The position numbers and the translations under genes were made by a program. Below the pieces are notes generated by a model. That model did no database searches, had not been told where the DNA came from, and was given only the letters and a program-made list of their open reading frames with translations. A stretch of 49,888 nt of DNA from Bacillus sp. FJAT-29790 (GTDB lineage: Bacteria; Bacillota; Bacilli; Bacillales; Cytobacillaceae): NCBI RefSeq assembly GCF_019039215.1, contig NZ_JAHNZZ010000001.1, positions 2,388,603 through 2,438,490 of the forward strand, given 5' to 3'. Shown here one piece after another: positions 1 to 49,888 of the stretch. Within the stretch, counting starts at the first letter, position 1; the number at the start of each line of letters is the position of its first letter.

Positions 1-250
1 CCATAAAAGGACGAATGGAGTATGCTTCGCGGTACCACCTTTTTTTCAATCATAATAAAAATATGATTGACTCTTAAACAGATAACGGATTTCCCGTCTT
101 TTACTACTTGGAATCAACCTTTCGCAAAAGAAGCTCAAGGGCGACCTTCCAACAGTTTCGCATAGAAAACCTTTCAGCTAGTGGTTTTCCTCTCTAAAAA
201 GCAAATGGCCATTGTACTTTTCCCTATCCTCGCATTTATATGTAATTATA
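1..250 (-). promoter_or_regulatory. T-box leader, probably of valS (gene left of window)
   Basis: Read on the minus strand, this segment has the parts of a tRNA-sensing T-box leader. The conserved T-box AGGTGGTACCGCG (28-40) would form the antiterminator and pair with the uncharged tRNA acceptor end. A GCTGAAAGG-type motif lies in the apical part of stem I. A plausible specifier triplet GTC (valine) is at 143-145 in the context GAAGGTCGCC. The terminator and the regulated gene fall outside the window. Valyl-tRNA synthetase is inferred from the specifier and because valS precedes ysxE in Bacillus subtilis. The T-box itself is firm; the amino-acid assignment is an inference. Confidence 0.85.
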
Positions 251-256
251 ATTATT

Positions 257-286
257 ATACTACCGAAAAAAGAGGATTCTCGTCAA
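257..286 (-). promoter_or_regulatory. Sigma-A-type promoter of the T-box leader
   Basis: Minus-strand hexamers TTGACG (281-286) and TAGTAT (257-262) are separated by 18 bases. Transcription would start near 250, just before the T-box leader. The motif match and position support it; there is no direct proof. Confidence 0.55.
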
Positions 287-449
287 TCATTATAACCGAT
301 TTCATACTATTTTATACGTTTGAGTACAAGAATGTGTGCTTTTTTTGGAAAAAGGGAAGCTGAACCTAGGATATTCGAACTTATAGGCACGATAGGAGGA
401 GATGTGACATAGAATAGTAAAAAAGATTGTATGGGAAGGGGCATGTTCA

Positions 450-641
450 TTGAGAAGAAGGTATAGTCCTCATACACTGCCGCCGTGGTTAAAAACAATT
501 AGAGGTGCTTGCGCACAATTTGTTATTCCATTTTGCTGTTTTCAAGGAATACGGGTGATCATATTTCCAACCACATTTGATGTCCTGTTTCTTGCGATTT
601 TAATTTTTATTGCTGTAGCCTTACGCCTGGAATTTCTTTAG
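450..641 (+). CDS. Small membrane protein, unknown function
   Basis: This is a 63-residue ORF starting at TTG, with a good ribosome binding site (GGAAGGGG) eight bases upstream. The product has a basic N-terminus (MRRRYS), a WLKTIRG stretch, and a strongly hydrophobic C-terminal half that would form one membrane helix, perhaps with a re-entrant segment. It is transcribed away from the presumed valS leader and converges with ysxE. I recall that B. subtilis has a small gene of unknown function (yszA) between valS and ysxE, so this may be its counterpart. That link rests on position only. The RBS and protein-like composition favour a real gene, but no homology could be tested. Confidence 0.5.
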   Translation: MRRRYSPHTLPPWLKTIRGACAQFVIPFCCFQGIRVIIFPTTFDVLFLAILIFIAVALRLEFL

Positions 642-672
642 GAGCCCAATTGAGCATTCAATTTTGGGCTCC
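641..672 (-). terminator. Hairpin at the ysxE 3' end
   Basis: The arms GGAGCCCAA and TTGGGCTCC form a strong stem around a short loop. The hairpin includes the ysxE stop codon. On the minus strand it is followed by TAAAG rather than a T-run, so it may protect the 3' end or terminate weakly. It could also serve the convergent small ORF. Confidence 0.5.
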
Positions 673-1716
673 TTCTTGCGCTTGGGCCTCCGCCTGCGCT
701 TTTGCCTGTGCTTTTTGCTTTTCAATTTCATCCATTCTCATCACTACATATTCCGTATTCTTAAGAAGCCAGTATTGTCTTTGAAAATGCAGAACCGCCT
801 TCCGTTCCCCTTTTTTATTCTGCTTTTTATAATACTTTTCAGCCGATCTGATAGCAGCTCCAGGATGAGCAAAATAACTAAAAAAAAGTAATTGTTCATC
901 CTCACGGAAAGGGAAATATTTCAAGTAGGTATAGATCCATTCAATGCATTCTTCCGATCGTTTCGGCATAGTTTTCAACGTTCGCGATAAAAAGGGCAAT
1001 AGATCATGCAGTGGCGAGCCTTGTTTGGCTTTTTCGAAATTCGTAAAATAGCCATAGCCCCTGTCATCGTATAAGAAGTGTTCAGTGGAGACTTTCCCGT
1101 GAACAATCACAGTACGTGCCTTATCGCTATCCTTTGTTTTTTCATACCACTCATTTAATTTAGTGGTCGAGAATCGTAAAGCCTCAGTGATATCGTGATA
1201 ACAAAGGGAAAAGTTCAATTCAAAAGGGGACATGTATTCCTTTTGTTCACACGCTTCAATAAATCCATCTAAAAATTCCTTTTCTTTCTCCCATTCCAGT
1301 AACGTGCTTTCATAATGTTCCGTTCTTTCCTCTTTACTAATCGTTATTTCCTTTGATGACAAGGTATGAAGCCTGGCCAGCTCACGGAACAGCTGTTGAT
1401 GACGTTCAAATCGATTTTCCCTTTCTTCATTGGCTAGCCATGGCATCAAATAATATAGCGCATTTTCATGCAAAATCGCATAGCGGCCATCAACAGTAGG
1501 AAAAATGGGCACAATCCGGTTATAGCCTTTTTGGAATAAAGTCTGTACATGCCGAATGAAATCCCCGCCATGGTGTGGGCTAATCCTTTTCAAAGCATAA
1601 ACACCTTTATTCGTATAAATCTTTTGCACACGTCCCATTTCCTCAACAAAATGCGGTTCAAGCGAATACTGTTTTAAAATCGGAGCAACCTTTAGTAATC
1701 GATTCTTCTCATTCAT
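658..1716 (-). CDS. ysxE: YsxE, CotS-family spore coat protein
   Basis: The 352-residue product belongs to the CotS/YsxE/YutH group. These spore coat proteins have an aminoglycoside-phosphotransferase-like (kinase) fold. Visible features are an N-terminal lobe with a YALKRISP segment in the position of the kinase lysine strand, a VIVHGKVSTEHFLYDD stretch near residue 210 resembling the catalytic loop, and LHDLLPFLSR following it. The C-terminus is an A/Q/K-rich low-complexity tail. It lies directly downstream of spoVID, the same arrangement as in B. subtilis, where both act in spore coat assembly. Whether the kinase fold is catalytic is not known from the sequence. The ATG is preceded by AAAGAGAG. 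Confidence 0.88.
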   Translation of the reverse strand: MNEKNRLLKVAPILKQYSLEPHFVEEMGRVQKIYTNKGVYALKRISPHHGGDFIRHVQTLFQKGYNRIVPIFPTVDGRYAILHENALYYLMPWLANEERENRFERHQQLFRELARLHTLSSKEITISKEERTEHYESTLLEWEKEKEFLDGFIEACEQKEYMSPFELNFSLCYHDITEALRFSTTKLNEWYEKTKDSDKARTVIVHGKVSTEHFLYDDRGYGYFTNFEKAKQGSPLHDLLPFLSRTLKTMPKRSEECIEWIYTYLKYFPFREDEQLLFFSYFAHPGAAIRSAEKYYKKQNKKGERKAVLHFQRQYWLLKNTEYVVMRMDEIEKQKAQAKAQAEAQAQEGAQN

Positions 1717-1777
1717 AAGAATCCACTCTCTTTCTTAAGAAAGCCATTTTTACCTATTATCGAAGCTAGTATTTCAA

Positions 1778-1882
1778 TTTATCGGCCAAGTTTGATAGTT
1801 TATCGGCCAAATTCGGTGGTTTATCAGCCAAATTTCATGCTTTATCGGCCAAATTTGGCAGTTTATCAGCCAGCACCCGATG
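1778..1882. repeat. Five-unit 21-bp tandem repeat
   Basis: Five contiguous units of exactly 21 bp start at 1778, 1799, 1820, 1841 and 1862. Each begins TTTATC(G/A)GCCAA or a close variant, and the last unit is the most diverged. Read on the minus strand, the units spell a degenerate heptapeptide NLADKLS, but a TGA interrupts the frame in the third unit and no start or RBS is present. The array lies between spoVID and ysxE. There is no spacer pattern, so it is not a CRISPR. Confidence 0.85.
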
Positions 1883-1908
1883 ATGTAAAAACAAAAGAAA
1901 ACAGATGA

Positions 1909-1929
1909 GCAGGTTTTTCAACTACCTGC
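1909..1929 (-). terminator. Possible terminator after spoVID
   Basis: The stem GCAGGT/ACCTGC with a nine-base loop is followed on the minus strand by TCATCTG and then T-rich sequence. The stem is short and the T-run is interrupted, so termination may be partial and allow read-through into ysxE. Confidence 0.4.
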
Positions 1930-1951
1930 CCAGCCTGTTTCTTCTTTTTTC

Positions 1952-3292
1952 CTACCGGGCCACGGCAACCGGGATATAGAGGACTTGCCCCTCGTAAATG
2001 TCTTGATTGATTTCCAGTTGGTTAACCCGAAGCAATTGCTGAACTGCTATGTCATATCTTTCTGCAATGATATCGACGGTATCGCCATTTTGAACGATAC
2101 AAACTTTTAGTTTAGCAACTTCATCTTCTGCCTTTCGGGCGAAGAATTCGGTTAAAGACATACTTTTCTTTTTCGCTTGCTTTTTCTGTTTCATCTCCTT
2201 ATCTGAGCTTTCTTCTTTTTTGATTTTTTTATGTTTCTCTTCATGTTCCGAGCTTTCTTCTTCGTGATACACTTTTTCTTCGACTTTTACCTCTACTTCG
2301 ACTTTCACTTCTTGAACTGGACTTTCTTCACTTTCACTCATTTCGGCCATTTTATAAATTTCTTTTGCGGAAGGCTGTTTTTTTTCATTTCTTTGTGCAG
2401 AGAATGAAATCTCGGGTTCAAAATGAACATCGAATTTATCAGGCTGTTTTTCCTGATTCTCTACTTCTGCTTCAGGCCGTTTTCTCGCCACCGCTTCAAA
2501 CGGAACATAAATCTCTTCTCGATCCTCCACATCGTCTTGCGCTTCCAAAGTTGGCGATTCTATTTTGGCTTCTTCGACGATCGACTCAAAGAATGGTGAT
2601 TCCGTTCTTGTTTCTGCGAAAACCGATTCAATGGATGGTGATTCCGTTCTTGCTTCTGCGAAAACAGGTTCAATGGATGGTGATTCCGTTCTACTTTCTC
2701 TAACAGGCGCTTCAAACGAAGCAGATTCCGTATTGTTTTCAAATTCACCTGACTCTTCATCGTCATATAGCTGTTCATCTTGCTCATATTCAAAATCGAC
2801 AGCTTGTGTAGCCTGTTCTAATTCCCGATCATCATATACTTCAAATGATGGAATATGCTGCTGTTCTCCGTATAACCCAGAGATCGTTAAATGGGCTGTT
2901 AATCTCATACAGCTTTTTTCGGGAAAAACATAATCAAATGATTCCACTGCCACATCAATGTCATGGATACTCTGGATTCGATTATTCGGAATCGTTATAT
3001 CCACTGGGAAATAGTGCGTAAATTCACAGGTTCCTTCTTCTCTTTCTTCAATTACTTGAATAAATTTTGGCGCGGTAAATGTTCTCTCATCATCCGATGT
3101 TCCTATCTCAGTTCGCTTATATTCGCCCGTGAGCTCAAGTGAGCCTTGAATCGTTACATATTGATCATTTTCCTGAATCATTATATCGGGATCAAGCGAG
3201 ATTGAAATCAGTTCAGATACTTCCTGTCCTTTTTGAAACCAAACCGATTCTTCTAAAGAAAATCGTAAGCACGATGGACTTTCCTGGGACAA
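1952..3292 (-). CDS. spoVID: SpoVID, spore coat morphogenetic protein
   Basis: SpoVID drives encasement of the developing spore by coat proteins. The N-terminal domain carries the family segment RFSLEESVWFQKGQEV followed by SISLDPDI and GSLELTGEY. The middle is long, acidic and low-complexity. A C-terminal LysM domain (about residues 395-440; VQNGDTVDIIAERY, NQLEINQDIYEGQVLYIP) should bind peptidoglycan or partner proteins. Residues about 201-251 contain three tandem 14-residue units of the type RTESPSIEPVFAEA. I chose the TTG start at 3290-3292 because AAAGGAGGAG lies at ideal spacing. An upstream in-frame ATG at 3317-3319 would overlap that RBS. The length is 446 residues. The nearest upstream gene, hemL, ends in its own terminator, so spoVID-ysxE appears to be a separate transcript. 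Confidence 0.93.
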   Translation of the reverse strand: MSQESPSCLRFSLEESVWFQKGQEVSELISISLDPDIMIQENDQYVTIQGSLELTGEYKRTEIGTSDDERTFTAPKFIQVIEEREEGTCEFTHYFPVDITIPNNRIQSIHDIDVAVESFDYVFPEKSCMRLTAHLTISGLYGEQQHIPSFEVYDDRELEQATQAVDFEYEQDEQLYDDEESGEFENNTESASFEAPVRESRTESPSIEPVFAEARTESPSIESVFAETRTESPFFESIVEEAKIESPTLEAQDDVEDREEIYVPFEAVARKRPEAEVENQEKQPDKFDVHFEPEISFSAQRNEKKQPSAKEIYKMAEMSESEESPVQEVKVEVEVKVEEKVYHEEESSEHEEKHKKIKKEESSDKEMKQKKQAKKKSMSLTEFFARKAEDEVAKLKVCIVQNGDTVDIIAERYDIAVQQLLRVNQLEINQDIYEGQVLYIPVAVAR

Positions 3293-3428
3293 AGCGACTC
3301 CTCCTTTCATAACTTTCACGTTTAATCACCATGTCATTATCACTCTATGAGTAAATTAAATTTTTTATGATTAGAAAAATAAAGCTAAGGGCAAAATCAG
3401 TTTTTTTCTAAAATTTAAGTCAAAAAAA

Positions 3429-3657
3429 AGCTCTTTTCTCATAGTTTGTTGGTTTTGGCTTTAAAAGTTTGCCCATTGATTTCCGCTGCGGGCACTTGCT
3501 TTCCGCGAGGAGGGACGGAAGCCTCCTCGGCGTACCGCCTGCGGGGTCTCTCGCTTCCCTCTATTCCCCGCTGGAGTCAAGTGCCCTCCGCTCCAATCAA
3601 CTCAGATTTATATATATAAAATCACACTAATAAAGCAACAAAGTTTACGAAAACAGC
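3429..3657. repeat. MITE-like repeat, family A (copy A1)
   Basis: This 229-bp element has degenerate ends (left AGCTCTTTTC, right CGAAAACAGC) and the GC-rich family core. The core runs from TTGATTTCCGCTGCGGGCAC to AGTGCCCTCCGCTCCAATCAA and can fold into a long imperfect hairpin (GGGCACTTG with CAAGTGCCC; TTGATT with AATCAA). It lies between the hemL terminator and spoVID. No ORF within it looks real. Confidence 0.85.
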
Positions 3658-3699
3658 AAAAAAAACACCCATCTAATTAGAAATAGATGAGTGTTTTTG
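3658..3699 (-). terminator. hemL / hem operon terminator
   Basis: The minus strand reads AACACTCATCTA, a seven-base loop, then TAGATGGGTGTT followed by a T-run. This is a canonical intrinsic terminator seven bases after the hemL stop. Confidence 0.85.
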
Positions 3700-3706
3700 A
3701 AAGTTA

Positions 3707-4996
3707 TTATCCTTTAAGCTTCGAGAAGGCATTTTCTGTAGCTTGGATTGTTTTTTCGATATCTTCATCACTATGGGCTGTCGATAGGAATAATCCTTCA
3801 AATTGGGAAGGTGGAAGGAATACGCCCTGGTTCGCCATCTCACGGTAATAAGAAGCAAAATAGTCTAAATTTGAAGTTTTTGCTTTTTCATAATTAATCA
3901 CGTGTTCATTTGTAAAAAAGAACCCAATCATTGAACCGGCACGATTAAAGGTATTCGGAATCTCATACTTTTCAGCAGCTGCTTTAATCCCCGCCTCAAG
4001 CATGTCGCCTTTTCGTTGGAATTCCTTATATGTCTCCGGAGTTAGCTGGCTCAATGTTTCATATCCTGCCGTCATGGCTAACGGATTTCCTGATAGTGTT
4101 CCAGCTTGATAAATTGGTCCACTCGGTGCAATTTGTTCCATTATTTCAGCTTTGCCGCCATACGCGCCAACAGGAAGTCCGCCGCCGATTACTTTTCCGA
4201 GGCATGTAATATCAGGCGTAACATTGAAATGCCCTTGTGCACAATGATATGCAACACGGAAGCCAGTCATGACTTCATCAAAAATCAATAATGATCCGTA
4301 TTGAGTCGTAATGTCTCTCAAGCCTTCTAAAAATCCTGGCAGCGGAGGGACAACGCCCATATTACCGGCAACCGGTTCAACGATGATGCCTGCAATATCT
4401 TCACCGAATTGTTCAAAGGCATATTTAACACTTTCAAGGTCATTGTATGGGACAGTGATTGTATTTTTTGCTACACCTTCTGGCACTCCGGGACTATCTG
4501 GTAAACCAAGTGTTGCGACACCGGAGCCAGCTTTAATAAGGAGGGAATCACCATGCCCATGATAACAGCCTTCAAACTTCATAATTTTATTCCGGCCAGT
4601 ATAGCCGCGCGCAAGTCTCAGTGCACTCATCGTCGCTTCTGTACCAGAAGAAACCATGCGAACAATCTCGATTGATGGGACTCTTTCTTTTACTAGCTTT
4701 GCCAGTTCATTTTCGGTTACAGTTGGTGCACCGAAGCTTGTACCCATTTCAGCAACCTTTTTAATTGCTTCAACAACACGGTCATTGGAATGCCCCAAAA
4801 TTAGGGGACCCCAAGACAAAACATAATCAATATATTCATTGCCATCTATATCATAAATTTTCGATCCTTTTCCTCTTTCCATAAAAATAGGATCCATTTT
4901 AACGGATTTAAATGCACGAACAGGGGAGTTTACCCCTCCAGGCATTAATGTGCTAGCTTCTTTAAAAGCCTCAATGGATTTATCGTAAGAGCGCAT
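3707..4996 (-). CDS. hemL: Glutamate-1-semialdehyde 2,1-aminomutase
   Basis: HemL converts glutamate-1-semialdehyde to 5-aminolevulinate, the step after HemA in C5-pathway haem synthesis. The 429-residue protein has the class-III aminotransferase signature. [15 protein letters not shown] binds the cofactor phosphate region, [11 protein letters not shown] contains the PLP-contacting Asp, and Lys268 in [11 protein letters not shown] is the expected Schiff-base lysine. The N-terminus [11 protein letters not shown] is typical and GGGAGGATCAT precedes the ATG. It is the last gene of the hem cluster and is followed by a strong terminator. Bacillus genomes often carry a second paralogue (gsaB), but the position in the hem operon makes this hemL. 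Confidence 0.96.
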
Positions 4997-5010
4997 ATGA
5001 TCCTCCCTCT

Positions 5011-5030
5011 AGGGTGAAAGAAAACACCCT
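5011..5030 (-). other. Small hairpin between hemB and hemL
   Basis: AGGGTG and CACCCT, separated by eight bases, form a perfect 6-bp stem just upstream of the hemL ribosome binding site. It may tune hemL translation or stability. It has no T-run, so it is not a terminator. Confidence 0.4.
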
Positions 5031-5042
5031 AATTTTATCGAA

Positions 5043-6020
5043 TTATTGTTCTTTCAACCATCTAGCTGCATCTTTCGCATGATACGTAATAATTAAGTCA
5101 CAGCCAGCACGCTTCATGCCGGTCAGCATTTCCATAACAATTCTTTCCTCATCGATCCAGCCATTTTGAGCCGCAGCCTTTACCATCGAATATTCGCCGC
5201 TTACATTATAAATAACGAGCGGAAGATTGATATTATTTTTCACGTCGCGAACGATATCAAGGTATGGCATGCCCGGTTTGACAATTAAGAAATCTGCACC
5301 TTCCATCAAATCGGATTCTGCTTCACGAATTGCTTCCATCCGGTTAGCAGGGTCCATTTGATAGGCTTTTCGATCGCCAAATTGCGGTGTGCTGTCAGCA
5401 GCCTCTCGGAATGGACCGTAAAAAGCGGACGCATACTTCACCGCATAGGACATGATCGGAATATTTTCAAAACCGGCTTCATCTAAACCAGCACGAATCG
5501 CAGCTACGAACCCATCCATCATATTAGAAGGAGCAATAATATCCGCCCCTGCTTTAGCTTGACTGACAGCCGTTTGCACTAATAATTCAAGCGAAGGATC
5601 GTTTGATACATCGCCATTTTCAATCACACCGCAGTGCCCATGGCTTGTAAATTCACAAAGGCAAGTATCAGCAATGACAATGACATCGGGATATTTCGAT
5701 TTGATTAAGCGCGTTGCTTCCTGGACAATTCCATGGTCATGATAGGCTTGTTTGCCGCATTCATCTTTTTCAATCGGAATTCCGAATAACAGCACAGATT
5801 TAATGCCTAATGAAACGACTTCATTCATTTCTTCCTCAAGATGATCTAACGATAAATTATAAATTCCAGGCATTGATGAAATTTCTCTTTTAATATCATT
5901 TCCTTCTGCAACAAAAATCGGGTAAATGAAATCATCTGTACGCAAATGATTCTCACGGACTAATGCCCTCATGTTTGCGCTTTGACGAAGCCGTCTATGG
6001 CGTGTGAATTGTAAATCCAT
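5043..6020 (-). CDS. hemB: Delta-aminolevulinic acid dehydratase (porphobilinogen synthase)
   Basis: HemB condenses two 5-aminolevulinate molecules to porphobilinogen in the cytoplasm. The 325-residue protein shows the metal-binding cysteines (Cys120, Cys122, Cys130 in [14 protein letters not shown]), which indicates a zinc-type enzyme. The two active-site lysines are Lys195 in [11 protein letters not shown] and Lys248 in [12 protein letters not shown]. The ATG follows GGAGGGAATCTTAAT. It sits between hemD and hemL as in other Bacillus. The 157-bp gap to hemD contains an imperfect hairpin, unlike the tighter spacing elsewhere in the operon. Confidence 0.96.
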
Positions 6021-6177
6021 ATTAAGATTCCCTCCACTAATTAGTTTCTATATGGCGCTATTAAACAATATTGCTGCTATAACCGCGGGTTCGATTTACC
6101 TTCCGAGAGGCGGGTTTTGCATTCGCAAAAAAGGCTCTCTCCAGGCAAAATCGCCCCGCTAACAAACATTTTCAACA

Positions 6178-6960
6178 TCATTCAATAACAATGCCTTCTA
6201 AATAAGCAATAATATTTTCTAACATATGAGGGACCGTATACACATCGGGAGCGGTATGTACGGTAAGCCCGTAAGACTCGACCTTTGCTCTCGTTACTGG
6301 TCCAATGCACCCAATGACAGAGTTATCAAGCATATGAAAAAGATTATTTTTCTTAACTTCTCCCATAAAATGATCGACAGTTGATGGACTAGTAAAGGTC
6401 AGGATATCCAAAACCCCAGCCTTTTCCTTTATTAGCTGTCTGCTTTCTTCAGGAAAATAAGTTTCATACATGATTAATTCATCAACATGGGACCCTTTTT
6501 CAGACAAGGCAGTATAAATATAATTACGTGCTAAGTTTCCTTTAGGGATTAAAATCTTCATTCCCTTTTTAACGAACGGCAAAAATTCTTTCACAAATCC
6601 TTCTGCCACATATTCACTAGGCATAAAATCGACTTGAAGCCCAAAACGATGCAGGCAACTTCTTGTTTTCTCGCCAATGGCGGCAATTTTCGGAAAATCC
6701 TTTTGCTGATGAAGGTTAACATAAGATAAAAATGTCTCTACTGCAATATTGCTTGTGAAGATTATCCAGTCAAACGTATGTAATTGCGCGATTTTCGCAA
6801 GGGCTTCTTCTGTGATCTCAACGGGCCGAAAAGCAATCAGAGGGATTTCCACTGGATTTCCTCCATAGCTTGCTACTAGATCTGAAAAAGATTTCGCCTG
6901 TTTCTTTCCCCTCGGAACTAAAACATTCTTCCCGATAAAAGGAAGGGAGGAGGCGGTCAT
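6178..6960 (-). CDS. hemD: Uroporphyrinogen-III synthase
   Basis: HemD cyclises hydroxymethylbilane to uroporphyrinogen III with D-ring inversion. The 260-residue product has the two-lobed HemD pattern. Recognisable segments are [10 protein letters not shown] at the N-terminus, [15 protein letters not shown], and [11 protein letters not shown] with [16 protein letters not shown] in the second lobe. The family is poorly conserved, so the assignment also rests on location. Its ATG overlaps the hemC stop (ATGA, 4 bp), which implies translational coupling. Confidence 0.92.
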
Positions 6961-7892
6961 TCCGCTTCCAGCTCCTCTTTTACCTGATCGATTAATGCCT
7001 TTGCTCCTTGCTTGATTAAGCGATTTGCCGCTTCGATGCCAATTTCTTCTGGATTCGTGCCTTTTACCTGCTCTTTGTAAATGATTTTACCGTCTGGAGA
7101 ACCAACAAGGCATGTCAACACAATTTCATCCTTTGCATTGATTTCTGCATAGCCGGCGATCGGTACTTGGCAGCCGCCTTCCATTTTGTGAAGGAATGCT
7201 CGCTCAGCCCTTACCGTTGCATTTGTTTCATCACAAGTGAATTTCTTTAACAAAGACAGAAGCTCTTCATCACTTCCGCGGCACTCAATCGAAAGCGCCC
7301 CCTGACCAATAGCCGGCAAGCAAACATCAGGATCCAAAAGCTCCGTAACAACATCAGAGGCCCAGCCTAATCTTGTTAATCCGGCGGCAGCTAATAGAAT
7401 CGCATCATATTCTTCTGTTTCTAATTTCTCTAGTCTTGTATCAATATTCCCTCTAATCCATTTGATTTCCAAGTCTGGACGGCGGGCTAAAAGCTGCGCC
7501 CCTCTCCGTAAACTGCTTGTTCCGATAACTGAACCAGGCTTAAGCTCATTTAACGGAATATGGCCTTTCGAAATTAGCGCATCGCGATGATCTTCTCTTT
7601 CTGGGATACAACCGATAACAAGGCCTTCCGGTAGAACGGCCGGCATATCTTTCATGCTATGAACAGCCATATCAATTTCTTTATCAAGCATCGCCTGCTC
7701 GATTTCTTTCACAAACAGTCCTTTTCCGCCGACTTTCGAAAGTGTCACATCCAAAATCCGGTCCCCTTTTGTAACGATTTCCTTTACTTCAAAATCAAAA
7801 GAAGGATCAAGGGCTTTTAATTGATCAATAACCCAATTTGTTTGTGTCAATGCTAGTTTACTTCTTCTTGAACCAACAATAATTTTTCTCAT
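6957..7892 (-). CDS. hemC: Porphobilinogen deaminase (hydroxymethylbilane synthase)
   Basis: HemC polymerises four porphobilinogens to hydroxymethylbilane using a covalently bound dipyrromethane primer. Visible hallmarks are the N-terminal [37 protein letters not shown] and the cofactor-attachment cysteine Cys241 in [12 protein letters not shown]. The length of 311 residues is normal. The start is supported by AATAGGAGGCTGTC before the ATG. It overlaps hemD by 4 bp and follows hemX by 55 bp. Confidence 0.97.
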
Positions 7893-7947
7893 GACAGCCT
7901 CCTATTTCCATGTTACGGGGAATACACTCACAACTGGAAATTTCTTT

Positions 7948-8781
7948 TTAAGAATACCAGAAATGGAATGATGATAATTTTCCAAACAGAAAGAAATTAA
8001 TTAATACGATTAGAAAAGATGCTACATTCCAATAAGCTAATTTCTTTCCAGTCAGCCCTTTACTGACTTTTAAATAAAGATAGATGCTGTACACAGCAAG
8101 AACAATGAAAGAGCCGATTACCTTCGGATCATACCAAATCATTTGCGGAACTTTAATATAGGCCCACTGTGTGCCTAGAATTAAACTTATGATCAACATT
8201 GGAACACCGATCACATTTAAGACGTATGACATTTGCTGCAGCTTTGATAAATCAGCAAGCCGCAATAACCTCTTGCCCCACTTCTTTCTCTTTAATAGAT
8301 CATACTGAATTAAGTATAATGCCGAAAAAACAAACGAAAGTGAAAAAGCCCCATACGATAAGATCGCAACTGTAATATGGATGAGCAGAAGTTCAGAAAT
8401 AAGCTGTTGGGCCATCACATTTGACTCATATTGCACAGGAGCAAATGTATGTATGGCCATAATGATAAACCCTAGAACATTCGTAAAAAAGACGATAAAA
8501 TCTACTCTTAGTAAGCGATTTATTCCTAATGATAGGGTAATTAATACCCAAGCATAAAAATAGAGTCCCTCAAAAATAGTTAGGACTGGGAATCTGCCCG
8601 TTTTAATCATGTATAAAAAGAGAAATACGGTTTGTAATCCCCATACAAATGCAAGTAACCAGAAGGCAGTTCGGTTTGCCTTCCGGTTAGTCGTCAGAAA
8701 ATCTACAAAATATAGTAGGATACATAAGGCATATAGAACAACCGTAAATTCATGCAGCCGTGTCATATAGATGTCAAGCAT
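7948..8781 (-). CDS. hemX: HemX, cytochrome-assembly-like membrane protein
   Basis: This 277-residue polytopic membrane protein has about eight hydrophobic segments and belongs to the CcmC/CcsA-like cytochrome c assembly family. Motif-like stretches include LTIFEGLYFYAWVLI, LLIHITVAILSYGAFSLSFV and LGTQWAYIKVPQMIWYDPK, which resembles the tryptophan-rich haem-handling region of CcsA proteins. In B. subtilis, HemX sits at the same place in the hem operon and lowers the amount of HemA. The lack of a clear full WWD signature fits HemX better than a true haem lyase. RBS AGAGGAGTACTGTCT. Confidence 0.93.
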   Translation of the reverse strand: MLDIYMTRLHEFTVVLYALCILLYFVDFLTTNRKANRTAFWLLAFVWGLQTVFLFLYMIKTGRFPVLTIFEGLYFYAWVLITLSLGINRLLRVDFIVFFTNVLGFIIMAIHTFAPVQYESNVMAQQLISELLLIHITVAILSYGAFSLSFVFSALYLIQYDLLKRKKWGKRLLRLADLSKLQQMSYVLNVIGVPMLIISLILGTQWAYIKVPQMIWYDPKVIGSFIVLAVYSIYLYLKVSKGLTGKKLAYWNVASFLIVLINFFLFGKLSSFHFWYS

Positions 8782-8795
8782 AGACAGTACTCCTC

Positions 8796-10142
8796 TTATG
8801 ATTGAAAGGAAGCCTGCGGTAAATGAGCGATAGAGTGTTTTGATTCAACTGCCTTCACGTCCTGGCGCTCAGAAACAAGTTCTTCTATATTAAAGATTTT
8901 TACAAATAATTCTAAAGAACGGTCGGCATCTTTGCTTCCTGCCAATTCCTTAGCTTGTAAAATAGGATCTTTTAATAGTTGATTAATAATGCTTTTGGTG
9001 TGCTTGTTTAACACTTTTATATCTCGATCACTCAAGTTCGGCAGCTTTCTTTCAATACTTGTCATTGTTTCAGCCTGAATAGCAAGTGCTTTTTCTCGTA
9101 GAGCGGAAATAACCGGCACAACCCCAAGCAAATTCAACCATTGTTTGAATTCAACAATTTCCTCTTCGATCATGAGCTGAATGATATTTGCTGCCTTTTT
9201 ACGTTCCTGAAGGTTTGCTTCAACAATTCCCTCGAGATCATCAATATCGTATAGAAAAACGCTATCTAACTCAGCAAGCTTTGGATCTAGATCACGTGGC
9301 ACAGCGATGTCTACCATGAACAAAGGTCTGCCTTTCCGCATTTTTTCTACATTAACCATATTCTCTTTCGTTACGACAAAATCCTTTGCTCCCGTAGAAC
9401 TAATCAAAATATCAGCATCAATGAGAGCGCACTGCAGCTCTTTTAATTCTTTTGCAACACCTTCATAGCGGCTAGCCAAATCCTGCGCTTTTTCAAAGGT
9501 GCGATTAATAACCGTTACTTTGCTTGCGCCATTTGCATGGAGATTTTGAATGGCGAGCTCGCCCATTTTGCCGGCACCTAGAATTAGGACATGTTTATTC
9601 TCTAATGAACCAAATATTTTCTTCGCTAGTTCGACTGCAGCATAACTGACGGAAACAGCATTAGCGCCAATATCCGTTTCAGAATGAGCCCGTTTCGCAA
9701 GTGTAACCGCCTGCTTAAATAATTGATTGAACACAGTTCCAATTGTATTCTCTTCCTGTGCATCCAAAAAGCTTGAGCGAACTTGTCCAAGAATTTGTGT
9801 TTCTCCAAGAATCATGGAATTCAAACCGCATGCCACATTAAATAAATGGTCCATCGCACCATCTTGCTCATGGATAAACAAATAAGGAGAAAACTCTTCT
9901 TTTTCTATATTAAACCACTCTGACAAAAATTCTTTAATATAATAACGGCCTGTATGCAGCTGGTCTACAACCGCGTAAATTTCAGTCCGATTACATGTAG
10001 ACAGAATAACGTTCTCAAGGATGCTTTTTTTATTCTTTAATCGATGCATGGCATCCTTTAGCTGAGACGGGTTAAATGTCAAACGTTCTCGAATTTCGAC
10101 AGGGGCTGTTTTATAGTTTAGACCAACAACCACTATATGCAT
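8796..10142 (-). CDS. hemA: Glutamyl-tRNA reductase
   Basis: HemA reduces glutamyl-tRNA(Glu) to glutamate-1-semialdehyde, the committed step of tetrapyrrole synthesis. The 448-residue product begins [20 protein letters not shown]. It has the catalytic cysteine Cys50 in ILSTCNRTE, the nucleotide-binding [12 protein letters not shown], and a C-terminal helical dimerisation region. I chose the ATG at 10140-10142, which follows GGGGGTGTC. A longer frame starting at 10172 lacks an RBS and departs from the family N-terminus. It is the first gene of hemAXCDBL, and the promoter region carries a PerR-like palindrome. Confidence 0.96.
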
Positions 10143-10181
10143 TTTAAATTGACACCCCCAACTAAATTGCACTTTTCACTA

Positions 10182-10197
10182 TGATAATTGTATCACT
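10182..10197 (-). promoter_or_regulatory. hemA promoter -10 region with PerR-like palindrome
   Basis: On the minus strand an extended -10, TGATACAAT, lies about 45 bases upstream of hemA. It is embedded in the perfect inverted repeat TGATA-N4-TATCA (10182-10195). Compared with the PerR box TTATAATNATTATAA, the stretch ATACAATTATCATAG matches about 10 of 14 defined positions. The hem operon of B. subtilis is known to be PerR-regulated. Overlap with the -10 fits repression. No good -35 hexamer is visible. Confidence 0.45.
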
Positions 10198-10427
10198 TCT
10201 ATTATTCCATTTGATGCGAAAATGTGAACACATCGTGAACTCATATGGTAAAATAGTTATGTTAGTTTTCGAATGTTTTGTTATTTATATGATGATTTTT
10301 ACTTTTTATTTGAATTGCTGCTTTAGCAAAGTTTCTCAATCCAGCTACATTCGACAGATACCTACCTATGTACAGTAACAAAAAAACACGGCAGATTCAA
10401 GTAAGCCTTATTGGAAGCGGTGAAAAC

Positions 10428-10910
10428 ATGAAAAATCAACGAATTTTTCCAGGGATTGTTCTTATTGGCTTTGGTGCCTACTTCTTTCTTCAGCAATTTA
10501 ATATAGCCATTCTCCAGCCTTATTTTGTATGGCCCACTTTATTGATGATTGTCGGAATAGCTTTTTTATTTCAAGGCTATCGTTCAAAGGACAATCAGGC
10601 CATTCTTCCCGGCGTCATTCTTACTGGGTTTGGTCTGCATTTCCATGTCGTAAATCATTTGAAAATCTGGCCAGATCACATTGGGATATTTATTTTAATC
10701 GTTGCGCTCGGTTTATTGCTTCAATATCAAAAAAACGGCACAGGCTTATTTCCAGGACTTCTATTTTTGCTGGTTGCTGCACTGCTGCTATTTTATGATA
10801 AAGTCACCGTTTCGGTTAATCTGCTCGGGAGCGGGCTTTCAGCAGCTTTGACATTTTGGCCTATTTTACTCATTCTCGCCGGTGCTTATTTCCTCTTGAA
10901 AACGAAATAG
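10428..10910 (+). CDS. YsxD-like membrane protein (LiaF/LiaI-type TM region)
   Basis: This 160-residue protein is transcribed divergently from hemA. It begins MKNQRIFPGIVLIGFGAYFFL and contains several predicted membrane segments: residues about 8-25, 30-48, 58-75, 83-100, 108-125 and 140-158. Repeated glycine-rich PG(I/V)(V/I)LxGFG motifs resemble the short transmembrane modules seen in LiaI/LiaF-like and DUF5668 proteins. I chose the start at 10428 because GGAAGCGGTG precedes it; the frame is open upstream to 10368 but lacks an RBS there. The position between hemA and ysxC matches B. subtilis ysxD, a gene of unknown function. Its stop codon lies inside the terminator that it shares with engB. 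Confidence 0.7.
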   Translation: MKNQRIFPGIVLIGFGAYFFLQQFNIAILQPYFVWPTLLMIVGIAFLFQGYRSKDNQAILPGVILTGFGLHFHVVNHLKIWPDHIGIFILIVALGLLLQYQKNGTGLFPGLLFLLVAALLLFYDKVTVSVNLLGSGLSAALTFWPILLILAGAYFLLKTK

Positions 10911-10943
10911 AAAAGAGAGTATTATCTACTCTCTTTTCTATTT
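10905..10943. terminator. Bidirectional terminator between ysxD-like gene and engB
   Basis: A perfect 17-bp inverted repeat (AAATAGAAAAGAGAGTA and its complement, about five bases apart) is flanked by T-rich sequence on both strands. It can terminate both convergent genes. It overlaps the ysxD-like stop codon. Confidence 0.85.
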
Positions 10944-10982
10944 CTCTCATATTCTAGGGTTATTTATACCTATTCTCTCTTC

Positions 10983-11564
10983 TTACATATAACTTTCCAT
11001 TACTGCCCAAGCTTGATCCTTACCTTGTCCTGTTTCAGAAGAAAACATGATCAAATGATCTTCTGGGTCCAAATCTAATGTTTCTTTCGTAATTTTTACA
11101 TGCTTTTGCCATTTTGATTTTGGAATTTTGTCGGCCTTCGTTGCAATAATGATACAAGGAATTTCATAATGTTTCAGGAAGTCATACATCATAACATCAT
11201 CCTTCGTCGGGGGATGACGTAAATCAACAATTAGTAAAACAGCTTTTAGCTGCTCCCTATTCGTCAAATATGTTTCGATCATTTTCCCCCATGCTTCCCG
11301 TTCCTTTTTAGAAACCTTCGCATAACCATAGCCAGGGACATCGACAAAATGAAGGATTTCATTAATTAAATAAAAGTTCAATGTTTGTGTTTTTCCCGGC
11401 TTTGACGAGGTACGCGCTAAATTTTTCCGATTGAGCACCTTATTAATAAAGGAAGATTTCCCGACATTGGATCTGCCCGCTAATGCAAACTCAGGTAAAG
11501 CCTCACCGGGGTATTGGTCAGGCTTCACCGCACTAATAACGATGTCAGCTGTATTTACTTTCAT
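10983..11564 (-). CDS. engB: Ribosome-biogenesis GTPase EngB (YsxC)
   Basis: EngB/YsxC is an essential TrmE-Era-EngA-like GTPase needed for assembly of the large ribosomal subunit. The 193-residue protein shows the G1 loop GRSNVGKSS (residues 30-38), G3 [11 protein letters not shown]4 TKADKI, and a family-typical N-terminus with [12 protein letters not shown]. Its ATG overlaps the lon stop by 4 bp (ATGA), so the two are probably cotranscribed and translationally coupled, the same lonA-ysxC order as in B. subtilis. Confidence 0.96.
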
Positions 11565-13888
11565 GCTTGTGCACCACCATTCAATGCATGTTTTAATACT
11601 TCACCCACATGGGAAACGAGGACAAAGGTGAGCTCTTCACGGACACTTTCAGGGATATCATCAATATCCTTTTCATTATCCTTCGGAAGAATAATTTTTG
11701 TAAGTCCTGCCCGGTGTGCACTCAATGTTTTTTCCTTCACTCCACCGATTGGAAGAACACGGCCACGGAGTGTAATTTCACCTGTCATGCCCACTTCTCT
11801 TCGGATTGGCTTACCAGAAAGAGCTGAAACAAGTGCAGTTGCAATGGTAATGCCGGCTGATGGGCCGTCCTTTGGTACTGCCCCCTCAGGTACGTGGATG
11901 TGGATATCATGCTTTTCGTGAAAATTCTCATCAATCTCTAATTCCTTTGCTTTTGAACGAACGTAACTAAATGCAGCTTGGGCCGATTCTTTCATCACAT
12001 CTCCAAGCTTCCCTGTGAGCACAAGCTTTCCTTTTCCTGGAGAGAGGGATACCTCAATTTGCAGTGTATCTCCGCCAACAGTCGTGTAAGCAAGCCCAGT
12101 CGCTACGCCAACCTGATCTTCAGTCTCCGCTTGTCCATATCGAAATTTAGGCTTTCCTAAAAACTCTTCAACATTCTTTTCAGTGATAATAATCTTTTTC
12201 TTATCACCGGAGACGATAATTTTAGCTGTCTTTCGGCAAATGGTTGCAAGCTGACGTTCTAATCCACGAACACCAGCCTCTCTTGTGTAATAACGTACGA
12301 CCATTTGAATGCCGTCCTCACGGATTTGAAGCTGTGATTTTGATAAGCCATGGTCCTTAATTTGCTTAGGTAAAAGATGATCTTTCGCAATGTGAACCTT
12401 TTCTAGTTCGGTATAACCTGCAATCGTAATAATCTCCATCCGGTCACGGAGAGGCCCCGGAATCGTCGCCAAATTATTCGCTGTTGCAATAAACATGACT
12501 TTTGAAAGATCATACGTTTCTTCTATATAATGATCGCTGAAATTATGATTTTGTTCTGGATCCAATACTTCTAGCATCGCAGACGAGGGATCACCGCGGA
12601 AATCATTCGACATTTTGTCAATTTCATCAAGCAAGAATACAGGGTTAATCGTACCCGCCTTTTTCATTCCTTGAATGATGCGGCCAGGCATTGCCCCCAC
12701 GTAAGTTCTTCGATGTCCGCGAATTTCAGATTCATCTCGAACACCACCAAGGGATATTCGAACAAAATTCCGGTTAAGAGAAGTGGCTATCGAACGTGCT
12801 AAACTTGTTTTCCCAACACCTGGAGGTCCCGCAAGACAAAGAATCGGTCCTTTAAGTGAATTGGTTAGCTTTTGGACGGCCAAATACTCTAGTACGCGCT
12901 CTTTTACGTTCTCAAGACCATAATGATCATTATTTAAAATACGTTCAGCTTTATGAATGTCTAAATCATCTTCTGTCGCCTTTTCCCACGGCAATGATAT
13001 AAGCCACTCAATATAATTGCGGATAACGGCACTCTCTGCAGAACTGGAAGGAACCTTTTCGTATCTATCCAATTCTTTCAATGCTGTTAATTCAACATGT
13101 TCAGGCATTTGGGCCTTTTCAATTTTTTCGGTAAGATCGGCAATTTCCCCTGTCTTTCCTTCTTTGTCTCCAAGTTCCTTCTGAATCGCCTTCATTTGTT
13201 CACGCAAATAATATTCTTTTTGCGTTCGTTCCATCGACTTTTTAACCCGCTGCCCAATTTTTTTCTCTAAATTCATTACTTCTTTTTCATTATGAATGAT
13301 TTCAATCACTCGGTTCATCCGGTCTTTAACATCTATTGTTTCAAGAATGTCTTGTTTTTCCTTTAACTTTAAAGGCAGGTGGGATGAAATAATATCTGCC
13401 ATCCGACCAGGCTCTTCAATATCCGCAACCGCTGAGTAGGTTTCAGCTGATATTTTCTTAGACACCTTTATGTACTGTTCAAAGTATTCGAGCATTGTTC
13501 TCATTAATGCCTGATCTTCGACATCTTTTGTTGTTTGTTCTTCTTGTACTGTGATACTTACCATATAATGACTTGTTTCATCTTGGAACTCTACAATTTC
13601 AGCTCTTTTTAATCCTTCTACAAGGACACGTATCGTCCCGTTTGGCAGTTTAAGCATTTGTTTTACTCGTGTTAATGTTCCCACCTGAAATAAATCTTCT
13701 TCTCCCGGCTCATCTATTGAAATTTCTCTTTGCGTAGTTAGAAAAATTAAATGGTCATCTACCATCGCTCTTTCAAGTGCTTGTACCGATTTTTCGCGCC
13801 CAACATCTAAATGCAAGACCATTGTCGGATAAACTAGCAAACCCCGAAGCGGAAGGAGGGGGACGATGATTTCTTTCTTATTCGCCAA
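11561..13888 (-). CDS. lonA: ATP-dependent protease Lon (LonA)
   Basis: LonA is the soluble hexameric AAA+ protease that degrades misfolded and regulatory proteins. The 775-residue product has the N-terminal LON domain ([18 protein letters not shown]), the Walker [10 protein letters not shown], Walker [11 protein letters not shown], and the C-terminal Ser-Lys protease domain. The catalytic serine is in [10 protein letters not shown] (about residue 680) and the lysine in [15 protein letters not shown] (about 722). The start codon is TTG with GGAGGTG eight bases upstream. No in-frame ATG fits better. Overlap with engB indicates an operon. No CtsR operator was recognised. Confidence 0.97.
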
Positions 13889-13988
13889 AACTAAAGCACC
13901 TCCAAATACATATATCTATTAGCTTAAAATTGCTAATATTTTCTTTGTACAATTCTAACGTATTTATGATGTAGTGTCTAATCAGAAA

Positions 13989-14090
13989 AAAGCTACTTTG
14001 CTGCTATTTAACCAAAATGAGGTCTAGTTGATTTCCCCTCCAATCAACTTTATAAATAATCTATTTAAAAACAACAATTATATAGATAAT
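13989..14090. repeat. Degenerate remnant of family A/B repeat
   Basis: The 22-bp core GTTGATTTCCCCTCCAATCAAC (split here as GTTGATT and AATCAAC arms at 14028-14049) looks like a family A/B element whose hairpin interior has been deleted. The sequence to the right (CTATTTAAAAACAACAAT) matches the right end of the copy at 47417-47662. The outer boundaries are approximate. Confidence 0.5.
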
Positions 14091-14105
14091 GGGCATTACA
14101 TAAAT

Positions 14106-14143
14106 AAAACTTCGGTTGTAGACAAACTGCAATCCGAAGTTTT
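14106..14143 (-). terminator. Candidate lonB terminator
   Basis: A perfect 10-bp inverted repeat, AAAACTTCGG/CCGAAGTTTT, surrounds an 18-base loop. On the minus strand it is followed by the interrupted T-run TTTTATTTATG. It lies downstream of lonB and of repeat C1. Confidence 0.55.
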
Positions 14144-14150
14144 CATCCAA

Positions 14151-14330
14151 GAAAAGCGGAGGCGGCTTGGTCAGCCCCGACAAGCATAAGACAATCCGGC
14201 AGAAAGGTTGTTTTTTAACCTTTTTGACGGATTGGCTTATGACCTCGAGGTCGACAAAAACGCGACGTCCTGTCGCATTGTCGACACTAGTACGTCCTAT
14301 ACGTCGGGGTTAGCCGCCGGAGCTAGACAG
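14151..14330. repeat. Structured repeat, family C (copy C1)
   Basis: This 180-bp element begins GAAAAGCGGAGGCGGCT and ends AGCCGCCGGAGCTAGACAG. Its ends are complementary (GGCGGCT with AGCCGCC; GCCCCGAC with GTCGGGG). Inside are two nested hairpins, one with AAGGTT/AACCTT within CAATCCG/CGGATTG and one with GTCGAC arms. It ends one base before the lonB stop codon, so it would be in the lonB 3' UTR. Confidence 0.8.
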
Positions 14331-14331
14331 T

Positions 14332-15999
14332 TTAAATGCTTTCTTTTTTCGCCAATTCGATTGAAGCTGTAATCGCGTGCTCTTTATGGAAATTCTTATG
14401 GAATGCAAGATCAAAGACTTCATTCAAATGGTTTACTGGAACAATATTGATGCCAGTTATTTCATTTAATATAGACTGCATATTTTCTAATGGAATAATC
14501 ACAGTTTTTGCTCCGGCTTTTTTCGCTGCTTTTACTTTCGGATAAACTCCGCCAATCGGTTTAACATAGCCATGAATGCTAATCTCGCCAGTCATCGCAA
14601 TCGTATGGTCAATCGGAAGGTTATAAATGGCCGAATAAATTCCCGTTGCCATCGCTATGCCTGCCGATGGACCATCGATTGGGACCCCGCCCGGGAAGTT
14701 GACATGAATATCATAGTCATTAGCAGGGACGCCCATGGAACGCAGCACAGTAATCACATTTTCAATCGATCCTTTTGCCATGCTTTTTCTGCGAATGGAT
14801 TTTCCTTGACCACCAATGCTCTCCTCTTCCACAATCCCCGTAATATTAATGCTTCCTTTTTCCTTTGCTTGGATGACTGTAACCTCAATTTCAAGCAATG
14901 CACCTGAGTTTGGGCCATAAACGGCGAGACCATTAACAAGTCCTACCGCAGGAGCTAAATTAATTTTCCTTTCCATTCTTGGTGTCAGTTGACTTGATTG
15001 AATAACCCACTCAATATCCTCATCTTTTATGTAATCCCTATCTACCGTTATCGCTAGCCCGGCAGCTATTTGAATCATATTGACAGCTTCCCGCCCATTT
15101 CTTGCATAGGAAGATAATGTCGATAACGCGTTTTCACTAATGGCTAAATTTACTTTATCAGCCGCTTTTTTTCCGACATCAGCAATTTCATCTTCTGCCA
15201 ATTCTCTAAAAAAAACTTCCATACAACGGGAGCGGATCGCAGGCGGAATTTCATTTGGTGTTCGAGTCGTTGCCCCAATTAGCCTGAAATCGGCCGGCAG
15301 CCCATTTTTAAAAATATCATGGATATGATTAGGAATTTGTGTATTCTCTTCATTATAATAGGCACTTTCCAAAAATACTTTGCGATCTTCTAAAACCTTT
15401 AGTAATTTGTTCATTTGTATCGGATGAAGCTCCCCAATTTCATCAATAAACAGCACACCCCCATGAGCATTTGTCACTGCCCCCTGTTTTGGCTGTGGGA
15501 TGCCTGCCTGTCCCATCGCACCTGCTCCTTGATAAATTGGATCATGGACTGAGCCAATGAGTGGATCAGCAATCCCCCGTTCATCAAACCGAGCTGTCGT
15601 TGCATCTAACTCGATGAAAACAGACGAAAGTTTAAAAGGGGATTTCGCTGTTTTCTTCGCTTCTTCTAGAACAAGCCTTGCTGCCGCTGTTTTCCCTACG
15701 CCTGGAGGACCGTAAATGATGACATGCTGGGGATTCGGACTGCAAAGTGCTGCTTTTAATGACTTGATTCCATCCTCCTGTCCAACAATATCAGCAAAAC
15801 TAGAGGGACGTACTTTTTCTGCTAATGGCTCAGTTAGCGATATGGATCTCATTTTTTTCAATTGATCCATTTCTTTTTTTGATTCACGATCAATGGAAAC
15901 CTTTTGTGTTCGCTGGCTTTTTAGTAAATTCCAAAAATATAGCCCGATTACGATTCCAAAAAACAACTGTATAAATAAGGCGATCCCCGTCCAACTCAT
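14332..15999 (-). CDS. lonB: ATP-dependent protease LonB (sporulation type)
   Basis: The 555-residue protein has an N-terminal membrane anchor (GIALFIQLFFGIVIGLYFW, residues 5-23). Next come an AAA+ module with Walker [14 protein letters not shown] (about 95-107) and Walker B GVLFIDEIGEL. The C-terminal Lon protease domain carries the catalytic serine in DGPSAGIAMATG and lysine in IGGVYPKVKAAKKAG. It lacks the long LonA N-terminal domain. In B. subtilis LonB is a forespore protease expressed under sigma-F and lies directly upstream of lonA. The 443-bp spacer to lon holds repeats and a hairpin. RBS CAGGAGGGAAAAGT. Confidence 0.95.
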   Translation of the reverse strand: MSWTGIALFIQLFFGIVIGLYFWNLLKSQRTQKVSIDRESKKEMDQLKKMRSISLTEPLAEKVRPSSFADIVGQEDGIKSLKAALCSPNPQHVIIYGPPGVGKTAAARLVLEEAKKTAKSPFKLSSVFIELDATTARFDERGIADPLIGSVHDPIYQGAGAMGQAGIPQPKQGAVTNAHGGVLFIDEIGELHPIQMNKLLKVLEDRKVFLESAYYNEENTQIPNHIHDIFKNGLPADFRLIGATTRTPNEIPPAIRSRCMEVFFRELAEDEIADVGKKAADKVNLAISENALSTLSSYARNGREAVNMIQIAAGLAITVDRDYIKDEDIEWVIQSSQLTPRMERKINLAPAVGLVNGLAVYGPNSGALLEIEVTVIQAKEKGSINITGIVEEESIGGQGKSIRRKSMAKGSIENVITVLRSMGVPANDYDIHVNFPGGVPIDGPSAGIAMATGIYSAIYNLPIDHTIAMTGEISIHGYVKPIGGVYPKVKAAKKAGAKTVIIPLENMQSILNEITGINIVPVNHLNEVFDLAFHKNFHKEHAITASIELAKKESI

Positions 16000-16089
16000 A
16001 CTTTTCCCTCCTGCATTATAGTTCTCGATGTATTGCTAGTATTTCCTTTACTAAGTTGGAATAAACAAGATTTTCTTGTAAAAAGATGT

Positions 16090-16213
16090 GCTGTTTTCGC
16101 ATATATTGCTGTTTTTAGCCTACAAAGTATGCTCGTTGATTTCCGCTGCGGGCACTTGCTTTCCGCTCCAATCAACTCAGATTATAAAAGCAACAAACTT
16201 TAAGAAAACAGCC
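16090..16213. repeat. MITE-like repeat, family A, internally deleted (copy A2)
   Basis: This is a 124-bp short form with the family A left end GCTGTTTTCGCATATATTG and right end GAAAACAGCC. The hairpin interior is missing. The junction CTTTCCGCTCCAATC looks like a deletion between two TCCGC direct repeats present in full-length copies. It lies upstream of lonB. Confidence 0.85.
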
Positions 16214-16365
16214 TTTCGTTTAAAAATTCGATATTCTCCATGGAAAATTAGAGTCATTTTGAATCGGAGCGGATTTATTGAGTATTACGAAAAATATTGG
16301 AGGCATTTTATCAGCGACTTTTTCGATATATTAGCGAATTCTATTGAACACGGTCATAAACGTTA
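16214..16365. other. Spacer with no recognised feature
   Basis: This AT-rich sequence lies between repeat A2 and the clpX terminator. It should hold the lonB promoter if transcription starts left of the repeat, but no convincing sigma-F, sigma-G or sigma-A motif was found by eye. Confidence 0.5.
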
Positions 16366-16399
16366 AAAAGCCAAACCTCATTTAAAAGGTTTGGCTTTC
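16366..16399 (-). terminator. clpX terminator
   Basis: AAAGCCAAACC and GGTTTGGCTTT flank a 10-base loop. On the minus strand this is followed by a T-run. It lies four bases after the clpX stop. Confidence 0.9.
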
Positions 16400-16403
16400 A
16401 TCA

Positions 16404-17669
16404 TTAAGCTGACGTTTTACGTTCTTCTTCAACAATCGTGCCATCTTCAAGCAGAAGTTTTGGCAGCAGATTATCAATAACAGTTTCTTTCGTAATGATA
16501 CATTTCTTAATATCATCGCGGGATGGAAGGTCAAACATCACATCAAGCATGATTCCTTCAATAATTGAACGAAGACCACGGGCACCTGTTTTACGCTCGA
16601 TTGCTTTTTTGGCAATCTCAACTAGTGCACCATCTTCAAATTCAAGCTCAACGTCATCAAGCTCAAGCATTTTTTGATATTGTTTGACAAGTGCATTTTT
16701 TGGTTTAGTAAGAATTTCGATCAAAGCCTCTTCATCAAGCGGTGAAAGGCTGGCAATAACCGGAAGACGGCCGATAAATTCTGGAATTAATCCAAATTTT
16801 AATAAGTCTTCAGGCAGTACCTTTGAAAGCAGATCTTTTTGGTCGATTTCTTTTTGCTTCGTATCCGAACCAAAACCAATTACTTTTTGGCCTAGACGTC
16901 GTTTAATAATTTGCTCGATGCCGTCAAATGCACCGCCGCATATAAATAAAATGTTTGTTGTATCAATTTGGATAAACTCCTGATGCGGATGTTTCCGTCC
17001 GCCTTGAGGCGGAACGCTCGCAACAGTACCTTCTAAAATTTTCAATAACGCTTGCTGAACTCCTTCACCAGATACATCTCTTGTAATTGAAGGATTTTCA
17101 GACTTCCGGGCAACTTTGTCAATCTCATCGATATAAATGATGCCTTTTTCAGCTTTTTCAACATCATAATCTGCAGACTGGATCAGTTTTAACAGAATGT
17201 TTTCCACATCCTCACCAACATAACCCGCCTCTGTCAATGATGTTGCGTCAGCGATTGCAAAAGGCACATTTAAAATACGAGCTAATGTCTGAGCTAATAA
17301 AGTTTTACCGCTACCTGTTGGTCCAATCATCGCAATATTACTTTTAGACAATTCGACATCGTCGATTTTGCTATTGGAATTAATACGCTTGTAGTGGTTA
17401 TAAACAGCGACAGATAAGGATTTCTTTGCCTGCTCTTGGCCAATGACATACTCATCCAGAATTGCCCTGATTTCTGTCGGCTTTGGCACATCTTTGAACT
17501 CAACTTCTTCTTCTGTACCAAGCTCTTCTTCAACAATTTCCGTGCAGAGTTCAATACATTCATCACATATATAAACACCTGGTCCGGCTACAAGCTTTCG
17601 CACTTGATCCTGTGTTTTACCACAGAAAGAACACTTTAATTGGCCCTTTTCATCATTAAATTTAAACAA
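16404..17669 (-). CDS. clpX: ATP-dependent Clp protease ATP-binding subunit ClpX
   Basis: ClpX is the AAA+ unfoldase that feeds substrates to ClpP. It has an N-terminal zinc-binding domain (CSFCGKT and CDECIELC, residues about 12-36), Walker A GPTGSGKT, Walker [10 protein letters not shown], the ClpP-docking loop IGFGSD and sensor motif TGARGLRSI. The length is 421 residues. I chose the TTG start at 17667-17669, giving [10 protein letters not shown], because AAGGGGTG lies eight bases upstream and the family N-terminus starts there. The upstream GTG at 17678 would sit on the RBS. It is monocistronic, with its own promoter and terminator, between tig and lonB. Confidence 0.96.
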
Positions 17670-17777
17670 TTCCTTCACCCCTTGAAAAACTTCAAATCAT
17701 TATATTAAGCTTGCGAATCACATGCAAATAGTTGGTTACAGTCCTTATTTTTTCAAATACGAGCAGTTATGTATTGC

Positions 17778-17786
17778 ATTGTATCA
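17778..17786 (-). promoter_or_regulatory. Candidate clpX promoter, extended -10
   Basis: The minus strand carries TGATACAAT, an extended -10 (TGN-TACAAT), about 110 bases upstream of clpX. The -35 region is weak. The same nonamer occurs at the hemA promoter. Confidence 0.45.
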
Positions 17787-17789
17787 CAT

Positions 17790-17987
17790 TTTCACAATGG
17801 ACAGGAAATGATAACTCTTAGAAACAGACTAGCGTATGTATGGCTGCATGTATTAGTTGATTCGCTTTTTATAAAGGCTGTATTCTCAATAAGCTTAACC
17901 AAAAACGAATAACTTAAGTCGGAAGATTTTATCCAATTACTTCATTTGTATATTATATGTATGTAATAAAATTTATGTCCATTGTAC
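17790..17987. other. Spacer between clpX promoter and tig terminator, nothing recognised
   Basis: This AT-rich spacer has no ORF with an RBS and no clear structure. A short AGGCTGTATTC near 17876 resembles the left tip of family A repeats and may be a relic. Confidence 0.4.
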
Positions 17988-18020
17988 AAAACAAGGCACG
18001 ATAAGATCGCGCCTTGTTTC
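17988..18020 (-). terminator. tig terminator
   Basis: The minus strand has AAACAAGGCGCGAT and ATCGTGCCTTGTTT around a three-base loop, with a short T-run. It lies shortly after the tig stop. Confidence 0.85.
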
Positions 18021-18030
18021 ATTTATTATA

Positions 18031-19317
18031 TTATGCAACAGTCTTGCTATTTTCCACAAGGAAATCAACTGCTTTTTTAATTTGAAGATCCGCTTTTAGG
18101 CCTTCCAGGCTACCTAGCGCTTTTTGAATATCTTCAACTGCCATATTATACATGCCAGCCATTTTGTTAATTTCTTCAGTTACTTCTTCATCAGTAACTT
18201 CGATATTTTCTGCTTTTGCAATTGCTTCAAGCGTTAAGTTTGTGCGGACGCGCTTCTCAGCATCTTCTTTCATTTGCTCGCGTAATGCACTCTCTTCTTG
18301 TCCAGAGAATTGGAAGTAAAGTTCAAGATTCATGCCTTGCATTTGAAGACGTTGTTCAAATTCAGTCATCATGCGGTCAATTTCCGTATCAACCATAACA
18401 TTCGGCAGATCAATTTCTGTGTTTGCAGAAGCTTTTTCCACTACAGCATCTTGTACGAAATGTTCACCTTCATGCTTCTTGCTTTCTTCTAAACGAGTTT
18501 TAACTTTTTCTTTAAGAGCATCTAAAGTTTCAACTTCTTCGTCAACATCTTTTGCAAACTCGTCATCTAACTGAGGAAGTTCTTTCGTTTTAATTTCATG
18601 AACAGTTACTTTGAAAACTGCAGGTTTTCCAGCTAATTCAGCTGCATGATACTCTTCAGGGAATGATACTTCAACATCTTTAGAATCTCCAGAAGCTAAA
18701 CCTACTAGTTGTTCTTCAAATCCAGGAATGAACTGTCCAGAACCAAGTTCAAGAGAATAGTTTTCAGCTTTGCCGCCTTCGAATGCTTCTCCATCTACAA
18801 AACCTTCAAAGTCCATTACGACTGTATCGCCGTTTTCAGCTTTTCCTTCTTCTTTAACAACAAGTTCTGCTTGTTTTTCCTGCATAGCTTTTAATTCATT
18901 ATTGATATCTTCTTCAGTTACTTCAGTATCAAATTTCTCAACTTCAAGACCTTTGTATTCGCCAAGTTTAACTTCAGGCTTTACAGTAACTGTTGCTTTG
19001 AAAATTAAGCTTTTACCTTTTTCAATTTGTTCAACATCAATTTCAGGACGATCTACTGGTTCGATTCCAGTTTCTTCAATTGCTCCTGCATACGCATCTG
19101 GAAGCAGAATATCAATTGCATCTTGGTAAAGTGATTCAACTCCGAAACGCTTTTCAAACATTCCACGAGGCATTTTCCCTTTACGGAAACCAGGAACATT
19201 TACTTGTTTAACTACTTTGTTAAATGCAGCATTTAATCCTTCTGTAACTTTTTCTGCATCTACTTCAATTGTAAGAACCCCTTGGTTCCCTTCTAACTTT
19301 TCAAATTTTGCAGACAT
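18031..19317 (-). CDS. tig: Trigger factor (ribosome-associated chaperone and PPIase)
   Basis: Trigger factor binds ribosomal protein L23 at the exit tunnel and protects nascent chains. It has the ribosome-binding signature [14 protein letters not shown] (about residues 40-53). A central FKBP-type prolyl isomerase domain follows ([20 protein letters not shown] ... [12 protein letters not shown]), then a long acidic helical C-terminal chaperone domain. The length is 428 residues. The start [11 protein letters not shown] is set by GGAGGG ten bases upstream. The frame stays open 126 bases further into a repeat element, but that extension is an arginine-rich artefact. The leader of about 240 nt contains repeat B1. 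Confidence 0.97.
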
Positions 19318-19344
19318 ATGGTTATTTCCCTCCAACAATCTATT

Positions 19345-19529
19345 ATCTCTGTTAACCTTGCCTGTTGATTTCCACTCCAGGCGCTTCGCTTTCCGCGGGG
19401 CGGGCGGTGAGCCTCCTCGGCGCATGCGCCTGCGGGGTCTCACCTGTCCCGCTACTCCCGCAGGAGTCTACGCGCCTTCCGTTCCAATCAACAAAGTGCA
19501 AAAATCAACATTAAACTTTAACATAGTCT
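19345..19529. repeat. MITE-like repeat, family B (copy B1), in the tig leader
   Basis: The core runs from TTGATTTCCACTCCAGGCG to CGCCTTCCGTTCCAATCAA, with ends related to CTGTTAACC (left) and CTTTAACATAG (right). It lies between the tig promoter and the tig start codon. It would therefore be transcribed as a GC-rich hairpin in the 5' UTR. Confidence 0.8.
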
Positions 19530-19566
19530 TTTATAAAGATATACCATTTACATATACAACCATTAT

Positions 19567-19594
19567 ATTATAACATACGACGCTATTCTTTCAA
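19567..19594 (-). promoter_or_regulatory. tig promoter
   Basis: TTGAAA (19589-19594) and TATAAT (19567-19572) are separated by 16 bases, with TGT before the -10 (extended -10). This is a strong vegetative-type promoter. The start site would be near 19560. Confidence 0.75.
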
Positions 19595-19603
19595 GATTGA
19601 AGA

Positions 19604-20632
19604 CTAAAAATTGGGGTAAGAAATTTCTTCTATTTTCTTCAGAAACAATCCCGCTTCTATAATATCATTTTCATTCGCATTATAACTCCTTGCTATCTCC
19701 TCAATATCATACGAAATTCCATGATAGTCATTGGCCAAGGAGTGATAGGCAGCTGCTAAAGAACTCTCCTCAAAAGTCTCGAATGTAAAAGGATAAATGA
19801 TAAAGAAATGCCGCTCGATCAAACTTTTGATATTTTCAAGTAAGACAGGATCCTCATGTTCTAGCTGTCCCCCCAGCAATTCAAGCAGTATTTTCAGTTG
19901 AGGCTGCTCATGAACAGGCAATAGATTAGCTGGAATGACTGAAATTTCCCTATCTAACTTTCGAATCATGACTTCTTTGTCATAATCCTGGTCTAACAAT
20001 ATATTTAACAGCAATGTTTTTACAAATAGGTTCCCCTCCGCAGACTGGAGGTAAGTTTGAATCTCCTCAACATAAGGCCGAATATTTCTGTCAGCTAGTT
20101 GAGCGATAAGAAGCATCTGTTCTTTATGATCTTCGAGAGTAAATAGGTTAAGCTCTTTGTTTTCAGTTTCATAAGAAAGATCTGGGTCTAACTCTTTCTG
20201 TGGAATCGATTCCGCCATCCTCCTGCTAAATTGGAGCATGCGGGTAAAATGCTCAATTTTTTCACCAGGAATCTCGTTTTCTTCTATTAATGCTTCTATA
20301 GTTGTCACGATTTCATCATATTGATGGAGCTGGACAAGAATCATTAAGTAGATGTCAATAATTTGGATGTAATTCCCAATTCCCATTTGCAGCATATTAT
20401 TTGCTCGCTCTTTCGCAAGCTGTAATGAACCAAATTCAAAATAAGCAAGAATTAGACCAATATGTACTTCACTATTTTCCGGTTCCAACGCCATTGCTTC
20501 TTCAAATAAATCAATGGCTTCTGTGAACTTTTTCCTTTGAAGGCTTTCAAGCCCTTTTTCCAGAAGCCTTTTTTCGAGGTCCGGAAATAAAATCACTTTA
20601 TCATTCAATTTTTTCCGTTCCCGCTTTTTCAT
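19604..20632 (-). CDS. ysoA: YsoA, TPR-repeat protein
   Basis: This 342-residue, largely helical soluble protein has tetratricopeptide-like repeats near the N-terminus (GLESLQRKKFTEAIDLFEEAMALEPENSEVHIGLILAYFE). The remainder is acidic and helical. The function is unknown; TPR proteins usually mediate protein-protein contacts. The position between leuD and tig matches B. subtilis ysoA. The start MKKRERKKLND at 20632 follows GGGCGGGAGAATA. An in-frame extension upstream runs into repeat C2 and lacks an RBS. It ends only about 10 bases before the tig -35, with no obvious terminator. Confidence 0.85.
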   Translation of the reverse strand: MKKRERKKLNDKVILFPDLEKRLLEKGLESLQRKKFTEAIDLFEEAMALEPENSEVHIGLILAYFEFGSLQLAKERANNMLQMGIGNYIQIIDIYLMILVQLHQYDEIVTTIEALIEENEIPGEKIEHFTRMLQFSRRMAESIPQKELDPDLSYETENKELNLFTLEDHKEQMLLIAQLADRNIRPYVEEIQTYLQSAEGNLFVKTLLLNILLDQDYDKEVMIRKLDREISVIPANLLPVHEQPQLKILLELLGGQLEHEDPVLLENIKSLIERHFFIIYPFTFETFEESSLAAAYHSLANDYHGISYDIEEIARSYNANENDIIEAGLFLKKIEEISYPNF

Positions 20633-20681
20633 TATTCTCCCGCCCCAAACATTATTTACAGTAAGTTTAGCATGGGAATTA

Positions 20682-20928
20682 AGAAAAGCGCAAGGCGCCC
20701 GAATGTCGGCGACAAGCATAAGACGAGCCAGCTAAAAGGCTGTTCTTTAACCTTTTGGACGGATTGACCGAAATGTGGAGGCGACTGTTCAGGGACGATA
20801 GCATAAGACAAGCCCTGCAGGAATGCGTTCTTTCCCTTCTGGAAGGGATTCGCTTATGCTATCGTCCCTAGGAGCCGCAACTAGACACCTTTATGACCTC
20901 GAGCCGATGGCGCCTCGCGCTAGACAGC
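20682..20928. repeat. Family C repeat with a second copy nested inside (C2)
   Basis: The outer copy begins GAAAAGCGCAAGGCGCC and ends GATGGCGCCTCGCGCTAGACAG. After GACGGATTG it is interrupted by an inner unit (about 20767-20893) that starts AAATGTGGAGGCGACT, ends GCAACTAGACACC, and has a long stem GGGACGATAGCATAAG/CTTATGCTATCGTCCC. The outer copy then resumes at TATGACCTCGAG, as in copy C1. It lies between the leuD terminator and ysoA. Confidence 0.8.
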
Positions 20929-20964
20929 TATCTAACTTCAAAGAATATAATTTCATACTAATAA

Positions 20965-21009
20965 TAAACAAAAAAGATTCACAGTTTAAACTGTGAATCT
21001 TTTTTGTTT
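20965..21009 (-). terminator. leuD / ilv-leu operon terminator
   Basis: A near-perfect palindrome, AAAAAGATTCACAGTTT and its complement, adjoins the leuD stop and ends in T-runs on both strands. It is a strong intrinsic terminator. Confidence 0.9.
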
Positions 21010-21601
21010 ACGATAGAACTGCCTCTGCTTTTTCAAATTCAGCTATTTTCCCCTCTAATTGAAGGGTGATTTCAATTTCATCCCAGCCATTCACCAACAT
21101 CGTTTTCCAATATGCGTTGATCGGGAATGTGGTTGAAAAGCCATTATCATCTGTTACTTTCTCACTTTCAAGATCTATCTTTAACTGATATGGCTGATTT
21201 TTCGCTTGCTCCAATAAATAGGCAACCGCTTCAGGCTGAAGCTGAATTGGGAGCAATCCATTTTTCAAACAATTTTGATGGAAAATATCTGCAAAAGATG
21301 GTGCAATGACCACATTAAATCCATAGTCCATCAATGCCCACGGCGCATGTTCCCTTGAAGACCCACATCCGAAGTTTTCATTGGCAATCAGTACCGAAGC
21401 TCCTTCGTTTTCCGGGCGGTTTAATTCGAAATCTGGATTGGGTTCACCTTTTTCAGTAAAGCGCCAATCATAAAATAAATACTTTCCGAAACCGGTTTTT
21501 TCAATCCTTTTTAAAAATTGTTTCGGAATAATTTGATCTGTATCCACGTTCGCGCGATCAAGAGCGACTGCTTTTCCTGTTAATGTTTTAAATCCGCTCA
21601 T
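21008..21601 (-). CDS. leuD: 3-isopropylmalate dehydratase small subunit
   Basis: LeuD pairs with LeuC to isomerise 2-isopropylmalate to 3-isopropylmalate. The 197-residue protein has the swivelling-domain signature NFGCGSSREHAPWAL and the N-terminal GKAVALDRANVDTDQIIPKQFL. The ATG follows AAAGGAGGGAATTTC. It is the last gene of the ilv-leu cluster. The 53-bp gap to leuC contains a short family C repeat. Confidence 0.97.
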   Translation of the reverse strand: MSGFKTLTGKAVALDRANVDTDQIIPKQFLKRIEKTGFGKYLFYDWRFTEKGEPNPDFELNRPENEGASVLIANENFGCGSSREHAPWALMDYGFNVVIAPSFADIFHQNCLKNGLLPIQLQPEAVAYLLEQAKNQPYQLKIDLESEKVTDDNGFSTTFPINAYWKTMLVNGWDEIEITLQLEGKIAEFEKAEAVLS

Positions 21602-21618
21602 GAAATTCCCTCCTTTAT

Positions 21619-21652
21619 TGTCTAGCTAAAGCGCAGGGGCTGCCGCTTTTTT
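21619..21652. repeat. Short family C repeat between leuC and leuD (C5)
   Basis: On the minus strand the sequence runs AAAAAGCGGCAGCCCC to GCTTTAGCTAGACAAT, a miniature of the family ends. It is the only family C copy seen in the opposite orientation. Confidence 0.6.
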
Positions 21653-21654
21653 GA

Positions 21655-23070
21655 TTATTGAACGGTTTCTGCTGCCATTAATGCTCCGACGTCAACGAAT
21701 CGGCCATGCAGGGCTGCGGCTGCTGCCATAATTGGACTAACTAAATGTGTCCTTGCACCTGATCCTTGACGGCCTTCAAAGTTCCGGTTAGAAGTTGATG
21801 CGCAATGTTCTCCGCTTGGAACAATATCATTATTCATGCTTAAACACATGCTACAGCCAGAATCGCGCCATTCAAATCCTGCCTGCTTGAAAATGTCATC
21901 TAATCCTTCAGATTCAGCATTCTTCTTTACTGTCTGTGACCCTGGGACAACAAGTGCTCTAACATTTGGATGCACTTTTTTCCCTCTGACAATTTCAGCG
22001 GCTTGACGCAAATCTTCTAATCTTGAATTTGTACAAGATCCGATAAATACATGCTGAATCTCGATATCCTCGATCTTTTGACCTTCTTGCAGCCCCATAT
22101 ATGCTAGTGCTCTTTCTAGAGACTTTTTCTCCAGTTCAGTTTCGCATTCATTGAAGGTTGGGATACGCTCGTTTACTTTTGAAGTCATGGAAGGATTTGT
22201 TCCCCAACTGACCATAGGCGCAACATCATTTGCATCAATATTGATTACCTGGTCATATACAGCGTTCTGATCTGACGCCAGCTCCTTCCAGTTTTCAACT
22301 GCAAGTGAGAAATTCTCGCCTTTTGGCGCATGTTTTCGTCCCTCTAAGTAAGTAAAAGTAGTTTCGTCTGGGCTAATAAGACCTGCACGGGCACCGCCTT
22401 CGATAGACATATTGCAAATCGTCATTCTTTCTTCCATCGTCATCTTCTTAATGACTTCACCACAATACTCAATCACATGCCCTGTCCCAAAATCGAATCC
22501 ATAGTTTGCAAGTATATATAAAATAACGTCTTTTGCTGTTACCCCTTTTTGCATCTCACCGTTTATTTCGATCTTCATTGTTTTCGGCTTTGCTCTCCAA
22601 ATCGTCTGGGTTGCCATTACATGCTCAACTTCACTCGTTCCAATTCCAAATGCAATCGATCCAAAAGCTCCATGTGTAGATGTATGGCTATCACCGCAAA
22701 CAATAGTCATCCCTGGCTGCGTCAAGCCAAGCTCTGGACCAATTACATGAACGATCCCTTGATCCGGGCTATCGATTCCAGCTAAATGGACCCCAAACTC
22801 CAGACAATTTTTTTCTAATGTCGTCATTTGATTTAAAGCGACAGCATCATTAATTTCATAACGATTATCAGTAGGGATATTATGGTCCACTGTAGCAAAA
22901 GTTTTATCCGGTCTTCTTAACTTTCTATTTTTCATTCTTAAACCAGAAAATGCTTGTGGGGATGTAACCTCATGGACTAAATGAAGGTCAACATATAATA
23001 AATCGGGCTTTCCTTCTTCTTGATGGACAATGTGTTTTTCCCAAATCTTTTGGATAATAGATTTTCCCAT
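21655..23070 (-). CDS. leuC: 3-isopropylmalate dehydratase large subunit
   Basis: LeuC is the aconitase-like subunit carrying a [4Fe-4S] cluster. The 471-residue product shows [14 protein letters not shown], the substrate motif [12 protein letters not shown], and cluster cysteines in [13 protein letters not shown] and [11 protein letters not shown]. The start [13 protein letters not shown] follows GGAGGAGAGAAG. The frame extends 18 codons upstream into repeat C3, which is not credible coding sequence. It is separated from leuB by 189 bp holding repeat C3 and a terminator-like hairpin. Confidence 0.97.
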
Positions 23071-23087
23071 CTTCTCTCCTCCATTCC

Positions 23088-23187
23088 GAAAAGCGTAAGC
23101 GCCTTCGGAACAATCACAGAACAAATTGTTCCTGCGATGATTATTCCGAGAAGCATTCCTTAATGCTCAGCGCCGAAGCTAGACAAT
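23088..23187. repeat. Family C repeat inside the leu operon (C3)
   Basis: The element begins GAAAAGCGTAAGCGCCTTCGG and ends AGCGCCGAAGCTAGACAA. Internal arms include GGAACAAT/ATTGTTCC. It sits between leuB and leuC, just upstream of the leuC RBS. Confidence 0.75.
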
Positions 23188-23198
23188 CTTTTTAAAAG

Positions 23199-23225
23199 AA
23201 ACACGACCAGTTACAGGTCGTGTTT
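23199..23225 (-). terminator. Terminator-like hairpin between leuB and leuC
   Basis: AAACACGACC and GGTCGTGTTT form a perfect 10-bp stem with a seven-base loop. On the minus strand it is followed by CTTTTAAAAAG. It could attenuate transcription into leuCD or serve as a processing site. Confidence 0.55.
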
Positions 23226-23259
23226 GAGATTTTAGTACATTTTACGGTTGAAAAAATGT

Positions 23260-24372
23260 TTATGCATATGCACTCATGATGTTCATAATCGCTTCATTAT
23301 CTAACAAAGTCGCCTTTACTTCTTCAATCATTTCAGATGTTGTCACCTGCTTCATTCCAAATGTGACGATATCTTTTGTCCTAAAGCCGGCATCAAGCAC
23401 CTGATTTACAGCATTTTCAATTGCTTCTGCCTCCTCGTTCATTCCAAAAGAAAGGCGAAGCATCATTGCTGCTGATAAAATCGTCGCTAACGGGTTGGCT
23501 GCATTCTTCCCTTCGATATCAGGAGCTGAGCCATGGATTGGTTCATATAAATATGGTCCGCTTTGAGATAGGCTTGCTGATGGGAGCATGCCCAAAGAGC
23601 CAGTTAAAACAGAAGCCTCATCACTTAAAATGTCACCAAACAAGTTTTCCGTTACAACGACATCGAATTGTTTCGGGTTTCTAATCAATTGCATCGCCGC
23701 ATTGTCAACAAGCATATGTTCAAGCTCAACATCAGGATATTCGTTGGAAATCTCTTCAGCTACTTCTCTCCACATTCGACTTGATTCCAAAACATTGGCT
23801 TTGTCAACAGAAGTAACCTTTCCCTTCCGTGTTCTTGCAAGTTCAAATGCGAGCTTAATGACCCTGGACATCTCATCTCTTTCGTAATATAAAGTATCTA
23901 CTACCCCATCTGCCCCGTTCTTCTGCGTCCGCTCACTAGGCTTTCCGAAATATAAGCCACCCGTTAATTCCCTGACCATGATCATATCAACGCCTTCAAT
24001 CACTTCTCTTCTAAGTGGTGAAGAATCAGCAAGACTTGAATAATAATTAGTTGGCCTTAAGTTAGCGTAAAGGTTTAAATCCTTACGAATCTTTAATAAA
24101 CCTCGTTCAGGACGGAGGTGAACCGGCTGCCGCTCCCATTTAGGACCGCCAACGGCTCCAAGTAATACCGCATCGCTTTGTTTACATAGCTTAACGGTTT
24201 CATCGGGCAGTGGGGTACCAACCGTGTCAATCGCTTCACCACCAATTTTTCCATATTGAAAATGAAACTGGTGACCGAAACGCTCGCCAACAGCTTGTAA
24301 AATTTCAATTGCTCCCTTTACCACTTCTTTCCCAATTCCGTCTCCTGGAAGTACCGCGATACGTTTTTCCAT
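23260..24372 (-). CDS. leuB: 3-isopropylmalate dehydrogenase
   Basis: LeuB oxidatively decarboxylates 3-isopropylmalate to 2-oxoisocaproate using NAD+. The 370-residue protein has the N-terminal IAVLPGDGIGKEVV, substrate-binding RPERGLLKIRKDLNLYANLRP, MVRELTGGLYFG, the metal-binding region VVTENLFGDILSDEAS and the NAD-binding EPIHGSAPDIEGK. The ATG follows GACGGAGGGATAACA. The product is somewhat longer at the C-terminus than minimal family members, which is normal for Bacillus. Confidence 0.97.
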   Translation of the reverse strand: MEKRIAVLPGDGIGKEVVKGAIEILQAVGERFGHQFHFQYGKIGGEAIDTVGTPLPDETVKLCKQSDAVLLGAVGGPKWERQPVHLRPERGLLKIRKDLNLYANLRPTNYYSSLADSSPLRREVIEGVDMIMVRELTGGLYFGKPSERTQKNGADGVVDTLYYERDEMSRVIKLAFELARTRKGKVTSVDKANVLESSRMWREVAEEISNEYPDVELEHMLVDNAAMQLIRNPKQFDVVVTENLFGDILSDEASVLTGSLGMLPSASLSQSGPYLYEPIHGSAPDIEGKNAANPLATILSAAMMLRLSFGMNEEAEAIENAVNQVLDAGFRTKDIVTFGMKQVTTSEMIEEVKATLLDNEAIMNIMSAYA

Positions 24373-24492
24373 TGTTATCCCTCCGTCATATTTTTTGATT
24401 ATTTAAAGCTTCTCTTATGATTGCTAGAACATCCTTAGTTGCTCGAACGGAGCTTACTTATTGACTTAACTAGGCTTTTTTGTCAATCCCTA

Positions 24493-27049
<2,557 letters not shown>

Positions 27050-27127
27050 TTATCTCCCTTTCTTTTTAAAAGAATAATATTTTTATATAATATTAATGGC
27101 GTTTTTTTAGCGCCAATTATAACATTT

Positions 27128-27646
27128 TTAAACGATTGAATAAGTTTTTGCTTGGCTACTGGAGCGTTGTGTTCCCCGTGGGAAAGCTGTCGTCCCTGTT
27201 CTCGCAAGCTCTTTGATCCCATAAGGCTTGATCAGTTCAATAAATGCTTCAATTTTTTCTGATTCACCCGTAATCTGAATAACCATGCTGTCTTTACTTA
27301 CATCAATAACATTTGCCCGGAATGGTTCAATCAATGAATAAAGCTCATTTCTTGTCTGTGGTGTTGCAAGCACTTTAACTAGCGCAAGCTCCCGGGAAAC
27401 AACTGCTTGGTCGCTAATATCCGTGACTTTCAAGACATCAATTTGCTTGTTTAGCTGCTTCGTAATTTGTTCACTGTCCCGTTCATTCTCTACATGAATG
27501 ACACATGTAATCCTGGAAATTCCCTCGTGTTCTGTCGGGCCAACAGATATACTTTCAATATTATAATTTCGTTTTGAAAATAGATTTGTAATCCTATTTA
27601 GAACCCCAGCCCGATTCATTACTGTCAGACTAATAATTCGTTTCAC
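27128..27646 (-). CDS. ilvH: Acetolactate synthase small (regulatory) subunit
   Basis: IlvH activates the catalytic subunit IlvB and confers valine feedback. The 172-residue protein has the N-terminal ACT domain ([32 protein letters not shown]) and a C-terminal ACT-like domain. The start is GTG at 27644-27646, overlapping the ilvB stop by 4 bp (GTGA), which supports coupled translation and the expected subunit stoichiometry. Confidence 0.96.
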
Positions 27647-29358
27647 GGTTTCGCACCTACCATTTCATGTAATCCTTTTCCTGGTGCAATCATTGGATAG
27701 ACATTTTCACCGGGATCTACTCTAAAGTCCAGTAAGACTGGTTCACGGCTATTTAGCACTTCATTTAATACTTTTTCCGCTTCTTCCTCTGATTCAATTA
27801 CATACCCTTTAATGTCATAAGCTTCAGCAAGTTTTACAAAGGACGGCTGGGCAGTCATGATACTATGTGAATAACGAGATTCGTAAAAGATTTCCTGCCA
27901 TTGGCGAACCATGCCTAGAGCCATATTATTGAATATTGCGATTTTTATAGGTAGATTCATTTCCTTAATAACCGCAAGCTCCTGGGTGGACATTTGAAAT
28001 CCTGCATCTCCCAAAACCGCCACGACACATGCTTCCGGATCTGCGATTTGAGCGCCGATACTGGCTGGAAGACCAAATCCCATTGTTCCAAGCCCACCTG
28101 ATGTGACCCATCTGTCAGCATTTTTAAATTGATAATACTGTGCAGCCCACATTTGGTGCTGGCCAACATCTGTGACGACAATTGCTTCTCCTGCTGTTTT
28201 TGTGTATAGCATTTCCATCACTTTTTGAGGCTTTAATACGGATGATTCTCCGTAGTAATATGGATATTCTTCCTGCCATTTTTGAATAAGCTCGAGCCAT
28301 TCCTTATTGGCTGGCGGTTTTCCTTCTTGAAGCAATAGCTGCTTCAAAGCTTCTTTCGCATCGGCCACAACCGGGATCGATGTTGGAACGTTTTTACCAA
28401 TCTCGGCTGGATCAATATCAATGTGGGCAACAGTTGCATGCGGAGCAAAATACTCTAAATTCCCTGTAAGCCGATCATCGAAGCGCGCTCCAATATTGAT
28501 AAGTAAATCGCATTCACTCAGTCCCATATTCGAAGCGTAACATCCATGCATTCCTGCCAATCCGACGAACAGCTTATGATCTGCCGGAAAACCTCCAAGG
28601 CCAAGAAGTGTGTGGATAACAGGAATTTGCTGCTGTTCTGCGTAATCTTTTAATTCTTGAGACGCTTTTGCATGAAGGACTCCTGCTCCAGCTAAGATTA
28701 CGGGCTTTTTCGCCCTGCTAACCGCCTCCGTTAATTTTCGAATTTGCAAGTAATTCGGCTGCAATGTTGGCTGATACCCTGGTAAATTAATTTCCTGCTC
28801 TTCCGGAGGTTCTGAAACTGCTTGTGCAATATCCTTTGGAATATCGATCAGTACCGGACCTGGTCTTCCACTTGATGCGATATAAAATGCTTCTTTAACA
28901 ATCCGAGGAATATCTTCGATGTTGCGTACTTGAATGTTATACTTAGTAATCGGTGTTGTAATGCCAAGAATATCAGCTTCCTGAAAAGCATCTGAACCAA
29001 TTACACTTGTCGCCACTTGGCCAGTGAAAACGACAAGCGGCAAAGAGTCCATCATAGCATCAGTAAGTCCTGTCACAATGTTAGTAGCTCCCGGACCTGA
29101 TGTCGCGATGACAACGCCCGGCTTACCGGAAATCCGCGCATAACCTTCAGCTGCGTGAATCCCTCCTTGCTCATGCCTCGGTAATACATGAAGAATTTTC
29201 GAATCATATAATTTGTCATAAATCGGGAGAATAGCTCCACCTGGATATCCAAAAATCACTTCTACATTTTCCTTTTCTAAGGAATCTAATAATAGATCAG
29301 CACCAGTGAGCATTTTCGTTTCAGCCTTCGATTCTGATAAGGCAGCTTCCTGCAACAT
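27643..29358 (-). CDS. ilvB: Acetolactate synthase large (catalytic) subunit
   Basis: This ThDP- and FAD-dependent enzyme forms acetolactate or acetohydroxybutyrate. The 571-residue product has the N-terminal PYR domain ([15 protein letters not shown], with the conserved glutamate in [15 protein letters not shown]). A central FAD-binding domain follows. The C-terminal ThDP motif is [12 protein letters not shown] ... IFNN. It is the first gene of ilvBHC-leuABCD, and its start follows GAGGAGG with a ten-base spacing. A T-box leader precedes it. Confidence 0.97.
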
Positions 29359-29389
29359 TTATGATAAACCTCCTCTTTTTTCTTTAATA

Positions 29390-29849
29390 ACCAAAATAAA
29401 AAGCCCTTCCATCCCTCATAAACCTACTATTCCTAGGTAAAAGGGATGGAAAGGCTTTATTAACCTATTCCACGGTACCACCCTGATTCACGCAGATTGC
29501 GTGCACTTATGAACAGCTAAATGCTGTTCGTTTTGATAACGGGTGGCAAACACCCGACCAGCTCTACTTGATAATTCTTTCAAGCTGATGCTCTGAGGTG
29601 AGTTCATTTTATGTTGGAAATACCGGTTTTCAGCAATCCCGGCTCTCTGGAAATCCCGTTACATAAAACTACTTATCCTCTTCTTCGCTTTCACAATATT
29701 TAACTAACGTGGTAACGTCGTGATCCTTTAAATCATTGAATTCCTTAGTTAAAAAAAACGAATAAATTTTGTGATATTGTTTCTACCAAAGCTCGGATCC
29801 AATTTCATGTTTGAAATTTTCTGGCCGCTTGTTTTGGTTTCTTATATTG
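29390..29849 (-). promoter_or_regulatory. Leucine-type T-box leader of the ilv-leu operon
   Basis: On the minus strand the leader has an AGTA-type motif (GGATAAGTAG), a GCTGAAAAC apical motif and the specifier CTC (leucine; 29600-29602) in the context GAACTCACC. The T-box AGGGTGGTACCGTGG is at 29470-29484. An intrinsic terminator has arms AAAGCCTTTCCATCCCT and AGGGATGGAAGGGCTTT (29398-29460), followed by a T-run. Uncharged tRNA-Leu would stabilise the antiterminator and allow expression. The B. subtilis ilv-leu operon has a comparable leader with a leucine specifier. Confidence 0.95.
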
Positions 29850-29855
29850 AGGACT

Positions 29856-29884
29856 ATCTTACGCTCATTTTATTAAACCGTCAA
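29856..29884 (-). promoter_or_regulatory. ilv-leu operon promoter
   Basis: TTGACG (29879-29884), a 17-base spacer and TAAGAT (29856-29861) give a good sigma-A promoter. The predicted start is near 29849, making a leader of about 490 nt. Confidence 0.8.
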
Positions 29885-29897
29885 CACCCTTTTAACG

Positions 29898-29912
29898 AAT
29901 TATCCGATAATT
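29898..29912 (-). promoter_or_regulatory. CodY-like box upstream of the ilv-leu promoter
   Basis: The palindrome AATTATCGGATAATT matches the CodY consensus AATTTTCWGAAAATT at 12 of 15 positions and is centred about 55 bases upstream of the predicted start. CodY control of ilv-leu is established in B. subtilis. Here it is inferred from the motif. Confidence 0.5.
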
Positions 29913-30199
29913 TCAATTTATCCAATTAGTTGTATCCGCTTTCATTGTTGATTTATTGATATTCTTCAGAGCAAAAAAAAAATAATTTATTTTTGTGAAC
30001 TAAGCAATTCTTCACAAAAATCTTTTAATTAATCAGAGGAATTTTCAAACAATAAAAAAAGAGAATAAAAAAACTCACCGATTGGCAAGTCTTGGAATGT
30101 TGAATGCAGAGATCTAGTTGCACATTAATGATCTTCATTCTTATTGGGCTATTTCATATTTTTCCCTTTCTACCGTATAATATAGATTTGGGTAACATA
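29913..30199. other. Spacer, nothing recognised beyond AT-rich sequence
   Basis: This very AT-rich stretch lies between the ilv-leu control region and the tRNA terminator, with homopolymer A-runs near 29972-29982 and 30052-30061. There is no ORF with an RBS and no clear hairpin. It may contain further CodY or global-regulator contacts, but none was clear. Confidence 0.4.
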
Positions 30200-30202
30200 A
30201 AA

Positions 30203-30234
30203 AAAACTCACCTTGAAGGTGAGTTTTTTTTAGT
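30203..30234 (-). terminator. tRNA-Arg terminator
   Basis: AAAAAACTCACCTT and AAGGTGAGTTTTTT form a perfect stem with T-runs on both strands, directly 3' of the tRNA on the minus strand. Confidence 0.9.
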
Positions 30235-30242
30235 GTAAATGA

Positions 30243-30316
<74 letters not shown>

Positions 30317-30417
30317 ATATGATATTATTCAAGGACAATATTTATTGTATTATGCTTACAACCAAAAGTCAACAACAAAACCTAAAAAACTTTTTTGAAG
30401 GGAAGCTTTTGCTTCCC

Positions 30418-30957
30418 TCAATTAGTATATTCTGTTCCTTCATATTTTGGAAGTGAAAATTCCTGGGTCATTTCACCTATTTCTCCTTGATTTAAATCAT
30501 ATACACGTAGTATTATTCCGCCGTTACCCACATCTAAAATGACATACGTTTTTTCTGTTCTTCCTCTAGGCAGCCTGATACTTCCTGGATTTACGTAGAG
30601 AATATTATCAATCATCTCTGCTCCTAGATAATGGGAATGTCCAAAACAAACAATATCGGCATTCAATTCCTTTGCACGATAAGAAAGATTCATTAAGGTT
30701 GATTTTACGGCGTATCGGTGACCATGGGTAACGAAAACATTCAGGCCCTCTTCTTTTAACACGAGATCCTCTGAAAATTCCCCTTCAAAATCACAATTCC
30801 CGCGGACAACAGAAAATCCAGCTAAAGAGTGATCAGCTGCCGGAAGCTCTGAATCCCCACAATGGATCATTAAATCTGTTTCCATGGCATGCTTTTCCTT
30901 TATTTGATGTAGCTCTGCTGTTAGTCCATGGCTGTCACTGACGACGAGGATTTTCAT
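30418..30957 (-). CDS. ysnB: YsnB, YfcE/MJ0936-family metallophosphoesterase
   Basis: This 179-residue calcineurin-like phosphoesterase shows the metal-site blocks SDSHG (near the N-terminus), CGDSE, RGNCD, THGHRY and GHSH. The family hydrolyses phosphodiesters, but the physiological substrate is not certain. The ATG overlaps the rdgB stop by 4 bp, so it is translationally coupled to rdgB and belongs to the rph-rdgB-ysnB unit, the same order as in B. subtilis (rph-ysnA-ysnB). Confidence 0.92.
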
Positions 30958-31565
30958 TCTTCCCTCACTCCATTTAGTAGGGCTGGCAGTTCATCTTCCA
31001 TTTTTTGGAGAGCATGCGCCCTGTGGCTAATCTGCGCCTTTTCTTCTGGCTGTAACTCCGCCATCGCTTTTCCCTTTTCTTGCACAAAAAAAATGGGGTC
31101 ATATCCGAATCCTTGCGTACCTCTTTTTTCTTGTAATATCACTCCTTCGCATGTCCCGAATACAGTGATTGTTTCCCGTCCGGGTACTGCAGCTGCCAAA
31201 GCGCAATAAAACCTTGCCTGCCGCTCATCAAAAGGCAGATCACCCAATTCCTCTAAAACCTTATCCATATTGGCTTGATCATTTTTCTCTTCCCCCGCAT
31301 ATCTAGCAGAAAAAATACCTGGTCTACCATTAAGTGCATCTACAGCAAGTCCGGAGTCGTCTGCAATAACCGCTTTCTTTAAAGCCTTTGAAATTGTTTC
31401 AGCTTTTAAGATCGCATTTTCCTCAAAAGTCTTTCCTGTCTCTTCGACTTCCTCTAATTCCGGAAAATCTAATAACGTCTTGACTTCATAGCCTAGCGGC
31501 TTAAACATCCGTTCAAATTCCTTTGCTTTTCCAGCATTTTTAGTTGCAATAATTACTTCCTCCAT
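30954..31565 (-). CDS. rdgB: Non-canonical purine NTP pyrophosphatase (RdgB/HAM1, YsnA)
   Basis: The enzyme hydrolyses dITP, ITP and XTP to the monophosphate, keeping deaminated purines out of DNA and RNA. The 203-residue protein starts [17 protein letters not shown]. It contains the catalytic/metal segment [26 protein letters not shown] and GFGYDPIFF near the C-terminus. The start at 31563-31565 begins one base after the rph stop, with GAGGAAGG upstream. A 32-codon upstream extension overlaps rph and is rejected. Confidence 0.95.
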
Positions 31566-31566
31566 C

Positions 31567-32337
31567 TTATGCCTTCCTCTCGTCTTTTTCTCTTCTAGCT
31601 TGAATTTTACTTGAGATCGTCTCTCCAAGTACTTCTTTTTGCTTTTCGAATAATTCTGCAATTCCGCCTTGGGCAGCTTTTAATAATTCTTGAAGCTGGC
31701 TGTATGAAAATGTCGCTTCTTCCCCTGTACCTTGTAATTCGACAAACTCCCCATTGCCAGTCATTACGACATTCATATCTACTTGAGCCTTTGAATCCTC
31801 AAAATAATTTAGATCCATGACCACCTGGTTATTCTCCAGTATCCCTACACTTGTAGCCGCTAAAAAGTCCTTAATTGGATATTTCGCAAGCTTCTTATTC
31901 GAACTTAGTTTTTCCAAAGCCAGTGCCATTGCAACGAACGCACCAGTAATCGAAGCAGTACGCGTGCCTCCATCTGCCTGAATGACATCACAATCGAGCC
32001 AGAGCGTTCTCTCTCCAAGTGCATCAAGATCAACTACGGCGCGGAGAGCACGTCCGATCAGGCGCTGAATTTCCATCGTCCGACCTGAAATTTTCCCTTT
32101 CGCTGCTTCTCTTATATTTCGTTGATCTGTTGCTCTTGGCAGCATCGAGTACTCAGCCGTTATCCAGCCTTTTCCTTCTCCTCGCATAAAAGGAGGTACC
32201 CGTTCATCAATACTGGCCGTACATATCACTTTTGTATCTCCAATACTGATTAATACAGAGCCTTCCGGATGTTTTAAGTAATTCGTTTCAATATGTACAG
32301 GTCTTAATTGCAGCTGTTCACGACCATCAACACGCAT
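31567..32337 (-). CDS. rph: Ribonuclease PH
   Basis: RNase PH is a phosphorolytic 3' exonuclease that trims tRNA 3' ends. The 256-residue product has the N-terminal [37 protein letters not shown] with the phosphate-contacting arginines, and [22 protein letters not shown]. The start at 32335-32337 is set by TATAGGAGGAATCAACCC. The reading frame continues 63 codons upstream through repeat B2, producing a spurious basic extension. It is first of a three-gene unit with rdgB and ysnB. Confidence 0.96.
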
Positions 32338-32383
32338 GGGTTGATTCCTCCTATATCCCAATTGGATCAATTTTTTCTTCAAT

Positions 32384-32559
32384 GGCTGTGTTAAATGTTG
32401 CTGTTGATTTCCGCTGCTCGCTTTCCGCGGGCGGTCGGAGAGCCTCCTCGTTGCTAACGCTCCTGCGGGGTCTCCCCTGACACGCTTCTCCCGCAAGAGT
32501 CTCGCGCCTTCCGCTACAATCAACAAGTGGAAATATCAACATTAAACTTTAACACAGCC
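32384..32559. repeat. MITE-like repeat, family B (copy B2)
   Basis: This 176-bp element has perfect 12-bp terminal inverted repeats GGCTGTGTTAAA/TTTAACACAGCC and the GC-rich core. The flanks TCTTCAAT and TCTCCAAT are a near-perfect 8-bp direct repeat and could be a target-site duplication. It lies immediately upstream of rph. Confidence 0.85.
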
Positions 32560-32571
32560 TCTCCAATAAAG

Positions 32572-32600
32572 AAGAGGCGGCAATATTTGCCTACCTCTTT
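32572..32600 (-). terminator. Candidate gerM terminator
   Basis: The minus-strand stem AAGAGG-GGCAA/TTGCC-CCTCTT is an interrupted hairpin followed by CTTTATTGG. The T-run is weak. It could allow read-through into rph. Confidence 0.5.
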
Positions 32601-32635
32601 TTATTGTTATTATATAGTATATCAAAAACCTTTTT

Positions 32636-33706
32636 TTAAAAACTACCTGTGTTGACTTTTTCCGGACGAGTTACAGGTTCAGTCAATTTTTCACCCTTCT
32701 CATTTACAAGCTCTGCTTTCCCATCCACAGTAACAGCAACACTTTCAATTCCCTTTTGCTCCGTTAAGGAAAGGACAAGAGCATTTAATAAATGCTGTGA
32801 AATGATCTTTTCCTCGAAACTTCCAAATACCGATTCATTAAAGTTTAATGTTACTTTTCCATTTTCCACTTTATTATCTAATAGCTTCACATTAGGCAAG
32901 AAATCACTCTCGAGGTTAGAAGCATAACTTGGGCCTTTTATTAGTTCGCCGACAGCAGCTTCAACGTTATCCGCCACTTTGTTAGAGACACGTTTTGTTA
33001 CCGGAACATAATAGTAGGAGCCTTCATTTCCTCCCATATAATAGACAGTGACAGGCTTTGTATTATTAATATCGATCACATCTGTGGTATCTAAGTTGAT
33101 TCCGTTTGCCCGGCTTGCAGCCGCTCCGATTGGGGTCTGATTTACAGGCATTTCATTTAGTTCATGACCATTCAATTTCAGCTTTACTTTATCTACGGAA
33201 TCAAATTGTGTCAAGGTCCATGTAATGGATTCAAGGATTCGCATTTCCTCTTCTGCCTTGTAATTTTGAAATTCTTTCGAAAAATTAACTGTAGCAACTT
33301 TATCTTTAATGTCCACGGATAATTTCGTATCTGCCGGAAGGACTGCCATGAAATTATTTGGCAGCATATCTGTAACTGGTCCTTCTTTTACTAAATGCTC
33401 AAGGGCCTGCTTGGCAACTGAGTTTGTTTTTGGCAATGCCAATGTTTGTGGCACAACGTAGCCGTTTTTATCTATCAAATAAAGCTCTGTTTGGATCGTG
33501 CCTTCAACAGCCTCCTGATTACCGGCTGTTTCCATTTCCGCTTCCATCGTTTCCTCAGAAATGGATTTACCATCATCCGTATATGTTACTGTTTTCGGCG
33601 GATCAATCTTTTCCTTTCCGCCACTCCCAAACAATCCGCATCCAGATAATAAAACCGATGAAACGAGGACTGCAGATACCAAGGTTGATTTTTTATTTAT
33701 GGACAT
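32636..33706 (-). CDS. gerM: GerM, spore lipoprotein with two GerMN domains
   Basis: GerM is a spore lipoprotein required for normal sporulation and germination in B. subtilis. The 356-residue product has a lipoprotein signal peptide with lipobox LSGC (lipidated Cys23). Two GerMN domains follow, roughly residues 70-185 (LYLIDKNGYVVPQTLALPKT ... VKLKLNG) and 215-340 (VTVYYMGGNEGSYYYVPVTKRV ... VAVTVDGKAEL). I chose the ATG at 33704-33706, which follows TTGGAGGGATTAAAT. An upstream in-frame codon at 33721 precedes the RBS and is rejected. Confidence 0.94.
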   Translation of the reverse strand: MSINKKSTLVSAVLVSSVLLSGCGLFGSGGKEKIDPPKTVTYTDDGKSISEETMEAEMETAGNQEAVEGTIQTELYLIDKNGYVVPQTLALPKTNSVAKQALEHLVKEGPVTDMLPNNFMAVLPADTKLSVDIKDKVATVNFSKEFQNYKAEEEMRILESITWTLTQFDSVDKVKLKLNGHELNEMPVNQTPIGAAASRANGINLDTTDVIDINNTKPVTVYYMGGNEGSYYYVPVTKRVSNKVADNVEAAVGELIKGPSYASNLESDFLPNVKLLDNKVENGKVTLNFNESVFGSFEEKIISQHLLNALVLSLTEQKGIESVAVTVDGKAELVNEKGEKLTEPVTRPEKVNTGSF

Positions 33707-33808
33707 ATTTAATCCCTCCAAAGACAGTTTGTACTACATGTATACGAGCCTGTTTGTAATTTATACCGTCTTGGGGGAAAAAAATTTGGTTCGAATTTCA
33801 AAAATTAC

Positions 33809-35962
33809 TTAGACCGTCTTTTCCAAATCTTGCTTAGTTAGGACAGCCTTTATAGCAAAATAGTCAATTTCAGGAGGTAATTCATCTTTGATCGGCTTGA
33901 GCTTTTCCCTTCCAACTTTTTGGACAGCTTCCACAACGAGCAATTCTGTTTGCTCATCAAATATATCTGACCAATTCACTTGATTTCCTTCCTTAACAGA
34001 GCGAAGGATATGATCCTGAATCGTGACAGAGGAAAAATTCCGTTTTTTAGCAATCTCATTTATCGTCAAACCCTCTATATAATATTGGTACGACAATAAA
34101 TAGCTTGGAATGTCATTTGCCCGATCATTATTTTCCTCTGGTTGCCTTTGAGGAGTAATCGAGTCCATCTGAATATTTTGTTCAATCATAAATTTCTTGA
34201 TTTCTTCGATGAAATATTTCCCATACTTATCAAATTTCACCTGGCCTACGCCCTTAATTCTCATCATCGTTTCTTTTTCTACCGGATAATACCGACTCAT
34301 TTCTTTTAATGCTGTATCTGCAAACACAACGTAAGGCGGCACTTTTTCTTGATCCGCTAATTCCTTCCGCAGTGAACGAAGGACTGCAAAAAGATCACTA
34401 TTTTCTTCTGTCTCGACAGCTGGTGCTTGAATAGCTATTTTCATATAGAGCAATTCTTGTTTTTTCAACACCGGTATGGAGTTCTCAGATAGTTTAACGA
34501 CAGGAAACTTACTATCTGTTAACAATAAATACCCTTCAGCAAGTAAATAATTGATGATATCAACAATTTCTTTTTCCTTGTAATGCTTAAGCAAACCATA
34601 TGTGGAGAGCTTGTTAAAATGAAAGTCGCGAATTCGCTTATTTTGAGAGCCCTTCAAAACCTGGGCAGTTAAAGTTACACCAAAACGCTCACCCATCCTT
34701 TTTATACAAGAGAATATCATTAAGGCTTCTTGGGTAATGTCGACTTGTTCGCGCTTGTCCATACAATTGCTGCATTTCCCGCAGCCCTTAATTGTATGAT
34801 TAGGATCAAAATACTCAATAATATAAGATTGCAGACATTTCTCCGTATGGCAGTAATGTACCATTTGCTTTAATTTATTATATTCCTGCTCCCGCTTTTG
34901 ATAATCTAGGTTTGATTCTTCGATCAGAAACTTTTGCAGCTGAATGTCCTGTGGAGAATATAAGAGATAGCATACACTTTCTTCTCCATCTCTTCCGGCC
35001 CGTCCCGCCTCTTGATAATACGCCTCGATATTGCGCGGCAGATTATAGTGAATGACATAACGGACATTCGACTTATCAATTCCCATGCCAAAAGCATTTG
35101 TCGCAATCATAATGTCTGCCTCATCATAAACAAATTGGTTCTGTGCTTTGATCCGGGTTTCTTCATTTAGCCCGGCATGATACTTGGCAACAGAATGATG
35201 CTGAGCTTTTAATTGAGTATATAACTGATCAGCCTCTTTGCGGCTGGAAGTGTAAATAATTCCCGACTGGTTCGGATGATTTCTAATATATTGACTGATA
35301 AAATCTCTTTTATTCACGCCTTTCATTACATGAAAAGCAAGGTTATCGCGGGCAAATCCGGTAATAAAGGTGTCTGTTTGCCTAATATTTAATAATTTCC
35401 TGATATCATCCGCGACGTCCTTTGTCGCAGTTGCTGTCAAGGCCGCAATAATAGGCGTTTGATTTAGCCTTCCTAAATTAGTTACGATCGAACGATAACT
35501 TGGCCTGAAATCATGCCCCCACTGGGAAATACAATGGGCCTCATCAAATACAATCATGGAAATGGACATTGAATTTACTAAGTCCAAAAATCCTCCTGAT
35601 TCAAACCGCTCAGGAGCCACATAAATAAGCTTGAATTCCCCATTGCGAATTCCTGTAATTCTTTCCTGATATTCTTGCTGGGAGAGTGAGCTGTTAATGA
35701 AAGTAGCGGGGATTTCTGCGGTAAGGAGCGCATCTACCTGATCTTTCATGAGAGAAATTAATGGAGAGATGACAATGGAAACTCCAGGGAGCAGCAGTGC
35801 TGGAATTTGAAAACAGAGGGATTTCCCACCGCCAGTCGGCAAGATACCGAGCGAATTCCTATGTTCTAGAAGATTGTGAATGATCTCTTTTTGACCAGTA
35901 CGAAAAGACGAATAGCCAAAGTATTGCTCTAAATATTTTTCAGCTTGTGTGAACAAATTCAT
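33809..35962 (-). CDS. recQ: RecQ-family ATP-dependent DNA helicase, long form
   Basis: This 3'-5' DNA helicase for recombination and repair has 717 residues, longer than the roughly 590-residue form I recall from B. subtilis. Domains in order are DEAD (LPTGGGKSLC, Lys47; DEAHCISQWGHDFRP), helicase C (GRAGRDGEE), the RecQ zinc site (HCHTEKCLQSYI ... CGKCSNC), the RQC winged helix and HRDC (about 530-600). A C-terminal helix-turn-helix (HTH_40-like) follows (about 625-715; GLTINEIAKKRNFSSVTIQDHI). The start is uncertain: ATG at 35960-35962 overlaps AGGTG, GTG at 35965 is in frame, and TTG at 35956 has better RBS spacing. It appears to stand alone between gerM and racE, which is not the B. subtilis arrangement. 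Confidence 0.93.
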   Translation of the reverse strand: MNLFTQAEKYLEQYFGYSSFRTGQKEIIHNLLEHRNSLGILPTGGGKSLCFQIPALLLPGVSIVISPLISLMKDQVDALLTAEIPATFINSSLSQQEYQERITGIRNGEFKLIYVAPERFESGGFLDLVNSMSISMIVFDEAHCISQWGHDFRPSYRSIVTNLGRLNQTPIIAALTATATKDVADDIRKLLNIRQTDTFITGFARDNLAFHVMKGVNKRDFISQYIRNHPNQSGIIYTSSRKEADQLYTQLKAQHHSVAKYHAGLNEETRIKAQNQFVYDEADIMIATNAFGMGIDKSNVRYVIHYNLPRNIEAYYQEAGRAGRDGEESVCYLLYSPQDIQLQKFLIEESNLDYQKREQEYNKLKQMVHYCHTEKCLQSYIIEYFDPNHTIKGCGKCSNCMDKREQVDITQEALMIFSCIKRMGERFGVTLTAQVLKGSQNKRIRDFHFNKLSTYGLLKHYKEKEIVDIINYLLAEGYLLLTDSKFPVVKLSENSIPVLKKQELLYMKIAIQAPAVETEENSDLFAVLRSLRKELADQEKVPPYVVFADTALKEMSRYYPVEKETMMRIKGVGQVKFDKYGKYFIEEIKKFMIEQNIQMDSITPQRQPEENNDRANDIPSYLLSYQYYIEGLTINEIAKKRNFSSVTIQDHILRSVKEGNQVNWSDIFDEQTELLVVEAVQKVGREKLKPIKDELPPEIDYFAIKAVLTKQDLEKTV

Positions 35963-36045
35963 CACCTAATTCTATAAATTTTCTTCTATTCTATCATGAT
36001 CTCAAAGGACAAGACACTGAAATGCAGGCAAATACGGTGGAAAAC

Positions 36046-36069
36046 AAAAAACCTTCATCAAGAAGGTTT
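36046..36069 (-). terminator. racE terminator
   Basis: The minus-strand stem AACCTTC/GAAGGTT with a five-base loop is followed by TTTTTTG. It separates the ysmB-racE unit from recQ. Confidence 0.75.
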
Positions 36070-36123
36070 AGTAGCTGGCAGACATGCCCTGTAAGCAGAG
36101 ATTACTCATATAATGGTCGTTTT

Positions 36124-36918
36124 TCATAGGATAATTTTTTCTATATTACTCACAGAGGTATTGAGCCATTTTGAAGCTATTTTAGTAAAAATCACTGTCG
36201 AACCTGTCGTATAAAATTGATGGTCCGGTTCCTCGTTGCTGTTATTTAGCAAGCCGTGATGATGGAGAATTGTACTTGCTTCCCTTGCCGTTTCCTCACC
36301 AGAACTGATGACTTTTACTTGATCCCCCATTACCTCTTTCACAAGTGGCTCGAGAAGCGGATAATGAGTGCAACCTAAAATAAGGGTATCCAATCCCCTA
36401 TTTTTTAAAGGCTGCAATGCTTCTGCAACAATTTTTTTCGCTACTGGTCCATCGTATTCCCCGCTTTCAACAAGCGGAACAAATTTTGGACATGCAAGGC
36501 TATGGACAACCGACCGGCTATTAATTTGTTTTAGCGCTTTCTCGTATGCATTGCTTTTAATCGTACCTTCCGTTCCAATGACACCGATGCGATGATTGTC
36601 AGTCACTTTGATTGCTGTTCTGGCTCCAGGGGAAATAACTCCAATGACAGGGATCGAAAGCTCATTGCGAATTTCCTCTAAAACGACCGCTGTAGCCGTA
36701 TTGCATGCAATAATAAGCATTTTAATCTTTTTTAATAGTAAAAAATCAGTCATTTGCCATGAAAAAGCTTTTACTTCATCGCCAGGCCTTGGACCATAAG
36801 GGCACCTGGCAGTATCGCCCAAATATACAATATTTTCATTCGGCAGCTGACGCATAACTTCCTTCGCTACAGTCAACCCGCCCACTCCTGAATCAATGAT
36901 GCCTATTGATTCTTTCAA
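36124..36918 (-). CDS. racE: Glutamate racemase
   Basis: RacE supplies D-glutamate for peptidoglycan and, in some Bacillus, for poly-glutamate. The roughly 264-residue protein has the N-terminal [22 protein letters not shown], the catalytic cysteine in [10 protein letters not shown] and the second catalytic cysteine in [13 protein letters not shown]. The preferred start is TTG at 36916-36918, with GAGGCGG upstream. A GTG at 36939 overlapping the ysmB gene is the alternative. Close linkage to ysmB indicates cotranscription, as in B. subtilis (ysmB-racE). Confidence 0.94.
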
Positions 36919-36928
36919 ACATACCGCC

Positions 36929-37387
36929 TCATTCTCCACGCATTTCTTGGTGTAATTTATGGAAGTTCTTCTTTAAGAGCAGAACTTCATCATTCGTAAA
37001 GTTTATTAGTACTTCTTTTAGATATAACTGCCGTTTTCTTATGCACTCCTCAATAATTCTCTCCCCTTCTTCTAACAAGTGGATTCGAACGACTCGCCGG
37101 TCGTTTGGATCTTTCACCCGTTTTACAAGGCTGTTCTTCTCCATTCGGTCCACAAGATCCGTCGTCGTACTGAAGGCGAGATACATTTTATTAGAAAGTT
37201 CCCCTATCGTCATGTCACCCTCTTCAAAAAGCCATTGCAAGGCAATAAATTGCGGGGGCGTTATCTTATAAGTACTTAAAATCTCACGGCCCTTTTGTTT
37301 AATAATGCCAGATATGTAACGCAAATCTTTTTCTATAACGGCAACAAAATCAATTTCTTCGTTTATTTTCACTTCTTCAAGCTCCAT
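36929..37387 (-). CDS. ysmB: YsmB, MarR-family transcriptional regulator
   Basis: This 152-residue winged-helix regulator has the MarR DNA-binding core [65 protein letters not shown] (about residues 45-110), including the conserved DxR wing motif DPNDRR. The ligand and targets are unknown. I chose the ATG at 37385-37387, nine bases after AGGAG; a TTG three codons upstream is closer to the RBS and less likely. It precedes racE. Confidence 0.9.
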
Positions 37388-37416
37388 AACATCCAACTCC
37401 TATAATTGCTTTTAAG

Positions 37417-37470
37417 CTTTTTTCTAGCCGCGTAAGAAATGCTTAATGCGTCCGGAGCTAGACAGTTATC
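37417..37470. repeat. Partial family C repeat (C4)
   Basis: The sequence CTAGCCGCGTAAG ... AATGCGTCCGGAGCTAGACAG carries the family C right end. The left end is truncated. It is located upstream of ysmB, adjacent to repeat A3. Confidence 0.55.
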
Positions 37471-37505
37471 CAACTTCAAAAAGCTTTTTCCCCTTGTTAA
37501 AAAGT

Positions 37506-37794
37506 GGCTGTTTTCGCATATATTGTTGTTTTTAGCCTTCCAAGTTTGCCCGTTGATTTCCGCTGCGGGCACTTGCTTTCCGCGGGAAGTGACGTGAGCC
37601 TCCTCGGCGTTACCGTCTGTGGAGTCTCACGTTCCCTCTTTTCCCGCAGGATACTGCATTTACATCCTTGAATCTGCCCACGCACGAAGGAAATGCGATA
37701 GCATTTTCGAGGAGTCAAGTGCCCTCCGCTCCAATCAACTCAGATTATTAAATAAAATCACGTTATAAAAGCAACAAACTTTACGAAAACAGCC
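37506..37794. repeat. MITE-like repeat, family A, long form (copy A3)
   Basis: This 289-bp element has near-perfect terminal inverted repeats GGCTGTTTTCG/CGAAAACAGCC and the family core. It carries an extra block of about 70 bp near the right arm (about 37653-37715, from ATACTGCATTTACATCC to GCATTTTCGAGG). A related block is present in copy B3. It lies between gerE and ysmB. Confidence 0.88.
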
Positions 37795-37907
37795 TAAAAT
37801 AAATATACATCTTCCTTTTGCCTTATTTTCACCTTTTTTCATTTAAATTTCAAGATTAAATTAGAGGTAATTTCAAACCATCGTCGATTATGTCTCAAAT
37901 AATTATA

Positions 37908-37935
37908 ACCGGCATCCAATAAAGAATGCCGGTCT
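37908..37935 (-). terminator. gerE terminator
   Basis: GACCGGCAT and ATGCCGGTT flank a 10-base loop, followed on the minus strand by TATAATTATTTG. It lies just after the gerE stop. Confidence 0.8.
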
Positions 37936-37938
37936 TAA

Positions 37939-38163
37939 TTAAAGTTCGAGCTCTCCCATTCGAAGGAGCTCTACAACAGCTTGTGATCGCCCCTTGACAC
38001 CAAGCTTTTGCATGGCATTCGATATGTGATTCCGAACCGTTTTTTCGCTTATAAACAATTCACCAGCGATCTCTCTTGTTGTTTTGTCTTGTACTAACAA
38101 TTCGAATACTTCTCTCTCTCTTTTGGTGAGTAACGGCTTATGTGAATATTCATTCTCCTTCAA
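37939..38163 (-). CDS. gerE: GerE, late mother-cell sporulation regulator
   Basis: GerE is a 74-residue stand-alone LuxR-type helix-turn-helix protein that switches late spore coat genes with sigma-K. It shows LTKREREVFELLVQDKTTREIAGELFISEKTVRNHISNAMQKLGV, which is essentially the whole protein. The start is TTG at 38161-38163, nine bases after AAGGAGGG. A sigma-K-like promoter lies upstream and a terminator follows, so it is monocistronic. Confidence 0.97.
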   Translation of the reverse strand: MKENEYSHKPLLTKREREVFELLVQDKTTREIAGELFISEKTVRNHISNAMQKLGVKGRSQAVVELLRMGELEL

Positions 38164-38227
38164 GTATTGTAACCCTCCTTGCCTTCGCCAGCTATGAACT
38201 GCGGGATGGGTATATATTTAGTCACGA

Positions 38228-38255
38228 TATCATATGTTGATTAAAGCCTTGAAGT
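38228..38255 (-). promoter_or_regulatory. Sigma-K-type promoter of gerE
   Basis: The minus strand carries CATATGATA (fits CATANNNTA; 38228-38236) with AC at the -35 position (38254-38255) and a 17-base spacer, about 65 bases upstream of gerE. B. subtilis gerE is transcribed by sigma-K, so motif and biology agree. Confidence 0.6.
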
Positions 38256-38534
38256 GACTGCATTTCCTGAAAGGTGAAGGATTTATTTTGAAAATGTGTT
38301 CCTGTGCAGATAAGCATTCAACAATATACAAACACCACGTACCGATCTGATCGTCTAGGAAACGGTTATTATCAAGAAATAATTCTTTCGATGAATCTGC
38401 CTTTCACTTCTCCTGATAATCGGAGGCAAATGCAAGAACAAAATTAATTTACCTTTTTGAGGCACATCTATTAGTAATACTATCGCACTTTCCACAGCTG
38501 AGACTTTAATTCGGAACTAACTATGGAAGGCTTT
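38256..38534. other. Spacer between gerE promoter and ysmA, nothing recognised
   Basis: This stretch lies between the end of ysmA and the gerE promoter. There is no ORF with an RBS, no recognised repeat and no strong terminator for ysmA. Confidence 0.4.
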
Positions 38535-38999
38535 TTATGAATTTTTATTCTCTTTATTTCGAAGCAGCACTTTCATTTCCTCAGTCCACGGAACCCCTTT
38601 TCCATTCTTCTTAGAAATTTGCACCATTGTTCCTCTGCCAGTAAAGCAGACGGCTCCGTTTTCATTTTTGCCCATGTAATGAATATCGACGGATGATGTT
38701 CCAATTGAATTTGCCTTTACATACACATGAATCTTTTCATCAAAATAGACTTGCTGGAGAAAATCGCATTGCAGATCAGCCACAACCGGGATCGTTTCGT
38801 TATTCGGTTTGATCCATTCCTGCATAAAGCCTTTGTTTTTAAAGTATTCAATTCGTGCTTCTTCAAAATAGGTAAAAGGGACGGTATTGTTTAAATGACC
38901 GAACATATCTGTTTCGGAAAAACGGACCTTTACAGGATGATAGAATTCAAATTCTTCTTTCCAAACCTCAAAATTTTCGATATAACTCATTTTCCTCAT
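38535..38999 (-). CDS. ysmA: YsmA, 4-hydroxybenzoyl-CoA-type acyl-CoA thioesterase
   Basis: This 154-residue hotdog-fold protein has the 4HBT signature VRFSETDMFGHLNNTVPFTYFEEARIEYF (about residues 25-53), including the conserved Asp and HxN motif, and GTSSVDIHYMG in the second half. It probably hydrolyses an acyl-CoA; the substrate is unknown. The ATG follows TAGGAGGAAGCAGC. The location beside gerE matches B. subtilis ysmA. Confidence 0.88.
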   Translation of the reverse strand: MRKMSYIENFEVWKEEFEFYHPVKVRFSETDMFGHLNNTVPFTYFEEARIEYFKNKGFMQEWIKPNNETIPVVADLQCDFLQQVYFDEKIHVYVKANSIGTSSVDIHYMGKNENGAVCFTGRGTMVQISKKNGKGVPWTEEMKVLLRNKENKNS

Positions 39000-39129
39000 G
39001 CTGCTTCCTCCTATCTAAAAATATGAATGTTAATTTACTCTTTCCTATAGTATAGATTCTTTTAAATTATTCTGAAACTTCCGCGCCCCTTTTTTCTATT
39101 TCTGGGTAATTTTCTAGAGCGAGGAACAA

Positions 39130-39154
39130 AAAAAGAGAGGATTCCCCTCTCTTT
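39130..39154 (-). terminator. Terminator of the secreted nuclease gene
   Basis: The minus strand has AAGAGAGG, a four-base loop, CCTCTCTT and a T-run. It lies six bases after the nuclease stop. Confidence 0.85.
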
Positions 39155-39159
39155 CGTAC

Positions 39160-41481
39160 TTAAGCAGCTCCATTATATCCGCAAGCTTTGCCATTTTTGT
39201 CATGGCCTTTATGCTTGCCGTTATCATTCTGTTCTTTCTCATGCCCTTTTTTCTTACCGTTGTTATCCGGTTTCGGACAACCGTCATCGTTTACTTCAAC
39301 GCCTTCTAAACTTCTTCCTAAATCTAACTCTACCATTACCGGATCATGGTCACTTGCCCGGCCGTGCTCTTCCATATATAAGGAGTTAATATTAATAATA
39401 TTTGCAAGGGCATTTTCTGCTAAATGGTTTGACACTAAAATATGATCTAGCACCTGAGAGTTTCCTTGATAAATATAAGTAAATCTTTCTTCTGCAGGCA
39501 ATGTTTCGATCATATTAGTTAATTGATCACCTTTCAATGCTTGAAGAGATTGTGAGAATTCAAAATCATTTAAGTCGCCTAATACGACAACATTTGCAAG
39601 AGGGTTTTCTTTATGAACATTTGCAACAAACCCGTTAATTACCTTAGCAATCTCTACTCGCTTAGCGACACTTCCCAATTGAACAGGCTGGTTTCTTCCG
39701 AATGATGGCTCATCACCGAGCTTGGAATTAAAGTGGTTCGCAATCACAATGACATTTTCACCATTGAATTCAAACTGTGCTGCTAATGCTTTGCGCGTTG
39801 ATTCAAAAATCGGATTTAGAGGATCAATTCTTCCCGGATTCACAGTCAATGAACCATTTTTATAATTAACCGACTCAGTTGCACTTCCCTTTGGTGCTTC
39901 TGATAATGAAACACGTTCAGGATTAAAGAGGAAACCTACCCGAATGTTCCCACCCGGTGCACCACCGTCTGCTTTATCTTCAGGGGCGATGTCCGTCCAC
40001 TTGTATACAGGCCCACCTAGTGCGACAATTTCATTAATCAGAGCTTCATAGCTTTCTGAAGCGTCCGTTGTCCCATCGTCAGTTTGGCCGTTATTATCCT
40101 GCACCTCAACAAGACCGATAATATCAGGAGTATTTAAGTTTGTTATAACAGACTGAGCGATTTTTTGCGTTTTAGCTTTACTTGTTTTAGCAGAATAGTT
40201 TTCAATATTATAAGATGCAATTGTTAGCTTCTCTTTTTCAGAGCCTAAGGATGTCACAGCTTTTGTTATTTCTCTTTCCTTTAAAGCCGGCATCGTATCC
40301 TTATCAACTAATACTTTGTAATTACTGAAACTATAACTGAGTACACCCGTTACAAGACCGTTAAATTGATCGCCTGTTTTTGCGATAAAACTGCGATCAT
40401 CAAATAATAAGTGCATTCTTTCGGGGTTCTCATTTTCTGCGGTCAGTAGGATACCGCCTTGTTTCGAATAAACCTTATTCGGCAGCATTTCTGCAATTAC
40501 AGGTACTTCTCCATAATTCTGAGGTCCGACAACAAGCGGGCTATCAAGAGCTATTCTCATCCCTTCCAGGCTTTCATAAAAATCAATTGCGTCTTCCTCA
40601 GGATCAAAAATCGCAAATTGATCATTATCGATAATATCGCTTGGCGGGTAACCATCTTTACCAATTATGATTGGTTCAGGGAGAGGCTGATTTGATTTCA
40701 GCACTTTAATATTTCCATACTGAGCATTAATTTCTGTCATTGTAAGATCTGTAGTCAACTTATCTGCATACCCATCTAAAACCCACTCTTTTACGGTTCC
40801 ATCTACTGCAATTAAATCACCTACTGAAACATTGTGTGCAGGCTTGTATACTAAAATACCTTCTGACGTTTTAGGGTTATCATCTGGCTGTAAATCCTGA
40901 ATAAATACATTTCTAGAATCGACAACTTTTGTTACTACACCTTCTACATTTTTTACATTTTGGTTCTCGTATGGCGAGACATGGCTTTCGCCTTGAATAT
41001 CATGAATACGTAATCCTTCTATTCCTTCAAAAGGATTTTCAACATCCCCTTCAGGGGTGTCATCCGCAAACTTCATTAAAGTTGGATTTTTTAAGCCAGG
41101 AACAGAAAAATAAGCTTCCAGGCTTCCGGTAATAATCACTTTCTTCCCAATAATAAGAGGATTTGTCTTTAAGCCAAATTTCCCCCTGAAATCAGTTGGA
41201 AGCTGCACCGGCAGGATTTTTGCAGGATCTTTTTCATTTGCGTGGTCTGCAATAGCCAAATTTGTATCACCAGCGAACGGGGCATCGAATCGATATGATT
41301 TTGTGGCCGCAGTATAACCTACTATGTAACCCTCTACTGTCGCATTCCCCTGATTATTATCGATTGCCTGCTGAACCGTAATATTTTCACTGGCAGCCTG
41401 TCCGACAAATGGGGCAAGATTTGATAAGATCAAAATCATAACTGTTACAAATGCAATTAGCTGTTTCTGTAAAAGCCTCAT
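39160..41481 (-). CDS. Secreted endonuclease/exonuclease/phosphatase-family nuclease
   Basis: The 773-residue secreted protein has a Sec signal peptide (MRLLQKQLIAFVTVMILILS, cleavage probably after GQA, about residue 30). A DUF6359-like beta domain follows (AIDNNQGNATVEGYIVGYT). Next are OB-fold-like segments (about 150-380; VEGVVTKVVDSRNVFIQD) and a C-terminal EEP nuclease domain (about 420-735). The EEP motifs are IASYNIENYS, IGLVEVQDNNG, VIANHFNSKLGD, VVVLGDLNDF and SDHDPVMVEL, covering the metal and catalytic Asn/Asp/His residues. The tail is rich in K, H, N and D, with no sortase motif seen. GAGGAGG precedes the chosen ATG; an earlier ATG at 41496 contains that RBS. It likely degrades extracellular DNA for nutrient scavenging. 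It sits between ysmA and sdhB, an apparent insertion relative to B. subtilis. Confidence 0.88.
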   Translation of the reverse strand: MRLLQKQLIAFVTVMILILSNLAPFVGQAASENITVQQAIDNNQGNATVEGYIVGYTAATKSYRFDAPFAGDTNLAIADHANEKDPAKILPVQLPTDFRGKFGLKTNPLIIGKKVIITGSLEAYFSVPGLKNPTLMKFADDTPEGDVENPFEGIEGLRIHDIQGESHVSPYENQNVKNVEGVVTKVVDSRNVFIQDLQPDDNPKTSEGILVYKPAHNVSVGDLIAVDGTVKEWVLDGYADKLTTDLTMTEINAQYGNIKVLKSNQPLPEPIIIGKDGYPPSDIIDNDQFAIFDPEEDAIDFYESLEGMRIALDSPLVVGPQNYGEVPVIAEMLPNKVYSKQGGILLTAENENPERMHLLFDDRSFIAKTGDQFNGLVTGVLSYSFSNYKVLVDKDTMPALKEREITKAVTSLGSEKEKLTIASYNIENYSAKTSKAKTQKIAQSVITNLNTPDIIGLVEVQDNNGQTDDGTTDASESYEALINEIVALGGPVYKWTDIAPEDKADGGAPGGNIRVGFLFNPERVSLSEAPKGSATESVNYKNGSLTVNPGRIDPLNPIFESTRKALAAQFEFNGENVIVIANHFNSKLGDEPSFGRNQPVQLGSVAKRVEIAKVINGFVANVHKENPLANVVVLGDLNDFEFSQSLQALKGDQLTNMIETLPAEERFTYIYQGNSQVLDHILVSNHLAENALANIININSLYMEEHGRASDHDPVMVELDLGRSLEGVEVNDDGCPKPDNNGKKKGHEKEQNDNGKHKGHDKNGKACGYNGAA

Positions 41482-41725
41482 TTTTTTCCTCCTCATTTTA
41501 AATTAACCCAATTAAGATCAAATAGTCCTTTTTGATATCTAGTGCACTTAGACAATTGAACTATAACAAGCTTTCGTAAATTTTTGTTTAATTTTGGGCA
41601 TAAATTCTGTAAACGCTTTAAAATGAGAGTTTGGACTTACCGAATTTTTCAAAAAAATAAGTACTATTGTATCTATACATCGAAAAATAGTGACGTTCGA
41701 TCTAAATGCACTTTTTTTCTTGCAC

Positions 41726-41768
41726 AAAAAACCTTCCCTTTCAAACTGAAAGAGAAGGTTTGGTTTTT
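41726..41768 (-). terminator. sdh operon terminator
   Basis: The minus-strand arms AACCTTCTCTTTC and GAAAGGGAAGGTT form a long stem followed by TTTTTTG. It lies a few bases after the sdhB stop. Confidence 0.9.
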
Positions 41769-41772
41769 AATA

Positions 41773-42534
41773 TTATATTTGATCGCTTCCAAAGAAGTTT
41801 TTGAATGCTTGAATTGTTGCATCGCGGTTAACCGCAGCAATGGATGTTGTAATTGGAATCCCTTTTGGACATGATTGAACACAGTTTTGGGAGTTCCCGC
41901 AGCCTTGCATTCCACCATCATCCATGAAAGCATTTAATCGTTCTGCTTTATTCATTTCACCTGTAGGGTGGGCATTGAATAAACGAACTTGGTTAAAGAC
42001 AGCAGGTCCCATAAAGTTTGTTTTGCTATTTACATTCGGACATGCTTCCAGACAAACGCCACAAGTCATACATTTTGATAATTCATATGCCCATTGGCGC
42101 TTCGGTTCAGGCATACGCGGGCCAGGACCTAAATCGTAAGTTCCATCAATCGGGATCCAAGCTTTCACTTTTTTCAATGAATCAAACATCCGGCTGCGGT
42201 CAACTTGAAGATCGCGGACAACTGGAAATGTTCTCATTGGTTCTAGGCGGATTGGCTGCTCTAATTGATCAACGAGAGCCGTACATGATTGACGGGGCTT
42301 TCCGTTAATGACCATAGAACAAGCTCCGCAAACTTCTTCTAGACAGTTCATATCCCAAGTAATCGGGGTAGAATTTTCACCCTTTGCATTTACCGGATTA
42401 CGGCGGATTTCCATTAAAGCGGAAATGACGTTCATATTTGGACGGTAAGCAAGTTCGAATTCTTCCTGATAAGGGGCTGAATCAGGAGTATCTTGTCGGC
42501 TGATGATAAATTTGACTGTTTTATTTTCTGACAT
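41773..42534 (-). CDS. sdhB: Succinate dehydrogenase iron-sulfur subunit
   Basis: SdhB passes electrons from the SdhA flavin to membrane SdhC. The 253-residue protein carries the plant-type [2Fe-2S] motif CLEEVCGACSMVINGKPRQSC and two C-terminal cluster motifs, CMTCGVCLEACP and CGNSQNCVQSCPKG, for [4Fe-4S] and [3Fe-4S] clusters. The start lies three bases after the sdhA stop, with GGGGAG inside the sdhA end as RBS. It is the last gene of sdhCAB. Confidence 0.97.
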   Translation of the reverse strand: MSENKTVKFIISRQDTPDSAPYQEEFELAYRPNMNVISALMEIRRNPVNAKGENSTPITWDMNCLEEVCGACSMVINGKPRQSCTALVDQLEQPIRLEPMRTFPVVRDLQVDRSRMFDSLKKVKAWIPIDGTYDLGPGPRMPEPKRQWAYELSKCMTCGVCLEACPNVNSKTNFMGPAVFNQVRLFNAHPTGEMNKAERLNAFMDDGGMQGCGNSQNCVQSCPKGIPITTSIAAVNRDATIQAFKNFFGSDQI

Positions 42535-42537
42535 CTA

Positions 42538-44301
42538 TTAGTTCTCCCCTTTCTTCTTTTTCGTATAATCGCGTTTACGCGGTGGGATTAAACCTGTGTC
42601 GACTTCTTCATAATGGAAGGCAGGCGCTGAATTCGCATCCACAAACTTCGCCATTGTAGTTTTCAAGAATTCCTCATCATTACGATCAGGGAATTCTGGC
42701 TTATAGTGAGCACCACGGCTTTCATTACGCTTATAGGCACCGATTGTAATCACGCGTGCTAATTGAAGCATATTTTGCAATTGACGGGTAAAAATTGCAC
42801 CCTGATTGCTCCATTTTGCTGTATCGTTGATGTTGATATTTTTATAGCGCTCTAGTAGTTCAACGATTTTTTCATCTGTTTTTAACAATCTGTCATTATG
42901 GCGTACAACGGTTACGTTGTCAGTCATCCATTCGCCAAGCTCTTTATGAATAACATAAGCATTTTCCGTGCCATTAAGAGACATAATTTGATTCCATTTC
43001 TCTTCTTCTTGTTTCACATAGCGATCAAATAGAGAAGATGAGATATCTTCCGCACTCTTTTCAAGTCCGCTTATATATTCGATTGCTTTCGGTCCAGCGA
43101 CCATTCCGCCGTAAATGGCAGATAGCAATGAGTTTGCACCTAGACGGTTTGCACCGTGCTGTGAATAATCACATTCTCCAGCGGCAAACAACCCTGGAAT
43201 ATTCGTCATTTGATCATAATCGACCCATAGTCCGCCCATTGAATAGTGAACGGCAGGGAAGATTTTCATCGGAACTTTACGAGGGTCATCACCCATGAAC
43301 TTCTCATAAATTTCAATGATGCCGCCTAGTTTAATATCAAGTTCTTTTGGATCTTTATGGGAAAGATCTAGGTAAACCATGTTTTCTCCGTTAATTCCTA
43401 ATTTTTGATTGACACATACATCAAAAATTTCCCTTGTTGCAATATCGCGTGGTACAAGGTTTCCATATGCAGGATATTTCTCTTCTAAGAAATACCAAGG
43501 CTTCCCATCTTTATACGTCCATACACGTCCGCCTTCACCGCGAGCTGATTCACTCATTAGACGAAGCTTGTCATCCCCAGGAATGGCTGTCGGGTGAATT
43601 TGAATAAACTCTCCGTTTGCATAGTAAGCACCTTGCTGATACACGATCGATGCCGCTGATCCTGTATTGATCACAGAGTTTGTCGATTTTCCGAAGATAA
43701 TTCCAGGACCGCCTGTTGCCATAATCACCGCGTCACCAGCAAATGATTTGATTTCCATAGATGTTAAGTTTTGAGCAACAACTCCACGACATACACCATC
43801 ATCGTCTACAACCGCTCCCAAAAACTCCCAACCTTCATATTTCGTCACTAAGCCAGCTACTTCATGACGACGAACCTGCTCGTCCAATGCATAGAGAAGC
43901 TGCTGACCAGTAGTTGCACCAGCAAATGCAGTACGGTGGTGCTGTGTACCTCCGAAACGGCGGAAGTCTAGCAATCCTTCAGGAGTACGGTTAAACATTA
44001 CTCCCATACGGTCCAATAAATGGATAATTCCAGGTGCAGCTTCCGTCATTGCTTTTACCGGAGGCTGATTGGCAAGGAAGTCACCGCCATACACGGAGTC
44101 ATCAAAATGCTCCCACGGAGAATCGCCTTCCCCTTTTGTATTTACCGCTCCATTAATACCACCCTGGGCACAAACAGAGTGAGAACGTTTAACCGGCACT
44201 AAAGAAAATAACTCGACCGATGTTCCCGATTCTGCCACTTTAATTGCAGCCATTAAGCCGGCCAGCCCGCCGCCGACAACAATTACCTTACCTTTACCCA
44301 T
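42538..44301 (-). CDS. sdhA: Succinate dehydrogenase flavoprotein subunit
   Basis: SdhA oxidises succinate to fumarate in the TCA cycle. The 587-residue protein has the FAD-binding GGGLAGLMAAIKVAE, the covalent-FAD histidine in KRSHSVCAQGGINGAVN, the substrate loop QIHPTAIPGDD, and AGECDYSQHGANRLGANSLLSA with the C-terminal FAD contacts. The size and sequence type match the menaquinone-dependent Bacillus enzyme. RBS GGGAGTGAGTCACG. Confidence 0.98.
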   Translation of the reverse strand: MGKGKVIVVGGGLAGLMAAIKVAESGTSVELFSLVPVKRSHSVCAQGGINGAVNTKGEGDSPWEHFDDSVYGGDFLANQPPVKAMTEAAPGIIHLLDRMGVMFNRTPEGLLDFRRFGGTQHHRTAFAGATTGQQLLYALDEQVRRHEVAGLVTKYEGWEFLGAVVDDDGVCRGVVAQNLTSMEIKSFAGDAVIMATGGPGIIFGKSTNSVINTGSAASIVYQQGAYYANGEFIQIHPTAIPGDDKLRLMSESARGEGGRVWTYKDGKPWYFLEEKYPAYGNLVPRDIATREIFDVCVNQKLGINGENMVYLDLSHKDPKELDIKLGGIIEIYEKFMGDDPRKVPMKIFPAVHYSMGGLWVDYDQMTNIPGLFAAGECDYSQHGANRLGANSLLSAIYGGMVAGPKAIEYISGLEKSAEDISSSLFDRYVKQEEEKWNQIMSLNGTENAYVIHKELGEWMTDNVTVVRHNDRLLKTDEKIVELLERYKNININDTAKWSNQGAIFTRQLQNMLQLARVITIGAYKRNESRGAHYKPEFPDRNDEEFLKTTMAKFVDANSAPAFHYEEVDTGLIPPRKRDYTKKKKGEN

Positions 44302-44368
44302 CGTGACTCACTCCCTTAATCCTTACTAAGAATCCGAACTTAGTTTCATAGTTTCACAAAAAATCATA

Positions 44369-44977
44369 TTATATAAATGCTACAAGCGCACGAATACCTA
44401 CAATGGATAGCGCGATAAAAACACCGATCGTTACATATGTTGAAATTTGCTGTGAGCGCGGTGTTACAGTAATTCCCCAGCTTACACAGAAAGACCATAG
44501 GCCGTTTGCAAAGTGGAAAATCGTTGAAACGACACCAATTATGTAAAACCAGAACATAAATGGATTGGACAAGATATTCTCCATCATTTGAAAGTTAACA
44601 TCAGCGCCAAATGCAGCTGCTACGCGAGTTTCCCATACATGCCATGTGATAAACACGAGTGTAACAACTCCGGATACACGTTGAAGCACGAACATCCAGT
44701 TACGGAAAAAGCCAAATTTACTCGCATTGTTTTTAGCTGTAAAAGCAATATAAAGGCCATAGATTGCGTGGAACAATAAAGGCAGGAAAATAATAAAAGT
44801 CTCCAGCACCATTCGGAATGGAAGACTTTCCATAAATTTTGCCGCTTTGTTAAATGATTCCTCTCCCCCTGTTGCAAAATGATTCACTACAAGATGCTGA
44901 ACTAAAAATAATCCAACAGGAATAACACCAAGTAATGAATGCAATCTGCGATAAAAAAACTCTCGATTACCCGCCAT
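44369..44977 (-). CDS. sdhC: Succinate dehydrogenase cytochrome b558 subunit
   Basis: This is the membrane anchor that binds two haems and reduces menaquinone. The 202-residue protein has five hydrophobic helices. Candidate haem-ligand histidines are His28 in helix I (LGVIPVGLFLVQHLVVNH), another in FLPLLFHAIYGLY, and others in VFITWHVWETR and TIFHFANGLWS. It is a single-subunit type (no SdhD), as in Bacillus. The ATG follows AAGGGGGGTAAATC. It is first of the sdhCAB operon, with a clear promoter about 140 bases upstream. Confidence 0.97.
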   Translation of the reverse strand: MAGNREFFYRRLHSLLGVIPVGLFLVQHLVVNHFATGGEESFNKAAKFMESLPFRMVLETFIIFLPLLFHAIYGLYIAFTAKNNASKFGFFRNWMFVLQRVSGVVTLVFITWHVWETRVAAAFGADVNFQMMENILSNPFMFWFYIIGVVSTIFHFANGLWSFCVSWGITVTPRSQQISTYVTIGVFIALSIVGIRALVAFI

Positions 44978-45112
44978 GATTTACCCCCCTTAGTTTTTAA
45001 AAAATGATGTACAGGTTTAACTTTCCGATTATACCCCTATGTATGGAATAGTCTCACCTTGACGACATCACGAAAATGTCATTTCATTTTCTTACAATTA
45101 TGTGACATGTCC

Positions 45113-45141
45113 ATTTTACTCCCAACATCATAGAGCGTCAA
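45113..45141 (-). promoter_or_regulatory. sdhCAB promoter
   Basis: TTGACG (45136-45141), a 17-base spacer and TAAAAT (45113-45118) give a good sigma-A promoter. The predicted leader is about 130 nt. The rest of the spacer up to yslB is AT-rich; a TATAAT at about 45335 may serve yslB. Confidence 0.8.
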
Positions 45142-45368
45142 GAATGCGGTTACAGAAATTGTTCGATAAAAATGAAATTTTTAAAATATATTGATATTAT
45201 AATAATGATTGAGTATGTCTTTATTTTTCAAAAAGGGGACAAAAACTCACCATATATTAAAATAGCAAAATTTTCTTCCTGCAAATATTCCCCTTTTTCA
45301 TGATTGAATACCTAAAATCCATCTATATTGTATATAATAGAAGAATAATAGAAAGAGGGGATCAAAGT

Positions 45369-45824
45369 TTGAGTGAAACAGCTTTAGATTTAAGACCAAC
45401 AGAGCTTAAGACCGAATCCGTACCTGCTTTCGGTTATGAACTTATTCGGGAAGTTCTTTTACATGAAATATTAGGCAATGATGCGCCCGACATCTTGTAC
45501 TGGGCTGGAAAAAGGCTAGCCCGCAAATATCCGTTGGAGTCATTTTCCCATACCGTTGAATTTTTCCAACAAGCCGGATGGGGAAACCTCTCACTAAAAA
45601 AAGAATCGGACAAAGAAATGGAATTGGAATTATACAGCCCATTGATAGAGGAACGCTGCCAACAAAACAAGATTTGTACCTTTCAGCTAGAAGCCGGATT
45701 TATCGCCCAGCAAGTCGAGCTTCAAAAAGGAGTCATTTGCGAATCATTCGAACATCCCCGTAAAAAAGGGGGAAAAGTGCAGTTTACAGTTAAGTGGGAT
45801 AAAAAAGACACAACAGCATCTTAA
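45369..45824 (+). CDS. yslB: YslB, DUF2507 family protein
   Basis: This is one of the few plus-strand genes. The 151-residue soluble protein has the family segments FGYELIREVLLHEILGNDAPDILYWAGKRLARKYPLES, FFQQAGWGNL and FQLEAGFIAQQVE. The fold is related to the V4R/DUF2507 group; the function is unknown. I chose the TTG start at 45369-45371, eight bases after AGAGGGG. An upstream in-frame ATG at 45300 overlaps the likely promoter and lacks an RBS. It is divergent from sdhC and convergent with lysC. Confidence 0.87.
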   Translation: MSETALDLRPTELKTESVPAFGYELIREVLLHEILGNDAPDILYWAGKRLARKYPLESFSHTVEFFQQAGWGNLSLKKESDKEMELELYSPLIEERCQQNKICTFQLEAGFIAQQVELQKGVICESFEHPRKKGGKVQFTVKWDKKDTTAS

Positions 45825-45834
45825 AAAACAAGGC

Positions 45835-45873
45835 AAAAAGCTTTCAAAGCACTTCCCTTTTTGAAAGCTTTTT
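45835..45873. terminator. Bidirectional terminator after yslB
   Basis: AAAAAGCTTTCAAA (45835-45848) and its exact complement (45860-45873) form a 14-bp stem with an 11-base loop and T-rich tails on both strands. It can stop yslB and, from the other side, lysC. Confidence 0.85.
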
Positions 45874-46091
45874 GTCATTTTTACCTTTATTCAGCAGAAG
45901 TCTCCCATTTCCATAAGTGGCGAGATGAATGCAATAAGTATCCAATTCAGTGGGGGTTCAACCCCCGGCTGAATAAAGGTAAGCCTCCGGCGGATGCCTC
46001 AGATTATTTAAAGGAATTTATCGAGCAAGCTAAGGTAAAAATCCTGGCGCAAATACGCCAAGGCGAATTTGATTTTACAATTAGGAATTAA
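45861..46091 (+). CDS. Doubtful ORF overlapping a branched inverted-repeat element
   Basis: This is a 76-codon frame whose first possible codon is a TTG inside the yslB terminator, with no RBS. The N-terminal half is encoded by the inverted-repeat element at 45883-45980. The C-terminal part (DASDYLKEFIEQAKVKILAQIRQGEFDFTI) looks protein-like: charged, helical, with plausible codon use. The 3' end overlaps the lysC stop on the opposite strand by 11 bp. It could be the tail of a decayed gene or chance. I do not recognise a family. Confidence 0.25.
   Translation: MKAFCHFYLYSAEVSHFHKWRDECNKYPIQWGFNPRLNKGKPPADASDYLKEFIEQAKVKILAQIRQGEFDFTIRN
45883..45980. repeat. Branched inverted-repeat element
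   Basis: The outer 13-bp perfect stem ACCTTTATTCAGC (45883-45895)/GCTGAATAAAGGT (45968-45980) encloses two hairpins. One has CTC-CCA/TGG-GAG arms (about 45902-45923). The other is GGGGGTTCAACCCCC (45952-45966). Together they would fold as a three-way junction in RNA or a cruciform in single-stranded DNA. It is located between the yslB terminator and lysC. The pattern recalls IS200/IS605-type or REP-type palindromic ends, but no transposase is nearby. Confidence 0.7.
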
Positions 46092-46575
46092 TCGGTATTC
46101 CCGATAGGTTGAAAGCCTTATGCAAGGCTTCAACAGCTTGTAGCATCTTTTCTTGCTCTACCACTGTTGAAACTTTGATTTCAGACGTACTAACCATTTT
46201 TACTGAAATATCGCCTGCGGCTAACACTTCAAACATCTCAGCGGCAACACCTGGGTTTGAGACCATTCCTGAGCCAACAATCGATACTTTCGCAAGACCC
46301 GATTCTGTTTCAATGCGGTCGTAATTTAATTTGTGCTTTCGATCTTCTAGAACCTTAACTGTATCTTCCATGTCTTTATTCTTTATTGAAAATGATAGAT
46401 TTGTTGTGTCTTCAGCTGTCGTGCTTTGAATAATAATATCGACATTTATTTGGCTTTTTGCCAATTCTGAAAATATCACGGAAAGGCCTGTCAAAGAATT
46501 TGGCAAGCCAAGAACCGTCACTCTTGTTATATCATCTTCAAAAGCCACACCACGTACAACTAAATTTTGTTCCAT
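46081..46575 (-). CDS. lysC: Aspartokinase II beta subunit (internal in-frame start)
   Basis: An internal ATG at 46573-46575 (MEQNLVVRGVAF) is preceded by GAGGAGG at eight bases. It would give a 164-residue product consisting of the ACT-domain region. In B. subtilis, lysC is known to yield alpha and beta subunits from such an in-phase internal start, forming an alpha2-beta2 enzyme. The sequence here preserves both the codon and the RBS. Confidence 0.8.
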   Translation of the reverse strand: MEQNLVVRGVAFEDDITRVTVLGLPNSLTGLSVIFSELAKSQINVDIIIQSTTAEDTTNLSFSIKNKDMEDTVKVLEDRKHKLNYDRIETESGLAKVSIVGSGMVSNPGVAAEMFEVLAAGDISVKMVSTSEIKVSTVVEQEKMLQAVEALHKAFNLSGIPINS

Positions 46576-47310
46576 TTTTACTTCCTCCTCAATAATTGTT
46601 CCTGAAACTCTTTCGATACTGGAACGGACTTCTAAGGGAATGTTGAAGTTTTTTGCAAACTCCACTGCTCTTGGATGTAAAACCCCCGCACCTAAATGAG
46701 CAAGCTCAAGCATTTCATCATACGACACCGCCATAAGTTTCCTCGCATCTTTTATATAACGCGGATCAGTCGTAAATACGCCTGTCACATCCGTATAGAT
46801 ATCACATTTATCTGCCTTAAGGGCCGCAGCCAATGCAACAGCTGTTGTATCAGAACCTCCACGGCCTAAAGTAGATATTGCACCTTCCTCTGTTACTCCT
46901 TGGAACCCGGCAACAACAATGATATTGCCTTGACGTAATTCGGTTTCCATCTTTTCCGTATCTATGTCAAGAATTCTTGCGTTTCCATGAACCGATTCTG
47001 TCTTAATTCCTGCCTGCCATCCTGTGAAAGAAACAGCTGGATAGCCCTTTTCAATTAAAGCCATCGCTAATAATGAAATGGTAACCTGTTCTCCTGTCGT
47101 TAAAAGCATGTCCATTTCACGCTTGCTTGGCTGAGCCGAAATTTCCTTTGCTAATCCGACTAGTTGATCTGTTGATTTTCCCATTGCTGAGACAACTACA
47201 ACGACGTCATTACCTCTACCCTTTTCTTCAATTATTCGCTCGGCTACATTTTGTATCCTCGCAACATCGCCAACCGACGTACCACCGAATTTCTGTACAA
47301 TTAATCCCAC
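46081..47310 (-). CDS. lysC: Aspartokinase II, lysine-sensitive (alpha subunit)
   Basis: LysC phosphorylates aspartate, the first step to diaminopimelate, lysine, threonine and methionine. The 409-residue protein has the kinase motif VQKFGGTSVG, SAMGKSTDQL, TTGEQVTISLLA and TLGRGGSDTTA, and two C-terminal ACT domains (RVTVLGLPNSLTGLSVIF; VSIVGSGMVSNPGVAAEMF). The GTG start at 47308-47310 (MGLIVQKF) follows AAGAAGGAAAAACA; an upstream ATG at 47331 has no RBS. The leader holds a lysine riboswitch, so lysine represses it. It converges with yslB. Confidence 0.96.
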   Translation of the reverse strand: MGLIVQKFGGTSVGDVARIQNVAERIIEEKGRGNDVVVVVSAMGKSTDQLVGLAKEISAQPSKREMDMLLTTGEQVTISLLAMALIEKGYPAVSFTGWQAGIKTESVHGNARILDIDTEKMETELRQGNIIVVAGFQGVTEEGAISTLGRGGSDTTAVALAAALKADKCDIYTDVTGVFTTDPRYIKDARKLMAVSYDEMLELAHLGAGVLHPRAVEFAKNFNIPLEVRSSIERVSGTIIEEEVKMEQNLVVRGVAFEDDITRVTVLGLPNSLTGLSVIFSELAKSQINVDIIIQSTTAEDTTNLSFSIKNKDMEDTVKVLEDRKHKLNYDRIETESGLAKVSIVGSGMVSNPGVAAEMFEVLAAGDISVKMVSTSEIKVSTVVEQEKMLQAVEALHKAFNLSGIPINS

Positions 47311-47416
47311 TGTTTTTCCTTCTTTCCTCATATTCGTTTTGTTTAGTTTTTCTCACCTTAATGCAGATTACCCTTAAAAAGATTGCTTCCAACTTGTATT
47401 TGCTTTTTTTAAACTA

Positions 47417-47662
47417 GGCTTTGTTAAACTTGCCTGTTGATTTCCGCTCCAGGATGCTCGTTTTCCGCGGGCCGGGCGGTGAGCCTCATCAAGCACTCAG
47501 CCTATGGGGTCTCACCTGTCCCGCTACTCCCGCATGACATTGAATAAACATCCGTGAATTTACACCCACGAAAAAATATGCATTTTGAGGATCTCGCACC
47601 TTCTACTCCAATCAACTTCATACAAACCTATTTTAAAAACAACAATCATTTAGAAAACAGCC
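47417..47662. repeat. MITE-like repeat, family B/A hybrid (copy B3)
   Basis: The left end, GGCTTTGTTAAACTTGCCTG, is of B type. The right end, TTAGAAAACAGCC, is of A type. The core matches the family, with the same extra block seen in A3. It begins directly beyond the T-run of the lysine-riboswitch terminator and fills most of the interval to lysC. Confidence 0.82.
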
Positions 47663-47663
47663 A

Positions 47664-47942
47664 ATAAAAAAAGCAATGAGATCGTATCTCATTGCTGTGC
47701 TGTCAAACGTATAACAAAAATACGCACACATTGAGATAGCTCTCCAAGACAAAAACATGTCTTGACAATCCTACATTTATTAAATGCAAGACCAGCAAAG
47801 AAAGTGATGAGACTTTCTCCACTTCGGCAAACATTCCCTTTCAAAGCTTTTCCTTGAAGCTCATTCTTCTCCAAGCTTTTACTATTGAAGTTCGCACCTC
47901 TACCTTCACTTTAACGCTATAAAGTGATGTTGATATAAAGTT
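47664..47942 (-). promoter_or_regulatory. Lysine riboswitch (L-box) with terminator
   Basis: The minus strand carries L-box conserved blocks: GAGGTGCGAAC (47890-47901), AGTAAAAGC, AAGGGAATG, GCCGAAG (47822-47828), TTTGCTGGTC and CTTGGAGAGCT. The intrinsic terminator GCAATGAGAT/ATCTCATTGC (47673-47695) and a T-run follow. Lysine binding should favour termination and shut off lysC. The spacing and motif order are those of the Bacillus lysC leader. Confidence 0.93.
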
Positions 47943-47948
47943 TCAGTT

Positions 47949-47977
47949 AGTATAGCATATTGACTCTTTTCTGACAA
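47949..47977 (-). promoter_or_regulatory. lysC promoter
   Basis: TTGTCA (47972-47977), a 17-base spacer and TATACT (47949-47954) give a sigma-A promoter just upstream of the L-box. It lies directly 3' of the uvrC stop codon. Confidence 0.75.
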
Positions 47978-47979
47978 CG

Positions 47980-49752
47980 TCATTCCTGTAACTTTCGTTT
48001 TAATTCTTCCGCAACATTTGCCGGGATCCCGATTTCCTTAAACTGTTCGATCGAAGCTTCTTTCATTTTCTTTACTGACCCAAAGGTTTTTAGCAGCTGC
48101 TTTTTCCGTTTCTCCCCGATTCCCGGAATATCATCAAGCATTGATTGAAACGCATTTTTCCCGCGTAATTGCCTATGAAACGTAATGGCGAAACGGTGTA
48201 CCTCGTCCTGGATTCTCTGCAGCAAATAAAACTCTTGGCTGTTCCGGGCAAGCGGAATAATTTCCAAGGGGTTCCCATACAGCAGCTGTGAAGTTCGATG
48301 TTTTTCGTCCTTAACAAGTCCAGAAATAGGGATGTCAAGGCCTAGTTCATTTTCAAGAATATCCCTTACTGTATCCACATGCCCCTTGCCTCCATCAATT
48401 AAGATCAAATCCGGGAGCGGCAAGCCTTCATTAAGTACTCTGACATATCTCCTGCGGACAACCTCTCGCATAGATTCATAATCATCAGGGCCTTGAACCG
48501 ATTTAATTTTATATTTGCGGTATTCCCTTTTCTCCGGTTTGCCATCAATGAATACGATCATCGCTGAAACCGGGTCTGTTCCTTGGATATTCGAATTATC
48601 GAAAGCTTCGATTCGATGCGGAGTGTAGATTCCGAGTTGTTTCCCTAAATTTTCAACAGCCTTAATCGTTCTTTCCTCATCCTTTTCAATGAGAGAGAAT
48701 TTTTCCTGAAGGGCAAGCTTTGCATTTTTACATGCAAGCTCAACCAGTTCCTTTTTTTGGCCGCGCTGTGGCTTTAGTACTTTCACCTGTAAAAGCTGTT
48801 CGGCCATTTCAGTGTTAATCGAATGAGGAGTCAATATCTCGCGAGGCTTAAAGTGGTTCGTTTTTGAGTAGAATTGGCCAAGATAGGTTAATATTTCTTC
48901 CTCGGGCTCATTGTAAATTGGAAATGTGGAGACATCCCGCTCGATTAACTTTCCTTGTCTAATAAAAAATACTTGCACACACATCCAGCCTTTATCAACT
49001 GCAAATCCGAACACATCACGATCCGTAAAGTCTGTCGTTGTTATCTTTTGCTTTTCCATTGTTGCTTCAATATGAGCAATTTTATCACGCAGATCTTTTG
49101 CTCTTTCAAAGTCCAGCTCTTCGGCAGCTGCCATCATTTTTTCCGTTAAATCCTTCTTAATTTCTTTGTAGCCGCCATTAAGAAAACGGGTTATCTCGTC
49201 GAGTATTTTTTTATATTCCTGTTCACTAACTTCTTTTACACATGGTGCGAGACATTGCCCCATGTGATAGTAAAGGCATACGCGATCAGGCAAGGTTGTG
49301 CATTTTCTTAACGGATAGATTCGATCAAGCAGCTTTTTTGTTTCATTGGCAGCTTGCACGTTTGGATAGGGTCCGAAATATTTACCTTTATCTTTTTTTA
49401 CTTTCCGGACGGTTATGAGACGAGGATGCCTCTCTGCTGTTAATTTAATAAATGGATAGCTTTTGTCATCTTTAAGCATGACATTATATTTCGGATCATA
49501 TTTTTTGATCAAATTCAGTTCAAGGATTAAAGCTTCTATATCGGAAGATGTAACAATATATTCAAAGTCTTCGATTTCATTGACAAGCCTTAAAGTTTTT
49601 CCGTCATGTGAGCCTGTAAAATACGATCTAACCCGATTTTTTAATATTTTTGCCTTGCCAACATATATGATCGTCCCTTGCCGGTCTTTCATTAAATAAC
49701 AGCCTGGCTGATCTGGCAAAAGCATAAGTTTGTTTTTTATTGTATCATTCAC
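47980..49752 (-). CDS. uvrC: UvrABC system protein C (excinuclease subunit)
   Basis: UvrC makes both incisions in nucleotide excision repair. The roughly 590-residue protein has an N-terminal GIY-YIG nuclease ([29 protein letters not shown]), a cysteine cluster ([23 protein letters not shown]) that may hold an Fe-S cluster, and a UVR motif ([18 protein letters not shown]). The RNase H-like endonuclease region ([32 protein letters not shown]) and a C-terminal helix-hairpin-helix pair ([15 protein letters not shown]) follow. I chose the GTG at 49750-49752 (MNDTIKNKL), which aligns with the family start; a GTG at 49761 is also possible. Confidence 0.96.
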
Positions 49753-49772
49753 TGTTCTCACATCCCGGTGTT

Positions 49773-49800
49773 ATAAGAAAAGCTTAATGCGCCTTTGGAA
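49773..49800. repeat. Left-end fragment of a family C repeat (C6)
   Basis: AAGAAAAGCTTAATGCGCC matches the family C left end. The right end is not visible before the family A copy begins. Confidence 0.4.
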
Positions 49801-49814
49801 CAATCTATTTTTAA

Positions 49815-49888
49815 GGCTGTATTCGTATATACTGTTGTTTTTAGCCTTGAAAGTTTGCCCGTTGATTTCCGCTGCGGGCACTTGCTTT
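49815..49888. repeat. MITE-like repeat, family A, cut by window end (copy A4)
   Basis: The left end GGCTGTATTCGTATATACTG and the start of the core TTGATTTCCGCTGCGGGCAC are present. The element continues beyond the window. It lies upstream of uvrC. Confidence 0.85.

Follow-up and report, generated by a model that had tools for sequence, protein, structure and literature searches.

Why does a small, hairpin-bearing repeat face the same way at every position in one stretch of the genome of Bacillus sp. FJAT-29790? The stretch analyzed (49,888 nt; here called the window) holds eight copies or remnants of the repeat, and all eight lie on the plus strand. An earlier reading made without database searches (the sequence-only reading) had listed seven copies and one remnant in a single orientation. 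Within the window, all seven copies were recovered in place, the remnant proved to be a piece of a third subfamily, and the orientation was uniform. The two end types distinguished by that reading gave way to three subfamilies, of which A and C have GGCTGTTTTC-type ends and B has GGCTcTGTTAAA-type ends. The consensus elements of the three subfamilies are 183-291 bp long, their left and right ends are unlike within each subfamily, and a hairpin core is common to A, B, and C.

Copies in the window and across the genome

Subfamily A is represented by a full-length copy with a ~60-nt inner insertion (37506..37794, +), a copy whose core lacks that insertion (3429..3657, +) in the gap between hemL (3707-4996, minus) and spoVID (1952-3319, minus), a short copy with the core cut to 42 nt (16090..16213, +) between clpX and lonB, and a copy truncated by the window end (49815..49888, +) 5' of uvrC (47980-49761, minus). 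Subfamily B copies lie at 19345..19529 (+), where the called tig start (18031-19335, minus) is ~10 nt away, and at 32384..32559 (+), the latter with ends GGCTGTGTTAAA...TTTAACACAGCC. The remnant (13995..14042, +) corresponds to positions 15-62 of the subfamily C model and is located between lonB and a gene at 11561-13888 (775 aa), which we take to be lonA; it resembles the right end of the copy at 47417 as far as 14104. The latter copy (47417..47662, +) looks, by eye, like a mosaic of a B-type left end and a C-type right end, directly adjoins a hairpin with a T-run (by eye), and occupies the gap between lysC (46081-47331, minus) and a lysine riboswitch (47729..47910, minus), which lies outside the repeat, upstream of both the mosaic copy and lysC. 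Core ends occur in the window beyond chance, with 21 matches at ≤2 mismatches (8.0 expected; 0/100 shuffles reached 21) and, in a second count, 8 matches at ≤3 mismatches (1.5 expected; 0/100 shuffles reached 8).

Genome-wide, GTTGATTTCCGCT has 232 exact copies and its reversed control has none, and scaling from 89 copies in 930 kb sampled gives an estimate of ~435 copies. The sequence-only reading placed the repeats just 5' of genes. Copies do precede genes, but this is only half of the picture: in co-directional gaps the preceding stop is nearer (median, 56 nt) than the next start (median, 104 nt). These medians are for 74 antisense copies among 81 in co-directional gaps, out of 126 copies in all, under earlier gene calls that held spurious genes; revised calls shift tallies such as 74/81 slightly. 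No copy matched an Rfam 15 covariance model at the gathering score, nor did those in 32300-37900 at a relaxed threshold, and a known structured RNA of Rfam was rejected for lack of such a match. One B copy found no match in a phage collection, and one A copy partly matched 16 plasmid records, none of which spans 80%.

Ends, target duplications, and mobilizing enzyme

IS1595 elements generate target duplications of 8 bp. Among 86 two-ended copies, 8-bp duplications are perfect in 34 (0.9 expected) and agree at 7/8 positions in 28 (7.7 expected), and they are A/T rich. The copies are thus short elements with terminal inverted repeats and 8-bp target duplications, in agreement with the earlier view of them as MITEs. 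A transposase with matching ends, which the sequence-only reading had proposed looking for, is present in relatives: 13 of 30 IS1595-family (PF12762) loci carry the same kinds of ends (5 A/C type and 8 B type), and 11 of these 13 have target duplications agreeing at 7 or 8 of 8 positions. Judged by their ends, their 8-bp duplications, their short length without a transposase, and an empty site in relatives, the repeats are classed as nonautonomous IS1595-family elements (MITEs) of two IS1595-type transposon groups. Unlike IS1595 insertion sequences, they have no PF12762 transposase in the home genome (0 matches, and so no helper there), a single structured core combined with two end types, a high copy number, and an orientation tied to transcription. 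They are apparently inactive as mobile elements.

The empty site is that of the 16090 copy. The clpX-lonB interval lacks the core 13-mer in 29/29 same-genus loci; a lonB leader block is present in all 29, with no core 13-mer between it and clpX, and an intact copy is absent here from all of these relatives. In L290, L292, and L298 there are weak fragment matches (17-23 bits), and across the 16090 junction only the lonB-side flank aligns (by eye; e.g., L300 and L314). ISL3 was rejected as the mobilizer, as PF01610 has no match in the genome and the ends found at 30 ISL3 loci from relatives are of other types. REP/BIME elements are palindromes without target duplication that are tied to an IS200-like enzyme, and this class was rejected because the copies have both target duplications and terminal inverted repeats.

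Orientation, gene direction, and base composition

The uniform orientation of the window does not extend genome-wide, as contig C1 has 98 plus and 64 minus core 13-mers. Random orientation, which would have counted against the sequence-only reading, did not occur either: the bias is strong, though not universal. The C1 13-mers divide by replication arm, with 7 plus and 49 minus before 1.35 Mb and 91 plus and 15 minus after, so that 140 of the 162 (86%) follow the arms (we infer from how two 100-row lists fill that 162 comprises all exact copies on C1; the other 70 of 232 are on other contigs, at places unlisted).

Gene direction is a better account of the bias than replication. Across all 185 home-genome copies, those in co-directional gaps are antisense in 124 cases and sense in 12 (124/136), those in divergent gaps are evenly divided (12 lag type, 11 lead type, and 1 unassigned), and those in convergent gaps lean with replication (14 versus 5) and are antisense to the nearer gene in 7/19; the remaining 6 copies fall into other settings. 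The same pattern holds in an even set of 89 copies (40 roughly evenly spaced stretches, chosen with known positions in view, plus the window and four C2-C5 stretches near known matches, as were all stretches of G018), with 61/64 antisense in co-directional gaps, 6 versus 6 in divergent gaps, and 8/1 in convergent gaps. In a regression on the even set (n = 74, with arm and both neighbors known), gene direction given replication is significant (P = 4e-6) and replication given gene direction is not (P = 0.3); for 167 home-genome copies the respective values are 1.6e-9 and 0.09. A smaller, separate replication effect may exist alongside gene direction. The bias is alike in the better- and worse-preserved halves of the copies (27/30 and 26/30), so copy age does not separate insertion from selection.

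The core also occurs in other Bacillaceae genomes, where core-bearing elements are antisense in 23/30 cases (P = 0.005) and elements that have those ends without the core (coreless elements) are divided 9 versus 7 (8/6 with 2 ties when sorted by C-G skew). These tallies cover the matches listed, which are part of those existing (with names for 80/105), after 34 of 107 ends without a recognized partner end had been dropped; several loci come from the same genome and are not independent, and decayed cores may remain in part of the coreless set. Since core-bearing elements are biased and coreless elements are not, the orientation bias belongs to the core rather than the ends. A different repeat family in the home genome, at window position 6054, has 5 antisense and 3 sense copies.

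Base composition suggests what might be selected. The plus strand of the repeat has C>G in 88/88 copies (150 nt). For the three consensus elements, C-G in the best window of 150 nt would be +18 to +20 if transcribed in sense and is -15 to 0 as found; the mean for coding RNA is -8. According to passages of PMC13323073, Rho-terminated fragments of B. subtilis are characterized by long stretches of C>G, T-richness is a second Rho feature, and purine bias tracks transcription rather than replication. Rho is present in 81/81 genomes searched. The pattern suggests that only copies whose RNA is tolerated by the cell are kept, and we consider it probable that the repeats are MITEs with a shared core that inserted in random orientation and then met selection against transcription of the C-rich strand, perhaps via Rho. 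Selection would purge copies whose plus strand is transcribed with the neighboring genes. Rho acting on such a C-over-G transcript would make the insertion polar on the next gene, and RNA from the surviving orientation would not be C rich and would fold as a long hairpin. Of the two causes proposed by the sequence-only reading, the one supported is selection tied to a sequence or structure that is transcribed, and a strand preference of the mobilizing enzyme is disfavored by the unbiased coreless elements and by a bias of the core in both end arrangements.

Rho itself is the likeliest candidate for the agent, though with odds slightly against it. Several observations run against the favored explanation, Rho included. 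The lean in convergent gaps would not be expected from polarity acting on the next gene, and the core RNA is very stable on either strand, whereas B. subtilis Rho sites are reported, in passages of PMC12350095, to lack stable structure. Co-directional copies are antisense in 62/70 cases behind a predicted terminator and in 54/58 without one, and sense exceptions are slightly more frequent behind terminators in raw counts (8/70 versus 4/58; these counts omit 9 of the 157 co-directional copies of the home genome plus G018, each lying >600 nt from a neighboring gene). Repeat q14178 has the same orientation in 9/9 copies even though transcription there reads the C-rich strand. When G018 is analyzed by itself, gene direction is not significant in the regression (P = 0.31, n = 32), and the replication effect described below for an enlarged even set also counts against the favored explanation. 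Subfamily A reaches a maximum of 37.3% T as found versus 32.0% if sense, opposite to the expectation for Rho, which is not so for B and C. A dose effect of C excess was rejected, as C richness does not distinguish the 12 long sense exceptions of the home genome plus G018 from 101 other copies (13.3 versus 14.1, respectively; P = 0.44).

The core hairpin and alternative explanations

With somewhat less confidence still, the core may be viewed as a transferable, orientation-sensitive RNA module exchanged among IS1595 families across Bacillaceae, with the transcription machinery (through Rho or an RNA hairpin function) setting which orientation persists. Another possibility, which we regard as unlikely, is that the core works as an RNA hairpin, whether as a 3'-end stabilizer, a leader element, or a processing site, and that copies persist only where transcription reads the correct strand. 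The core does covary. In the RNAalifold structure, 28 consensus pairs over 26 cores (14 from other genomes, 11 from G000, and 1 from G018) have 95.2% of cells paired, with 11 pairs changed on both sides versus 6.7 in shuffles (3/500 reach 11) and 43 both-side-changed cells versus 9.6 (0/500 reach 43); the four most divergent of the 30 representatives (L204:5513, L241, L165, and L191) fell outside the alignment, which weakens the case. Furthermore, the transcribed strand has two 3x3 GGA/GGA internal loops (by eye), is the more stable one in 33 of the 39 cores that were folded from a total of 115, and has 22 G-U versus 11 A-C consensus cells, and the bias in convergent gaps would suit a 3'-end role. 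Nevertheless, in individual folds G-U is commoner on the opposite strand (347 versus 178), palindrome correction by template switching also yields covariation, no Rfam family matches, and ~400 copies could hardly all be useful.

Direction of insertion by the replication fork (a lagging-strand preference), with gene direction seeming causal as most genes run with replication, is improbable. It fits the arm rule and the lean in convergent gaps, and replication is significant in its own right (P = 0.0007, n = 132) in the even set plus stretches on previously uncovered copies, a subset tilted towards such an effect by how the added stretches were selected. Replication strand alone nevertheless fails, because divergent gaps show no bias. 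Gene pairs on the lagging strand are antisense in 9/11 cases overall, although 5 of these 9 come from C1 stretches centered on rule-breaking copies and hence tilted against the replication rule; the ratio is 4/4 in the even set and 4/6 when the stretches on uncovered copies, tilted towards the rule, are added. The unbiased coreless elements also count against the fork.

Insertion by the transposase with fixed polarity has very little probability. The two ends do differ in each subfamily, but relative to the GTAAA..TTGTTGC end the core faces opposite ways in A-like and C-like elements of other genomes and is antisense in both arrangements (6/6 and 17/24, respectively), and the coreless elements bearing this end are those divided 9/7. 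Selection of orientation by Chi-like sites can practically be set aside: AGCGG, the Chi sequence of B. subtilis, occurs two or three times on the leading strand of the core, but a recombination signal should track replication in divergent gaps too, and the AGCGGA repeats also form either side of the internal loops.

Comparable repeats are known, likened here by description and not by sequence. Passages of PMC3049150 describe the pneumococcal BOX, RUP, and SPRITE repeats as numerous, small, intergenic, and nonautonomous, with the leading strand carrying 60.8 to 63.3% of them, versus 86% by arm here, and describe orientation-dependent transcript effects and RNase targets for ERIC and the Neisseria CE, which differ in host. 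Intergenic stem-loop repeats in Bacillus, including bcr1, appear in PMC2267715; bcr1 is specific to the B. cereus group, according to a title in its reference list. In a literature search in which most subscription papers were beyond reach, no title or abstract opening described this repeat, and none of the 16 papers containing the short end strings had a title about a repeat.

If selection on transcription is correct, hundreds of insertions per genome would independently test the proposal that Bacillus transcripts avoid C-rich sequence, and the copies would allow transcription to be told apart from replication in genome shaping. They would also illustrate a structured insert able to move between transposon families with unlike ends. 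Should the core indeed be an RNA module, the surviving copies would constitute a natural genome-wide experiment on how the orientation of mobile elements persists.

Distribution, ends, and mobilization of the repeats

Eight copies or remnants of one group of nonautonomous repeats (subfamilies A, B, and C, of 291, 183, and 220 bp) lie within the window, all on the plus strand; the sequence-only reading had likewise given its copies a single orientation. Its suggested genome-wide count of the shared hairpin core gave 232 exact matches to the core 13-mer GTTGATTTCCGCT, versus 0 for the reversed control. Profile searches covering 929,888 bases, taken for the most part from stretches at even spacing, found 89 copies, which occupy 1.7% of the bases searched and scale to ~435 copies per genome. 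The 13-mer was found in 56 of 81 genomes (that of Bacillus sp. FJAT-29790 included), with at least 5 copies in 38, and the reversed control occurred at most twice per genome. In short forms most of the core is missing, and their junctions at direct repeats around TTTCCGCT would fit deletion across the hairpin.

The copies are flanked by 8-bp A/T-rich duplications, perfect in 34 of 86 two-ended copies and matching at 7 of 8 positions in another 28 (0.9 and 7.7 expected from pairing flanks of different copies). In the clpX-lonB gap, the proposed empty-site comparison was favorable: the lonB leader block is present in all 29 same-genus loci, the core 13-mer is absent between this block and clpX in 29/29, and weak fragments occur in three. 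A relative (G002) carries a copy on the opposite side of clpX (L303:2866-3084), so the same gene neighborhood independently received an insertion.

ISL3, the first candidate mobilizer, was tested and rejected. The search for a transposase with matching ends, also proposed from the sequence, led to IS1595-family loci in relatives. A degraded 2.5-kb element of Peribacillus loiseleuriae (L172:3488-5975) has the same ends as the repeats, an 8-of-8 duplication, and a degraded IS1595 transposase plus other reading frames; the transposase fragment matches PF12762 (IS1595 transposase) weakly, under that family's cutoff. PF12762 matches occur in 28 of the 81 genomes searched, and none was found in the home genome. 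Thirty PF12762 loci were fetched: 13 are bordered by A/C-type or B-type ends, 11 of them also with a 7- or 8-of-8 duplication, and 17 showed no such ends within the stretch fetched. As their ends and duplications match those of IS1595 loci, the repeats are IS1595-family MITEs, whose helper is now not found in the home genome by PF12762 search.

Gene direction, replication, and the core

The single orientation holds within the window but not across the main contig, where minus copies of the core 13-mer outnumber plus copies 49 to 7 up to 1.35 Mb, and plus copies outnumber minus copies 91 to 15 beyond that point; both GC skew and the coding strand change over at ~1.3 to 1.4 Mb. This split resembles a replication effect, so replication and gene direction were separated, with neighboring genes taken from hexamer-based calls. 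Copies are termed sense where the plus (C-rich) strand is transcribed with co-directional neighbors. Antisense and sense copies among all 185 home-genome copies numbered 105 and 9 beside leading-strand genes, 9 and 2 beside lagging-strand genes, and 10 and 1 on contigs of unknown arm. Divergent gaps held 12 lag-type and 11 lead-type copies (orientation by replication arm; 1 unassigned), convergent gaps held 14 and 5, and 6 were elsewhere. The 89 copies sampled roughly evenly gave 47/2, 4/0, and 10/1, with 6/6 in divergent gaps (1 unassigned), 8/1 in convergent gaps, and 3 others. Regression on the 74 of these with known arm and both neighbors called supported gene direction given replication (P = 4e-6) and not replication given gene direction (P = 0.3). 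Adding stretches tilted towards replication (n = 132) gave P values of 5e-6 for gene direction and 7e-4 for replication; the full home-genome set (n = 167), a sample tilted against replication, gave 1.6e-9 and 0.09. A second species (G018; 32 copies) had 17 antisense and 4 sense copies in co-directional gaps, and its regression alone was not significant. Thus, gene direction outweighs replication as an orientation factor, and a smaller replication effect may act alongside it.

The bias goes with the core and not with the ends that the transposase handles. In a cross-genome sample of 105 stretches among the matches listed (Bacillaceae and related records), a partner end could be recognized for 73 of 107 end motifs, and 46 of these 73 paired-end elements lie in co-directional gaps. 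There, the antisense share was 17 of 24 for elements whose core points one way with respect to the end and 6 of 6 for those whose core points the other way; elements without a recognized core split 9 to 7. Alkalihalobacillus sp. BA299 (L157, L160, L166, L181, L186, and L226) has a coreless family with the same ends, terminator-like hairpins inside (by eye), and 8-of-8 duplications in most copies.

Other repeats and features were recorded in the window. A different repeat at 6054-6178 (left end GGCGCTATTAAAC, GATTTACCTTCCGAGAGGCGGG inside) has 14 copies in the stretches sampled and is unbiased (5 antisense and 3 sense in co-directional gaps). A repeat containing CGACAAGCATAAGAC (14151-14260 and 20710-20766) has 11 copies in home-genome and G018 stretches, 9/9 antisense to co-directional genes. 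A tandem array of a 21-nt unit (TTTATCGGCCAAATT...) at 1778-1882 resembles sequence at five further places in the stretches sampled. Two strong neighboring inverted repeats (33 nt, 82%, and 23 nt, perfect) occupy 20791-20869 and 20965-21010, and T-box leaders lie at 4-239 and 29439-29694 (minus).

Probable selection on the core's transcribed strand

The transcribed strand of the core is predicted to fold into a single long hairpin. Across 26 diverse cores, 95.2% of the cells at the 28 consensus pairs are paired, and 11 of these pairs are changed on both sides, with 43 two-sided cells versus 9.6 expected (reached in 0 of 500 shuffles). Template-switch correction of palindromes could imitate such covariation; the two GGA/GGA internal loops seen by eye on the transcribed strand would not be expected to survive it. 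Of the 115 cores, 39 were folded, and in 33 of them this strand is the more stable one. It has 22 G-U versus 11 A-C cells in the consensus, whereas in individual folds G-U pairs are commoner on the other strand (347 versus 178). The core's transcribed strand is probably under selection.

Rho is a tentative candidate for the agent of this selection. C exceeds G on the plus strand of 88/88 long copies; consensus elements transcribed in sense would contain a 150-nt window with C minus G of +18 to +20, compared with −15 to 0 as found and an average of −8 in coding RNA. A 2026 study of B. subtilis describes long C>G stretches as marking Rho-terminated fragments and purine bias as tracking transcription, not replication (PMC13323073); on that basis, a sense copy in a co-directional gap could have polar effects. 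Several points weigh against Rho: the core structure should mask a Rho site (PMC12350095), sense-oriented exceptions are no less C-rich, T-richness in subfamily A runs the opposite way, the bias is present in convergent gaps too, and in the CGACAAGCATAAGAC family the orientation is such that the C-rich strand is the transcribed one, which Rho does not explain. The main rival is that the hairpin has an RNA function and that copies are oriented accordingly.

Along the lysC transcript, a lysine riboswitch (47910-47729) is followed by a hairpin with a T-run, a mosaic element of the repeat group (47662-47417), and lysC itself (47331-46081). Unless another promoter intervenes, the mosaic copy would be transcribed each time with lysC, so this is a natural site for an expression test.
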